Assembly: GCF_029227915.1 (NCBI RefSeq)
Contig: NC_079889.1
Location: forward strand, 8,248,001-8,312,000
Length of the DNA: 64,000 bases
Direction: 5' to 3'
DNA from: Hydractinia symbiolongicarpus
Taxonomy: Eukaryota; Cnidaria; Hydrozoa; Anthoathecata; Hydractiniidae
Part shown: one piece after another, positions 1-64,000 of the stretch
Layout: each line of letters begins with the position of its first letter
Position numbering within the stretch: position 1 is the first letter of the stretch
Program-made: the position numbers and the translations under genes
Notes under the pieces: model-generated
What the model saw: the letters and a program-made list of their open reading frames with translations, nothing else
Database searches by the model: none
Told to the model about the DNA's origin: nothing

Positions 1-779
1 TTTATGGTTTATTAACCTAATTTCTAAATCTCCTTGGTGGAGTTCTTTTCCCAGATATTAACCAGCTAAATGGTCAATATATATAGTTTATAATATGGCT
101 TTTCAGAAAGCAAAAACAAAAGCACGCATTAACTGTCCTTTGTTATGTTAAAAAAATATTGAATTCAACATTTCATAGTATATAAGTGAAATAGTAGTTG
201 CATTATATATGACGACTTTAAAATGGCTGTTCTTGTGGTGTCGTGTTGATCAGGACATCTTGGTTATGAGATTTTTCCTGAGATCCACAAGCGCACTGGC
301 ATAAAATCACTACACTCGACGGCGTTGTTCTTCAATCGTCGTGTTTTGTAGGGTGTCTTTTATTTTCGATGGAACGCTACTACAGTGGACTTTGCAACCT
401 GATGCTTTACTTCCTTTTCAGCGCACTGGATCTCAGATGCAGATTGAAAAAGCTTTTTGCCTAGTTGAAGTTTAATTATTAAAATCTTTCCTGTTTTTGA
501 AGCCATGACTGACTGCCTTTTCATTGTTTGTCACTACCTTTCTTAGCCCTGGGCACTGTGTCAGTAGGTAAAAGCAACAACGATACGATTTGCAGTTAAC
601 GACTCTTCTTTTTCCAACGTTTAACAAAAGTTATTGGTTTTGGTGGATGGTGTCAATGAATGTGGCTAGTGTATTGCAGGAGGCATAGGATGCTTACTGA
701 AGGGCCCGCACCAGATCCCAAGCATAAGTGAATTTCACCAATCCCTCATATTAACAGCAAGAATGGATTAATTTACGCT
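1..779. other. Unassigned AT-rich sequence, no gene recognised
   Basis: No open frame of useful length and no family motif that I recognise. The minus strand around 290-470 has a short stretch that could be decayed coding sequence, but I cannot assign it. The left end of the decayed hAT element that starts near 780 may lie in here or outside the window. Confidence 0.3.
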
Positions 780-1755
780 AAAACCCCGCTCAACTGAAAG
801 CTTGACCATGACTTAAGGTGAAGATAATTCTCAATGCTACGGACAAATTTTTGTACTTTTAAGCCTTTAGTATGCTAAAATAAAAGATGTCCAACCTTTT
901 CCTCTGACGATCAAAGCTTTTAAACTTATCATTTAAGAGGTGTAGTTCATTCGACAGAAGATCTTAATTTTCACTTAAAACATTATCACATACTGGTGTA
1001 GTTAATATATCCAACTTCATTAAATGTGAAAGCAGTATTTTGATATTGCTCTTTAAAGAATAAATAGACTCACTAATCATGACTTCAGGATCAAATACAA
1101 GAGAAGTACGAACAACAACTGTTCCAAATATTTTACCAATAGTTTTTCAACAAAATTGAATACATTATTCCTGAATTCTGTTATAGCTGTTGAGTCAATA
1201 GCATATTGAGATTTTAAATAAGTAATTATTTTTTAGCAGCGAATCCAACATCAATATTCTTTCCTTTTAAAATATTGGACTTCTTTCTGATGTCAGTATT
1301 TTTTAAATTAGTATCAGGGCAATCATCAATAATTTTAGATTTTATAACTAATCTGTTTACAAAGGATAATCAACAGCAATTTTAAGATTCAAGTAGCTTT
1401 TAGATGAAGAACGTTTTTATTTGACTAAGTCATCCCAAAACTTGTATAATTGAATAATACTAGCCAATATCACTAGTAAACGAATCTTCGACTTGCTTAT
1501 CTTTTACCCACCTACAAAATAGAAAAAGTAAAAGAACATAAAATAAATTCACTATTAAAACTTAATAATGCATTTTTTAATTGAGTATTTTTAATTTTAA
1601 CATATTTTTTTGAGTTTTAGTTTGAGCTTTGTTAAATTACCTTTAGGCACAAAAGAACAATGGATATATGAGGGATCCAGTTACACTTAACATAATCTTG
1701 ACGTCTTGCAGGAATGTCATGAAGTATCTGAAAAGCACCTTTTAGAACCGCCCCC
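780..1755 (-). pseudogene. Decayed hAT-type transposase, C-terminal half
   Basis: This is a broken relative of the intact hAT transposase at 19942-22570. The end of exon 1 reads FQILHDIPARRQDY, against YQILHDTPARRDDY in the intact copy. An acceptor-like TAG followed by GTGGGT near 1512 matches the intact exon 2 start, so the intron position is conserved. Exon 2 is full of stops and indels. The stretch at 785-825 still matches the SHGQASVERSFS part of the family, where hAT proteins carry a conserved Glu. The N-terminal BED finger and first catalytic region are absent and replaced by Rep sequence on the same strand. Confidence 0.7.
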
Positions 1756-2454
1756 ACCCATGCATACTTGTCGTTTAATTTCAAAGGCTTAAGGATAAAT
1801 GCTTTTGCACAATTTGTTGGGCAAACTATCATGAGATTGCGCCATTTACCATGACTCTTTACCAACAGATCTTTTATGTACCCGGCAAATGTGTGGGGGC
1901 TGATTGAGTTGTGCTCCAGAAGAAATCGCAGACGCAAGTCATATACAATTATTAGGACAGCTCTGCTGTACAGCCTGGAAAATCATCTCCATGCGGCTTG
2001 TGTTTTCCCTTTGCATTTGTCTTGCTGCACATTTCATCGTCCACGTTTTATCAATTAATTCACCTATGTTTTTCTCTGCTCTCGAGAACAAAAAAAACAG
2101 CAAGTTGAAAGTTGTCTTGTGACTTTCTATATTCTGCCATGGCATAAAGTTCAGTTATGTTGTGTGTCGGTGTTTGGACTTTAACAGATTTGGGGGATTC
2201 ACCGGTATGTACACTGCTTTGCGCTTGCGACGGCACGCACTTATGCACGCTTTTGTTTGTGGTGAACCGACATCAATAAAATCAGGGTGGCCAGGACTAT
2301 GGTCAACTTCTATGGGCAACTTCTTTACATGTATAGCGATACAAAGATACATAATGATCAAGACAATCAGAAAAGTGAAGGACCACTCCATATTTTTTGC
2401 TCGAAAGACCGTTTAACGCTTATCCATTTCTTAACACCACTCAACTTTAATGCA

Positions 2455-3736
2455 CAGTGATAATAGACCAATATCTGTTATTCCAGCTATATCCAAGGTG
2501 ATTGAAAAAGTTGTGCATGAACAATTGACTGCATATCTGGAAAGTAACAATTTAATAAACAACAAGCAGTTCGGTTTCAGGCCTCGTCGCTCAACTGAAC
2601 TGGCTGCAACAATCTTTATCGACACTGTGAAATTGAAGGTTAACGATGGCAAAATGGTCGGTGCCGTATTTTTAGACCTCACAAAAGCATTCGACATGTT
2701 AAGTCATGGTAAACTACTGTCAAAATTAGGCAGTTTTGGAATTGTTGGAGACGAACACGAGTGGTTCACAGACTATTTGTTTGGTAGATTTCAGCAAGTT
2801 CAATACAAAAATTCTTTGTCTGATGAACATCCAGTCAATAGTGGAGTACCACAAGGGTCAATTTTGGGCCCACTACTATTTATTATGTTTTTCAATGATC
2901 TTTGTACCGTAGTGAAACACTCTGAAGTAGTCAAATATGCAGACGATACTGTTTTATTTGTTGCTGGTAAGGACTTAGAGATCATAGAAACCCGTCTTTT
3001 ATCCGACATGAATTGTGTACTTGCATGGTGTTTGGAAAATGAATTAATTTTAAATCTTGGAGCAGGAAAAACTGAAGCAATGTTATTTGGTTCGAAAAAT
3101 AACCTCTCTAAACAAAACAGCTCATTAAACGTAACTTAAGGCTACCAAACTGTGAGGGTAACATCCACGTATAAATATCTTGGTGTACTTATCGAACCAT
3201 CATTGAATTTGAGCAGCAACTTTGATTTAACGTATCAAAAAGCTTCCGGTAGATTACGTTTACTATATCGCATTCGACCGCTGATTACAGATAAAGCTGC
3301 ATTGGCAATTTTTGAAACAATGATTCAACCAGTATTAACATAATGCGGATTTGTTCACCTTAAGAATTCTCAGACACAACTACTCAAACTCCAATCTTTA
3401 CATAGACGAGCAACTTCAATTATTGGAAATCAATTCTTGACACCACCTGATACTGTCAATATGATAGAAATGCGAGCTTGTAATTTCATTCGCCGTTGCT
3501 TGGACAACGATGGGTGTGAAAATTTTAAAAATTACTTCACAAAAACAAACCACACAAGAAACACACGTAACAACAGAAATAGCTTGAAATTACCTAATCT
3601 TCGTTTGGAATATGCTCGTGGATCTTTCTGTTACACTGGAGCACATATTTACAATACACTCCCGTTGGACATTAGAAAATGTGAATCATACAATATTTTT
3701 AAGTCGCAACTGAGAGAATATTATCTGCGTATTTAG
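2455..3736 (+). pseudogene. LINE ORF2 fragment: reverse transcriptase and C-terminal region
   Basis: One frame carries the family in order: DNRPISVIPAISKVIEK, GFRPRRSTE, FLDLTKAFD (first catalytic Asp), SGVPQGSILGPLLF, KYADDTVLF (the YADD active site), then the Y-KYLGV block and a C-terminal segment with NSLKLPNLRLEYARG and YNTLPLDIRK. Two in-frame stops (3137-3139 and 3341-3343) interrupt it. All pieces stay in the same frame, so decay is by point mutation. No endonuclease domain is present because the 5' end is missing. The clade call is from motif style only. Confidence 0.85.
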
Positions 3737-4020
3737 TCTTTTTTATGGCTTTTTGTTTGTTTTTTGTTTTTTCGTCTTGATCAACTCATTTTTCTAGTGT
3801 GGTATTTTGATTTTTAGCCTTTTGTCTGTGTGTTTTTTGCAGTTTATATATTTTATACTCACCGTTTTTATTGTACATTTACATTTTCTTGTTTTATTGT
3901 TACTAATATTTTTTTTATCCTATTTATTCCAAGGACCCATGTTGATAACAGACTTTATAATGTCTGAAATGGCCATCCTTGTAAAACATTCGTGAAATAA
4001 ATAAATAAATAAATAAATAA
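2455..4020 (+). mobile_element. 5'-truncated LINE (jockey/CR1/L2-like non-LTR retrotransposon)
   Basis: A reverse-transcriptase fragment ends in an (AAAT)n-type tail at 3994-4020. The bases AATGCA lie at both edges (2449-2454 and 4019-4024), giving a target duplication of about 4-6 bp. Only the 3' 1.57 kb of the element is present, as expected for target-primed insertion. It sits inside, and antisense to, the decayed Rep gene. Confidence 0.85.
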
Positions 4021-4324
4021 TGCAATCCTCCATCGCGGTGCAGTTCTTTACTACAGACCCAATAGTCAACTTTCACTTTTCCAGTTCCCGCCTCAAAATC
4101 TTCTGCAAGGGACCTCCCAAAAGATTCCCTTGTTGGAAATTTTTCTAAGTCTGCCGGTGAATAGGTCACCAAATACTGTCGCTTGCCAATATTTGTATTG
4201 GGTTCAACTAAAACTAAATCTTCAAACCAATCATTACTCATATCTATATAAAAAAATAAATAATATGGCAATATTAAACAAAAATTTGTCTTTATTTTTA
4301 AACTAAGCTAAACACTGAATAATA

Positions 4325-4466
4325 CTACCTCATATAAAAATATAAAATTCCCTGAGTTTTCCAGGTAAAGTGTCTTAATTCTTAAAATTCCCTGAGTTTT
4401 CCAGGTTTTCCCTGAGTATCCTTGAAAACACCTGTTTTTCCAGATTTTCCAGGGTATGTCTAAACC
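4325..4466 (-). repeat. hAT-type terminal repeat remnant
   Basis: Short units reading TTCCCTGAGTTTTCCAGG repeat here and closely resemble the right terminal region of the complete hAT element at 22910-23056. This is probably the 5' terminal region of the decayed hAT/Rep chimera to its left. Confidence 0.5.
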
Positions 4467-5145
4467 AACTAACATTTATATTTCGTAAATTTGAAAAAAA
4501 TGATGACATTATTACGTATTCTGTCGACATGTACTCTTTTAGAGAATAAAAAACAAACATTAATAAATAATTTGTTCATGTTTCTTTCAAAAGTCTAAAA
4601 ATATAATATTGTAATGGTGAAAATCAAACGGTATAACTTGTATTTTTGCAATTAAGCTAATGGCGGATTTTTGGTATGTTAAAGTAGACAAAATTACGCT
4701 TCCAATGGTACCAAATTTATCCTTATTTTGGGGCAAGCTTTAATAGACTATTAAGAGATAATGCTACGTAATATACGCTCACTCCGTGACCACGCGTTGT
4801 TGGTGTGAAGACGACATGCCCATTCAAGATAAACCCATGTTAGCTTTACACGAATATAGAAAGTTCGTGTAAAATAAGTCAACAGCAGACTGATTCGACA
4901 ACTAGTCTAGTCATTCGACGAGTCGAAATACCACTCAATAACTTTCGACTTCAATTGTCGAATAAAGGTTATTCGCATTACAAAACTAAGAAAATCCATC
5001 ACTGCAAGAATTTGGATATAATGACAATATCATACATTCATCTAAACCATCCGATCTATTTCAGGAAATTGCCGCAATGACGACCCTACACTTGATAAAA
5101 TTGACGTTGAGATTTTGCCATGCCATCTCAGGAAGAAGTAATTAT
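4467..5145. other. Non-coding, no feature recognised
   Basis: AT-rich sequence with no open frame and no recognised element ends, between the hAT/Rep chimera and the candidate BEL/Pao LTR. Confidence 0.3.
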
Positions 5146-5354
5146 TGTAAAAAATCTGTTTTTCTCTGATTAAGTTATTGAACAACAAGAAATAAAACCA
5201 CGAGGTAATTCATAAATAAATACGTCTTACTAGAGGACTGTATAAATCTAAAAAACAACAAGAACTCAAAAATGCAAAGAGCGTGCGTAACTGTACAAAA
5301 ATAAGAACCCGTCAACATATAAAGCACGTGCGTAAAACTTAATAATCTTTAACA
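5146..5354 (-). repeat. Candidate 3' LTR of the BEL/Pao element
   Basis: A stretch of about 209 bp opens with TGTAAAAAA and closes with TTTAACA, so it has TG...CA ends on either strand. On the minus strand it directly follows a purine-rich GGGGG tract at 5355-5359, downstream of the BEL/Pao C-terminal coding remnant, which is where a 3' LTR should lie. No matching 5' LTR is visible, because the gag end is truncated near 17936. That leaves this call unconfirmed. Confidence 0.4.
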
Positions 5355-5481
5355 CCCCCGTGACGCTAGTCACTTTGTTGGTTCGCGAAACGTTGTTTAA
5401 ACTCCCCCAAAATTGCCGCAGTTCGTTTGGGGCGACCTAACATGTTGTTTTCGTCTTCGTCTGCTTCTTCGTTCATTTCGT

Positions 5482-5825
5482 TTACAATCGATTTATTGGA
5501 CGATTCACTATTGTTCCGGTTCGTCCTAGCTTGACTTGTGCAACACGTACTTTGTCATCGCTTCCAGGAACCAACTTAACCACTCTACCCAATTTCCACA
5601 TGTGTCTAGGTAACTTATCATCATACACAATAACAACGTCTCCCTCACTAATCTTTTCGGCACCACCTCCGATACGCAATTCACACTGACGTAAAGATAA
5701 CAAATATTCTTGAGACCAACGCTTCCAAAAATGGTCCAGCATTGCCTGGAACATACGTCTCCGTCCTTTAAATTCCGAATCATGTGCTACACTCCAGTCG
5801 TCTACCTTACAACAAGTGGAGGCCA
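5482..5825 (-). pseudogene. BEL/Pao polyprotein, C-terminal piece
   Basis: The frame reads MLDHFWKRWSQEYLLSLRQ, then GDVVIVYDDKLPRHMWKLG, then VVKLVPGSDDKVRVAQVK and NRPINRL before the stop. This is the conserved domain at the end of BEL/Pao integrases. Its upstream part resumes at 13445, nearly 8 kb away, because a USP gene, repeat R1 and a DNA transposon were inserted between them. Near 5825 the frame runs into foreign sequence. Confidence 0.8.
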
Positions 5826-6913
5826 ACTGTGGATAAAAGTCACTCACACCCGGACCCAGAACCGCCTACCAACAGCACTCCAGCAAAACCAACTCATGCT
5901 GGTCTGATTAATAAAGGGAATACATGCTATGCTAATTCTATCCTGCAAGCATTATCTGTAACTCCTGCACTTTGGTCACAAAGTGCATCGGAGTCCTCTT
6001 TTGTTTCCCCCCTGGCCAAGTCCGTCTTGCTGACTATGTCTCTGTTGTCTAAATTCACCTCAGTTATAGACCCTTCCGCCTTTCTTCGAGCGTTACAACG
6101 TAAGATGTCCAATGCTAGGAACAACCCATTCAATATTAACACACAGCAGGATGTTCCTGAGATTCTACCTCATGTATTAAACGAGTTGACAGGGCCATCA
6201 GTTAGCGTTATCAATATTATTACCAACAAAGTAACTACAACAATATCTTGTAATTCATGCCTCTTGTCTTCCAGTAGGGAGGAAAGTATGTCCATTCTGC
6301 CACTTCGTTTCAAACAACATAACAGGCTCCATTAAAGCTTTTTTGCAACCAGAATATATGTCTGGAAATGACAGATGGATGTGCCCACAGTGCTCTACCC
6401 TTCAAGACAGTACCCGGGAAACTGTCTTCTCTGCCACTTCCTGTTTCCAACAACATAACAGGCTCCATTAAAGCTTTTTTGCAACCAGAATATATGTCTG
6501 GAAAGGACAGATGGATGTGCCCACAGTGCTCTACCCTTCAAGACAGTACCCGGGAAACTGTCTTCACCCAGTGTGGCGATATACTGATCATCCAACTGAA
6601 AAGGTTTAACTGTATCCAAGGAAGATTTGTGAAAAATAATAAATTTGTTTCTTGCCTCGCCCAACGTCACGACACCCTAAAAGTTTATTCCCATCCTGCG
6701 GAGGATATATCATTCACAAACCAATATAAATTATCCGCCACTATTAATCATTCAGGCACACTGGCGGCTGGTCACTATTGGGCTTTCATAAGAGATCAGG
6801 GTGTTAATACATGGTTAAAATGTGATGATAGGGCAGTGATTAGTGTCAAGCCATCTGATCCAGATAACTCCACAGTGTATGTGTTATTTTTTGTCAAAAT
6901 TTATATAGTGTGA
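5784..6913 (+). pseudogene. USP-family deubiquitinase (ubiquitin carboxyl-terminal hydrolase), broken
   Basis: Ubiquitin-specific proteases are papain-fold cysteine proteases that remove ubiquitin from proteins. The Cys box GLINKGNTCYANSILQAL (near 5903-5956) holds the catalytic Cys. The His box GHYWAFI and a following CDD lie near 6770-6825, and QLKRFNCIQG near 6594-6623 is the usual beta-strand motif. A tandem duplication of about 136 bp (6294-6565) shifts the frame and causes a stop at 6333, so the protein is split in two. The start is uncertain: the first 60 or so bases overlap the BEL/Pao C-terminal remnant on the other strand. The gene ends 23 bp before repeat R1, so it may belong to the element that R1 terminates. 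I do not recognise a host orthologue. Confidence 0.8.
6294..6565 (+). repeat. Tandem duplication of about 136 bp inside the USP gene
   Basis: Two adjacent copies (about 6294-6429 and 6430-6565) share the phrase AACAACATAACAGGCTCC at 6313 and 6449, and end in ACTGTCTTC at 6421 and 6557. The offset of 136 is not a multiple of three, so the duplication destroys the frame. The few mismatches suggest it is not brand new. Confidence 0.9.
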
Positions 6914-6935
6914 ATTCGCACTAAAACGGGAGTAC

Positions 6936-7403
6936 ATTATATCAAAAGGGGGAGGGATCTCTTTTTCCTAGCGGTTTGAAATTACCCCTGCTGTGTGTTT
7001 TACATACAGTTTACCGTTATTCACGAGTTCGCTCACTCGCCGCTTTCCTAGAAAGCAATTATAAGAAGCTTAGCAAGGGGGCTTGGCAATTGCCTTGTCT
7101 TTGGGTGTAACGACCCCACTTATAACCCCAGTTCTGTAGGGAGGCTAAGTTGGCTCACTTAGTCTACAGGGTTAACGATCCTGCTATATCTGATGTTACG
7201 AAGAAGCTATATAAGGGGTTTTCATTTCTATCTTTCTTGTTTCCGTGACTTTACATCCACGTTCATTACTCCACTGTCTTCAGGCTGGTCCTGACTTACG
7301 GCTGGTCCGAAGCAAATGGCTGGTCCAAAGCGACAACTACCCGTGTAAGGCTGAGTGTTGGGATCCCGTAACACATGTGGAAAGCTACTGCTAGGTTCAC
7401 AAG
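6936..7403 (+). repeat. Repeat R1, copy a, left part
   Basis: This matches the reverse complement of 16912-17726, including a purine run CAAAAGGGGGAGGG at its left end and TGTAAGGCTGAGTGTTGGGA near 7347. It is interrupted at 7403 by the DNA transposon and resumes at 13120. R1 has no coding potential. The purine run after the USP gene looks like a polypurine tract, but the repeat lacks TG...CA ends, so calling it an LTR would be a guess. Confidence 0.7.
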
Positions 7404-7453
7404 TATGGGGTTAGATAGCGGACAAATTTAATATGTCAAATTGATAAGTCAAT
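7404..7453 (+). repeat. Left terminal inverted repeat
   Basis: Pairs with 13070-13119. Beyond it, subterminal blocks rich in TCAAATTGA and TCAATTTGA occur at both ends (7430-7560 and 12950-13100), plausibly transposase-binding sites. Confidence 0.85.
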
Positions 7454-7738
7454 TTATCCAATTGACATTCGATTCATCAAATTAAAATGTCTATTCCCAT
7501 ATAATCAGTCGTCAAATTGGAAGTTGAGATAACAAATCTAGACTGCTTTTGAGACATTTCGAAGAATTATAAAGTCGTCAACTTAAACTATCAATAGAAT
7601 TCTTTGACTCTCAAAGTCACGTGTAACTTTCAGCCAAGGTCAGTTTTGATAATCTGACTTCACAGCCTACTACGTATTCTGGTCTGTGGTTTGTACGTGC
7701 TCTCCTAAACCTCCACCTTTGTGTTTAAAGTTAGTAAA

Positions 7739-10560
7739 ATGGCGGAAGCGGGAAAGGCCACAACAAACCAAAACGCAAGTTGCTTAGACTTCATTGAGAC
7801 TTTCTTGCATTACTGCAGAGAGCAAGAGAGCAGGAACAATTACGATCCCAGGAAAAAACGAACGATTCTTCCTCGCCTACTAGTAATATAAACACGGAAA
7901 ATGGAGCAAAAGATTGGGCCCACTCAGCAGGGCAGGATTTTTTGAAGGCCTTTCTAAACAGAGCAAACCCAAATTCTGGAAGAGTATTGCAAACATACAT
8001 GCCTAATGTTAATAGAACTTCTGGGAACACATCATCAAGAAGTGCACGAAACTATGTACCGTATACAAAGAGCCGACCGTTGAGATTTCCACAAACTTGG
8101 ACACACGACTTTATATGTCTGAGTAAAAGGAATGATGAATACACTCCTACACAAACAGAGCTTGGTACTCTGCGTATGGCAGGGCTTGGAAAAAAGAAAA
8201 TTGTTTTTAAAAACAAATATGGTGATCATCAACACATTCAGGAAACATTGGAAGGTTATTTTCCAAGGTAAGTTTTACATATTTTGTGCAGGGGATCCCA
8301 TAATAATCAATAAGTGGTGGCATGCAAGGAAGATAAAATAAAATGAAGGGACATTTTAAAAAAGAAAACGAAATTACGAAAAAGTAATAAACTGCTGAGC
8401 ATAACAAACAATTGGCTAAGAAAAGGGTTGGATAAGAATAGCTAAAAAGGCTCTTACTATGCTAGAAAAATTAAGACTAAATATGAACATAGCTAGCTAC
8501 GTAAACATATTTTATTTGCTGAAAAATTATAGAAGAATTCAAACCCTCAAAATATCAATAGTTCTTGCATTGTATATGTATAGGTTGAAGTGTCAAGACG
8601 GAGCGTTTCTATTTGCTAAAGCTGACTCAGGTGGTTGGGGCTTCGAAAATTATGCAAAATTGTATGTCCTACAGTTGGCTATGACGTTCAATATTTAAAA
8701 GGAGAAGTTCGGTCATCATGTGTTTACATTATCCCACTGAACACTGATATTGATGTCACGCCAGTTACCATCAATGATTTGTCAACAGAACCCTGTAATA
8801 TTGCAGAATGCAAGTGCTCACATTGTGGCGTAATTGTGCCTTTAACAGAATTTGAAAACCATAAAGAACAATGTATGTCAGAGGATGTGGCTGGGATATC
8901 AAGTACTAGCAATGCTGATTCTGATATTACAGGTTAGTTAGTGTTGTGTATTGTTTTCTTTTGCCTCTGTTAATCATGACAAAACCACCCCCATAAAAAG
9001 GAAACAAGCGAAACATCTATGTATTTTCATTCGTGTTATTGATTCTTCTTTTTATTCATAAAAGCCATTTTTTTCATTTATTTTTATTCATAATAGAAGT
9101 AGACATTTCAGGAGATCCTTGAAATATGTTTTTTATCTTCAATAGGTCATGGAAATGATCATGTCCATCGTGACCAAGCAATTCTTCTTAAATTGATGAG
9201 CATATTCCCAGATGAAAAATTTTCTGTTCTCCAGGAGGAAGCCAATAGAGGAAGCAGTCGACTCTGTGCTACGTGTAGTATCACCAGACATTGAATGTAC
9301 AAAGACAGTTAGTATGAAGCAACGTTCTTCAGATTGTGCTACCAGTTCTAAGTCACCAGGAAATGAAACAAAGTGTTTTGAAACAATACACAACCTTATC
9401 AAAGCTTTTAAATGTCAAGTCAATCCAGAAGTAGAACTTCTTTATGTCGACAGAGAAGAGTTGTGGCGAACTGCATTATCTTTTTATAAGAAAGCGATAA
9501 AACGACCAAGTGTTTTAAAAAAACAGTTTGAGGTATAAAACTTATATATATACCTAATTACTTTAATACTGTTATATACTATTCGAATTTCAATTTCATG
9601 TGAATCTATTTTTCACTATTTTTCTTTACAGGTCCAATTTACAAGTGCAACTGGTGAAGGTAACAGTTGAATTACTCTTCAAAGAATTTCAGAACCGTTC
9701 ATTGGAAGGTGAAGTTCCACTGGTGGTCCCAAGACGTTCAGACAGCATTACTTACCTTATCCTTGGGATGGCGATTGGACATTCAGTTCTTCATGGGGGT
9801 CCAGGCTTTCACTGTTTTCAGCCATGGGTTTATGACTTAATTGTTGGAATGGATTTTGACCAGATCATTAACCAAATAAATATTGAAGATATCCCCAAGG
9901 CATGCTGGCTCAACAGGATTATTAGATTTTGTGAATGCTTTGGACAATGCAACATCACAGAAAGAGCTTGATGAAATTGTAGATAAATATATCTTGATAT
10001 TAAATTTTTCGAGATGGGACCAAAGTGTTGCAGTAACTACAGCTAATAGACAATCGCTAATCAGTGAGCTGTTAATGGAAGAACTTATTCGTCAAAGGCA
10101 GAGTCAAATCAAATCAATTCAAGAAGGATTAGATCTTACTGGATTCCTAGCTTTTATCAAGGCTAATGTGTCTAGGTGTCGACAAATTTTTGTGTATTCT
10201 AAGAACAATGGACTTACTCCAATGGAGTTCCTACAAGTTGTAAAAACCGACAACAACGATTATTATGAGAAGAAACAAGCATTTGATTTTTTTTCGAAAA
10301 TTATTACTGATAGTTCAGAAAAATACATATCAGCTGTTCTAAAGTTTATCACAGGCCATTCACTTGTACCACCGTGGGGTTTGGGTTCCCCCATCACAGT
10401 TAAGTATTTAGATGATGATGATGCTCATATATATCCGAAGACCATGTCTTGTTTCAATATACTGTACCTGCCAACTGTACACACAACTCAACAGAAATTT
10501 GGAGAACACTTTGAGAAAGCCATTGCTATTGAAGGTGTAGGTTTTAGTGACAATAAATAG
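7739..10560 (+). pseudogene. HECT-domain ubiquitin-ligase-like gene carried by the transposon
   Basis: This is a four-exon gene by sequence reading, with donor/acceptor pairs near 8268/8630, 8933/9145 and 9533/9631. Exon 1 encodes a Gln/Glu-rich helix and a linker. Exon 2 has a CSHCGVIVPLTEFENHKEQC finger-like unit. Exon 3 holds a helical, CUE-like stretch ending in EEAVDSVLRVV. Exon 4 has the HECT N-lobe (LGMAIGHSVLHGGPGFHCF) and the C-lobe, with the catalytic Cys in TMSCFNILYLP (codon 10450-10452). HECT ligases pass ubiquitin from an E2 through this Cys to a substrate. Frameshifts near 7825, 8660, 9236, 9660 and 9900 break the frame, so the copy is dead. The carboxy half from 9883 is a clean 225-codon frame. 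Confidence 0.75.
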
Positions 10561-11047
10561 ATTTGACATTGGTTTTAGTTGCTGACTGTTTTGTTATTTG
10601 AAGTGACTTTTATATTTTACTTCTTATACCTTAAGAAATTTTTGTGGGAAGAAATTATTTCAAAAGTTGCTTTTAAAGTTCCTCATCTACAAAACTTATT
10701 ACACAAATTACATGTATACTCAGGCTGCAGAATGTTCTTCCCACAATAATTTTTTACCTTCAGGTACAATTTATGTTGCTTTTTGAAATTTTGCATAAAT
10801 AAACATTTAATGAGAGAAATTATTAAAAAATTCACCAAGACAGCGTTTTATCACATTCAAAAAGAGCATACAGTTTCCTTGTGAGTTCTTAGAAGCAAAA
10901 GAGTTATTAACGCGCAGAAATAACATCATTTCCATGTAGGTGGATATATATTTTATGAAATGGTAATTTTTTACGTTATGTTATGCATTATAAGCTTGAA
11001 ACAAATGTCTTTTTTATATTTTTTCCGTGTGACGAAGATTGAAATTT
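10561..11047. other. Spacer between convergent transposon genes
   Basis: AT-rich and non-coding. It holds a pair of roughly matching inverted words (TTTGTGGGAAGAA near 10642 and TTCTTCCCACAATAA near 10735) that could form a hairpin between the 3' ends of the two genes. Nothing else is recognised. Confidence 0.4.
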
Positions 11048-12495
11048 TTAACTTTGTCCTCTTTGGTTGATCAATGTCTGAACATAGGCTAGCACTTCAA
11101 CATAGATATCAACACCAAAGCTGTCTGAATTCTTATAAATGTCAATTTCACGTAATAAGGTGTTCTTCTCTTCTTCATTAAGAAACTCTTGTATGTCTGG
11201 TATTTCCACCCCAGTTCCACTTGGTAACGTTACAGGTCCATCAAAATCAACCCTGTATGAGTTATCTACGTCGAAATCCCCATTGTCTGGTTGGTAGTCG
11301 ATTTTACCAAGTAGCCATAGCTGATTTGGAGTGCGATTAGAAGCAGTTCGAATTGGGTGTCAATCCCAACCATCCTTAAATCTTTGTAAATCTACATTTA
11401 TCAGATGTACAAACACAATTTTTACTACGTACAAGTGAAGACCATTCGATATGTCTAACAAATTACTGTCTTCTAAATACCAGAAAACGCAATAATATTT
11501 TGACAGTGACAGGGTAAAAACATCTCTCCACAATCTTTCTATTCGTTGATTGTGGCAAGATTTTCCAGCAATATAACTGCTGCGCCCGGGTCCACGCGCC
11601 GGGTGCCAGAACATGAACCTTGCAACATCATAGTTTTCCACACCTTGGTCGCCCCTTACTCTAGATGGAAGACCGAATGATTGCACAGCGTCACAGAATA
11701 TGTTAAGCACTGTCTCTGCTTTGTTGTTTATATGACATTTCAAATACATGATCTTCCTGGAATATCCGTCTATGCAACCATGAACTATAAATCCCCAACG
11801 AATTAACTTGTGGTTTCCATCAAGTGCCATAGCGCTAATGAACCAGGTACGCTGTATATACGGCGCTGGGTAATTGGACTATGTAGCGAACGATTGACAA
11901 TTCCTTGTGGGTCAACACACCAAAGAGCATTACGAACGCGACTCCAAGTTACCCTAATGTTTCGAGCTAATAAATGACCCTTCATTGTTCTTATCCCTGC
12001 GTTGGGAAAGTTTGACACTAACTTTGTTACAATTATATGTAGCGCTTCATCTGTTATTTCAGAAAATCGCGGGAATTCAAGGCGTATTTTGAATTCTTGT
12101 ATACGTCTGGAAACTGTTTTTTCACTGACTCCCAACATAGCGGCTGTCTTTCTGTCTGAATCCTGATTCTAAGCATTGTTCCAACCAGACTTTTCGAATT
12201 GCGTACGGTGGTCTTCCAGAAGATCCTGTGAAAACTTTGGGCGGAAGATGGTCATCATTATTATCACATGCATCCAGAAACTGTTCGACATTATCCAGTG
12301 CTGATATCACCAACTCAATCAACGACAAGTCTGTATATCCCAGTAAACTACCTTGCAGTGCAACAGATATAAATTTTTCCATGCGAAATGCGGTGTAATC
12401 TAACAACTCTTTTGTGGATTTGCCTGATCTATGTTTCTCAAAACATATACCTGAAAGGTTTCAGCAGGCGAAACACGAGGGTCTGTGTTCGCCAT
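11048..12495 (-). pseudogene. rve/integrase-type transposase
   Basis: Read on the minus strand, the gene begins MANTDPRVSPAETFQ at 12495. It continues through an N-terminal region with GRPPYAIRKVWLEQCLE, a helix-turn-helix (MLGVSEKTVSRRIQEF) and the FPNAGIRTMKGHLL helical linker. The integrase core follows: DGNHKLIRW (first Asp), then [20 protein letters not shown] (second Asp) and [12 protein letters not shown] (Glu). The C-terminal part from about 11370 to 11048 reads HPIRTASNRTPNQLWLLGK and ends in an acidic tail. One frameshift lies near 12130-12160, another near 11820, and a stop near 11355, so it is inactive. The core is a retroviral-integrase-fold DDE nuclease that would act on the TATGGGG ends. 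A short intron near the 5' end is likely but its borders are unsure. Confidence 0.8.
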
Positions 12496-13069
12496 ATTGA
12501 TGTATGAACACCACGTGAAACGTGACAATAATACTAAGTATACACTGACGAACATTATTAAAATCTTGAACTTTACCTTATATTTACAATAATACTAAAA
12601 AATCCTGAAAATTAGTTGTTGTTTTGGAGCACAATAGAAATATAACTTTAGTTTATACAATTTAAAAAGTTTTAAGGAATAGAAAAAAATTAAAAAAAAT
12701 TCGTGCAATATATTTTTACAGTGTAAAACAGGTATAAACACTACAAATATTATAATTAATTTACTGACCATAGTAATCTTTAAAATATTGCATTGTATTT
12801 TCCAGACCGATTGTTGTTCACCTTGGACTGAAGTATTTCAAATCGAAGAATATTAAGTGGCGGAAAAATACCTAAAACTTGATTGTTTTAATGACTCTCA
12901 ATTTAAAACAACGATGTGGATACACAAATTTGATTTCAATATCTATATTTCAATTTGAATGTCACTATTTCAAACTGGTTATCAAATTGACATATCAATC
13001 TTCAAATTGATGGTTATCAATCTTCAATTTGATAGTCGCAATGTCAAATTGATTGATCAAACTATGCTT
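12496..13069. other. Right subterminal region of the DNA transposon
   Basis: AT-rich and non-coding. The last 150 bases are dense in TCAAATTGA-type words in both orientations, mirroring the left subterminal region. Confidence 0.5.
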
Positions 13070-13119
13070 ATTGACATATCAATTTGACATATTGAATTTG
13101 TCCGCTATCTAACCCCATA
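13070..13119 (-). repeat. Right terminal inverted repeat
   Basis: Reverse complement of 7404-7453 with about two mismatches; followed at once by the CACAAG target duplication. Confidence 0.85.
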
Positions 13120-13443
13120 CACAAGTCCTGGCGCTCGGGTGGTTGTCTACTCATATTTATAGTTTTATATTTATTTATTTATTTTTATAGTAAATTCTTT
13201 GTTGTATTGTTGTCGTTATGTCTGTCTTCTGTTTTCATGTTGTCAGTTTTTGTGTACCGACCGTTAGTTGCACGTTTTGTATTGTGTAGAGAGGGTTGTT
13301 TGGTTCAATTACCTTGAATCTACAGATTATCCTTGCAAAAAGGGAGATCTTGCATTGCGTTTTGATCTTTAGAGGGTGTAACCTCTACAATTTTAACTTC
13401 AAGGGTCGTTAGACCAGTTCCATCATCACAGCTTGCTGTCTTG
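13120..13443 (+). repeat. Repeat R1, copy a, right part
   Basis: Matches the reverse complement of 16920-17175 over its whole length, ending at GCTTGCTGTCTTGTTATCTC. The outer edge abuts the BEL/Pao integrase frame directly. Confidence 0.7.
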
Positions 13444-13444
13444 T

Positions 13445-14440
13445 TATCTCAAAATCATTAGGTGGTAATACATCCTCACAATCATCATCATAGTCATCAC
13501 ATATAGATCTGTTATTCAAAATAAATTCTATCTCATTGATCAACGTTTGTAATTCGACAAAATTAACGATACTTTACCCTACAGCGTTTTTGATACAACG
13601 TTTCACACAAGCTACAAGTCTCTCCCATATAACACCACACCATGGAGCATGTTCGATATTGAATTTCCACGTGAAAAATCGATTTGCAGCAAATTGTTGG
13701 GTATCGTCACCTGATGCACAAGTGTATATCACAACCCAAGTTTTATAAAGCATATCGTCTTCTCCAAACACTGGTGAACAAAACAACGGCCCAAGATAAT
13801 CAACACCGGTAGTACGAACCTTCGAATCGAAGACTTGATTTATCAAGAATGTTCAGGGTAATGAAACGATCTTGCATTATAGCGTTTACAGATGGTACAA
13901 GAACGCAAAATCTTAACAAAACTTCTACCTTTAGTTATCAAATATTTTGATCTTAATTCGGTTAATGTTTGTTTTAAACCTCTGTGTAACACCTTTGATT
14001 TACAATTATTTCGGCTAAACGATGATCGCTATTTAACATTTTCGGAGCTTTGTTATTAAAGGGAATGTTAGCATGTTTATATCTACCATACGAACGAATG
14101 ACTCCCTCTTCGTCTTCTCTTAAACTTAAATTCTTTTTTAACTTAATCACCTTTCCTTTTCAATTCAACTTGATTTTGCTTAATCCTTAACACTTTAGCT
14201 TTATGCAACTCTTCAGCGATTACGTAATTGTTTAATTGTAGCTTTTCTTTTTTCAAACCCTTTTTCGCGTTGCGAATAAATCTTAATACGTATGACGTAA
14301 CACGTAACAATTTCAATCAGCGTCTAACAATGACTCAACAATCTCTTCCTTCATTTTCAGGGAATCACCAAAATCGATGTTTTCATTTGAATCTTGTAAT
14401 AAACTTTCTGCATTAAAAAAATTTGTTTTTTTTGTAGAAA
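13445..14440 (-). pseudogene. BEL/Pao integrase
   Basis: On the minus strand the zinc-binding region reads GRSFVKILRSCTICKRYNAR near 13930-13870. The core has VDYLGPLF (first Asp) and WVVIYTCAS, then FTWKFNIEHAPWCGVIWERL with the catalytic Glu. The downstream LINEIEFILNNRSICDD is the typical end of the core. Several indels interrupt it. The frame is cut at 13444 by R1, and the C-terminal domain resumes at 5825. Confidence 0.8.
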
Positions 14441-14544
14441 GTCTGGACCCCTTCACAACAGCTCATTTTGTAAAGCATCTTGACTATAGTCTCCGGTGTT
14501 ATTATCTGCAGGATTGTTCTTAGATTTCACGTACAACCAGAAGA
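14441..14544 (-). pseudogene. BEL/Pao RNase H/integrase connector
   Basis: The minus strand reads NNPAD followed by a decayed segment ending RGPDFLQK, like the NPAD...WxGPxFL connector of BEL/Pao pol. It is separated from the RNase H part by R1 copy c. Confidence 0.55.
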
Positions 14545-15190
14545 ATGAAAATTACAAAGTGCACGCACAATGATAAACTCGACCAGTTAAGTCTTAAAAT
14601 TTTGCTCCTCTAAAGAATATGCTCATATGAAGGAACACAATTTTTCCTTTTTCCAAGGAGGTAATTGGCACCAAAATTGAACAAACAAACAGACAGAGAG
14701 AGTAGGACAGAACTTCTGTAAAGGGTACAAGGGTTTCGACTCAAACTCCTGAACAAAATGTTTAGCTGAGTCACCTCAAAATAGGTCTGCGAACAGTCTT
14801 CAGCAGGAACTAGACATTTCTTTCATCTGTCCTACTCTGTACAATCTTGTGTGACTGGGGTAAGAAGTGGAGTCGTAACTCTCCAAAGATAGACCAGTGT
14901 AGTCAACCCCCCCCCCCCTTGCTGACATAATTTTTATTTTGTTTTTTTTTGTTTTTTTCCTGTTGACTGGGGTAATAAGTGGTGTCGTCACTATCCAAAG
15001 ATAGGACCTGGTACAGTCAAACCCCCTTGCTGGCGTAATTTTTTTGTTTTTCGCTTTTATTTTGACTGGGGTAATAAGTGGAGTCGTCACTCTGCAAAGA
15101 CAAGACTACAAAAAAAATAGAAAAAAATAGAAAAAAATAAAATAGAAAAAAATAAAAATAGTCAAACCCCCTTGCTGACATAAGCCGGAA
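14545..15190 (-). repeat. Repeat R1, copy c, with a threefold internal tandem repeat
   Basis: A decayed copy in the same orientation as 16912-17726: it shares the CAATGATAAACTCGACC-type phrase near 14577 and the GGGGTAATAAGTGG phrase. That phrase recurs near 14855, 14966 and 15064, giving three tandem subunits of about 100 bp, each ending in CAAACCCCCTTGCT or a close variant. It interrupts BEL/Pao pol between RNase H and integrase. Edges are approximate. Confidence 0.6.
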
Positions 15191-15244
15191 GTTGTGGTGC
15201 TGACTGCAATTTACCTAAGCTCTTCAAGGAAACCCCGCTTCGAC

Positions 15245-16079
15245 GTTTTTTTTAGATTTCAACCACTCGGTTATGAACGAAAGCTTTAAAAAGCTTTATT
15301 TTCTCCTTTGATCCAACATAAAGCAATCTGTGAATCAGTCCAACAAATGACGTCATGAATACCCACTTCATCTTTTAACGCTGATGAAATTGATACAATC
15401 AAACGACTCAGTAATAAATTCCCCATTAACTCCAATCGCGGTATTGTCAATTGTTTTTTAAAGTAGCGATTCTCGACTTTGAAGACATCAACGATGCTTT
15501 TATCGTACCACTGGACAACGTAAAACGAAAATAAGCACAGCAACCGTAAGCAGTTTCACTAGCGTCGGAAAATCCATGTAATTCTGTTCGAACGAACTCT
15601 GACTTCACGAATACAATAACATCGATCAATAATCACTTCGAATAATGCTATACCATTTGAATTTTAAAATGACACTTAATTCATCGTCCTATGCAACGCC
15701 CCTTTACAAATCTCTTGAAATAATACTTTCAACTTAACCACCAAAGGTCGAATAAGCCCAATCGGACCGTAAAACCCAGCTATCACTTTCAGCACGTTTC
15801 GTTTCGTAACAACAACTTTCTCCCCCTTGGTATACTTTATCGTTGATGTTAGCGACATCCTTTTTATTTAAGATCTCGAAATCTTAATAAGACATCATAT
15901 GGCAATGGGTTTAAACAAGGACCCTTGTACAAACAATCATTGAGACAATAGCCTTTGTTTTTCGCACTCGCATCGAAAACCACACTCAATTTTGTTGACT
16001 TCTTATATTCGCAGACAACGGCACGATGCGGCAAATATGTTACTTTCCCAAATTTCGGCAGGTGATGTGACACGTTCAA
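15245..16079 (-). pseudogene. BEL/Pao reverse transcriptase and RNase H
   Basis: The minus strand shows [20 protein letters not shown] and [20 protein letters not shown] (RT), then KRNVLKVIAGFYGPIGLIRP (the thumb/connection block). LTIPRLELMGNLLLSRLI and VICWTDSQIALCWIKGE follow, the latter carrying an RNase H catalytic Asp. These blocks are diagnostic of BEL/Pao. The YxDD region between about 15864 and 15676 is deleted or lost. Multiple frame breaks. Confidence 0.85.
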
Positions 16080-16099
16080 TAATACCTTCTTCTAGTTAT

Positions 16100-16911
16100 A
16101 GCTACCAATCCTTCATCACTACAACTTAACTTTTCCAGTCACGACCTTCCAATAAAAATCTGACCCAATTCAGACCCACGTCAATTTCGCTTTCACCAGC
16201 ACCCTTGTCAGCCAAATTGATATTTTTCAAAAACGAAAACTGTGCTTGTACAACATTAATTCTCTGTCTATCCAACGGAGAGAAAATAATTGGCACACCA
16301 AAACCTTTAAATAAACCTTTTCTCCTCCAAATCCCAGTGCACAAAATTCATACTCTTTGACTTTCCTGGCTTCATCTGAATTATTTCCAAATGTTTTAAT
16401 AACAATGTTTTGGCTGTTTACCGGTTTTAAATTTAAATATTCCACGACTCGCTCGGAAAGATACGTACGCTGAGATCCAGAATCCATCAAAACTTTCACT
16501 GACATATTATTACGACTGCACTCCGGTGAGTGAACGATACAAATAGCAGTACAGAGTTTTACGAATGGATCATCATGTTGGTTGAACTTTCTAACTCGTT
16601 TTCTTCACCTGCAATTCCGGACTCCTTTCGACTTATCAGAAAAACAAGAATTCTTACTGCGACAATCTCGTATTTGATGTCCCGGTTGTAAACATTTGAA
16701 ACAACGTTTATGTTTGTAGGTCGGTAACAACTGTGCATTTGGCGTGAAAGTGATCTTGTTTACAAAATGCTCAACGTAAAGCTCGGTTTCCGATAAACAA
16801 CATTTGTGTACTGAACTTTCCAATTTTCTTTCCCAACTTTCGAGTAATTTCTGGATATCATTTGGCAATTCTTCTATGACGATCGGAAATAACATCGGCC
16901 TGTAGTGCTCA
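16100..16911 (-). pseudogene. BEL/Pao gag C-terminus and protease
   Basis: The minus strand reads EHYRPMLFPIVIEELPNDIQ (16911 down), then the zinc knuckle CFKCLQPGHQIRDC near 16690-16650. The protease follows with VLMDSGSQRTYLSERVV near 16490-16440, where DSG is the aspartic active site. A frame change separates knuckle and protease. Confidence 0.8.
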
Positions 16912-17726
16912 GATTATGAGATAACAAAACAGCAAGCTGTAATGATTTGACTAGTCTAATGACTCTTATTATAAGTGGTAGAGGTTAGACCCTCTAAAGA
17001 TCTCTATGCAAAGCAAGATCTCCCTTTTACAAGGATGGTCTGTACAACTAAGTTAATTGAAAAAGCAACCCTCTGGTCAAAACAAAAAACAACAACATAT
17101 ATTGACATAAAACGTATATATATACAAATAAATAAAAACTATAAAAAGGGGGCAAACAATTACCTATGCGCCAGGACTTGTGAACCGGGATCCCGACACT
17201 CAGCCTTACACAGGTGATTGAGAAAATAATTTACAAAGAGGTGGCAAGCCACCGCAATGATGAACTCAACCTGTTAGGTCTTTGGAAACAAGCTAGAGGT
17301 TGTACTCCTCTAGAGAACATGCCTCTAAAAGCACGTCCAGCCTGAAGTTACTGGGGTGATATGCGTGGGCGTAAAACCACGAAGACATAAAAGAGAACTT
17401 TCACACCCCCTTGCAGAGCTTCTTACAAGAATAACTATGGGTACAGCAGGATCGCTAGCCCTGTAGACCAAGTGAGCAAACTTGGCCTTCCTACTGGGGT
17501 ATAAAGTGGGGTCGTGGCACGCAAAGACAAGACATAGTCGAACCCCCTTGCTATGCTTCTTATGATTACTCTATAAGAGAGTGAAGAGTGAGCAAACTCT
17601 ACGTTCACGGTAGACTGCTTGTGACAGAAACAGCCGGGGTAATATAAAACCGCTAGTGAAAGATAACCCTCCCCCTTTTATGTGAATGTTAACCAGACAA
17701 TTTTTACAAACCAAAGCGAGGAGACA
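16912..17726 (-). repeat. Repeat R1, copy b (about 0.8 kb)
   Basis: The best preserved R1 copy, inserted within BEL/Pao gag: the frame stops at about 17727 and resumes at 16911. Inside are three ACTGGGGT-type subunits starting near 17350, 17495 and 17632, and a TATAAAAAGGGGG stretch near 17138. The right end carries CCCTCCCCCTTTTATGTG, the complement of the purine run beside the USP gene. No long frame. The ends are not clear inverted repeats and lack TG...CA, so its class is open. Confidence 0.65.
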
Positions 17727-17936
17727 TCGCACATGACTTTCAATGTGATCAAGGTTATGTAATTCTTTAACTGAATAGTTGTCACCTGCTACTGTTTTCA
17801 ATTTCAACAGTTTCCTCATATGCGACGATGTTATTAACTGGGAATTACCATAGCGTTCAGAAAGAAGGTTTAGAGTTGTAATTTTCGTTAGTTGAAGATA
17901 TACCTGCAATGCATTTCTCGGCCTCTCCTTCCGCAT
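17727..17936 (-). pseudogene. BEL/Pao gag, N-terminal fragment
   Basis: Reads LSERYGNSQLITSSHMRKL followed by the HNLDHIESHVRCLLAL stretch typical of BEL/Pao gag. Upstream of 17936 the element is lost and a non-LTR fragment begins. Confidence 0.8.
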
Positions 17937-17972
17937 AACTTCTTAAATACGTGAATTTTTCAACGTCACTGA

Positions 17973-19259
17973 TCAAATCACTGACCAAACAAGAGACATG
18001 TGTTCCCAGTAACGCGGAACTTTTTCCATACAACCTTTTTGAATGGAAGTAGTAATGAAGTTGTTTTTCTTTATAATATGCGATTCTAACCGCTTGGAAA
18101 TCACACTAAGAAAGAGCTTTCCTTCAACATTCAGAAGAGCTATGGGGCGAAAATCCTTTATCTTTGATGGACAAGGTGTGTTGTTTTTAGATATGTAAAC
18201 TTCTGATGCAATTCTCCATTGCACAGGAATAAAATACTTCTTTAGACAAGCTTGAAAAATGTTAAACAGAAACGTTGCAATATGAGGACAATTCTTATAT
18301 ACTGTGTAAGGAATTTGGTTCAGCCTAGGAGAAGAAGCATTTCTACGAGAATGTAGGACAGCTTGGAAATCCTTGAACTTTAGCTTGAAAGAAACGAAAG
18401 CTGAGACTAGATTTTGTGGTGAAGGCATTCCGGGGAGAACTGAAAGAGGTATATGGCGTGAAGGATCGTTCAAGGTTGAATGCTTGTGTGAATCCATTTC
18501 GTCCTGGGCAACTTTAAGTTTTATTGAATATTTAGGATCTAAAATATTTTTTCCAGCCTGATAAGGATTCTTAGAGAAAGCCCGGCGTGCATTTGAGATT
18601 TTCCAACGTCTTTTCCTATTCCGCTCACCTCTGCGAAGTAACCTTAACTTGGCCATTATATCATCTAAAAGGTTTTGCATGTTGCTTTTCTCAACTGGGA
18701 CAGATGTGCTCTTAAGAGTTCGGAGTAGATTGTTCTTCTCGTTCACCAAACTGATGCTGCGTAAGGCTCTCCTGTTCAAACCCGATAGGTTGTGCTGGGG
18801 AAGTGACCTTACATCAAACAGGTGAGACGCATGGTAGTAAATTGTTGATTCCAATAACTCCACTTTTTTTGACAATGGGTAAGAGCCTAGAAGATTGTGG
18901 CAAACTGCATCATCAAGGGAATTCCACAATTTTGTTTTAATTGACTTCGGCCAAGCAGTAGGTTGTTTCCATTTCATAGTGCTAAGATGGTCAGGTTCTG
19001 TTTCTGTTAATTGCTGAGAAAGAACACTGTGGGAGTTATCCGGGTTAGCTTTCAGCAGCCGAAACTTTTCAGTGGAATCAACAGCTAGTACATCTTGCAA
19101 AACAACTTTTCACGGTTTTAATGTCCAATGCTTAGTGGAAGGGAGTAACGAAGAATCACAGGTAGCAGGAAGGACAGAGGAGTTAGTAATAACGAAATCG
19201 ATATCCGGAGGGGTAGTCCTAATACGGTCCGGGTCTATATCGTTAGGGGTATCATTGTT
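17973..19259 (-). pseudogene. Non-LTR retrotransposon fragment (reverse transcriptase N-terminal half)
   Basis: A 375-codon frame (19100-17973) reads through an Arg/Lys-rich linker and ASSPRLNQIPYTVYKNCPHI, then PVQWRIASEVYISK, KDFRPIALLNVEGKLF and SVISKRLESHI. These are the first reverse-transcriptase blocks; QKGCMEKVPRYWEH follows. The catalytic FxD and YxDD blocks are missing, cut at about 17973 where BEL/Pao gag sequence starts. Upstream, 19101-19259 still looks coding but has a stop near 19110. The R2/NeSL-like assignment is a guess from block style. The hAT element at 19260 is inserted in it. Confidence 0.7.
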
Positions 19260-19941
19260 CAGGGTTTCCACAGAAATTTTCTAAAACTTTTCCCTGAGCT
19301 TTCAAGAAAAGCATATAAAATTCCCTGGACATGACCCTTGAAAAGTATATTATTTTCCCTGGGTCACATAAAAAAACATATTGTTTTCCCTGGGTCTCCA
19401 AGGTAATAAACATTAAGCATACTAAGTTCAATTCCTGGTTCCCCAAGTAAAAAACAGCAGGCATTAGATATTACTAAATAGCGTCTAAAAAACTAGGGTC
19501 ATTAAATAGAAACATAAATATTAGACAGTGGGACAAAATTGAAACTGAAATTGAAACATTTGGGTGTATATTATCCAGCATTTGAATACAGGTGTGTATG
19601 TAAACTTCAGCAAAAGAAGATTTATGTACTTCTGAACACTGCTAACTGCCAGAAACTGTTATTCCATTTAGCTTGATATTAGTCTGAAGTTAACTACTGC
19701 AGAACAGTTTCAAGCCCAGAAAGTGGAACATTGACTTAAGACAGGTTAGTGGGTAGCCAGGCCCATCTAATAATGTAAATGGTGCTGGTTAAAAACGTAT
19801 CTTGAGAAGTTTGACTTCAGTCCAAAATAAAACAAAACAAAATGGGTTACAGTCAAACAAAAACTAAAGATCTATCCAGAAGACAAAATCAGTCCAACAC
19901 AAAAACAAACAAAATAGAAACAGCCAGTTGTTTAGTCGTTT

Positions 19942-22570
19942 TTATTTACAAACTTTCCTCCTCTTCTCCTCTAAAACCAAGAGTGCTTCATCTAAGCTTT
20001 TTACTTGAGTTTTTAACTCAACACTTCTTCTTTTCAATGCATTTGCCTTGGTTACAAGTGACACAACGTTATCTTTATCTTTTTCAGCTTTCTCTACTGA
20101 TGAAACGAATTCTTTGTCTAATGCTTCACATGTCTTCTGCAAATCATCACGTTTAGCTTTTGTGTCTCTTATTTCATCATTTAATATGCGCTTTTGATTC
20201 TCATCTCTTTCATTGCGTTTTTTCTGTCTCTGTAGTTCTAAACTGTCTTCATACTTTTGTCTTGCAGAAGCTACAGATCGAAGCAGCTTGTTAGTTACCT
20301 GAATACTATCAGGTTTTAAACCATTAGCAATCATATGATCACTCACAACCTTTTTAGCTACGATAGATTCTTCTTTCATGTTTTGTCTGAGGACAGAGTT
20401 GTTAATACTAAAACTTCTTTCAACTGACGCTTGACCGTGACTTAATGTTAAGACTAATTTGATAAGAAAAGAAAGTTCCTTGAAACTTTTTACGCCAACA
20501 TCACCAAAATAAAATTCATCTAAGTCTTCTTGAAACCTATCAAAACTCTGAAATTTATCAATGTGAAGTTTCAAATTGTGATCGGAAAACTCATTAAATT
20601 CTTCAGTGATTTTGTCACATTGAAAAGATGTTAAAACTCTAAGCTTCACCAGATATGTTAACATGCTTCTCAGTTTGGTTTGCAAAACAGAGGAGCTTTC
20701 AGTAACCATTACCTTGGGATCAAATATAGTGGAATTTTTAACAACATTTTTTGACAACGGACTCTTGTCGAATAACTTCTCAACAATAGATCTAACAAAT
20801 ATAACAGCATCAGTAAAGAACTTAGCCACCTGTGCATTAGTTATTAGATCTTTTCTTTTTAATTCGTTTATTTCAAATCTAGTAGCAAAGCCTAAATTAT
20901 AATTCTTTGGTTTCATAAGCACTGAATTATCATTCAAATTGACAGCTTTTAAATCACTTATTGATTCACATTTTGTTAACACATCAGGCTTAACAATCAA
21001 TCTCATTAAATTCTTTAAAAGCTTGGTCAAGTCTTGATACATATAAGGAACCATTGGTTTGTCCGTTTGGTACATTACCAAAAATGGTTGCAAAATTCCA
21101 GCTAGGAAACTGAAAAACTTCAATTTCGTAGGTGTGAGCAGGTCTTTAGCAGCATCTTTCACATAACCATAGCTCTTAGAAGCAGGTCGTTTTGATTTCG
21201 GAAGACCTTCCCAAAACTTTACGATTTTCACAATATTTTCCCAAATTTCAATGAGACGCTCTGCTACAACTTTGTCTTCCACCCACCTGAAAATGAAAAC
21301 ATATAACCTACATTACTACTAAACTTTTCAACATATAGACATATTACAGTACAATTTACATATTTCTCAATAAATTAGCTTTTTTCTAATACCACATACT
21401 GCAATTTAAATTCAGGTGACCATTATAATTTATTATCACATGAATTAAAAATGACACACTTTGTCTTTCTACCACCAAGAGAGTAGCTTACTTATACCGT
21501 GTAGCACAAAAATTTAGCGGATAAACATTAGATGATGTCACACTTTCATAATCATCTCTTCTGGCTGGTGTGTCGTGCAATATTTGGTAAGAACCATGGA
21601 GTATTTTCTTAATGTTCCATTCAGTAGAAACTGCAGCATTTTTGAAAGCACCATGAATAGTGTGAAGACCACAGCTACCTATGTCAATGAGTTGATGTTG
21701 TTCATTGTCAAGACGGTCTTTCTGGACTTTTTCCAAAAATTTGAAGTTAACGCTAGGTCCATCCATGGATACTTGAAACATTTTGTTTGGATCTAATTTC
21801 CCAAGCGTCTTCGTGAAATGGCTGAACAAATCTTGGTGAGCACTATGTCCAAGAAAGCTTGAGTCTAAGTAACGGATTTTAACTTTGTCATCAACAGGGT
21901 CAAAAAATCTTACTAGTACATCCATTTTACAGTTCTGAGTTACAGTATTCAAACTTTCGTCAAAAGAGACAACATAACATTCAACTTTTTTCAATGAATC
22001 ATACAAGATGTCTCTAAAGTATGGGGCAATTCCAAAGTTGATGATATAATGGACTTTGGTAGGCCCAAGTTCAAATGACTGAGCAATTTTGCTGTCTGGG
22101 AACATGCATCTAAATGTTTGACCAAGGTTAGTACAAGAATTGTTAGAAAAGCCGTTAACAACTACTTTTAAGGCCCAAATTATTTCAGATTTCTGCTTTT
22201 GACTGTCTTTTAATAGCAACTCAAGTGAAGTTTCTTCTGTGGCTTTAGTCTTATGAACTGACTGAATTTGACTAGATGTAGAACCACTAGATGTAGAGGT
22301 AGAATCACTAGATGTACTTGGCTCTTCAATACTAATAGGCTGTTCGCTTCTATTACTAATAGTTTTTGCTTTAAAGAACATTTGCCTTCGGTCTACATGC
22401 ATTTTACCACTTGTATGACTAACTAAGGCTTGACGACCCATATTTGACAACTTGATCGTCTTATGACAAACTTTACATCGAGCCTCTGTATTATCTTTGG
22501 TTTTTACAATCCACTCCTTAAAGTCTGGATCATCCAGCCAATCCTTTGAGAAATAGGTTTGATCTTTCAT
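19942..22570 (-). CDS. hAT transposase with BED-type zinc finger (two exons)
   Basis: Exon 1 spans 22570-21498, exon 2 spans 21286-19942, with a GT-AG intron of 211 bp between; the joined frame is 806 codons including the stop. The N-terminus has a zinc finger, Cys32, Cys35, His52 and His58, for DNA binding. Candidate DDE residues lie in VVSFDES, SMDGPSVN and HGQASVERSFS, and CGLH is the hAT Cys-x2-His. The intron is placed so that CATR joins WVEDKVVAERLIEIW, which restores a conserved family block. The last 110 residues are a Lys/Glu-rich coiled coil. It would excise and reinsert the surrounding element in the nucleus. A KIAA1586/ZNF862-like domesticated gene is an alternative, but inverted ends and a target duplication make it a transposon. 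Confidence 0.85.
21287..21497 (-). other. Intron of the hAT transposase gene
   Basis: Donor GTATAAGT at 21497 and acceptor TTTTCAG ending at 21287. The same intron position is detectable in the decayed copy near 1512-1637. Confidence 0.75.
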
Positions 22571-23056
22571 ATTTTATTTTAATACACTAGAAAACAACAG
22601 AACTAAAAACTTACAAAAAATAAGAACAGAACACCATAGATTACAACAAACTGCATTACACAAGTGCCAATCGCTAAACTTTTATCACTTTTTAAAATCA
22701 CATGCAAGCTACAGAATAAAAAACTACATTAACAATTTGTTTATATTATAAAGAGTGTCGCCAGAAGAAAAGAGATGCTGTATCTATATAAACAAAATTA
22801 AAAGTTGCATAAATCTGTTTGGTTGAACACTATGGCTACCATTAATCATGCTGAAAAGCTAACAATGAAATAATAGTAACACAACTTCAGTTCAACTTGC
22901 TACCAAAATTTTTTTTCCCTGAGTCTCTTGCAAATGCCATATATTTTCCCTGGGTCAAAATTTTTTCCAGGTGCGTTTCCAGGTTTTCCCTGAGTTTTTC
23001 AAAAAGTGGTATATTTTCCAGGTTTTCCAGGTTTTCCAGGGTCTGTGGGAAACCTG

Positions 23057-23254
23057 TTGTTTAAAAAAATTTAACTTTGTTGTAGACCATAAAAATCCCA
23101 CGGGTCGGCCTAAGCTTGGTGAGAGCGACAGATAACAATTGGGTTGGGGCTGCCAACTTTTACGCGGGCTCAGCAGGCATGTTTTTCATGCCATCCCACA
23201 ACTCTACCTATTAATCCCTTGCGTGACAGTACTATCTGTCTATTGCTGAATACT
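23057..23254. other. Probable continuation of the non-LTR element 5' region
   Basis: This continues the sequence interrupted by the hAT at 19259, as shown by the TTGTT duplication. No frame is recognised. Confidence 0.35.
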
Positions 23255-23498
23255 TCGCTTATAACAGGTGACTGAGAATAGGGAGTGTGATGTTACATGT
23301 AACAGAAAAATAACAGAAAAACAACACACATACATACACACACACAAAACAAAATAAGCAAAAAAGTAAGGGTCTGTCTTTCCAGATTGTCATTCGTTAT
23401 CCTTTCGGACAGTAGCAATAAGGAAATATTTTACAAAGAGGTGGCAAGCCACCGCAATGATGAACTCAACCTGTTAGGTCTTTGGAAATAAGCTAGAG
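23255..23498 (-). repeat. Repeat R1, copy d, partial
   Basis: The stretch at about 23428-23498 nearly repeats 17226-17296, including AAGAGGTGGCAAGCCACCGC. A second hAT element interrupts it at CTAGAG (23493-23498). Confidence 0.65.
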
Positions 23499-24648
23499 CA
23501 TGGTGACCACTGTCCTGGAATGTCCTGGACTTTCCTTCTTTTTTAGAGATTGTCCTGGAATGTCCTGGAATTTAGTTTGAAGGCTGCATATTTAATTTTT
23601 AAGGATCATCAAATTCTTTTTTTAGGCTTTCTTGCTTGATTTCTAGTTTTATCATTGGTTTAGTATTTATCTACCATGGTATATCTATGTTATATTTCAC
23701 TTGACCTTACCTAACAATTAAGTTTCTTATAGTTTACTTTTTATTTCTGTTTAGAACTAGACTAAAAGAGATTACTAATGATATAATAATGCCAAGGAAA
23801 TCAAAATTTTTAGACGACTGGCTAAAAGATCCGAATTACAAGAGCTGGCTTTCGAAAAAAAATGAAGGCTTTGGAAGATGTAAATACTGCTCGAAAGATA
23901 TTTGCGTCACAAATATGGGCGAAGCAGCTATCAAAAGTCATAAAAAAAGTAAAAAACACACTGAAAGAGATCCTGTTAATTCTTCTGTTCTCCCTTTTGT
24001 TACCGGTAACCAAAATGTAACAGATTCTTCCAAGCTAACGCACTCTTCTGAGCCAACATCCTCTTCTGAGCCAACAACCTCTGATAATGCAAGTTCCTCA
24101 ACTAAACCCTGTCAAGGTACTTTAGATTCCATGTTTGAGAGAGATCAAATATTATTTGCAGAAATCCGCTGGGCTATGAAGGTGGCCCAGGCTAACTTTT
24201 TCCAACGCTCTTGTGATGGACTCAGTGAACTATTTCATGTGATGTTTCCTGACAGCCAAATAGCAGAAAAATTTTCTTGCGGAAGAACCAAATGTGGCTA
24301 TCTCATTTACCATGGTCTTGCTCCATATTTCTTAGAAGTCTTGATGGAAGAAGTCAAGAAATCACCTACATATTCGTTATCCTTTGATGAAAGTTTAAAA
24401 AAAAAACTACAAAAGGGACAAATGGATATTTTGGTTAGATATTGGGATAATGAGAAAGATATTTCCATAACAAGGAACATGAACTCTGAATTCATGGGTG
24501 GTGCAAATGCAGAGCAAATACTCGAAACTTTTTTGAATGGGTCCAAATCTCTTGATCCAAAAAGTCTTATGCACATATCTTCAGATGGACCAAATGTCAA
24601 CCTAAAGTTTCTTACTTTATTTTCTGAAAAACGTGATCTTGATGAACT
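23499..24648 (+). mobile_element. Second hAT element, truncated by the tandem array
   Basis: It starts near CATGGTGACCACTGTCCTGG at the point where R1 copy d stops. TGTCCTGGAATGTCCTGGA words repeat in the first 80 bases, like a hAT subterminal region. The right half is missing: the array begins inside its transposase gene at 24649. Confidence 0.65.
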
Positions 24649-24667
24649 ACAATCCCAGACAAAATAA
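23789..24667 (+). pseudogene. hAT transposase N-terminal part, cut by the array
   Basis: A paralogue of the 19942-22570 transposase. It opens MPRKSKFLDDWLKDPNYKSW, has the zinc finger Cys31, Cys34, His51 and His57, a Ser/Thr/Pro-rich linker, then YSLSFDESL and ISSDGPNVNLKFL, which hold the two candidate Asp residues. It stays aligned with its paralogue up to RDLDEL and then runs into the array (last residues QSQTK come from the array). The cut lies just before the DIGSCGLH block of the paralogue. No other lesion is visible, so the array insertion may have killed a functional gene. Confidence 0.8.
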
Positions 24668-24847
24668 GTGGCAAAATGTCATTTTTCCAGTGAAAATTCA
24701 GTGTACCCCCCTTCCCCCAATATCAGAGTTGAGTTAGGCCTTGTTTTGTGCCCTGACGCATAGAAGCAACACTGATATGGGGGAGGGGGGGTGAGAGAAA
24801 CAGTATTTTGTGAAAATTGCCACTATATTTTGTCTGGGATTGTCTGA
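24649..24847. repeat. Junction palindrome, unit 1
   Basis: Imperfect inverted repeat. The outer arms are CAATCCCAGACAAAATA (24650-24666) and its exact reverse complement ending at 24842. Inner arms pair CCCCCCTTCCCCC with GGGGGAGGGGGGG and CAATATCAGAGTTG with CAACACTGATATGG. The unpaired centre is about 36 bases. It can be read as the two terminal inverted repeats of adjacent units, or as one foldable terminal hairpin. In unit 1 it borders host DNA, so one arm is a true integration end. Confidence 0.8.
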
Positions 24848-25405
24848 GACAAGTTTAGACTTAGAATTTTTCCGAGTTCAGTTTCGACTTAGATTTTTTC
24901 CAGCATTTGACTTGGTACCTTGTGAAGTGATATTTTGTGTTAATGATAACAACAAATGTTCTGAAAGGCAAAATATCTCTTCAATTTTGCAGGTGACACT
25001 CGGCTTGCGTACAGTTTCCCGTGCCTCCAGGGAAGAATTTGACGCATAAACTTCGCCTTTGTGATAAAAATATACTGTTTTCTTTTTTTTTACTATATAC
25101 AAACAAATCCGATAAATAATCTCTCTATTAAAGTCTTATGTGCATATTAACGTACTAAAAACTGTATATACCAGTGCGAAACAGCTGCGTTTACATTTAC
25201 ACGTGTTGATTTAGCATGTTAATGTTGAACGGTAAATTTGAACGTTCGCTTCAACGTTTGTTTGTATTTTCTTGTTCAAATTCAGGACAAAAACATATGT
25301 AAACAAAGCGTTCCGTACTGGTGACTACATTAAAATTTCAGTTTGCTTCTAACAAAATGTTCTGACAAAACTTGTACTTTCAGATATAAAGCTATAAATA
25401 ACAAA
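24848..25405 (+). promoter_or_regulatory. Leader of the transposase gene, unit 1
   Basis: Non-coding. A TATATA box is at 25165-25170, and a CTATAAATA lies at 25392-25400, only six bases before the likely start. A polypyrimidine-CAG acceptor-like site (TACTTTCAG, 25375-25383) could end a 5' leader intron. The 79-codon frame at 24810-25049 begins inside the palindrome and resembles nothing, so I do not call it. Confidence 0.4.
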
Positions 25406-25552
25406 ATGCAACAGCAACGCAACATCACCAAAAAGATTACGCCTGAAATGTCGACGTACTTTAAGGTACTTCATCAACAAAACGGAATGACGGGTGCAGA
25501 AATAAAAAAAATGTTTCCTCAATTTGCGTTACGCAGCTACACCGACAAATGA
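25406..25552 (+). CDS. Transposase upstream frame: helix-turn-helix domain, unit 1
   Basis: A frame of 48 codons starting MQQQRNITKKITPEMS. It contains a helical stretch, FKVLHQQNGMTGAEIKKMF, then ALRSY, which is the start of the paired-type DNA-binding domain of Tc1 transposases. It stops at TGA (25550-25552), overlapping the ATG of the main frame as ATGA. An ATG 63 bases further up (25343) is also in frame, but MQQQ has the better context (ACAAAATG). Together the two frames make one normal-length Tc1 transposase of about 360 residues. Confidence 0.65.
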   Translation: MQQQRNITKKITPEMSTYFKVLHQQNGMTGAEIKKMFPQFALRSYTDK

Positions 25553-26493
25553 AACATGAGCTCGGTCGTGAAGACAAGCGACACAACAACACTGGAAGAC
25601 CAAGGAAATTGACAGTTCGCGATGAACGTACCGTACTTAGAACGATAACAAGACTTCGCGAGGAGCGGAATCAATTTTCATCCAAGCGCATTCAAGAAGA
25701 AGCGAACCTGGCACATGTATCAACAAGAACAGTACGTCGTTGCTTACACAAACATGGATATAATTATCGTCAAGCTCGAAAGAAAGGTCTCGTCACGAAA
25801 ACCGACAAGGTCAAGAGACTTGCATTTGCAAGAGAAATGCTTCCTGTGGGAACTGATTTTTGGAAATATGAAATTGCGTTTTATTTTGATGGGGTGAGTT
25901 TTGGTCACAAAAGCAATCCGCACGGAGAGGCTCGAGCAGCTGGCGCAATGACTTGGAGACTCGCAAAAGAAGGTCTTAGTCAAACCACAAAAGGCAAGAA
26001 GGAAGGGAGTGGGGGCAAAATGGCTCAGTTTTTTATTGGAATATCTTACGATCGTGGCGTAGTTCTTTGTGAACAAATGGAAGACAAACTGACTGGAAAA
26101 ACCTTTGCTGAATTTGTGAAAACGCATTTTCCAAAAACATTTACACGTACTGTCAATCCTCAATGCCATACATTTTTGCAAGATGGAGATCCGCGACAAG
26201 TTTCAAAGGCTGCGAAAGAGGCAATGGCTTCCATAAATTGCACGATGTTCGGGATTCCAGCACGTTCCCCGGATCTCAATCCTATAGAGAATGTTTTTCA
26301 CCTTGTAAGGAAGCAGATTCGTGATGATGCCCTACGAATGCAACTGACACGAGAGAGTTACAAGCAATTTTGCGAAAGGGTAAAACGCACTATCGAAAAC
26401 TTTCCTACCGACATTATAAACAGAACGATCGAGTCAATACCAAAGCGACTGAAACTTGTGGTTCAAGGAAAAGGCAACAGAACCAAGTATTAA
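25549..26493 (+). CDS. Tc1/mariner-type DD34E transposase, unit 1
   Basis: 314 codons. The frame contains the GRPRK hinge (residues 16-20), a second helix-turn-helix (about 44-70, ending VSTRTVRRCLHKHGY) and the DDE core. Catalytic residues are Asp114 in YFDGVS, Asp212 in LQDGDP and Glu247 in PDLNPIENVF. The last two are 34 residues apart, the DD34E spacing of the Tc1 branch. Such enzymes cut at inverted repeats and insert at TA, and the host sequence at the array edge is GAACTA. The N-terminal half of the DNA-binding domain sits in the preceding frame, one base out of step. Whether the protein is made by frameshifting, by reinitiation, or not at all is unknown. The gene converges with rep across the iteron block. 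Confidence 0.9.
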   Translation: MKHELGREDKRHNNTGRPRKLTVRDERTVLRTITRLREERNQFSSKRIQEEANLAHVSTRTVRRCLHKHGYNYRQARKKGLVTKTDKVKRLAFAREMLPVGTDFWKYEIAFYFDGVSFGHKSNPHGEARAAGAMTWRLAKEGLSQTTKGKKEGSGGKMAQFFIGISYDRGVVLCEQMEDKLTGKTFAEFVKTHFPKTFTRTVNPQCHTFLQDGDPRQVSKAAKEAMASINCTMFGIPARSPDLNPIENVFHLVRKQIRDDALRMQLTRESYKQFCERVKRTIENFPTDIINRTIESIPKRLKLVVQGKGNRTKY

Positions 26494-26561
26494 ATTACTT
26501 TTTCATTTTTTTGTTGGGAGAAATGTTTTATATAGTGTGATTTTCCATTTGAAGGTTTAGG

Positions 26562-26789
26562 GTCACGCGTCACCAACGCGTCACCAACAAGTCACCAACA
26601 TGTCACCAATACATGCCCACCAAAATGACGCGTCACCACACGTCACCACTAATAATATAAAATATACTAATACTATTATTATAATACTGTTTGGTGACAT
26701 GTGGTGACATGTGTCTTTTTTGTCATTTTCCTATATAACTACTGGTAACATGTTGGTGACTCGTTGGTGACATGTTGGTGACATGTGAC
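26562..26789. other. Origin-like iteron block with central hairpin, unit 1
   Basis: GTCACCAAC iterons at 26569, 26580, 26591 and 26602 have an 11-base period. The mirror set GTTGGTGAC has GGTGAC at 26755, 26766 and 26777, also 11 bases apart. Inner pairs (26632, 26642 and 26693, 26703) form the stem of a hairpin, 26627-26648 with 26692-26715, around an AT-only-like loop of 43 bases. On the minus strand the loop has TAGTATTAG (26675-26667), and overlapping the loop end is CAGTATTAT. Both are one base off the CRESS-virus nick consensus NANTATTAC. Repeated Rep-binding sites beside a stem-loop are how rolling-circle origins look. That this is the Rep origin is inference. Confidence 0.75.
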
Positions 26790-26796
26790 AAAACAA

Positions 26797-28212
26797 TTAG
26801 AAACTATTGCTATCATACTCAGAACCTAACAAAACAAGTTTTGCAAAGCAGCTGGAACAGGGCTCCAACTGCTTCATTTCTTTAGCAGGAATTTGATGCG
26901 AGAATGAAAACATAGTCCATCGGGAGGACATCATGTCTGACTCCTTCTCGTCGCGTTGATTATATTTTCCAATGTACTCTATCTGGGCCTTGCTGGTTGC
27001 AAAGAAAGGTATGGAGTTTGTCCTGTCGATGCATAAATCCGTAGCATACTGGTTTTTGGGTCTCGGTAAATGCACCGTTTGACCCTCCAGTAGCAGCAAA
27101 AAATCGCTCCATGCTATTATTTCTGAAGACCACCTGAAATCATTTAGGTAAGCCACTTCACACTCGTCGAGCCCAACCCAGGCGTAGCGTCCAGTGGCAG
27201 GATTAACAAATGCGGTGAACATAATTTCAATAGGGTTCAGCAGAAATGACTTGCCACAATTAGTTGGTCCTACAAGCAAAATGTTGTTGCGTTTTTGACG
27301 ACCCTTATTAAAACTTTCACGCAAAGCAGTAGCAAAAACTATAGCGTTGATGTGGTTTTTAAGCAGCACATCGCGAGCAGAAATGAGCCATTCACCTTTG
27401 CAGTTGGAATTGCACGGCGCAAATGCATGGGATTGTATTATTTCCAACCGTGACTTGTTCTCCCTCTCAATAATTTGAGGTGCTTCTTGCATTCGCCAAG
27501 TTGTTGCGAGAAGGTCTGCGAGAGCCTTAGGTGACTTGTTCAAAACGAAAGAATGTAGATCTTTTTCCCCGCTTTGATTTCTTAGAAGAGCAGCCTGTAG
27601 CAATTCTGAGTCCTTTCGAATGTTGTGTTTTACCATGAACTCGGAAACGTCACTATTCGAAAGACGCTCTTTTGCTACAGGTGCTTCCGCAGCTGCAGGG
27701 GTGCTGTCTCTATCCCTCGTGGTGTTTAATCGTTGTCGCTTTGCAACCGTCGAGTTCCGCCTCATGGCTTTTTTTGTCTTTGGTGAACCTATCGTGCTCA
27801 AGTCTGTGTGGTTTGGGCTGTGAAGTATGTCCGCCACCGGTTTGTTTTTTGCAACATATCTGTACGCTGCCACATAACCGCAATGCTGCGATGAAAAATG
27901 CAAAACAAGGTGGTGTTTGTTCCAAACACTGTTCTTTATAGGGTTCCACCTTCGAGTGCCATTGAACTTAACGCACATATGAAAATGCTTTCCCCCGTTA
28001 GCGTGATCTTCTATACAACATGCCAACTGCTCAACAGAGCGATTGCTGGCCCCGTTGTGAAATGCCTCAAGAATTATCTCGGAGAAACGCTGAGTGTTGG
28101 GGACCTTTTCCATGTCTGCTTGTGAATATGTTATCAAATAAGCTCTTCTATTGTCACGATTCGATAAACTTTGTGTAAAGTCCAATTTTTCAAAACTGTT
28201 GTCGGCGCTCAT
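26797..28212 (-). CDS. CRESS-like Rep: HUH endonuclease plus superfamily 3 helicase, unit 1
   Basis: 471 residues. HUH motif I is AYLITYSQAD (24-33), motif II HFHMCVKF (His76 and His78, metal binding), motif III YVAK (Tyr119 nick nucleophile, Lys122). A basic Ser/Thr/Ala linker (145-185) follows. The helicase has Walker A GPTNCGKS (315-322), Walker B VAYLNDF (353-359), motif C IPFFATS (401-407) and an Arg-finger candidate at 431. Known relatives nick one strand at an origin stem-loop, stay joined to the 5' end and unwind, giving rolling-circle copies. The LTYSQ form of motif I recalls geminivirus/genomovirus Reps. No capsid gene accompanies it. Start ATG at 28212; TATATA at 28256-28261 is a weak promoter candidate. 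Confidence 0.9.
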   Translation of the reverse strand: MSADNSFEKLDFTQSLSNRDNRRAYLITYSQADMEKVPNTQRFSEIILEAFHNGASNRSVEQLACCIEDHANGGKHFHMCVKFNGTRRWNPIKNSVWNKHHLVLHFSSQHCGYVAAYRYVAKNKPVADILHSPNHTDLSTIGSPKTKKAMRRNSTVAKRQRLNTTRDRDSTPAAAEAPVAKERLSNSDVSEFMVKHNIRKDSELLQAALLRNQSGEKDLHSFVLNKSPKALADLLATTWRMQEAPQIIERENKSRLEIIQSHAFAPCNSNCKGEWLISARDVLLKNHINAIVFATALRESFNKGRQKRNNILLVGPTNCGKSFLLNPIEIMFTAFVNPATGRYAWVGLDECEVAYLNDFRWSSEIIAWSDFLLLLEGQTVHLPRPKNQYATDLCIDRTNSIPFFATSKAQIEYIGKYNQRDEKESDMMSSRWTMFSFSHQIPAKEMKQLEPCSSCFAKLVLLGSEYDSNSF

Positions 28213-28621
28213 GTCTATTAAACTTTTAAAACTGAAAACAGAAGGCGTGCGTTTGTATATAAAATTCTTGTAGTTTATATCATTATTTGCAGTTTTTTTT
28301 ATTTACGCTAGCTTATGTTGATTTAAAGGGAGCACACTTTAGCCTCCAACTTGTAAAAATATGTATTATGTAGCTCAGAAACTCAACTTGTATCAATCAC
28401 ACAGTAAACTCTACCATTACTGTTTGTTTACATTTCATTCCTCATGTAAAAGTACTGAATTTTGAATAAAAGATGGCTACCAAGCACATGGCCACATGGG
28501 CTAGCTGTTTGATACAAGATGTGTTGGAGCAGTCTTATTTAGAGTATGTTAAGACTTGTTTTATTTTTGAACTGTTTTGAACCTGGTAAGGAAACCTCTG
28601 TTCAATTTTTTTTTCCAATTT
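28213..28621 (-). promoter_or_regulatory. Leader of the rep gene, unit 1
   Basis: About 410 non-coding bases between the rep start and the next junction palindrome. Apart from the TATATA at 28256-28261 and T-runs I see no structure. The same stretch recurs in each unit upstream of rep. Confidence 0.35.
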
Positions 28622-28825
28622 TCAGACAATCCCAGACAAAATAAGTGGCAAAATGTCATTTTTCCAGTGAAAATTCAGTGTACCCCCCTTCCCCCAATAT
28701 CAGAGTTGAGTTAGGCCTTGTTTTGTGCCCTGACGCATAGAAGCAACACTGATATGGGGGAGGGGGGGGTGAGAGAAACAGTATTTTGTGAAAATTGCCA
28801 CTATATTTTGTCTGGGATTGTCTGA
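28622..28825. repeat. Junction palindrome, units 1/2
   Basis: First fully internal junction; arms extend to TCAGA and TCTGA, so the perfect outer arm is 22 bases. Confidence 0.8.
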
Positions 28826-29526
28826 GACAAGTTTAGACTTAGAATTTTTCCGAGTTCAGTTTCGACTTAGATTTTTTCCAGCATTTGACTTGGTACCTTG
28901 TGAAGTGATATTTTGTGTTAATGATAACAACAAATGTTCTGAAAGGCAAAATATCTCTTCAATTTTGCAGGTGACACTCGGCTTGCGTACAGTTTCCCGT
29001 GCCTCCAGGGAAGAATTTGACGCATAAACTTCGCCTTTGTGATAAAAATATACTGTTTTCTTTTTTTTTACTATATACAAACAAATCCGATAAATAATCT
29101 CTCTATTAAAGTCTTATGTGCATATTAACGTACTAAAAACTGTATATACCAGTGCGAAACAGCTGCGTTTACATTTACACGTGTTGATTTAGCATGTTAA
29201 TGTTGAACGGTAAATTTGAACGTTCGCTTCAACGTTTGTTTGTATTTTCTTGTTCAAATTCAGGACAAAAACATATGTAAACAAAGCGTTCCGTACTGGT
29301 GACTACATTAAAATTTCAGTTTGCTTCTAACAAAATGTTCTGACAAAACTTGTACTTTCAGATATAAAGCTATAAATAACAAAATGCAACAGCAACGCAA
29401 CATCACCAAAAAGATTACGCCTGAAATGTCGACGTACTTTAAGGTACTTCATCAACAAAACGGAATGACGGGTGCAGAAATAAAAAAAATGTTTCCTCAA
29501 TTTGCGTTACGCAGCTACACCGACAA

Positions 29527-30471
29527 ATGAAACATGAGCTCGGTCGTGAAGACAAGCGACACAACAACACTGGAAGACCAAGGAAATTGACAGTTCGCGA
29601 TGAACGTACCGTACTTAGAACGATAACAAGACTTCGCGAGGAGCGGAATCAATTTTCATCCAAGCGCATTCAAGAAGAAGCGAACCTGGCACATGTATCA
29701 ACAAGAACAGTACGTCGTTGCTTACACAAACATGGATATAATTATCGTCAAGCTCGAAAGAAAGGTCTCGTCACGAAAACCGACAAGGTCAAGAGACTTG
29801 CATTTGCAAGAGAAATGCTTCCTGTGGGAACTGATTTTTGGAAATATGAAATTGCGTTTTATTTTGATGGGGTGAGTTTTGGTCACAAAAGCAATCCGCA
29901 CGGAGAGGCTCGAGCAGCTGGCGCAATGACTTGGAGACTCGCAAAAGAAGGTCTTAGTCAAACCACAAAAGGCAAGAAGGAAGGGAGTGGGGGCAAAATG
30001 GCTCAGTTTTTTATTGGAATATCTTACGATCGTGGCGTAGTTCTTTGTGAACAAATGGAAGACAAACTGACTGGAAAAACCTTTGCTGAATTTGTGAAAA
30101 CGCATTTTCCAAAAACATTTACACGTACTGTCAATCCTCAATGCCATACATTTTTGCAAGATGGAGATCCGCGACAAGTTTCAAAGGCTGCGAAAGAGGC
30201 AATGGCTTCCATAAATTGCACGATGTTCGGGATTCCAGCACGTTCCCCGGATCTCAATCCTATAGAGAATGTTTTTCACCTTGTAAGGAAGCAGATTCGT
30301 GATGATGCCCTACGAATGCAACTGACACGAGAGAGTTACAAGCAATTTTGCGAAAGGGTAAAACGCACTATCGAAAACTTTCCTACCGACATTATAAACA
30401 GAACGATCGAGTCAATACCAAAGCGACTGAAACTTGTGGTTCAAGGAAAAGGCAACAGAACCAAGTATTAA
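29527..30471 (+). CDS. DD34E transposase, unit 2
   Basis: Main frame with the same translation as unit 1. The upstream helix-turn-helix frame is at 29384-29530, with the same ATGA overlap. Confidence 0.9.
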   Translation: MKHELGREDKRHNNTGRPRKLTVRDERTVLRTITRLREERNQFSSKRIQEEANLAHVSTRTVRRCLHKHGYNYRQARKKGLVTKTDKVKRLAFAREMLPVGTDFWKYEIAFYFDGVSFGHKSNPHGEARAAGAMTWRLAKEGLSQTTKGKKEGSGGKMAQFFIGISYDRGVVLCEQMEDKLTGKTFAEFVKTHFPKTFTRTVNPQCHTFLQDGDPRQVSKAAKEAMASINCTMFGIPARSPDLNPIENVFHLVRKQIRDDALRMQLTRESYKQFCERVKRTIENFPTDIINRTIESIPKRLKLVVQGKGNRTKY

Positions 30472-30539
30472 ATTACTTTTTCATTTTTTTGTTGGGAGAA
30501 ATGTTTTATATAGTGTGATTTTCCATTTGAAGGTTTAGG

Positions 30540-30767
30540 GTCACGCGTCACCAACGCGTCACCAACAAGTCACCAACATGTCACCAATACATGCCCACCA
30601 AAATGACGCGTCACCACACGTCACCACTAATAATATAAAATATACTAATACTATTATTATAATACTGTTTGGTGACATGTGGTGACATGTGTCTTTTTTG
30701 TCATTTTCCTATATAACTACTGGTAACATGTTGGTGACTCGTTGGTGACATGTTGGTGACATGTGAC
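30540..30767. other. Origin-like iteron block, unit 2
   Basis: Same iteron order and hairpin as unit 1. Confidence 0.75.
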
Positions 30768-30774
30768 AAAACAA

Positions 30775-32190
30775 TTAGAAACTATTGCTATCATACTCAG
30801 AACCTAACAAAACAAGTTTTGCAAAGCAGCTGGAACAGGGCTCCAACTGCTTCATTTCTTTAGCAGGAATTTGATGCGAGAATGAAAACATAGTCCATCG
30901 GGAGGACATCATGTCTGACTCCTTCTCGTCGCGTTGATTATATTTTCCAATGTACTCTATCTGGGCCTTGCTGGTTGCAAAGAAAGGTATGGAGTTTGTC
31001 CTGTCGATGCATAAATCCGTAGCATACTGGTTTTTGGGTCTCGGTAAATGCACCGTTTGACCCTCCAGTAGCAGCAAAAAATCGCTCCATGCTATTATTT
31101 CTGAAGACCACCTGAAATCATTTAGGTAAGCCACTTCACACTCGTCGAGCCCAACCCAGGCGTAGCGTCCAGTGGCAGGATTAACAAATGCGGTGAACAT
31201 AATTTCAATAGGGTTCAGCAGAAATGACTTGCCACAATTAGTTGGTCCTACAAGCAAAATGTTGTTGCGTTTTTGACGACCCTTATTAAAACTTTCACGC
31301 AAAGCAGTAGCAAAAACTATAGCGTTGATGTGGTTTTTAAGCAGCACATCGCGAGCAGAAATGAGCCATTCACCTTTGCAGTTGGAATTGCACGGCGCAA
31401 ATGCATGGGATTGTATTATTTCCAACCGTGACTTGTTCTCCCTCTCAATAATTTGAGGTGCTTCTTGCATTCGCCAAGTTGTTGCGAGAAGGTCTGCGAG
31501 AGCCTTAGGTGACTTGTTCAAAACGAAAGAATGTAGATCTTTTTCCCCGCTTTGATTTCTTAGAAGAGCAGCCTGTAGCAATTCTGAGTCCTTTCGAATG
31601 TTGTGTTTTACCATGAACTCGGAAACGTCACTATTCGAAAGACGCTCTTTTGCTACAGGTGCTTCCGCAGCTGCAGGGGTGCTGTCTCTATCCCTCGTGG
31701 TGTTTAATCGTTGTCGCTTTGCAACCGTCGAGTTCCGCCTCATGGCTTTTTTTGTCTTTGGTGAACCTATCGTGCTCAAGTCTGTGTGGTTTGGGCTGTG
31801 AAGTATGTCCGCCACCGGTTTGTTTTTTGCAACATATCTGTACGCTGCCACATAACCGCAATGCTGCGATGAAAAATGCAAAACAAGGTGGTGTTTGTTC
31901 CAAACACTGTTCTTTATAGGGTTCCACCTTCGAGTGCCATTGAACTTAACGCACATATGAAAATGCTTTCCCCCGTTAGCGTGATCTTCTATACAACATG
32001 CCAACTGCTCAACAGAGCGATTGCTGGCCCCGTTGTGAAATGCCTCAAGAATTATCTCGGAGAAACGCTGAGTGTTGGGGACCTTTTCCATGTCTGCTTG
32101 TGAATATGTTATCAAATAAGCTCTTCTATTGTCACGATTCGATAAACTTTGTGTAAAGTCCAATTTTTCAAAACTGTTGTCGGCGCTCAT
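30775..32190 (-). CDS. CRESS-like Rep, unit 2
   Basis: 471 residues, all motifs intact, Phe192/Ile277 variant. Confidence 0.9.
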   Translation of the reverse strand: MSADNSFEKLDFTQSLSNRDNRRAYLITYSQADMEKVPNTQRFSEIILEAFHNGASNRSVEQLACCIEDHANGGKHFHMCVKFNGTRRWNPIKNSVWNKHHLVLHFSSQHCGYVAAYRYVAKNKPVADILHSPNHTDLSTIGSPKTKKAMRRNSTVAKRQRLNTTRDRDSTPAAAEAPVAKERLSNSDVSEFMVKHNIRKDSELLQAALLRNQSGEKDLHSFVLNKSPKALADLLATTWRMQEAPQIIERENKSRLEIIQSHAFAPCNSNCKGEWLISARDVLLKNHINAIVFATALRESFNKGRQKRNNILLVGPTNCGKSFLLNPIEIMFTAFVNPATGRYAWVGLDECEVAYLNDFRWSSEIIAWSDFLLLLEGQTVHLPRPKNQYATDLCIDRTNSIPFFATSKAQIEYIGKYNQRDEKESDMMSSRWTMFSFSHQIPAKEMKQLEPCSSCFAKLVLLGSEYDSNSF

Positions 32191-32599
32191 GTCTATTAAA
32201 CTTTTAAAACTGAAAACAGAAGGCGTGCGTTTGTATATAAAATTCTTGTAGTTTATATCATTATTTGCAGTTTTTTTTATTTACGCTAGCTTATGTTGAT
32301 TTAAAGGGAGCACACTTTAGCCTCCAACTTGTAAAAATATGTATTATGTAGCTCAGAAACTCAACTTGTATCAATCACACAGTAAACTCTACCATTACTG
32401 TTTGTTTACATTTCATTCCTCATGTAAAAGTACTGAATTTTGAATAAAAGATGGCTACCAAGCACATGGCCACATGGGCTAGCTGTTTGATACAAGATGT
32501 GTTGGAGCAGTCTTATTTAGAGTATGTTAAGACTTGTTTTATTTTTGAACTGTTTTGAACCTGGTAAGGAAACCTCTGTTCAATTTTTTTTTCCAATTT

Positions 32600-32803
32600 T
32601 CAGACAATCCCAGACAAAATAAGTGGCAAAATGTCATTTTTCCAGTGAAAATTCAGTGTACCCCCCTTCCCCCAATATCAGAGTTGAGTTAGGCCTTGTT
32701 TTGTGCCCTGACGCATAGAAGCAACACTGATATGGGGGAGGGGGGGGTGAGAGAAACAGTATTTTGTGAAAATTGCCACTATATTTTGTCTGGGATTGTC
32801 TGA
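32600..32803. repeat. Junction palindrome, units 2/3
   Basis: Same arms and centre as the 1/2 junction. Confidence 0.8.
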
Positions 32804-33504
32804 GACAAGTTTAGACTTAGAATTTTTCCGAGTTCAGTTTCGACTTAGATTTTTTCCAGCATTTGACTTGGTACCTTGTGAAGTGATATTTTGTGTTAAT
32901 GATAACAACAAATGTTCTGAAAGGCAAAATATCTCTTCAATTTTGCAGGTGACACTCGGCTTGCGTACAGTTTCCCGTGCCTCCAGGGAAGAATTTGACG
33001 CATAAACTTCGCCTTTGTGATAAAAATATACTGTTTTCTTTTTTTTTACTATATACAAACAAATCCGATAAATAATCTCTCTATTAAAGTCTTATGTGCA
33101 TATTAACGTACTAAAAACTGTATATACCAGTGCGAAACAGCTGCGTTTACATTTACACGTGTTGATTTAGCATGTTAATGTTGAACGGTAAATTTGAACG
33201 TTCGCTTCAACGTTTGTTTGTATTTTCTTGTTCAAATTCAGGACAAAAACATATGTAAACAAAGCGTTCCGTACTGGTGACTACATTAAAATTTCAGTTT
33301 GCTTCTAACAAAATGTTCTGACAAAACTTGTACTTTCAGATATAAAGCTATAAATAACAAAATGCAACAGCAACGCAACATCACCAAAAAGATTACGCCT
33401 GAAATGTCGACGTACTTTAAGGTACTTCATCAACAAAACGGAATGACGGGTGCAGAAATAAAAAAAATGTTTCCTCAATTTGCGTTACGCAGCTACACCG
33501 ACAA

Positions 33505-34449
33505 ATGAAACATGAGCTCGGTCGTGAAGACAAGCGACACAACAACACTGGAAGACCAAGGAAATTGACAGTTCGCGATGAACGTACCGTACTTAGAACG
33601 ATAACAAGACTTCGCGAGGAGCGGAATCAATTTTCATCCAAGCGCATTCAAGAAGAAGCGAACCTGGCACATGTATCAACAAGAACAGTACGTCGTTGCT
33701 TACACAAACATGGATATAATTATCGTCAAGCTCGAAAGAAAGGTCTCGTCACGAAAACCGACAAGGTCAAGAGACTTGCATTTGCAAGAGAAATGCTTCC
33801 TGTGGGAACTGATTTTTGGAAATATGAAATTGCGTTTTATTTTGATGGGGTGAGTTTTGGTCACAAAAGCAATCCGCACGGAGAGGCTCGAGCAGCTGGC
33901 GCAATGACTTGGAGACTCGCAAAAGAAGGTCTTAGTCAAACCACAAAAGGCAAGAAGGAAGGGAGTGGGGGCAAAATGGCTCAGTTTTTTATTGGAATAT
34001 CTTACGATCGTGGCGTAGTTCTTTGTGAACAAATGGAAGACAAACTGACTGGAAAAACCTTTGCTGAATTTGTGAAAACGCATTTTCCAAAAACATTTAC
34101 ACGTACTGTCAATCCTCAATGCCATACATTTTTGCAAGATGGAGATCCGCGACAAGTTTCAAAGGCTGCGAAAGAGGCAATGGCTTCCATAAATTGCACG
34201 ATGTTCGGGATTCCAGCACGTTCCCCGGATCTCAATCCTATAGAGAATGTTTTTCACCTTGTAAGGAAGCAGATTCGTGATGATGCCCTACGAATGCAAC
34301 TGACACGAGAGAGTTACAAGCAATTTTGCGAAAGGGTAAAACGCACTATCGAAAACTTTCCTACCGACATTATAAACAGAACGATCGAGTCAATACCAAA
34401 GCGACTGAAACTTGTGGTTCAAGGAAAAGGCAACAGAACCAAGTATTAA
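33505..34449 (+). CDS. DD34E transposase, unit 3
   Basis: Same translation as unit 1; upstream frame at 33362-33508. Confidence 0.9.
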   Translation: MKHELGREDKRHNNTGRPRKLTVRDERTVLRTITRLREERNQFSSKRIQEEANLAHVSTRTVRRCLHKHGYNYRQARKKGLVTKTDKVKRLAFAREMLPVGTDFWKYEIAFYFDGVSFGHKSNPHGEARAAGAMTWRLAKEGLSQTTKGKKEGSGGKMAQFFIGISYDRGVVLCEQMEDKLTGKTFAEFVKTHFPKTFTRTVNPQCHTFLQDGDPRQVSKAAKEAMASINCTMFGIPARSPDLNPIENVFHLVRKQIRDDALRMQLTRESYKQFCERVKRTIENFPTDIINRTIESIPKRLKLVVQGKGNRTKY

Positions 34450-34517
34450 ATTACTTTTTCATTTTTTTGTTGGGAGAAATGTTTTATATAGTGTGATTTT
34501 CCATTTGAAGGTTTAGG

Positions 34518-34745
34518 GTCACGCGTCACCAACGCGTCACCAACAAGTCACCAACATGTCACCAATACATGCCCACCAAAATGACGCGTCACCACACGTC
34601 ACCACTAATAATATAAAATATACTAATACTATTATTATAATACTGTTTGGTGACATGTGGTGACATGTGTCTTTTTTGTCATTTTCCTATATAACTACTG
34701 GTAACATGTTGGTGACTCGTTGGTGACATGTTGGTGACATGTGAC
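34518..34745. other. Origin-like iteron block, unit 3
   Basis: Same iteron order and hairpin as unit 1. Confidence 0.75.
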
Positions 34746-34752
34746 AAAACAA

Positions 34753-36168
34753 TTAGAAACTATTGCTATCATACTCAGAACCTAACAAAACAAGTTTTGC
34801 AAAGCAGCTGGAACAGGGCTCCAACTGCTTCATTTCTTTAGCAGGAATTTGATGCGAGAATGAAAACATAGTCCATCGGGAGGACATCATGTCTGACTCC
34901 TTCTCGTCGCGTTGATTATATTTTCCAATGTACTCTATCTGGGCCTTGCTGGTTGCAAAGAAAGGTATGGAGTTTGTCCTGTCGATGCATAAATCCGTAG
35001 CATACTGGTTTTTGGGTCTCGGTAAATGCACCGTTTGACCCTCCAGTAGCAGCAAAAAATCGCTCCATGCTATTATTTCTGAAGACCACCTGAAATCATT
35101 TAGGTAAGCCACTTCACACTCGTCGAGCCCAACCCAGGCGTAGCGTCCAGTGGCAGGATTAACAAATGCGGTGAACATAATTTCAATAGGGTTCAGCAGA
35201 AATGACTTGCCACAATTAGTTGGTCCTACAAGCAAAATGTTGTTGCGTTTTTGACGACCCTTATTAAAACTTTCACGCAAAGCAGTAGCAAAAACTATAG
35301 CGTTGATGTGGTTTTTAAGCAGCACATCGCGAGCAGAAATGAGCCATTCACCTTTGCAGTTGGAATTGCACGGCGCAAATGCATGGGATTGTATTATTTC
35401 CAACCGTGACTTGTTCTCCCTCTCAATAATTTGAGGTGCTTCTTGCATTCGCCAAGTTGTTGCGAGAAGGTCTGCGAGAGCCTTAGGTGACTTGTTCAAA
35501 ACGAAAGAATGTAGATCTTTTTCCCCGCTTTGATTTCTTAGAAGAGCAGCCTGTAGCAATTCTGAGTCCTTTCGAATGTTGTGTTTTACCATGAACTCGG
35601 AAACGTCACTATTCGAAAGACGCTCTTTTGCTACAGGTGCTTCCGCAGCTGCAGGGGTGCTGTCTCTATCCCTCGTGGTGTTTAATCGTTGTCGCTTTGC
35701 AACCGTCGAGTTCCGCCTCATGGCTTTTTTTGTCTTTGGTGAACCTATCGTGCTCAAGTCTGTGTGGTTTGGGCTGTGAAGTATGTCCGCCACCGGTTTG
35801 TTTTTTGCAACATATCTGTACGCTGCCACATAACCGCAATGCTGCGATGAAAAATGCAAAACAAGGTGGTGTTTGTTCCAAACACTGTTCTTTATAGGGT
35901 TCCACCTTCGAGTGCCATTGAACTTAACGCACATATGAAAATGCTTTCCCCCGTTAGCGTGATCTTCTATACAACATGCCAACTGCTCAACAGAGCGATT
36001 GCTGGCCCCGTTGTGAAATGCCTCAAGAATTATCTCGGAGAAACGCTGAGTGTTGGGGACCTTTTCCATGTCTGCTTGTGAATATGTTATCAAATAAGCT
36101 CTTCTATTGTCACGATTCGATAAACTTTGTGTAAAGTCCAATTTTTCAAAACTGTTGTCGGCGCTCAT
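34753..36168 (-). CDS. CRESS-like Rep, unit 3
   Basis: 471 residues, Phe192/Ile277 variant. Confidence 0.9.
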   Translation of the reverse strand: MSADNSFEKLDFTQSLSNRDNRRAYLITYSQADMEKVPNTQRFSEIILEAFHNGASNRSVEQLACCIEDHANGGKHFHMCVKFNGTRRWNPIKNSVWNKHHLVLHFSSQHCGYVAAYRYVAKNKPVADILHSPNHTDLSTIGSPKTKKAMRRNSTVAKRQRLNTTRDRDSTPAAAEAPVAKERLSNSDVSEFMVKHNIRKDSELLQAALLRNQSGEKDLHSFVLNKSPKALADLLATTWRMQEAPQIIERENKSRLEIIQSHAFAPCNSNCKGEWLISARDVLLKNHINAIVFATALRESFNKGRQKRNNILLVGPTNCGKSFLLNPIEIMFTAFVNPATGRYAWVGLDECEVAYLNDFRWSSEIIAWSDFLLLLEGQTVHLPRPKNQYATDLCIDRTNSIPFFATSKAQIEYIGKYNQRDEKESDMMSSRWTMFSFSHQIPAKEMKQLEPCSSCFAKLVLLGSEYDSNSF

Positions 36169-36577
36169 GTCTATTAAACTTTTAAAACTGAAAACAGAAG
36201 GCGTGCGTTTGTATATAAAATTCTTGTAGTTTATATCATTATTTGCAGTTTTTTTTATTTACGCTAGCTTATGTTGATTTAAAGGGAGCACACTTTAGCC
36301 TCCAACTTGTAAAAATATGTATTATGTAGCTCAGAAACTCAACTTGTATCAATCACACAGTAAACTCTACCATTACTGTTTGTTTACATTTCATTCCTCA
36401 TGTAAAAGTACTGAATTTTGAATAAAAGATGGCTACCAAGCACATGGCCACATGGGCTAGCTGTTTGATACAAGATGTGTTGGAGCAGTCTTATTTAGAG
36501 TATGTTAAGACTTGTTTTATTTTTGAACTGTTTTGAACCTGGTAAGGAAACCTCTGTTCAATTTTTTTTTCCAATTT

Positions 36578-36781
36578 TCAGACAATCCCAGACAAAATAA
36601 GTGGCAAAATGTCATTTTTCCAGTGAAAATTCAGTGTACCCCCCTTCCCCCAATATCAGAGTTGAGTTAGGCCTTGTTTTGTGCCCTGACGCATAGAAGC
36701 AACACTGATATGGGGGAGGGGGGGGTGAGAGAAACAGTATTTTGTGAAAATTGCCACTATATTTTGTCTGGGATTGTCTGA
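36578..36781. repeat. Junction palindrome, units 3/4
   Basis: Same arms and centre as the 1/2 junction. Confidence 0.8.
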
Positions 36782-37482
36782 GACAAGTTTAGACTTAGAA
36801 TTTTTCCGAGTTCAGTTTCGACTTAGATTTTTTCCAGCATTTGACTTGGTACCTTGTGAAGTGATATTTTGTGTTAATGATAACAACAAATGTTCTGAAA
36901 GGCAAAATATCTCTTCAATTTTGCAGGTGACACTCGGCTTGCGTACAGTTTCCCGTGCCTCCAGGGAAGAATTTGACGCATAAACTTCGCCTTTGTGATA
37001 AAAATATACTGTTTTCTTTTTTTTTACTATATACAAACAAATCCGATAAATAATCTCTCTATTAAAGTCTTATGTGCATATTAACGTACTAAAAACTGTA
37101 TATACCAGTGCGAAACAGCTGCGTTTACATTTACACGTGTTGATTTAGCATGTTAATGTTGAACGGTAAATTTGAACGTTCGCTTCAACGTTTGTTTGTA
37201 TTTTCTTGTTCAAATTCAGGACAAAAACATATGTAAACAAAGCGTTCCGTACTGGTGACTACATTAAAATTTCAGTTTGCTTCTAACAAAATGTTCTGAC
37301 AAAACTTGTACTTTCAGATATAAAGCTATAAATAACAAAATGCAACAGCAACGCAACATCACCAAAAAGATTACGCCTGAAATGTCGACGTACTTTAAGG
37401 TACTTCATCAACAAAACGGAATGACGGGTGCAGAAATAAAAAAAATGTTTCCTCAATTTGCGTTACGCAGCTACACCGACAA

Positions 37483-38427
37483 ATGAAACATGAGCTCGGT
37501 CGTGAAGACAAGCGACACAACAACACTGGAAGACCAAGGAAATTGACAGTTCGCGATGAACGTACCGTACTTAGAACGATAACAAGACTTCGCGAGGAGC
37601 GGAATCAATTTTCATCCAAGCGCATTCAAGAAGAAGCGAACCTGGCACATGTATCAACAAGAACAGTACGTCGTTGCTTACACAAACATGGATATAATTA
37701 TCGTCAAGCTCGAAAGAAAGGTCTCGTCACGAAAACCGACAAGGTCAAGAGACTTGCATTTGCAAGAGAAATGCTTCCTGTGGGAACTGATTTTTGGAAA
37801 TATGAAATTGCGTTTTATTTTGATGGGGTGAGTTTTGGTCACAAAAGCAATCCGCACGGAGAGGCTCGAGCAGCTGGCGCAATGACTTGGAGACTCGCAA
37901 AAGAAGGTCTTAGTCAAACCACAAAAGGCAAGAAGGAAGGGAGTGGGGGCAAAATGGCTCAGTTTTTTATTGGAATATCTTACGATCGTGGCGTAGTTCT
38001 TTGTGAACAAATGGAAGACAAACTGACTGGAAAAACCTTTGCTGAATTTGTGAAAACGCATTTTCCAAAAACATTTACACGTACTGTCAATCCTCAATGC
38101 CATACATTTTTGCAAGATGGAGATCCGCGACAAGTTTCAAAGGCTGCGAAAGAGGCAATGGCTTCCATAAATTGCACGATGTTCGGGATTCCAGCACGTT
38201 CCCCGGATCTCAATCCTATAGAGAATGTTTTTCACCTTGTAAGGAAGCAGATTCGTGATGATGCCCTACGAATGCAACTGACACGAGAGAGTTACAAGCA
38301 ATTTTGCGAAAGGGTAAAACGCACTATCGAAAACTTTCCTACCGACATTATAAACAGAACGATCGAGTCAATACCAAAGCGACTGAAACTTGTGGTTCAA
38401 GGAAAAGGCAACAGAACCAAGTATTAA
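37483..38427 (+). CDS. DD34E transposase, unit 4
   Basis: Same translation as unit 1; upstream frame at 37340-37486. Confidence 0.9.
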   Translation: MKHELGREDKRHNNTGRPRKLTVRDERTVLRTITRLREERNQFSSKRIQEEANLAHVSTRTVRRCLHKHGYNYRQARKKGLVTKTDKVKRLAFAREMLPVGTDFWKYEIAFYFDGVSFGHKSNPHGEARAAGAMTWRLAKEGLSQTTKGKKEGSGGKMAQFFIGISYDRGVVLCEQMEDKLTGKTFAEFVKTHFPKTFTRTVNPQCHTFLQDGDPRQVSKAAKEAMASINCTMFGIPARSPDLNPIENVFHLVRKQIRDDALRMQLTRESYKQFCERVKRTIENFPTDIINRTIESIPKRLKLVVQGKGNRTKY

Positions 38428-38495
38428 ATTACTTTTTCATTTTTTTGTTGGGAGAAATGTTTTATATAGTGTGATTTTCCATTTGAAGGTTTAGG

Positions 38496-38723
38496 GTCAC
38501 GCGTCACCAACGCGTCACCAACGCGTCACCAACATGTCACCAATACATGCCCACCAAAATGACGCGTCACCACACGTCACCACTAATAATATAAAATATA
38601 CTAATACTATTATTATAATACTGTTTGGTGACATGTGGTGACATGTGTCTTTTTTGTCATTTTCCTATATAACTACTGGTAACATGTTGGTGACTCGTTG
38701 GTGACATGTTGGTGACATGTGAC
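38496..38723. other. Origin-like iteron block, unit 4
   Basis: The spacer before the third full iteron is GC where other units have AA (38522-38525 region), so three iterons in a row read ACGCGTCACC. Hairpin unchanged. Confidence 0.75.
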
Positions 38724-38730
38724 AAAACAA

Positions 38731-40146
38731 TTAGAAACTATTGCTATCATACTCAGAACCTAACAAAACAAGTTTTGCAAAGCAGCTGGAACAGGGCTCC
38801 AACTGCTTCATTTCTTTAGCAGGAATTTGATGCGAGAATGAAAACATAGTCCATCGGGAGGACATCATGTCTGACTCCTTCTCGTCGCGTTGATTATATT
38901 TTCCAATGTACTCTATCTGGGCCTTGCTGGTTGCAAAGAAAGGTATGGAGTTTGTCCTGTCGATGCATAAATCCGTAGCATACTGGTTTTTGGGTCTCGG
39001 TAAATGCACCGTTTGACCCTCCAGTAGCAGCAAAAAATCGCTCCATGCTATTATTTCTGAAGACCACCTGAAATCATTTAGGTAAGCCACTTCACACTCG
39101 TCGAGCCCAACCCAGGCGTAGCGTCCAGTGGCAGGATTAACAAATGCGGTGAACATAATTTCAATAGGGTTCAGCAGAAATGACTTGCCACAATTAGTTG
39201 GTCCTACAAGCAAAATGTTGTTGCGTTTTTGACGACCCTTATTAAAACTTTCACGCAAAGCAGTAGCAAAAACTATAGCGTTGATGTGGTTTTTAAGCAG
39301 CACATCGCGAGCAGAAATGAGCCATTCACCTTTGCAGTTGGAATTGCACGGCGCAAATGCATGGGATTGTATTATTTCCAACCGTGACTTGTTCTCCCTC
39401 TCAATAATTTGAGGTGCTTCTTGCATTCGCCAAGTTGTTGCGAGAAGGTCTGCGAGAGCCTTAGGTGACTTGTTCAAAACGAAAGAATGTAGATCTTTTT
39501 CCCCGCTTTGATTTCTTAGAAGAGCAGCCTGTAGCAATTCTGAGTCCTTTCGAATGTTGTGTTTTACCATGAACTCGGAAACGTCACTATTCGAAAGACG
39601 CTCTTTTGCTACAGGTGCTTCCGCAGCTGCAGGGGTGCTGTCTCTATCCCTCGTGGTGTTTAATCGTTGTCGCTTTGCAACCGTCGAGTTCCGCCTCATG
39701 GCTTTTTTTGTCTTTGGTGAACCTATCGTGCTCAAGTCTGTGTGGTTTGGGCTGTGAAGTATGTCCGCCACCGGTTTGTTTTTTGCAACATATCTGTACG
39801 CTGCCACATAACCGCAATGCTGCGATGAAAAATGCAAAACAAGGTGGTGTTTGTTCCAAACACTGTTCTTTATAGGGTTCCACCTTCGAGTGCCATTGAA
39901 CTTAACGCACATATGAAAATGCTTTCCCCCGTTAGCGTGATCTTCTATACAACATGCCAACTGCTCAACAGAGCGATTGCTGGCCCCGTTGTGAAATGCC
40001 TCAAGAATTATCTCGGAGAAACGCTGAGTGTTGGGGACCTTTTCCATGTCTGCTTGTGAATATGTTATCAAATAAGCTCTTCTATTGTCACGATTCGATA
40101 AACTTTGTGTAAAGTCCAATTTTTCAAAACTGTTGTCGGCGCTCAT
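38731..40146 (-). CDS. CRESS-like Rep, unit 4
   Basis: 471 residues, Phe192/Ile277 variant; the last copy of the unit 1-4 type. Confidence 0.9.
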   Translation of the reverse strand: MSADNSFEKLDFTQSLSNRDNRRAYLITYSQADMEKVPNTQRFSEIILEAFHNGASNRSVEQLACCIEDHANGGKHFHMCVKFNGTRRWNPIKNSVWNKHHLVLHFSSQHCGYVAAYRYVAKNKPVADILHSPNHTDLSTIGSPKTKKAMRRNSTVAKRQRLNTTRDRDSTPAAAEAPVAKERLSNSDVSEFMVKHNIRKDSELLQAALLRNQSGEKDLHSFVLNKSPKALADLLATTWRMQEAPQIIERENKSRLEIIQSHAFAPCNSNCKGEWLISARDVLLKNHINAIVFATALRESFNKGRQKRNNILLVGPTNCGKSFLLNPIEIMFTAFVNPATGRYAWVGLDECEVAYLNDFRWSSEIIAWSDFLLLLEGQTVHLPRPKNQYATDLCIDRTNSIPFFATSKAQIEYIGKYNQRDEKESDMMSSRWTMFSFSHQIPAKEMKQLEPCSSCFAKLVLLGSEYDSNSF

Positions 40147-40555
40147 GTCTATTAAACTTTTAAAACTGAAAACAGAAGGCGTGCGTTTGTATATAAAATT
40201 CTTGTAGTTTATATCATTATTTGCAGTTTTTTTTATTTACGCTAGCTTATGTTGATTTAAAGGGAGCACACTTTAGCCTCCAACTTGTAAAAATATGTAT
40301 TATGTAGCTCAGAAACTCAACTTGTATCAATCACACAGTAAACTCTACCATTACTGTTTGTTTACATTTCATTCCTCATGTAAAAGTACTGAATTTTGAA
40401 TAAAAGATGGCTACCAAGCACATGGCCACATGGGCTAGCTGTTTGATACAAGATGTGTTGGAGCAGTCTTATTTAGAGTATGTTAAGACTTGTTTTATTT
40501 TTGAACTGTTTTGAACCTGGTAAGGAAACCTCTGTTCAATTTTTTTTTCCAATTT

Positions 40556-40762
40556 TCAGACAATCCCAGACAAAATAAGTGGCAAAATGTCATTTTTCCA
40601 GTGAAAATTCAGTGTACCCCCCTTCCCCCAATATCAGAGTTGAGTTAGGCCTTGTTTTGTGCCCTGACGCATAGAAGCAACACTGATATGGGGGAGGGGG
40701 GGGGGGTGAGAGAAACAGTATTTTGTGAAAATTGCCACTATATTTTGTCTGGGATTGTCTGA
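40556..40762. repeat. Junction palindrome, units 4/5
   Basis: Longest G-run (11) of the array; otherwise unchanged. Confidence 0.8.
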
Positions 40763-41463
40763 GACAAGTTTAGACTTAGAATTTTTCCGAGTTCAGTTTC
40801 GACTTAGATTTTTTCCAGCATTTGACTTGGTACCTTGTGAAGTGATATTTTGTGTTAATGATAACAACAAATGTTCTGAAAGGCAAAATATCTCTTCAAT
40901 TTTGCAGGTGACACTCGGCTTGCGTACAGTTTCCCGTGCCTCCAGGGAAGAATTTGACGCATAAACTTCGCCTTTGTGATAAAAATATACTGTTTTCTTT
41001 TTTTTTACTATATACAAACAAATCCGATAAATAATCTCTCTATTAAAGTCTTATGTGCATATTAACGTACTAAAAACTGTATATACCAGTGCGAAACAGC
41101 TGCGTTTACATTTACACGTGTTGATTTAGCATGTTAATGTTGAACGGTAAATTTGAACGTTCGCTTCAACGTTTGTTTGTATTTTCTTGTTCAAATTCAG
41201 GACAAAAACATATGTAAACAAAGCGTTCCGTACTGGTGACTACATTAAAATTTCAGTTTGCTTCTAACAAAATGTTCTGACAAAACTTGTACTTTCAGAT
41301 ATAAAGCTATAAATAACAAAATGCAACAGCAACGCAACATCACCAAAAAGATTACGCCTGAAATGTCGACGTACTTTAAGGTACTTCATCAACAAAACGG
41401 AATGACGGGTGCAGAAATAAAAAAAATGTTTCCTCAATTTGCGTTACGCAGCTACACCGACAA

Positions 41464-42408
41464 ATGAAACATGAGCTCGGTCGTGAAGACAAGCGACACA
41501 ACAACACTGGAAGACCAAGGAAATTGACAGTTCGCGATGAACGTACCGTACTTAGAACGATAACAAGACTTCGCGAGGAGCGGAATCAATTTTCATCCAA
41601 GCGCATTCAAGAAGAAGCGAACCTGGCACATGTATCAACAAGAACAGTACGTCGTTGCTTACACAAACATGGATATAATTATCGTCAAGCTCGAAAGAAA
41701 GGTCTCGTCACGAAAACCGACAAGGTCAAGAGACTTGCATTTGCAAGAGAAATGCTTCCTGTGGGAACTGATTTTTGGAAATATGAAATTGCGTTTTATT
41801 TTGATGGGGTGAGTTTTGGTCACAAAAGCAATCCGCACGGAGAGGCTCGAGCAGCTGGCGCAATGACTTGGAGACTCGCAAAAGAAGGTCTTAGTCAAAC
41901 CACAAAAGGCAAGAAGGAAGGGAGTGGGGGCAAAATGGCTCAGTTTTTTATTGGAATATCTTACGATCGTGGCGTAGTTCTTTGTGAACAAATGGAAGAC
42001 AAACTGACTGGAAAAACCTTTGCTGAATTTGTGAAAACGCATTTTCCAAAAACATTTACACGTACTGTCAATCCTCAATGCCATACATTTTTGCAAGATG
42101 GAGATCCGCGACAAGTTTCAAAGGCTGCGAAAGAGGCAATGGCTTCCATAAATTGCACGATGTTCGGGATTCCAGCACGTTCCCCGGATCTCAATCCTAT
42201 AGAGAATGTTTTTCACCTTGTAAGGAAGCAGATTCGTGATGATGCCCTACGAATGCAACTGACACGAGAGAGTTACAAGCAATTTTGCGAAAGGGTAAAA
42301 CGCACTATCGAAAACTTTCCTACCGACATTATAAACAGAACGATCGAGTCAATACCAAAGCGACTGAAACTTGTGGTTCAAGGAAAAGGCAACAGAACCA
42401 AGTATTAA
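41464..42408 (+). CDS. DD34E transposase, unit 5
   Basis: Same translation as unit 1; upstream frame at 41321-41467. The base pattern just after the stop is TTTTTCTTTTTT instead of TTTTTCATTTTT. Confidence 0.9.
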   Translation: MKHELGREDKRHNNTGRPRKLTVRDERTVLRTITRLREERNQFSSKRIQEEANLAHVSTRTVRRCLHKHGYNYRQARKKGLVTKTDKVKRLAFAREMLPVGTDFWKYEIAFYFDGVSFGHKSNPHGEARAAGAMTWRLAKEGLSQTTKGKKEGSGGKMAQFFIGISYDRGVVLCEQMEDKLTGKTFAEFVKTHFPKTFTRTVNPQCHTFLQDGDPRQVSKAAKEAMASINCTMFGIPARSPDLNPIENVFHLVRKQIRDDALRMQLTRESYKQFCERVKRTIENFPTDIINRTIESIPKRLKLVVQGKGNRTKY

Positions 42409-42476
42409 ATTACTTTTTCTTTTTTTTGTTGGGAGAAATGTTTTATATAGTGTGATTTTCCATTTGAAGGTTTAGG

Positions 42477-42704
42477 GTCACGCGTCACCAACGCGTCACC
42501 AACAAGTCACCAACATGTCACCAATACATGCCCACCAAAATGACGCGTCACCACACGTCACCACTAATAATATAAAATATACTAATACTATTATTATAAT
42601 ACTGTTTGGTGACATGTGGTGACATGTGTCTTTTTTGTCATTTTCCTATATAACTACTGGTAACATGTTGGTGACTCGTTGGTGACATGTTGGTGACATG
42701 TGAC
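42477..42704. other. Origin-like iteron block, unit 5
   Basis: Same iteron order and hairpin as unit 1. Confidence 0.75.
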
Positions 42705-42711
42705 AAAACAA

Positions 42712-44127
42712 TTAGAAACTATTGCTATCATACTCAGAACCTAACAAAACAAGTTTTGCAAAGCAGCTGGAACAGGGCTCCAACTGCTTCATTTCTTTAG
42801 CAGGAATTTGATGCGAGAATGAAAACATAGTCCATCGGGAGGACATCATGTCTGACTCCTTCTCGTCGCGTTGATTATATTTTCCAATGTACTCTATCTG
42901 GGCCTTGCTGGTTGCAAAGAAAGGTATGGAGTTTGTCCTGTCGATGCATAAATCCGTAGCATACTGGTTTTTGGGTCTCGGTAAATGCACCGTTTGACCC
43001 TCCAGTAGCAGCAAAAAATCGCTCCATGCTATTATTTCTGAAGACCACCTGAAATCATTTAGGTAAGCCACTTCACACTCGTCGAGCCCAACCCAGGCGT
43101 AGCGTCCAGTGGCAGGATTAACAAATGCGGTGAACATAATTTCAATAGGGTTCAGCAGAAATGACTTGCCACAATTAGTTGGTCCTACAAGCAAAATGTT
43201 GTTGCGTTTTTGACGACCCTTATTAAAACTTTCACGCAAAGCAGTAGCAAAAACTATAGCGTTGATGTGGTTTTTAAGCAGCACATCGCGAGCAGAAACG
43301 AGCCATTCACCTTTGCAGTTGGAATTGCACGGCGCAAATGCATGGGATTGTATTATTTCCAACCGTGACTTGTTCTCCCTCTCAATAATTTGAGGTGCTT
43401 CTTGCATTCGCCAAGTTGTTGCGAGAAGGTCTGCGAGAGCCTTAGGTGACTTGTTCAAAACGAAAGAATGTAGATCTTTTTCCCCGCTTTGATTTCTTAG
43501 AAGAGCAGCCTGTAGCAATTCTGAGTCCTTTCGAATGTTGTGTTTTACCATTAACTCGGAAACGTCACTATTCGAAAGACGCTCTTTTGCTACAGGTGCT
43601 TCCGCAGCTGCAGGGGTGCTGTCTCTATCCCTCGTGGTGTTTAATCGTTGTCGCTTTGCAACCGTCGAGTTCCGCCTCATGGCTTTTTTTGTCTTTGGTG
43701 AACCTATCGTGCTCAAATCTGTGTGGTTTGGGCTGTGAAGTATGTCCGCCACCGGTTTGTTTTTTGCAACATATCTGTACGCTGCCACATAACCGCAATG
43801 CTGCGATGAAAAATGCAAAACAAGGTGGTGTTTGTTCCAAACACTGTTCTTTATAGGGTTCCACCTTCGAGTGCCATTGAACTTAACGCACATATGAAAA
43901 TGCTTTCCCCCGTTAGCGTGATCTTCTATACAACATGCCAACTGCTCAACAGAGCGATTGCTGGCCCCGTTGTGAAATGCCTCAAGAATTATCTCGGAGA
44001 AACGCTGAGTGTTGGGGACCTTTTCCATGTCTGCTTGTGAATATGTTATCAAATAAGCTCTTCTATTGTCACGATTCGATAAACTTTGTGTAAAGTCCAA
44101 TTTTTCAAAACTGTTGTCGGCGCTCAT
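42712..44127 (-). CDS. CRESS-like Rep, unit 5
   Basis: 471 residues with Leu192 and Val277, the second Rep variant. All catalytic motifs kept. Confidence 0.9.
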   Translation of the reverse strand: MSADNSFEKLDFTQSLSNRDNRRAYLITYSQADMEKVPNTQRFSEIILEAFHNGASNRSVEQLACCIEDHANGGKHFHMCVKFNGTRRWNPIKNSVWNKHHLVLHFSSQHCGYVAAYRYVAKNKPVADILHSPNHTDLSTIGSPKTKKAMRRNSTVAKRQRLNTTRDRDSTPAAAEAPVAKERLSNSDVSELMVKHNIRKDSELLQAALLRNQSGEKDLHSFVLNKSPKALADLLATTWRMQEAPQIIERENKSRLEIIQSHAFAPCNSNCKGEWLVSARDVLLKNHINAIVFATALRESFNKGRQKRNNILLVGPTNCGKSFLLNPIEIMFTAFVNPATGRYAWVGLDECEVAYLNDFRWSSEIIAWSDFLLLLEGQTVHLPRPKNQYATDLCIDRTNSIPFFATSKAQIEYIGKYNQRDEKESDMMSSRWTMFSFSHQIPAKEMKQLEPCSSCFAKLVLLGSEYDSNSF

Positions 44128-44536
44128 GTCTATTAAACTTTTAAAACTGAAAACAGAAGGCGTGCGTTTGTATATAAAATTCTTGTAGTTTATATCATTA
44201 TTTGCAGTTTTTTTTATTTACGCTAGCTTATGTTGATTTAAAGGGAGCACACTTTAGCCTCCAACTTGTAAAAATATGTATTATGTAGCTCAGAAACTCA
44301 ACTTGTATCAATCACACAGTAAACTCTACCATTACTGTTTGTTTACATTTCATTCCTCATGTAAAAGTACTGAATTTTGAATAAAAGATGGCTACCAAGC
44401 ACATGGCCACATGGGCTAGCTGTTTGATACAAGATGTGTTGGAGCAGTCTTATTTAGAGTATGTTAAGACTTGTTTTATTTTTGAACTGTTTTGAACCTG
44501 GTAAGGAAACCTCTGTTCAATTTTTTTTTCCAATTT

Positions 44537-44740
44537 TCAGACAATCCCAGACAAAATAAGTGGCAAAATGTCATTTTTCCAGTGAAAATTCAGTGTACCC
44601 CCCTTCCCCCAATATCAGAGTTGAGTTAGGCCTTGTTTTGTGCCCTGACGCATAGAAGCAACACTGATATGGGGGAGGGGGGGGTGAGAGAAACAGTATT
44701 TTGTGAAAATTGCCACTATATTTTGTCTGGGATTGTCTGA
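44537..44740. repeat. Junction palindrome, units 5/6
   Basis: Same arms and centre as the 1/2 junction. Confidence 0.8.
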
Positions 44741-45441
44741 GACAAGTTTAGACTTAGAATTTTTCCGAGTTCAGTTTCGACTTAGATTTTTTCCAGCATT
44801 TGACTTGGTACCTTGTGAAGTGATATTTTGTGTTAATGATAACAACAAATGTTCTGAAAGGCAAAATATCTCTTCAATTTTGCAGGTGACACTCGGCTTG
44901 CGTACAGTTTCCCGTGCCTCCAGGGAAGAATTTGACGCATAAACTTCGCCTTTGTGATAAAAATATACTGTTTTCTTTTTTTTTACTATATACAAACAAA
45001 TCCGATAAATAATCTCTCTATTAAAGTCTTATGTGCATATTAACGTACTAAAAACTGTATATACCAGTGCGAAACAGCTGCGTTTACATTTACACGTGTT
45101 GATTTAGCATGTTAATGTTGAACGGTAAATTTGAACGTTCGCTTCAACGTTTGTTTGTATTTTCTTGTTCAAATTCAGGACAAAAACATATGTAAACAAA
45201 GCGTTCCGTACTGGTGACTACATTAAAATTTCAGTTTGCTTCTAACAAAATGTTCTGACAAAACTTGTACTTTCAGATATAAAGCTATAAATAACAAAAT
45301 GCAACAGCAACGCAACATCACCAAAAAGATTACGCCTGAAATGTCGACGTACTTTAAGGTACTTCATCAACAAAACGGAATGACGGGTGCAGAAATAAAA
45401 AAAATGTTTCCTCAATTTGCGTTACGCAGCTACACCGACAA

Positions 45442-46386
45442 ATGAAACATGAGCTCGGTCGTGAAGACAAGCGACACAACAACACTGGAAGACCAAGGAA
45501 ATTGACAGTTCGCGATGAACGTACCGTACTTAGAACGATAACAAGACTTCGCGAGGAGCGGAATCAATTTTCATCCAAGCGCATTCAAGAAGAAGCGAAC
45601 CTGGCACATGTATCAACAAGAACAGTACGTCGTTGCTTACACAAACATGGATATAATTATCGTCAAGCTCGAAAGAAAGGTCTCGTCACGAAAACCGACA
45701 AGGTCAAGAGACTTGCATTTGCAAGAGAAATGCTTCCTGTGGGAACTGATTTTTGGAAATATGAAATTGCGTTTTATTTTGATGGGGTGAGTTTTGGTCA
45801 CAAAAGCAATCCGCACGGAGAGGCTCGAGCAGCTGGCGCAATGACTTGGAGACTCGCAAAAGAAGGTCTTAGTCAAACCACAAAAGGCAAGAAGGAAGGG
45901 AGTGGGGGCAAAATGGCTCAGTTTTTTATTGGAATATCTTACGATCGTGGCGTAGTTCTTTGTGAACAAATGGAAGACAAACTGACTGGAAAAACCTTTG
46001 CTGAATTTGTGAAAACGCATTTTCCAAAAACATTTACACGTACTGTCAATCCTCAATGCCATACATTTTTGCAAGATGGAGATCCGCGACAAGTTTCAAA
46101 GGCTGCGAAAGAGGCAATGGCTTCCATAAATTGCACGATGTTCGGGATTCCAGCACGTTCCCCGGATCTCAATCCTATAGAGAATGTTTTTCACCTTGTA
46201 AGGAAGCAGATTCGTGATGATGCCCTACGAATGCAACTGACACGAGAGAGTTACAAGCAATTTTGCGAAAGGGTAAAACGCACTATCGAAAACTTTCCTA
46301 CCGACATTATAAACAGAACGATCGAGTCAATACCAAAGCGACTGAAACTTGTGGTTCAAGGAAAAGGCAACAGAACCAAGTATTAA
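45442..46386 (+). CDS. DD34E transposase, unit 6
   Basis: Same translation as unit 1; upstream frame at 45299-45445. Confidence 0.9.
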   Translation: MKHELGREDKRHNNTGRPRKLTVRDERTVLRTITRLREERNQFSSKRIQEEANLAHVSTRTVRRCLHKHGYNYRQARKKGLVTKTDKVKRLAFAREMLPVGTDFWKYEIAFYFDGVSFGHKSNPHGEARAAGAMTWRLAKEGLSQTTKGKKEGSGGKMAQFFIGISYDRGVVLCEQMEDKLTGKTFAEFVKTHFPKTFTRTVNPQCHTFLQDGDPRQVSKAAKEAMASINCTMFGIPARSPDLNPIENVFHLVRKQIRDDALRMQLTRESYKQFCERVKRTIENFPTDIINRTIESIPKRLKLVVQGKGNRTKY

Positions 46387-46454
46387 ATTACTTTTTCTTT
46401 TTTTTGTTGGGAGAAATGTTTTATATAGTGTGATTTTCCATTTGAAGGTTTAGG

Positions 46455-46682
46455 GTCACGCGTCACCAACGCGTCACCAACAAGTCACCAACATGTCACC
46501 AATACATGCCCACCAAAATGACGCGTCACCACACGTCACCACTAATAATATAAAATATACTAATACTATTATTATAATACTGTTTGGTGACATGTGGTGA
46601 CATGTGTCTTTTTTGTCATTTTCCTATATAACTACTGGTAACATGTTGGTGACTCGTTGGTGACATGTTGGTGACATGTGAC
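46455..46682. other. Origin-like iteron block, unit 6
   Basis: Same iteron order and hairpin as unit 1. Confidence 0.75.
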
Positions 46683-46689
46683 AAAACAA

Positions 46690-48105
46690 TTAGAAACTAT
46701 TGCTATCATACTCAGAACCTAACAAAACAAGTTTTGCAAAGCAGCTGGAACAGGGCTCCAACTGCTTCATTTCTTTAGCAGGAATTTGATGCGAGAATGA
46801 AAACATAGTCCATCGGGAGGACATCATGTCTGACTCCTTCTCGTCGCGTTGATTATATTTTCCAATGTACTCTATCTGGGCCTTGCTGGTTGCAAAGAAA
46901 GGTATGGAGTTTGTCCTGTCGATGCATAAATCCGTAGCATACTGGTTTTTGGGTCTCGGTAAATGCACCGTTTGACCCTCCAGTAGCAGCAAAAAATCGC
47001 TCCATGCTATTATTTCTGAAGACCACCTGAAATCATTTAGGTAAGCCACTTCACACTCGTCGAGCCCAACCCAGGCGTAGCGTCCAGTGGCAGGATTAAC
47101 AAATGCGGTGAACATAATTTCAATAGGGTTCAGCAGAAATGACTTGCCACAATTAGTTGGTCCTACAAGCAAAATGTTGTTGCGTTTTTGACGACCCTTA
47201 TTAAAACTTTCACGCAAAGCAGTAGCAAAAACTATAGCGTTGATGTGGTTTTTAAGCAGCACATCGCGAGCAGAAACGAGCCATTCACCTTTGCAGTTGG
47301 AATTGCACGGCGCAAATGCATGGGATTGTATTATTTCCAACCGTGACTTGTTCTCCCTCTCAATAATTTGAGGTGCTTCTTGCATTCGCCAAGTTGTTGC
47401 GAGAAGGTCTGCGAGAGCCTTAGGTGACTTGTTCAAAACGAAAGAATGTAGATCTTTTTCCCCGCTTTGATTTCTTAGAAGAGCAGCCTGTAGCAATTCT
47501 GAGTCCTTTCGAATGTTGTGTTTTACCATTAACTCGGAAACGTCACTATTCGAAAGACGCTCTTTTGCTACAGGTGCTTCCGCAGCTGCAGGGGTGCTGT
47601 CTCTATCCCTCGTGGTGTTTAATCGTTGTCGCTTTGCAACCGTCGAGTTCCGCCTCATGGCTTTTTTTGTCTTTGGTGAACCTATCGTGCTCAAATCTGT
47701 GTGGTTTGGGCTGTGAAGTATGTCCGCCACCGGTTTGTTTTTTGCAACATATCTGTACGCTGCCACATAACCGCAATGCTGCGATGAAAAATGCAAAACA
47801 AGGTGGTGTTTGTTCCAAACACTGTTCTTTATAGGGTTCCACCTTCGAGTGCCATTGAACTTAACGCACATATGAAAATGCTTTCCCCCGTTAGCGTGAT
47901 CTTCTATACAACATGCCAACTGCTCAACAGAGCGATTGCTGGCCCCGTTGTGAAATGCCTCAAGAATTATCTCGGAGAAACGCTGAGTGTTGGGGACCTT
48001 TTCCATGTCTGCTTGTGAATATGTTATCAAATAAGCTCTTCTATTGTCACGATTCGATAAACTTTGTGTAAAGTCCAATTTTTCAAAACTGTTGTCGGCG
48101 CTCAT
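46690..48105 (-). CDS. CRESS-like Rep, unit 6
   Basis: 471 residues, Leu192/Val277 variant. Confidence 0.9.
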   Translation of the reverse strand: MSADNSFEKLDFTQSLSNRDNRRAYLITYSQADMEKVPNTQRFSEIILEAFHNGASNRSVEQLACCIEDHANGGKHFHMCVKFNGTRRWNPIKNSVWNKHHLVLHFSSQHCGYVAAYRYVAKNKPVADILHSPNHTDLSTIGSPKTKKAMRRNSTVAKRQRLNTTRDRDSTPAAAEAPVAKERLSNSDVSELMVKHNIRKDSELLQAALLRNQSGEKDLHSFVLNKSPKALADLLATTWRMQEAPQIIERENKSRLEIIQSHAFAPCNSNCKGEWLVSARDVLLKNHINAIVFATALRESFNKGRQKRNNILLVGPTNCGKSFLLNPIEIMFTAFVNPATGRYAWVGLDECEVAYLNDFRWSSEIIAWSDFLLLLEGQTVHLPRPKNQYATDLCIDRTNSIPFFATSKAQIEYIGKYNQRDEKESDMMSSRWTMFSFSHQIPAKEMKQLEPCSSCFAKLVLLGSEYDSNSF

Positions 48106-48514
48106 GTCTATTAAACTTTTAAAACTGAAAACAGAAGGCGTGCGTTTGTATATAAAATTCTTGTAGTTTATATCATTATTTGCAGTTTTTTTTATTTACG
48201 CTAGCTTATGTTGATTTAAAGGGAGCACACTTTAGCCTCCAACTTGTAAAAATATGTATTATGTAGCTCAGAAACTCAACTTGTATCAATCACACAGTAA
48301 ACTCTACCATTACTGTTTGTTTACATTTCATTCCTCATGTAAAAGTACTGAATTTTGAATAAAAGATGGCTACCAAGCACATGGCCACATGGGCTAGCTG
48401 TTTGATACAAGATGTGTTGGAGCAGTCTTATTTAGAGTATGTTAAGACTTGTTTTATTTTTGAACTGTTTTGAACCTGGTAAGGAAACCTCTGTTCAATT
48501 TTTTTTTCCAATTT

Positions 48515-48718
48515 TCAGACAATCCCAGACAAAATAAGTGGCAAAATGTCATTTTTCCAGTGAAAATTCAGTGTACCCCCCTTCCCCCAATATCAGAGTT
48601 GAGTTAGGCCTTGTTTTGTGCCCTGACGCATAGAAGCAACACTGATATGGGGGAGGGGGGGGTGAGAGAAACAGTATTTTGTGAAAATTGCCACTATATT
48701 TTGTCTGGGATTGTCTGA
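48515..48718. repeat. Junction palindrome, units 6/7
   Basis: Same arms and centre as the 1/2 junction. Confidence 0.8.
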
Positions 48719-49419
48719 GACAAGTTTAGACTTAGAATTTTTCCGAGTTCAGTTTCGACTTAGATTTTTTCCAGCATTTGACTTGGTACCTTGTGAAGTG
48801 ATATTTTGTGTTAATGATAACAACAAATGTTCTGAAAGGCAAAATATCTCTTCAATTTTGCAGGTGACACTCGGCTTGCGTACAGTTTCCCGTGCCTCCA
48901 GGGAAGAATTTGACGCATAAACTTCGCCTTTGTGATAAAAATATACTGTTTTCTTTTTTTTTACTATATACAAACAAATCCGATAAATAATCTCTCTATT
49001 AAAGTCTTATGTGCATATTAACGTACTAAAAACTGTATATACCAGTGCGAAACAGCTGCGTTTACATTTACACGTGTTGATTTAGCATGTTAATGTTGAA
49101 CGGTAAATTTGAACGTTCGCTTCAACGTTTGTTTGTATTTTCTTGTTCAAATTCAGGACAAAAACATATGTAAACAAAGCGTTCCGTACTGGTGACTACA
49201 TTAAAATTTCAGTTTGCTTCTAACAAAATGTTCTGACAAAACTTGTACTTTCAGATATAAAGCTATAAATAACAAAATGCAACAGCAACGCAACATCACC
49301 AAAAAGATTACGCCTGAAATGTCGACGTACTTTAAGGTACTTCATCAACAAAACGGAATGACGGGTGCAGAAATAAAAAAAATGTTTCCTCAATTTGCGT
49401 TACGCAGCTACACCGACAA

Positions 49420-50364
49420 ATGAAACATGAGCTCGGTCGTGAAGACAAGCGACACAACAACACTGGAAGACCAAGGAAATTGACAGTTCGCGATGAACGT
49501 ACCGTACTTAGAACGATAACAAGACTTCGCGAGGAGCGGAATCAATTTTCATCCAAGCGCATTCAAGAAGAAGCGAACCTGGCACATGTATCAACAAGAA
49601 CAGTACGTCGTTGCTTACACAAACATGGATATAATTATCGTCAAGCTCGAAAGAAAGGTCTCGTCACGAAAACCGACAAGGTCAAGAGACTTGCATTTGC
49701 AAGAGAAATGCTTCCTGTGGGAACTGATTTTTGGAAATATGAAATTGCGTTTTATTTTGATGGGGTGAGTTTTGGTCACAAAAGCAATCCGCACGGAGAG
49801 GCTCGAGCAGCTGGCGCAATGACTTGGAGACTCGCAAAAGAAGGTCTTAGTCAAACCACAAAAGGCAAGAAGGAAGGGAGTGGGGGCAAAATGGCTCAGT
49901 TTTTTATTGGAATATCTTACGATCGTGGCGTAGTTCTTTGTGAACAAATGGAAGACAAACTGACTGGAAAAACCTTTGCTGAATTTGTGAAAACGCATTT
50001 TCCAAAAACATTTACACGTACTGTCAATCCTCAATGCCATACATTTTTGCAAGATGGAGATCCGCGACAAGTTTCAAAGGCTGCGAAAGAGGCAATGGCT
50101 TCCATAAATTGCACGATGTTCGGGATTCCAGCACGTTCCCCGGATCTCAATCCTATAGAGAATGTTTTTCACCTTGTAAGGAAGCAGATTCGTGATGATG
50201 CCCTACGAATGCAACTGACACGAGAGAGTTACAAGCAATTTTGCGAAAGGGTAAAACGCACTATCGAAAACTTTCCTACCGACATTATAAACAGAACGAT
50301 CGAGTCAATACCAAAGCGACTGAAACTTGTGGTTCAAGGAAAAGGCAACAGAACCAAGTATTAA
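49420..50364 (+). CDS. DD34E transposase, unit 7
   Basis: Same translation as unit 1; upstream frame at 49277-49423. Confidence 0.9.
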   Translation: MKHELGREDKRHNNTGRPRKLTVRDERTVLRTITRLREERNQFSSKRIQEEANLAHVSTRTVRRCLHKHGYNYRQARKKGLVTKTDKVKRLAFAREMLPVGTDFWKYEIAFYFDGVSFGHKSNPHGEARAAGAMTWRLAKEGLSQTTKGKKEGSGGKMAQFFIGISYDRGVVLCEQMEDKLTGKTFAEFVKTHFPKTFTRTVNPQCHTFLQDGDPRQVSKAAKEAMASINCTMFGIPARSPDLNPIENVFHLVRKQIRDDALRMQLTRESYKQFCERVKRTIENFPTDIINRTIESIPKRLKLVVQGKGNRTKY

Positions 50365-50432
50365 ATTACTTTTTCTTTTTTTTGTTGGGAGAAATGTTTT
50401 ATATAGTGTGATTTTCCATTTGAAGGTTTAGG

Positions 50433-50660
50433 GTCACGCGTCACCAACGCGTCACCAACAAGTCACCAACATGTCACCAATACATGCCCACCAAAATGAC
50501 GCGTCACCACACGTCACCACTAATAATATAAAATATACTAATACTATTATTATAATACTGTTTGGTGACATGTGGTGACATGTGTCTTTTTTGTCATTTT
50601 CCTATATAACTACTGGTAACATGTTGGTGACTCGTTGGTGACATGTTGGTGACATGTGAC
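50433..50660. other. Origin-like iteron block, unit 7
   Basis: Same iteron order and hairpin as unit 1. Confidence 0.75.
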
Positions 50661-50667
50661 AAAACAA

Positions 50668-52083
50668 TTAGAAACTATTGCTATCATACTCAGAACCTAA
50701 CAAAACAAGTTTTGCAAAGCAGCTGGAACAGGGCTCCAACTGCTTCATTTCTTTAGCAGGAATTTGATGCGAGAATGAAAACATAGTCCATCGGGAGGAC
50801 ATCATGTCTGACTCCTTCTCGTCGCGTTGATTATATTTTCCAATGTACTCTATCTGGGCCTTGCTGGTTGCAAAGAAAGGTATGGAGTTTGTCCTGTCGA
50901 TGCATAAATCCGTAGCATACTGGTTTTTGGGTCTCGGTAAATGCACCGTTTGACCCTCCAGTAGCAGCAAAAAATCGCTCCATGCTATTATTTCTGAAGA
51001 CCACCTGAAATCATTTAGGTAAGCCACTTCACACTCGTCGAGCCCAACCCAGGCGTAGCGTCCAGTGGCAGGATTAACAAATGCGGTGAACATAATTTCA
51101 ATAGGGTTCAGCAGAAATGACTTGCCACAATTAGTTGGTCCTACAAGCAAAATGTTGTTGCGTTTTTGACGACCCTTATTAAAACTTTCACGCAAAGCAG
51201 TAGCAAAAACTATAGCGTTGATGTGGTTTTTAAGCAGCACATCGCGAGCAGAAACGAGCCATTCACCTTTGCAGTTGGAATTGCACGGCGCAAATGCATG
51301 GGATTGTATTATTTCCAACCGTGACTTGTTCTCCCTCTCAATAATTTGAGGTGCTTCTTGCATTCGCCAAGTTGTTGCGAGAAGGTCTGCGAGAGCCTTA
51401 GGTGACTTGTTCAAAACGAAAGAATGTAGATCTTTTTCCCCGCTTTGATTTCTTAGAAGAGCAGCCTGTAGCAATTCTGAGTCCTTTCGAATGTTGTGTT
51501 TTACCATTAACTCGGAAACGTCACTATTCGAAAGACGCTCTTTTGCTACAGGTGCTTCCGCAGCTGCAGGGGTGCTGTCTCTATCCCTCGTGGTGTTTAA
51601 TCGTTGTCGCTTTGCAACCGTCGAGTTCCGCCTCATGGCTTTTTTTGTCTTTGGTGAACCTATCGTGCTCAAATCTGTGTGGTTTGGGCTGTGAAGTATG
51701 TCCGCCACCGGTTTGTTTTTTGCAACATATCTGTACGCTGCCACATAACCGCAATGCTGCGATGAAAAATGCAAAACAAGGTGGTGTTTGTTCCAAACAC
51801 TGTTCTTTATAGGGTTCCACCTTCGAGTGCCATTGAACTTAACGCACATATGAAAATGCTTTCCCCCGTTAGCGTGATCTTCTATACAACATGCCAACTG
51901 CTCAACAGAGCGATTGCTGGCCCCGTTGTGAAATGCCTCAAGAATTATCTCGGAGAAACGCTGAGTGTTGGGGACCTTTTCCATGTCTGCTTGTGAATAT
52001 GTTATCAAATAAGCTCTTCTATTGTCACGATTCGATAAACTTTGTGTAAAGTCCAATTTTTCAAAACTGTTGTCGGCGCTCAT
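50668..52083 (-). CDS. CRESS-like Rep, unit 7
   Basis: 471 residues, Leu192/Val277 variant. Confidence 0.9.
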   Translation of the reverse strand: MSADNSFEKLDFTQSLSNRDNRRAYLITYSQADMEKVPNTQRFSEIILEAFHNGASNRSVEQLACCIEDHANGGKHFHMCVKFNGTRRWNPIKNSVWNKHHLVLHFSSQHCGYVAAYRYVAKNKPVADILHSPNHTDLSTIGSPKTKKAMRRNSTVAKRQRLNTTRDRDSTPAAAEAPVAKERLSNSDVSELMVKHNIRKDSELLQAALLRNQSGEKDLHSFVLNKSPKALADLLATTWRMQEAPQIIERENKSRLEIIQSHAFAPCNSNCKGEWLVSARDVLLKNHINAIVFATALRESFNKGRQKRNNILLVGPTNCGKSFLLNPIEIMFTAFVNPATGRYAWVGLDECEVAYLNDFRWSSEIIAWSDFLLLLEGQTVHLPRPKNQYATDLCIDRTNSIPFFATSKAQIEYIGKYNQRDEKESDMMSSRWTMFSFSHQIPAKEMKQLEPCSSCFAKLVLLGSEYDSNSF

Positions 52084-52492
52084 GTCTATTAAACTTTTAA
52101 AACTGAAAACAGAAGGCGTGCGTTTGTATATAAAATTCTTGTAGTTTATATCATTATTTGCAGTTTTTTTTATTTACGCTAGCTTATGTTGATTTAAAGG
52201 GAGCACACTTTAGCCTCCAACTTGTAAAAATATGTATTATGTAGCTCAGAAACTCAACTTGTATCAATCACACAGTAAACTCTACCATTACTGTTTGTTT
52301 ACATTTCATTCCTCATGTAAAAGTACTGAATTTTGAATAAAAGATGGCTACCAAGCACATGGCCACATGGGCTAGCTGTTTGATACAAGATGTGTTGGAG
52401 CAGTCTTATTTAGAGTATGTTAAGACTTGTTTTATTTTTGAACTGTTTTGAACCTGGTAAGGAAACCTCTGTTCAATTTTTTTTTCCAATTT

Positions 52493-52696
52493 TCAGACAA
52501 TCCCAGACAAAATAAGTGGCAAAATGTCATTTTTCCAGTGAAAATTCAGTGTACCCCCCTTCCCCCAATATCAGAGTTGAGTTAGGCCTTGTTTTGTGCC
52601 CTGACGCATAGAAGCAACACTGATATGGGGGAGGGGGGGGTGAGAGAAACAGTATTTTGTGAAAATTGCCACTATATTTTGTCTGGGATTGTCTGA
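52493..52696. repeat. Junction palindrome, units 7/8
   Basis: Same arms and centre as the 1/2 junction. Confidence 0.8.
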
Positions 52697-53397
52697 GACA
52701 AGTTTAGACTTAGAATTTTTCCGAGTTCAGTTTCGACTTAGATTTTTTCCAGCATTTGACTTGGTACCTTGTGAAGTGATATTTTGTGTTAATGATAACA
52801 ACAAATGTTCTGAAAGGCAAAATATCTCTTCAATTTTGCAGGTGACACTCGGCTTGCGTACAGTTTCCCGTGCCTCCAGGGAAGAATTTGACGCATAAAC
52901 TTCGCCTTTGTGATAAAAATATACTGTTTTCTTTTTTTTTACTATATACAAACAAATCCGATAAATAATCTCTCTATTAAAGTCTTATGTGCATATTAAC
53001 GTACTAAAAACTGTATATACCAGTGCCAAACAGCTGCGTTTACATTTACACGTGTTGATTTAGCATGTTAATGTTGAACGGTAAATTTGAACGTTCGCTT
53101 CAACGTTTGTTTGTATTTTCTTGTTCAAATTCAGGACAAAAACATATGTAAACAAAGCGTTCCGTACTGGTGACTACATTAAAATTTCAGTTTGCTTCTA
53201 ACAAAATGTTCTGACAAAACTTGTACTTTCAGATATAAAGCTATAAATAACAAAATGCAACAGCAACGCAACATCACCAAAAAGATTACGCCTGAAATGT
53301 CGACGTACTTTAAGGTACTTCATCAACAAAACGGAATGACGGGTGCAGAAATAAAAAAAATGTTTCCTCAATTTGCGTTACGCAGCTACACCGACAA

Positions 53398-54437
53398 ATG
53401 AAACATGAGCTCGGTCGTGAAGACAAGCGACACAACAACACTGGAAGACCAAGGAAATTGACAGTTCGCGATGAACGTACCGTACTTAGAACGATAACAA
53501 GACCTCGCGAGGAGCGGAATCAATTTTCATCCAAGCGCATTCAAGAAGAAGCGAACCTGGCACATGTATCAACAAGAACAGTACGTCGTTGCTTACACAA
53601 ACATGGATATAATTATCGTCAAGCTCGAAAGAAAGGTCTCGTCACGAAAACCGACAAGGTCAAGAGACTTGCATTTGCAAGAGAAATGCTTCCTGTGGGA
53701 ACTGATTTTTGGAAATATGAAATTGCGTTTTATTTTGATGGGGTGAGTTTTGGTCACAAAAGCAATCCGCACGGAGAGGCTCGAGCAGCTGGCGCAATGA
53801 CTTGGAGACTCGCAAAAGAAGGTCTTAGTCAAACCACAAAAGGCAAGAAGGAAGGGAGTGGGGGCAAAATGGCTCAGTTTTTTATTGGAATATCTTACGA
53901 TCGTGGCGTAGTTCTTTGTGAACAAATGGAAGACAAACTGACTGGAAAAACCTTTGCTGAATTTGTGAAAACGCATTTTCCAAAAACATTTACACGTACT
54001 GTCAATCCTCAATGCCATACATTTTTGCAAGATGGAGATCCGCGACAAGTTTCAAAGGCTGCGAAAGAGGCAATGGCTAAACATTTACACGTACTGTCAA
54101 TCCTCAATGCCATACATTTTTGCAAGATGGAGATCCGCGACAAGTTTCAAAGGCTGCGAAAGAGGCAATGGCTTCCATAAATTGCACGATGTTCGGGATT
54201 CCAGCACGTTCCCCGGATCTCAATCCTATAGAGAATGTTTTTCACCTTGTAAGGAAGCAGATTCGTGATGATGCCCTACGAATGCAACTGACACGAGAGA
54301 GTTACAAGCAATTTTGCGAAAGCGTAAAACGCACTATCGAAAACTTTCCTACCGACATTATAAACAGAACGATCGAGTCAATACCAAAGCGACTGAAACT
54401 TGTGGTTCAAGGAAAAGGCAACAGAACCAAGTATTAA
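53398..54437 (+). pseudogene. DD34E transposase, unit 8, frameshifted
   Basis: A 95-bp tandem duplication (53984-54078 repeated at 54079-54173) shifts the frame after Ala227 and stops at 54180, before the catalytic Glu. The remaining C-terminal frame is seen at 54120-54437. It also differs by Leu36 to Pro and by an Arg to Ser change in QFCESVKRT. The upstream frame is at 53255-53401. Confidence 0.9.
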
Positions 54438-54505
54438 ATTACTTTTTCTTTTTTTTGTTGGGAGAAATGTTTTATATAGTGTGATTTTCCATTTGAAGGT
54501 TTAGG

Positions 54506-54733
54506 GTCACGCGTCACCAACGCGTCACCAACAAGTCACCAACATGTCACCAATACATGCCCACCAAAATGACGCGTCACCACACGTCACCACTAATAAT
54601 ATAAAATATACTAATACTATTATTATAATACTGTTTGGTGACATGTGGTGACATGTGTCTTTTTTGTCATTTTCCTATATAACTACTGGTAACATGTTGG
54701 TGACTCGTTGGTGACATGTTGGTGACATGTGAC
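54506..54733. other. Origin-like iteron block, unit 8
   Basis: Unchanged although both flanking genes are damaged. Confidence 0.75.
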
Positions 54734-54740
54734 AAAACAA

Positions 54741-56060
54741 TTAGAAACTATTGCTATCATACTCAGAACCTAACAAAACAAGTTTTGCAAAGCAGCTGGA
54801 ACAGGGCTCCAACTGCTTCATTTCTTTAGCAGGAATTTGATGCGAGAATGAAAACATAGTCCATCGGGAGGACATCATGTCTGACTCCTTCTCGTCGCGT
54901 TGATTATATTTTCCAATGTACTCTATCTGGGCCTTGCTGGTTGCAAAGAAAGGTATGGAGTTTGTCCTGTCGATGCATAAATCCGTAGCATACTGGTTTT
55001 TGGGTCTCGGTAAATGCACCGTTTGACCCTCCAGTAGCAGCAAAAAATCGCTCCATGCTATTATTTCTGAAGACCACCTGAAATCATTTAGGTAAGCCAC
55101 TTCACACTCGTCGAGCCCAACCCAGGCGTAGCGTCCAGTGGCAGGATTAACAAATGCGGTGAACATAATTTCAATAGGGTTCAGCAGAAATGACTTGCCA
55201 CAATTAGTTGGTCCTACAAGCAAAATGTTGTTGCGTTTTTGACGACCCTTATTAAAACTTTCACGCAAAGCAGTAGCAAAAACTATAGCGTTGATGTGGT
55301 TTTTAAGCAGCACATCGCGAGCAGAAACGAGCCATTCACCTTTGCAGTTGGAATTGCACGGCGCAAATGCATGGGATTGTATTATTTCCAACCGTGACTT
55401 GTTCTCCCTCTCAATAATTTGAGGTGCTTCTTGCATTCGCCAAGTTGTTGCGAGAAGGTCTGCGAGAGCCTTAGGTGACTTGTTCAAAACGAAAGAATGT
55501 AGATCTTTTTCCCCGCTTTGATTTCTTAGAAGAGCAGCCTGTAGCAATTCTGAGTCCTTTCGAATGTTGTGTTTTACCATTAACTCGGAAACGTCACTAT
55601 TCGAAAGACGCTCTTTTGCTACAGGTGCTTCCGCAGCTGCAGGGGTGCTGTCTCTATCCCTCGTGGTGTTTAATCGTTGTCGCTTTGCAACCGTCGAGTT
55701 CCGCCTCATGGCTTTTTTTGTCTTTGGTGAACCTATCGTGCTCAAATCTGTGTGGTTTGGGCTGTGAAGTATGTCCGCCACCGGTTTGTTTTTTGCAACA
55801 TATCTGTACGCTGCCACATAACCGCAATGCTGCGATGAAAAATGCAAAACAAGGTGGTGTTTGTTCCAAACACTGTTCTTTATAGGGTTCCACCTTCGAG
55901 TGCCATTGAACTTAACGCACATATGAAAATGCTTTCCCCCGTTAGCGTGATCTTCTATACAACATGCCAACTGCTCAACAGAGCGATTGCTGGCCCCGTT
56001 GTGAAATGCCTCAAGAATTATCTCGGAGAAACGCTTTTCAAAACTGTTGTCGGCGCTCAT
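54741..56060 (-). pseudogene. Rep, unit 8, lacking HUH motif I
   Basis: An in-frame deletion of 96 bp removes residues 10-41, including the AYLITYSQAD motif. Motifs II and III and the helicase remain (439 residues). The nuclease fold should be broken, so it is called a pseudogene although the frame is open. Confidence 0.85.
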
Positions 56061-56469
56061 GTCTATTAAACTTTTAAAACTGAAAACAGAAGGCGTGCGT
56101 TTGTATATAAAATTCTTGTAGTTTATATCATTATTTGCAGTTTTTTTTATTTACGCTAGCTTATGTTGATTTAAAGGGAGCACACTTTAGCCTCCAACTT
56201 GTAAAAATATGTATTATGTAGCTCAGAAACTCAACTTGTATCAATCACACAGTAAACTCTACCATTACTGTTTGTTTACATTTCATTCCTCATGTAAAAG
56301 TACTGAATTTTGAATAAAAGATGGCTACCAAGCACATGGCCACATGGGCTAGCTGTTTGATACAAGATGTGTTGGAGCAGTCTTATTTAGAGTATGTTAA
56401 GACTTGTTTTATTTTTGAACTGTTTTGAACCTGGTAAGGAAACCTCTGTTCAATTTTTTTTTCCAATTT

Positions 56470-56674
56470 TCAGACAATCCCAGACAAAATAAGTGGCAAA
56501 ATGTCATTTTTCCAGTGAAAATTCAGTGTACCCCCCTTCCCCCAATATCAGAGTTGAGTTAGGCCTTGTTTTGTGCCCTGACGCATAGAAGCAACACTGA
56601 TATGGGGGAGGGGGGGGGTGAGAGAAACAGTATTTTGTGAAAATTGCCACTATATTTTGTCTGGGATTGTCTGA
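56470..56674. repeat. Junction palindrome, units 8/9
   Basis: G-run of 9; otherwise as the 1/2 junction. Confidence 0.8.
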
Positions 56675-57375
56675 GACAAGTTTAGACTTAGAATTTTTCC
56701 GAGTTCAGTTTCGACTTAGATTTTTTCCAGCATTTGACTTGGTACCTTGTGAAGTGATATTTTGTGTTAATGATAACAACAAATGTTCTGAAAGGCAAAA
56801 TATCTCTTCAATTTTGCAGGTGACACTCGGCTTGCGTACAGTTTCCCGTGCCTCCAGGGAAGAATTTGACGCATAAACTTCGCCTTTGTGATAAAAATAT
56901 ACTGTTTTCTTTTTTTTTACTATATACAAACAAATCCGATAAATAATCTCTCTATTAAAGTCTTATGTGCATATTAACGTACTAAAAACTGTATATACCA
57001 GTGCGAAACAGCTGCGTTTACATTTACACGTGTTGATTTAGCATGTTAATGTTGAACGGTAAATTTGAACGTTCGCTTCAACGTTTGTTTGTATTTTCTT
57101 GTTCAAATTCAGGACAAAAACATATGTAAACAAAGCGTTCCGTACTGGTGACTACATTAAAATTTCAGTTTGCTTCTAACAAAATGTTCTGACAAAACTT
57201 GTACTTTCAGATATAAAGCTATAAATAACAAAATGCAACAGCAACGCAACATCACCAAAAAGATTACGCCTGAAATGTCGACGTACTTTAAGGTACTTCA
57301 TCAACAAAACGGAATGACGGGTGCAGAAATAAAAAAAATGTTTCCTCAATTTGCGTTACGCAGCTACACCGACAA

Positions 57376-58320
57376 ATGAAACATGAGCTCGGTCGTGAAG
57401 ACAAGCGACACAACAACACTGGAAGACCAAGGAAATTGACAGTTCGCGATGAACGTACCGTACTTAGAACGATAACAAGACTTCGCGAGGAGCGGAATCA
57501 ATTTTCATCCAAGCGCATTCAAGAAGAAGCGAACCTGGCACATGTATCAACAAGAACAGTACGTCGTTGCTTACACAAACATGGATATAATTATCGTCAA
57601 GCTCGAAAGAAAGGTCTCGTCACGAAAACCGACAAGGTCAAGAGACTTGCATTTGCAAGAGAAATGCTTCCTGTGGGAACTGATTTTTGGAAATATGAAA
57701 TTGCGTTTTATTTTGATGGGGTGAGTTTTGGTCACAAAAGCAATCCGCACGGAGAGGCTCGAGCAGCTGGCGCAATGACTTGGAGACTCGCAAAAGAAGG
57801 TCTTAGTCAAACCACAAAAGGCAAGAAGGAAGGGAGTGGGGGCAAAATGGCTCAGTTTTTTATTGGAATATCTTACGATCGTGGCGTAGTTCTTTGTGAA
57901 CAAATGGAAGACAAACTGACTGGAAAAACCTTTGCTGAATTTGTGAAAACGCATTTTCCAAAAACATTTACACGTACTGTCAATCCTCAATGCCATACAT
58001 TTTTGCAAGATGGAGATCCGCGACAAGTTTCAAAGGCTGCGAAAGAGGCAATGGCTTCCATAAATTGCACGATGTTCGGGATTCCAGCACGTTCCCCGGA
58101 TCTCAATCCTATAGAGAATGTTTTTCACCTTGTAAGGAAGCAGATTCGTGATGATGCCCTACGAATGCAACTGACACGAGAGAGTTACAAGCAATTTTGC
58201 GAAAGGGTAAAACGCACTATCGAAAACTTTCCTACCGACATTATAAACAGAACGATCGAGTCAATACCAAAGCGACTGAAACTTGTGGTTCAAGGAAAAG
58301 GCAACAGAACCAAGTATTAA
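57376..58320 (+). CDS. DD34E transposase, unit 9
   Basis: Same translation as unit 1; upstream frame at 57233-57379. Confidence 0.9.
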   Translation: MKHELGREDKRHNNTGRPRKLTVRDERTVLRTITRLREERNQFSSKRIQEEANLAHVSTRTVRRCLHKHGYNYRQARKKGLVTKTDKVKRLAFAREMLPVGTDFWKYEIAFYFDGVSFGHKSNPHGEARAAGAMTWRLAKEGLSQTTKGKKEGSGGKMAQFFIGISYDRGVVLCEQMEDKLTGKTFAEFVKTHFPKTFTRTVNPQCHTFLQDGDPRQVSKAAKEAMASINCTMFGIPARSPDLNPIENVFHLVRKQIRDDALRMQLTRESYKQFCERVKRTIENFPTDIINRTIESIPKRLKLVVQGKGNRTKY

Positions 58321-58388
58321 ATTACTTTTTCTTTTTTTTGTTGGGAGAAATGTTTTATATAGTGTGATTTTCCATTTGAAGGTTTAGG

Positions 58389-58616
58389 GTCACGCGTCAC
58401 CAACGCGTCACCAACAAGTCACCAACATGTCACCAATACATGCCCACCAAAATGACGCGTCACCACACGTCACCACTAATAATATAAAATATACTAATAC
58501 TATTATTATAATACTGTTTGGTGACATGTGGTGACATGTGTCTTTTTTGTCATTTTCCTATATAACTACTGGTAACATGTTGGTGACTCGTTGGTGACAT
58601 GTTGGTGACATGTGAC
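58389..58616. other. Origin-like iteron block, unit 9
   Basis: Same iteron order and hairpin as unit 1. Confidence 0.75.
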
Positions 58617-58623
58617 AAAACAA

Positions 58624-60039
58624 TTAGAAACTATTGCTATCATACTCAGAACCTAACAAAACAAGTTTTGCAAAGCAGCTGGAACAGGGCTCCAACTGCT
58701 TCATTTCTTTAGCAGGAATTTGATGCGAGAATGAAAACATAGTCCATCGGGAGGACATCATGTCTGACTCCTTCTCGTCGCGTTGATTATATTTTCCAAT
58801 GTACTCTATCTGGGCCTTGCTGGTTGCAAAGAAAGGTATGGAGTTTGTCCTGTCGATGCATAAATCCGTAGCATACTGGTTTTTGGGTCTCGGTAAATGC
58901 ACCGTTTGACCCTCCAGTAGCAGCAAAAAATCGCTCCATGCTATTATTTCTGAAGACCACCTGAAATCATTTAGGTAAGCCACTTCACACTCGTCGAGCC
59001 CAACCCAGGCGTAGCGTCCAGTGGCAGGATTAACAAATGCGGTGAACATAATTTCAATAGGGTTCAGCAGAAATGACTTGCCACAATTAGTTGGTCCTAC
59101 AAGCAAAATGTTGTTGCGTTTTTGACGACCCTTATTAAAACTTTCACGCAAAGCAGTAGCAAAAACTATAGCGTTGATGTGGTTTTTAAGCAGCACATCG
59201 CGAGCAGAAACGAGCCATTCACCTTTGCAGTTGGAATTGCACGGCGCAAATGCATGGGATTGTATTATTTCCAACCGTGACTTGTTCTCCCTCTCAATAA
59301 TTTGAGGTGCTTCTTGCATTCGCCAAGTTGTTGCGAGAAGGTCTGCGAGAGCCTTAGGTGACTTGTTCAAAACGAAAGAATGTAGATCTTTTTCCCCGCT
59401 TTGATTTCTTAGAAGAGCAGCCTGTAGCAATTCTGAGTCCTTTCGAATGTTGTGTTTTACCATTAACTCGGAAACGTCACTATTCGAAAGACGCTCTTTT
59501 GCTACAGGTGCTTCCGCAGCTGCAGGGGTGCTGTCTCTATCCCTCGTGGTGTTTAATCGTTGTCGCTTTGCAACCGTCGAGTTCCGCCTCATGGCTTTTT
59601 TTGTCTTTGGTGAACCTATCGTGCTCAAATCTGTGTGGTTTGGGCTGTGAAGTATGTCCGCCACCGGTTTGTTTTTTGCAACATATCTGTACGCTGCCAC
59701 ATAACCGCAATGCTGCGATGAAAAATGCAAAACAAGGTGGTGTTTGTTCCAAACACTGTTCTTTATAGGGTTCCACCTTCGAGTGCCATTGAACTTAACG
59801 CACATATGAAAATGCTTTCCCCCGTTAGCGTGATCTTCTATACAACATGCCAACTGCTCAACAGAGCGATTGCTGGCCCCGTTGTGAAATGCCTCAAGAA
59901 TTATCTCGGAGAAACGCTGAGTGTTGGGGACCTTTTCCATGTCTGCTTGTGAATATGTTATCAAATAAGCTCTTCTATTGTCACGATTCGATAAACTTTG
60001 TGTAAAGTCCAATTTTTCAAAACTGTTGTCGGCGCTCAT
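58624..60039 (-). CDS. CRESS-like Rep, unit 9
   Basis: 471 residues, Leu192/Val277 variant; last intact rep in the window. Confidence 0.9.
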   Translation of the reverse strand: MSADNSFEKLDFTQSLSNRDNRRAYLITYSQADMEKVPNTQRFSEIILEAFHNGASNRSVEQLACCIEDHANGGKHFHMCVKFNGTRRWNPIKNSVWNKHHLVLHFSSQHCGYVAAYRYVAKNKPVADILHSPNHTDLSTIGSPKTKKAMRRNSTVAKRQRLNTTRDRDSTPAAAEAPVAKERLSNSDVSELMVKHNIRKDSELLQAALLRNQSGEKDLHSFVLNKSPKALADLLATTWRMQEAPQIIERENKSRLEIIQSHAFAPCNSNCKGEWLVSARDVLLKNHINAIVFATALRESFNKGRQKRNNILLVGPTNCGKSFLLNPIEIMFTAFVNPATGRYAWVGLDECEVAYLNDFRWSSEIIAWSDFLLLLEGQTVHLPRPKNQYATDLCIDRTNSIPFFATSKAQIEYIGKYNQRDEKESDMMSSRWTMFSFSHQIPAKEMKQLEPCSSCFAKLVLLGSEYDSNSF

Positions 60040-60448
60040 GTCTATTAAACTTTTAAAACTGAAAACAGAAGGCGTGCGTTTGTATATAAAATTCTTGTAG
60101 TTTATATCATTATTTGCAGTTTTTTTTATTTACGCTAGCTTATGTTGATTTAAAGGGAGCACACTTTAGCCTCCAACTTGTAAAAATATGTATTATGTAG
60201 CTCAGAAACTCAACTTGTATCAATCACACAGTAAACTCTACCATTACTGTTTGTTTACATTTCATTCCTCATGTAAAAGTACTGAATTTTGAATAAAAGA
60301 TGGCTACCAAGCACATGGCCACATGGGCTAGCTGTTTGATACAAGATGTGTTGGAGCAGTCTTATTTAGAGTATGTTAAGACTTGTTTTATTTTTGAACT
60401 GTTTTGAACCTGGTAAGGAAACCTCTGTTCAATTTTTTTTTCCAATTT

Positions 60449-60652
60449 TCAGACAATCCCAGACAAAATAAGTGGCAAAATGTCATTTTTCCAGTGAAAA
60501 TTCAGTGTACCCCCCTTCCCCCAATATCAGAGTTGAGTTAGGCCTTGTTTTGTGCCCTGACGCATAGAAGCAACACTGATATGGGGGAGGGGGGGGTGAG
60601 AGAAACAGTATTTTGTGAAAATTGCCACTATATTTTGTCTGGGATTGTCTGA
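60449..60652. repeat. Junction palindrome, units 9/10
   Basis: Same arms and centre as the 1/2 junction. Confidence 0.8.
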
Positions 60653-61353
60653 GACAAGTTTAGACTTAGAATTTTTCCGAGTTCAGTTTCGACTTAGATT
60701 TTTTCCAGCATTTGACTTGGTACCTTGTGAAGTGATATTTTGTGTTAATGATAACAACAAATGTTCTGAAAGGCAAAATATCTCTTCAATTTTGCAGGTG
60801 ACACTCGGCTTGCGTACAGTTTCCCGTGCCTCCAGGGAAGAATTTGACGCATAAACTTCGCCTTTGTGATTAAAATATACTGTTTTCTTTTTTTTTACTA
60901 TATACAAACAAATCCGATAAATAATCTCTCTATTAAAGTCTTATGTGCATATTAACGTACTAAAAACTGTATATACCAGTGCGAAACAGCTGCGTTTACA
61001 TTTACACGTGTTGATTTAGCATGTTAATGTTGAACGGTAAATTTGAACGTTCGCTTCAACGTTTGTTTGTATTTTCTTGTTCAAATTCAGGACAAAAACA
61101 TATGTAAACAAAGCGTTCCGTACTGGTGACTACATTAAAATTTCAGTTTGCTTCTAACAAAATGTTCTGACAAAACTTGTACTTTCAGATATAAAGCTAT
61201 AAATAACAAAATGCAACAGCAACGCAACATCACCAAAAAGATTACGCCTGAAATGTCGACGTACTTTAAGGTACTTCATCAACAAAACGGAATGACGGGT
61301 GCAGAAATAAAAAAAATGTTTCCTCAATTTGCGTTACGCAGCTACACCGACAA

Positions 61354-62298
61354 ATGAAACATGAGCTCGGTCGTGAAGACAAGCGACACAACAACACTGG
61401 AAGACCAAGGAAATTGACAGTTCGCGATGAACGTACCGTACTTAGAACGATAACAAGACTTCGCGAGGAGCGGAATCAATTTTCATCCAAGCGCATTCAA
61501 GAAGAAGCGAACCTGGCACATGTATCAACAAGAACAGTACGTCGTTGCTTACACAAACATGGATATAATTATCGTCAAGCTCGAAAGAAAGGTCTCGTCA
61601 CGAAAACCGACAAGGTCAAGAGACTTGCATTTGCAAGAGAAATGCTTCCTGTGGGAACTGATTTTTGGAAATATGAAATTGCGTTTTATTTTGATGGGGT
61701 GAGTTTTGGTCACAAAAGCAATCCGCACGGAGAGGCTCGAGCAGCTGGCGCAATGACTTGGAGACTCGCAAAAGAAGGTCTTAGTCAAACCACAAAAGGC
61801 AAGAAGGAAGGGAGTGGGGGCAAAATGGCTCAGTTTTTTATTGGAATATCTTACGATCGTGGCGTAGTTCTTTGTGAACAAATGGAAGACAAACTGACTG
61901 GAAAAACCTTTGCTGAATTTGTGAAAACGCATTTTCCAAAAACATTTACACGTACTGTCAATCCTCAATGCCATACATTTTTGCAAGATGGAGATCCGCG
62001 ACAAGTTTCAAAAGCTGCGAAAGAGGCAATGGCTTCCATAAATTGCACGATGTTCGGGATTCCAGCACGTTCCCCGGATCTCAATCCTATAGAGAATGTT
62101 TTTCACCTTGTAAGGAAGCAGATTCGTGATGATGCCCTACGAATGCAACTGACATGAGAGAGTTACAAGCAATTTTGCGAAAGGGTAAAACGCACTATCG
62201 AAAACTTTCCTACCGACATTATAAACAGAACGATCGAGTCAATACCAAAGCGACTGAAACTTGTGGTTCAAGGAAAAGGCAACAGAACCAAGTATTAA
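61354..62298 (+). pseudogene. DD34E transposase, unit 10, nonsense mutant
   Basis: A CGA to TGA change at 62155-62157 stops the protein after residue 267. All three catalytic residues are upstream of the stop, but the last 47 residues are lost. The upstream frame is at 61211-61357. Confidence 0.9.
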
Positions 62299-62366
62299 AT
62301 TACTTTTTCATTTTTTTGTTGGGAGAAATGTTTTATATAGTGTGATTTTCCATTTGAAGGTTTAGG

Positions 62367-62594
62367 GTCACGCGTCACCAACGCGTCACCAACAAGTCAC
62401 CAACATGTCACCAATACATGCCCACCAAAATGACGCGTCACCACACGTCACCACTAATAATATAAAATATACTAATACTATTATTATAATACTGTTTGGT
62501 GACATGTGGTGACATGTGTCTTTTTTGTCATTTTCCTATATAACTACTGGTAACATGTTGGTGACTCGTTGGTGACATGTTGGTGACATGTGAC
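62367..62594. other. Origin-like iteron block, unit 10
   Basis: Same iteron order and hairpin as unit 1. Confidence 0.75.
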
Positions 62595-62601
62595 AAAACA
62601 A

Positions 62602-64000
62602 TTAGAAACTATTGCTATCATACTCAGAACCTAACAAAACAAGTTTTGCAAAGCAGCTGGAACAGGGCTCCAACTGCTTCATTTCTTTAGCAGGAATTTG
62701 ATGCGAGAATGAAAACATAGTCCATCGGGAGGACATCATGTCTGACTCCTTCTCGTCGCGTTGATTATATTTTCCAATCTACTCTATCTGGGCCTTGCTG
62801 GTTGCAAAGAAAGGTATGGAGTTTGTCCTGTCGATGCATAAATCCGTAGCATACTGGTTTTTGGGTCTCGGTAAATGCACCGTTTGACCCTCCAGTAGCA
62901 GCAAAAAATCGCTCCATGCTATTATTTCTGAAGACCACCTGAAATCATTTAGGTAAGCCACTTCACACTCGTCGAGCCCAACCCAGGCGTAGCGTCCAGT
63001 GGCAGGATTAACAAATGCGGTGAACATAATTTCAATAGGGTTCAGCAGAAATGACTTGCCACAATTAGTTGGTCCTACAAGCAAAATGTTGTTGCGTTTT
63101 TGACGACCCTTATTAAAACTTTCACGCAAAGCAGTAGCAAAAACTATAGCGTTGATGTGGTTTTTAAGCAGCACATCGCGAGCAGAAACGAGCCATTCAC
63201 CTTTGCAGTTGGAATTGCACGGCGCAAATGCATGGGATTGTATTATTTCCAACCGTGACTTGTTCTCCCTCTCAATAATTTGAGGTGCTTCTTGCATTCG
63301 CCAAGTTGTTGCGAGAAGGTCTGCGAGAGCCTTAGGTGACTTGTTCAAAACGAAAGAATGTAGATCTTTTTCCCCGCTTTGATTTCTTAGAAGAGCAGCC
63401 TGTAGCAATTCTGAGTCCTTTCGAATGTTGTGTTTTACCATGAACTCGGAAACGTCACTATTCGAAAGACGCTCTTTTGCTACAGGTGCTTCCGCAGCTG
63501 CAGGGGTGCTGTCTCTATCCCTCGTGGTGTTTAATCGTTGTCGCTTTGCAACCGTCGAGTTCCGCCTCATGGCTTTTTTTGTCTTTGGTGAACCTATCGT
63601 GCTCAAATCTGTGTGGTTTGGGCTGTGAAGTATGTCCGCCACCGGTTTGTTTTTTGCAACATATCTGTACGCTGCCACATAACCGCAATGCTGCGATGAA
63701 AAATGCAAAACAAGGTGGTGTTTGTTCCAAACACTGTTCTTTATAGGGTTCCACCTTCGAGTGCCATTGAACTTAACGCACATATGAAAATGCTTTCCCC
63801 CGTTAGCGTGATCTTCTATACAACATGCCAACTGCTCAACAGAGCGATTGCTGGCCCCGTTGTGAAATGCCTCAAGAATTATCTCGGAGAAACGCTGAGT
63901 GTTGGGGACCTTTTCCATGTCTGCTTGTGAATATGTTATCAAATAAGCTCTTCTATTGTCACGATTCGATAAACTTTGTGTAAAGTCCAATTTTTCAAAA
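62602..64000 (-). pseudogene. Rep, unit 10, nonsense mutant, 5' end outside the window
   Basis: A Tyr413 codon has become a stop at 62779-62781, removing the Arg-finger region and the C-terminus. Phe192 with Val277 makes it a mosaic of the two Rep variants. The first codons lie beyond 64000. Confidence 0.9.

What the first reader, a model, noticed from the sequence alone, without database searches (positions are those of the whole stretch)
24649..64000. A tandem element that pairs a Tc1-type transposase with a CRESS-like Rep
Seen: ten head-to-tail 3.98-kb units, each with a DD34E transposase and a Rep with all HUH and helicase motifs. Known: DD34E enzymes move DNA by cut and paste, while Reps copy circles by rolling-circle replication, which naturally makes head-to-tail concatemers. 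Inference: the unit is a replicating transposon, with Rep amplifying a circle and the transposase or Rep inserting it. I recall no described family with both enzymes, and no capsid gene is present, so it is not simply an integrated virus.
Basis: partly seen in the sequence, partly recalled or inferred. Interest (0 to 1): 0.93.

Follow-up and report, generated by a model that had tools for sequence, protein, structure and literature searches.

The report
Transposon pairing Tc1 transposase with Rep
An animal-like genome carries a family of jumping DNA elements that pair a cut-and-paste transposase with a virus-type replication protein and end in palindromic direct repeats, so an inserting enzyme and a probable copying enzyme sit in one element that occurs singly or in tandem arrays.

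Summary
Confirmed: ten near-identical head-to-tail 3.98-kb units from 24650 to the window end (12 in all). Each has convergent genes for a DD34E Tc1-type transposase and a HUH-SF3 Rep. It is one family, not chance nesting: in this genome 36 of 45 Rep loci have a transposase match within 5 kb (shifted control: mean 0.17, maximum 3), and about 18 database contigs, matched by length only, appear to hold both, with correlated divergence.

The ends are unusual: each is a palindromic 'cassette' of about 180-206 bp (CAATC...GATTG), in direct orientation. It occurs solo, around single units, or between units of arrays, inserted at C-TA-G with TA duplicated (TA on 13 of 14 left flanks, TAG on 11 of 13 right flanks; empty CTAG site in 5 of 5 paralogues of the interrupted gene). 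Transposase-type insertion is well supported.

A central inverted iteron array is the likely Rep origin. Rep-driven amplification is inferred; unequal recombination also shapes arrays and may have made them. In every window unit the transposase's N-terminal helix-turn-helix is out of frame; two other arrays keep it but lost Rep by different deletions. No capsid-like ORF was seen. Ten paper searches found no such family; Repbase and preprints were not searched.

The parts
24650..64000 (+). Tandem array, units 1-10 of 12 (3977-3981 bp each; unit 10 cut by the window end)
23789..24649 (+). BED-finger, hAT-like host gene interrupted by the array at CTA|CAATC
   Evidence: empty CTAG site in 5 of 5 fetched paralogues
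24650..24843 (+). Cassette 1: left outer end of the array (left and right transposon ends in one palindrome)
28622..28825 (+). Cassette between units 1 and 2 with perfect 22-bp inverted arms; repeated at the start of each later unit
   Evidence: (fold z -11.4)
25395..25548 (+). Stretch coding the transposase's N-terminal helix-turn-helix, out of frame with the main ORF; identical in all 10 units
25549..26493 (+). DD34E Tc1-type transposase ORF, 314 aa (unit 1); repeated in each unit
26562..26789 (.). Central palindrome of inverted ~11-bp iterons (GTCACCAA / TTGGTGAC), putative Rep origin (unit 1)
   Evidence: (fold z -9.3)
26797..28212 (-). HUH-SF3 Rep ORF, 471 aa (unit 1); repeated in each unit
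52498..56474 (+). Unit 8, with a 95-bp duplication in the transposase gene and a 96-bp deletion in Rep
1632..4307 (-). Degraded, older Rep copy split by a reverse-transcriptase element; no transposase remains detected in the window's left flank

Best explanation
The array is one insertion of a eukaryotic DNA transposon family that carries both a Tc1/IS630-type DD34E transposase and a virus-type HUH-SF3 Rep. Shown: the basic element is cassette-core-cassette. Each cassette is a palindrome of about 180-206 bp holding both a left end (CAATC...) and a right end (...GATTG); the core holds the two convergent genes, usually around an inverted iteron array. Insertions run from the left end of one cassette to the right end of another, at C-TA-G with TA duplicated, and hold zero (solo cassette), one, two or about a dozen cores. 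Inferred: Rep binds the central iterons, nicks there and copies an excised circular form (one core, one cassette) by rolling circle, giving head-to-tail concatemers, and the transposase pastes a stretch between two cassettes into CTAG. In this subfamily an open Rep and a full-length transposase frame now sit in different arrays, so further movement would need help in trans.
For: Gene pair linked: 36 of 45 Rep loci have a transposase match within 5 kb, shifted control mean 0.17, maximum 3 of 1000 trials. The genes are convergent in 13 of 13 two-gene stretches examined (stretches chosen knowing the matches). Elsewhere: 20 contig lengths shared by the two best-120 lists against 2.45 expected; distance correlation 0.63, p 0.0001 over 18 contigs plus the window. 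Ends: the C12 and C1 arrays start and stop exactly at cassette outer edges, and solo cassettes exist. Flanks: CTA on 12 of 14 left, TAG on 11 of 13 right (background 1.3% and 1.1%). Empty CTAG site in 5 of 5 paralogues of the host gene. Transposase model matches Mos1 and Sleeping Beauty. Rep model matches AAV2 Rep68, papillomavirus E1 and other HUH-SF3 or SF3 proteins. Opposed iteron arrays in 10 of 14 intergenic regions, with motifs that differ by subfamily; 11 of 14 iteron-core hits in the unit lie in the centre and none in the cassette. Rep-deleted units are still amplified in tandem, so amplification does not need Rep in cis.
Against: No circular form, origin nicking or transposition was observed. 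Arrays contain cassette-less units and block-wise shared variants, which point to recombination in place. The window transposase frame is broken at its N-terminus in all ten units. 30 of 66 transposase loci and 9 of 45 Rep loci have no partner match within 5 kb, and the degraded Rep copy in the window flank has no transposase remains beside it. Two of 14 intergenic regions lack a clear iteron array (C11_250, C9_216), and in C4_232 and C12_201 the repeats are not two opposed arrays. Two solo cassettes lack TA on at least one side. The window array's right end is a deletion, so its own TA duplication cannot be read. Recent copies show no purifying selection.
Confidence: 0.6

Rival explanations
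1. Arrays made only by unequal recombination. The transposon inserts as a single cassette-core-cassette copy, and recombination between the direct cassettes, then between units, expands or contracts it to arrays and solo cassettes, as with LTR elements. Rep plays some other part or none in array formation.
For: Direct terminal repeats of about 180-206 bp in single-unit copies; solo cassettes; cassette-less units repeated in tandem inside the C1 array; block structure in the window array; a different unit type at each of the three large arrays.
Against: Does not explain why Rep has stayed linked with the transposase and constrained between subfamilies (dN 0.30-0.51 with saturated synonymous sites), nor the conserved central iterons.
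Confidence: 0.33
2. Parvovirus-like linear replicon: the palindromic cassettes act as hairpin telomeres for a rolling-hairpin Rep, with the transposase only integrating the product.
For: Rep fold closest to AAV Rep68 and parvovirus NS proteins; the cassettes fold into strong hairpins.
Against: Likely Rep sites (iterons) are central and absent from the cassette; the window array is head-to-tail, not head-to-head as rolling-hairpin concatemers are (recalled).
Confidence: 0.05
3. An integrated ssDNA virus or provirus that picked up a transposase.
For: Viral-type Rep.
Against: No free ORF of 80 aa or more outside the two genes in 6 of 8 copies examined; the two exceptions are an 81-aa ORF overlapping a cassette and a 129-aa ORF with a pogo-like start (by eye). 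TA duplication at CTAG. No relative in viral contigs by pattern-plus-tblastn scans.
Confidence: 0.03
4. An assembly artefact that multiplied one copy, or chance nesting of a Tc1 element beside a Rep element.
For: Reads could not be examined; units are nearly identical.
Against: Units carry distinguishing variants in order along the array; two other arrays of the subfamily have different unit types; the gene pair is linked far above chance.
Confidence: 0.02

Closest known systems
Tc1/mariner/IS630 transposons (Sleeping Beauty, Mos1, IS630, ISY100)
   Same: DD34E transposase with helix-turn-helix DNA-binding part (in relatives and in the C12 and C1 arrays), TA duplication, and CTAG target (a preference named for IS630 in a reference title in PMC2170065).
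   Different: A second enzyme, a HUH-SF3 Rep; ends are palindromic cassettes repeated directly at both sides, each holding a left and a right end, instead of one simple inverted pair; multi-unit insertions.
CRESS-DNA virus and parvovirus Rep / NS1 (AAV Rep68)
   Same: HUH nuclease followed by SF3 helicase; iterons and palindrome near the gene.
   Different: No capsid-like ORF found; linked to a DDE transposase; chromosomal insertions with TA duplication.
Helitrons and Replitrons (recalled; one listing)
   Same: Eukaryotic mobile elements with a HUH enzyme.
   Different: Those are described as moving by the HUH enzyme itself; here insertion bears the marks of a DDE transposase and the helicase is SF3.
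Polintons/Mavericks and casposons (self-synthesising transposons; recalled, casposon paper seen as a listing)
   Same: One element bringing both a replication enzyme and an integrase.
   Different: Those use a DNA polymerase with a retroviral-type integrase or Cas1; here a Rep and a Tc1-type transposase in about 4 kb.

Membership tests
Tc1/mariner/IS630 transposons | DDE transposase with DD34D/E spacing | tested here: met
   D114, D212, E247, 34 residues between the last two; Pfam; fold
Tc1/mariner/IS630 transposons | TA target duplication | tested here: met
   Nine insertions with both flanks placed read CTA/TAG and one GTA/TAG; empty site CTAG. Not readable for the window array itself.
Tc1/mariner/IS630 transposons | One transposase gene between one simple pair of terminal inverted repeats | tested here: not met
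   Two genes; each end is a whole palindromic cassette in direct repeat
HUH-SF3 Rep proteins (CRESS / parvovirus type) | HUH motif, catalytic Tyr, SF3 Walker A and motif C | tested here: met
   H76, H78, Y119, K122 and Walker A Gly/Lys invariant in 31 aligned sequences; Pfam; fold
CRESS / parvovirus viruses | Capsid gene | tested here: not met
   No capsid-like free ORF of 80 aa or more in 8 copies
CRESS / parvovirus viruses | Rep-nicked origin | not testable with these tools
   Iterons and palindrome present in most copies; nicking not tested; nonanucleotide not consistent between subfamilies
Helitrons / Replitrons | Mobility by the HUH enzyme without a DDE transposase (recalled) | tested here: not met
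   DDE transposase and TA duplication present
Polintons / casposons | Own DNA polymerase B | tested here: not met
   No such ORF in the unit or the copies examined

The most novel reading that the evidence does not exclude
A widespread class of eukaryotic replicating transposons in which a virus-type Rep copies an excised circle from a central iteron origin and a Tc1-type transposase pastes concatemers through palindromic direct terminal repeats, while non-TA core edges (CAGA/TCTG) shield the internal ends from cutting. Arrays that keep only one of the two enzymes are maintained by helping each other in trans.
Probability: 0.42. Interest if true: 0.92.

Novelty: categorically new. Interest (0 to 1): 0.86.

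Why it matters
Tc1-type transposons are thought to gain copies only indirectly, through host repair or replication (established view, recalled). An element that also carries its own Rep could gain them directly. It would be a worked case of viral replication genes and transposases combining, relevant to where ssDNA viruses come from, and a source of gene-bearing satellite arrays. The label 'categorically new' rests on the combined anatomy: both enzymes plus palindromic direct terminal repeats. The parts are known kinds, and Repbase, preprints and most subscription papers were not searched, so an earlier description cannot be ruled out.

Tried and rejected
Chance nesting of two elements: rejected by linkage. 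A CRESS nonanucleotide as the origin mark: not consistent between subfamilies. The cassette as an ordinary MITE inserted in the core: rejected, because internal cassettes are flanked by GA/TC, not TA. My prediction that arrays end on a cassette edge held for C12 and C1 and failed for the window's right end, which is a deletion removing 205 bp of the last unit, the final cassette and about 960 bp of host gene relative to two of five paralogues (the other three paralogues are themselves shorter there).

Searches that found nothing: Rep in viral contigs (single protein, alignment), transposase in viral contigs, Rep in prokaryote genomes, Rep in plasmids, both proteins in PHROGs. Ten answered paper searches (listings and starts of abstracts only) showed no described family with both enzymes; one paper was looked at by passages (PMC2170065). 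dN/dS between recent copies is 0.64-1.71 in six pairs and so uninformative. The related arrays on C13 (period about 2735) and C1 (spacing about 6.96 kb) gave no clear cassette ends in the pieces fetched. Contig co-occurrence uses contig length as a stand-in for identity; of 20 shared lengths, 2094 was dropped because both genes do not fit and 4660 because two Reps share it. In one search two of five paralogues were not placed because only one strand was tried; one search repeated it on both strands and placed 5 of 5.
Full report
WHERE IT IS. The window is G000:C15:8248001-8312000 in a 480.9-Mb, 76-contig assembly of an unnamed organism. The left flank holds ubiquitin-hydrolase domains and a reverse transcriptase, so I take it for a eukaryote. 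A cnidarian is my guess, from genome size and one named database relative (Paramuricea clavata); it is not a result.

OBSERVATION. Ten unit starts with spacings of 3977-3981 bp run from 24650 to the window end; pairwise differences are 0-9 substitutions. Units 1-3 have no substitutions between them, nor do units 5, 6, 7 and 9 (small length differences aside); units 1-4 and 5-9 share variants; unit 10 is mosaic. Two more units lie beyond the window, 12 in all. Each window unit carries a transposase ORF on + and a Rep ORF on -, tail to tail. The 471-aa Rep and the 314-aa transposase ORF are each whole in 8 of 10 window units (unit 10 is cut by the window end).

THE TWO PROTEINS. The transposase matches HTH_Tnp_Tc3_2 and DDE_3 and Sleeping Beauty in the PDB by sequence (E 4.7e-12). 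Its model (mean pLDDT 85.3) matches Mos1 and Sleeping Beauty. D114, D212 and E247 give DD34E. Most close relatives are about 340-390 aa. Their N-terminal part aligns upstream of the window ORF in another frame (7 of 8 relatives tried), and that stretch is identical in all ten units. The Rep's HUH histidines, motif-III Tyr/Lys and Walker A Gly/Lys are invariant over 31 aligned sequences. Profiles matched: PPV_E1_C in 24 of 31, REP_ORF2-G2P 23, Gemini_AL1 12, Parvo_NS1 8. Its model (pLDDT 87.1, pTM 0.58) matches AAV2 Rep68 (E 3.7e-12), papillomavirus E1, a Vientovirus Rep and B19 NS1, and mostly parvovirus NS proteins and papillomavirus E1 among viral models. The full-length alignments have high rmsd, as expected when two domains are placed loosely.

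THE PAIR IS A FAMILY. In this genome there are 132 transposase and 97 Rep matches, fragments included (lower bounds). Clustered, they make 66 and 45 loci. 36 of 45 Rep loci have a transposase match within 5 kb, and 36 of 66 transposase loci a Rep match; shifting the Rep loci gave a mean of 0.17 and a maximum of 3 in 1000 trials. I then read 16 stretches (15 sites, C13 giving both ends of one array), most of them picked after seeing the matches: 13 have both genes, always convergent, and three have transposase only. Database searches gave 378 Rep and 1142 transposase relatives, best 120 listed each. Twenty contig lengths occur in both lists; shifted lengths gave a mean of 2.45, maximum 9 in 2000 trials. 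After dropping two lengths, 18 contigs plus the window gave a correlation of Rep and transposase distances of 0.63, permutation p 0.0001; the permutation ignores shared ancestry, and nearest neighbours often differ between the two proteins. Between subfamilies synonymous sites are saturated while dN is 0.30-0.51 for both genes (pairs above 50% identity only); six pairs of recent copies give ratios of 0.64-1.71. This fits long-term constraint with decay after insertion.

THE ENDS. A perfect 22-bp inverted repeat bounds a 204-bp palindrome at each unit boundary; it folds far better than shuffles (z -11.4). A genome search with it showed that the arrays on C12 and C1 start at one outer edge of the cassette and stop at the opposite outer edge, and that solo cassettes exist (five looked at). 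Single-unit copies have the cassette as a direct repeat at both ends: 206 bp at 100% in C6_207, 99.5% in C5_618, 98.5% in C14_233. Ten of the 13 two-gene stretches have a direct repeat pair around the genes, but in C12_201 and C4_273 its blast boundaries do not both fall on CAATC/GATTG, in C7_428 and C7_194 they start inside the cassette, and C12_174 and C7_188 show none. Outer junctions read CTA|CAATC ... GATTG|TAG. Over 16 insertions, 14 left flanks could be placed (CTA 12, GTA 1, no TA 1) and 13 right flanks (TAG 11, others 2), against background frequencies of 1.3% and 1.1%. For solo C6 the script placed the right end at a later ATTG; by eye an earlier GTTG|TAG is there, which I did not count. 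Inside elements the core meets the cassette as CAGA|CAATC and GATTG|TCTG in most copies, not in C14_233. The window array interrupts a BED-finger gene; all five fetched paralogues (of 11 further matches) read ...GATGAACTA|GCTGG... through the site, the empty CTAG. On the right, the array's last 205 bp, its final cassette and about 960 bp of host gene are missing relative to two of these paralogues, so its own target duplication cannot be read.

THE CENTRE. Between the gene ends lies a palindrome of ~11-bp iterons. Of 14 intergenic regions, 12 have an 8-mer repeated at least 7 times; in 10 the copies form two opposed arrays. In C4_232 they are interleaved, in C12_201 mostly one way in a long region, and C11_250 and C9_216 lack them. 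Shuffles reached at most 4 in 11 of the 14 regions and 7 in the other three. The motif differs by subfamily (several regions belong to the same subfamily and are not independent). In the window unit 11 of 14 iteron-core hits lie in the centre and none in the cassette. This is what a Rep binding site would look like; binding was not tested.

DIVISION OF LABOUR. The C12 array (9 cassettes; 8 transposase matches) has mostly 2752-bp units that lost unit positions 2240-3456, most of Rep. The C1 array (13 cores by transposase matches, 10 cassettes) lost positions 2208-3396, a different deletion. In the pieces read, both keep an open 362-aa transposase frame including the N-terminal motif, the cassette and the iteron region in their main unit. 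Some C1 units also lost the cassette and still occur in tandem. So in this subfamily an open Rep and a full-length transposase frame sit in different arrays.

MECHANISM. Shown: insertion at CTAG with TA duplication by ends that fit the transposase's class. Established: DD34E enzymes cut and paste at TA, and ISY100, a bacterial IS630-family element, does the same (passages of PMC2170065); the CTAG preference of IS630 I saw only as a title in that paper's reference list. Inferred: Rep replicates an excised circle and yields concatemers. Not excluded: arrays grow by unequal recombination between cassettes. I lean to Rep-assisted amplification, with recombination acting as well.

NOVELTY. Ten answered paper searches showed no described family (listings and starts of abstracts only). 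Repbase, preprints and most subscription papers were out of reach.

CHANGES ON CHECKING. Linkage over all listed matches was counted, the empty site went from 3 to 5 of 5 paralogues, opposed iterons were recounted as 10 of 14, and odds were lowered slightly for the recounted iterons and the unpartnered loci.

Noticed in passing
window 1632-4307 (-): Degraded Rep-like copy split by a reverse-transcriptase element (RT ORF 2450-3139 on +); no transposase remains were found in the left flank.
   Followed up: partly
window 19942-22573 (-) and 23789-24649 (+): BED-finger, hAT-like genes of one family (35% identity over 299 alignment columns); the second is the array's target and has 11 further DNA matches in the genome.
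   Followed up: partly
G000:C13:8862243-8917817 (L018, L019): Long tandem array with period about 2735 bp carrying a distant transposase fragment; no cassette motif found in the two ends fetched.
   Followed up: partly
G000:C1:25565785-25604743 (L049): Rep-like genes repeated mostly about 6.96 kb apart, with a partial transposase beside the first; structure not worked out.
   Followed up: partly
G000:C1:26370000-26379900 (L016): Units of about 1.86 and 1.97 kb that lost both most of Rep and the cassette yet stand in tandem.
   Followed up: partly
window 6296-6565: A 136-bp tandem duplication inside the ubiquitin-hydrolase-like gene.
   Followed up: no
L039:5151-5537 (C12_201): A 129-aa ORF whose start looks like a pogo/CENP-B-type helix-turn-helix (by eye) between Rep and transposase, perhaps a nested element.
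   Followed up: no
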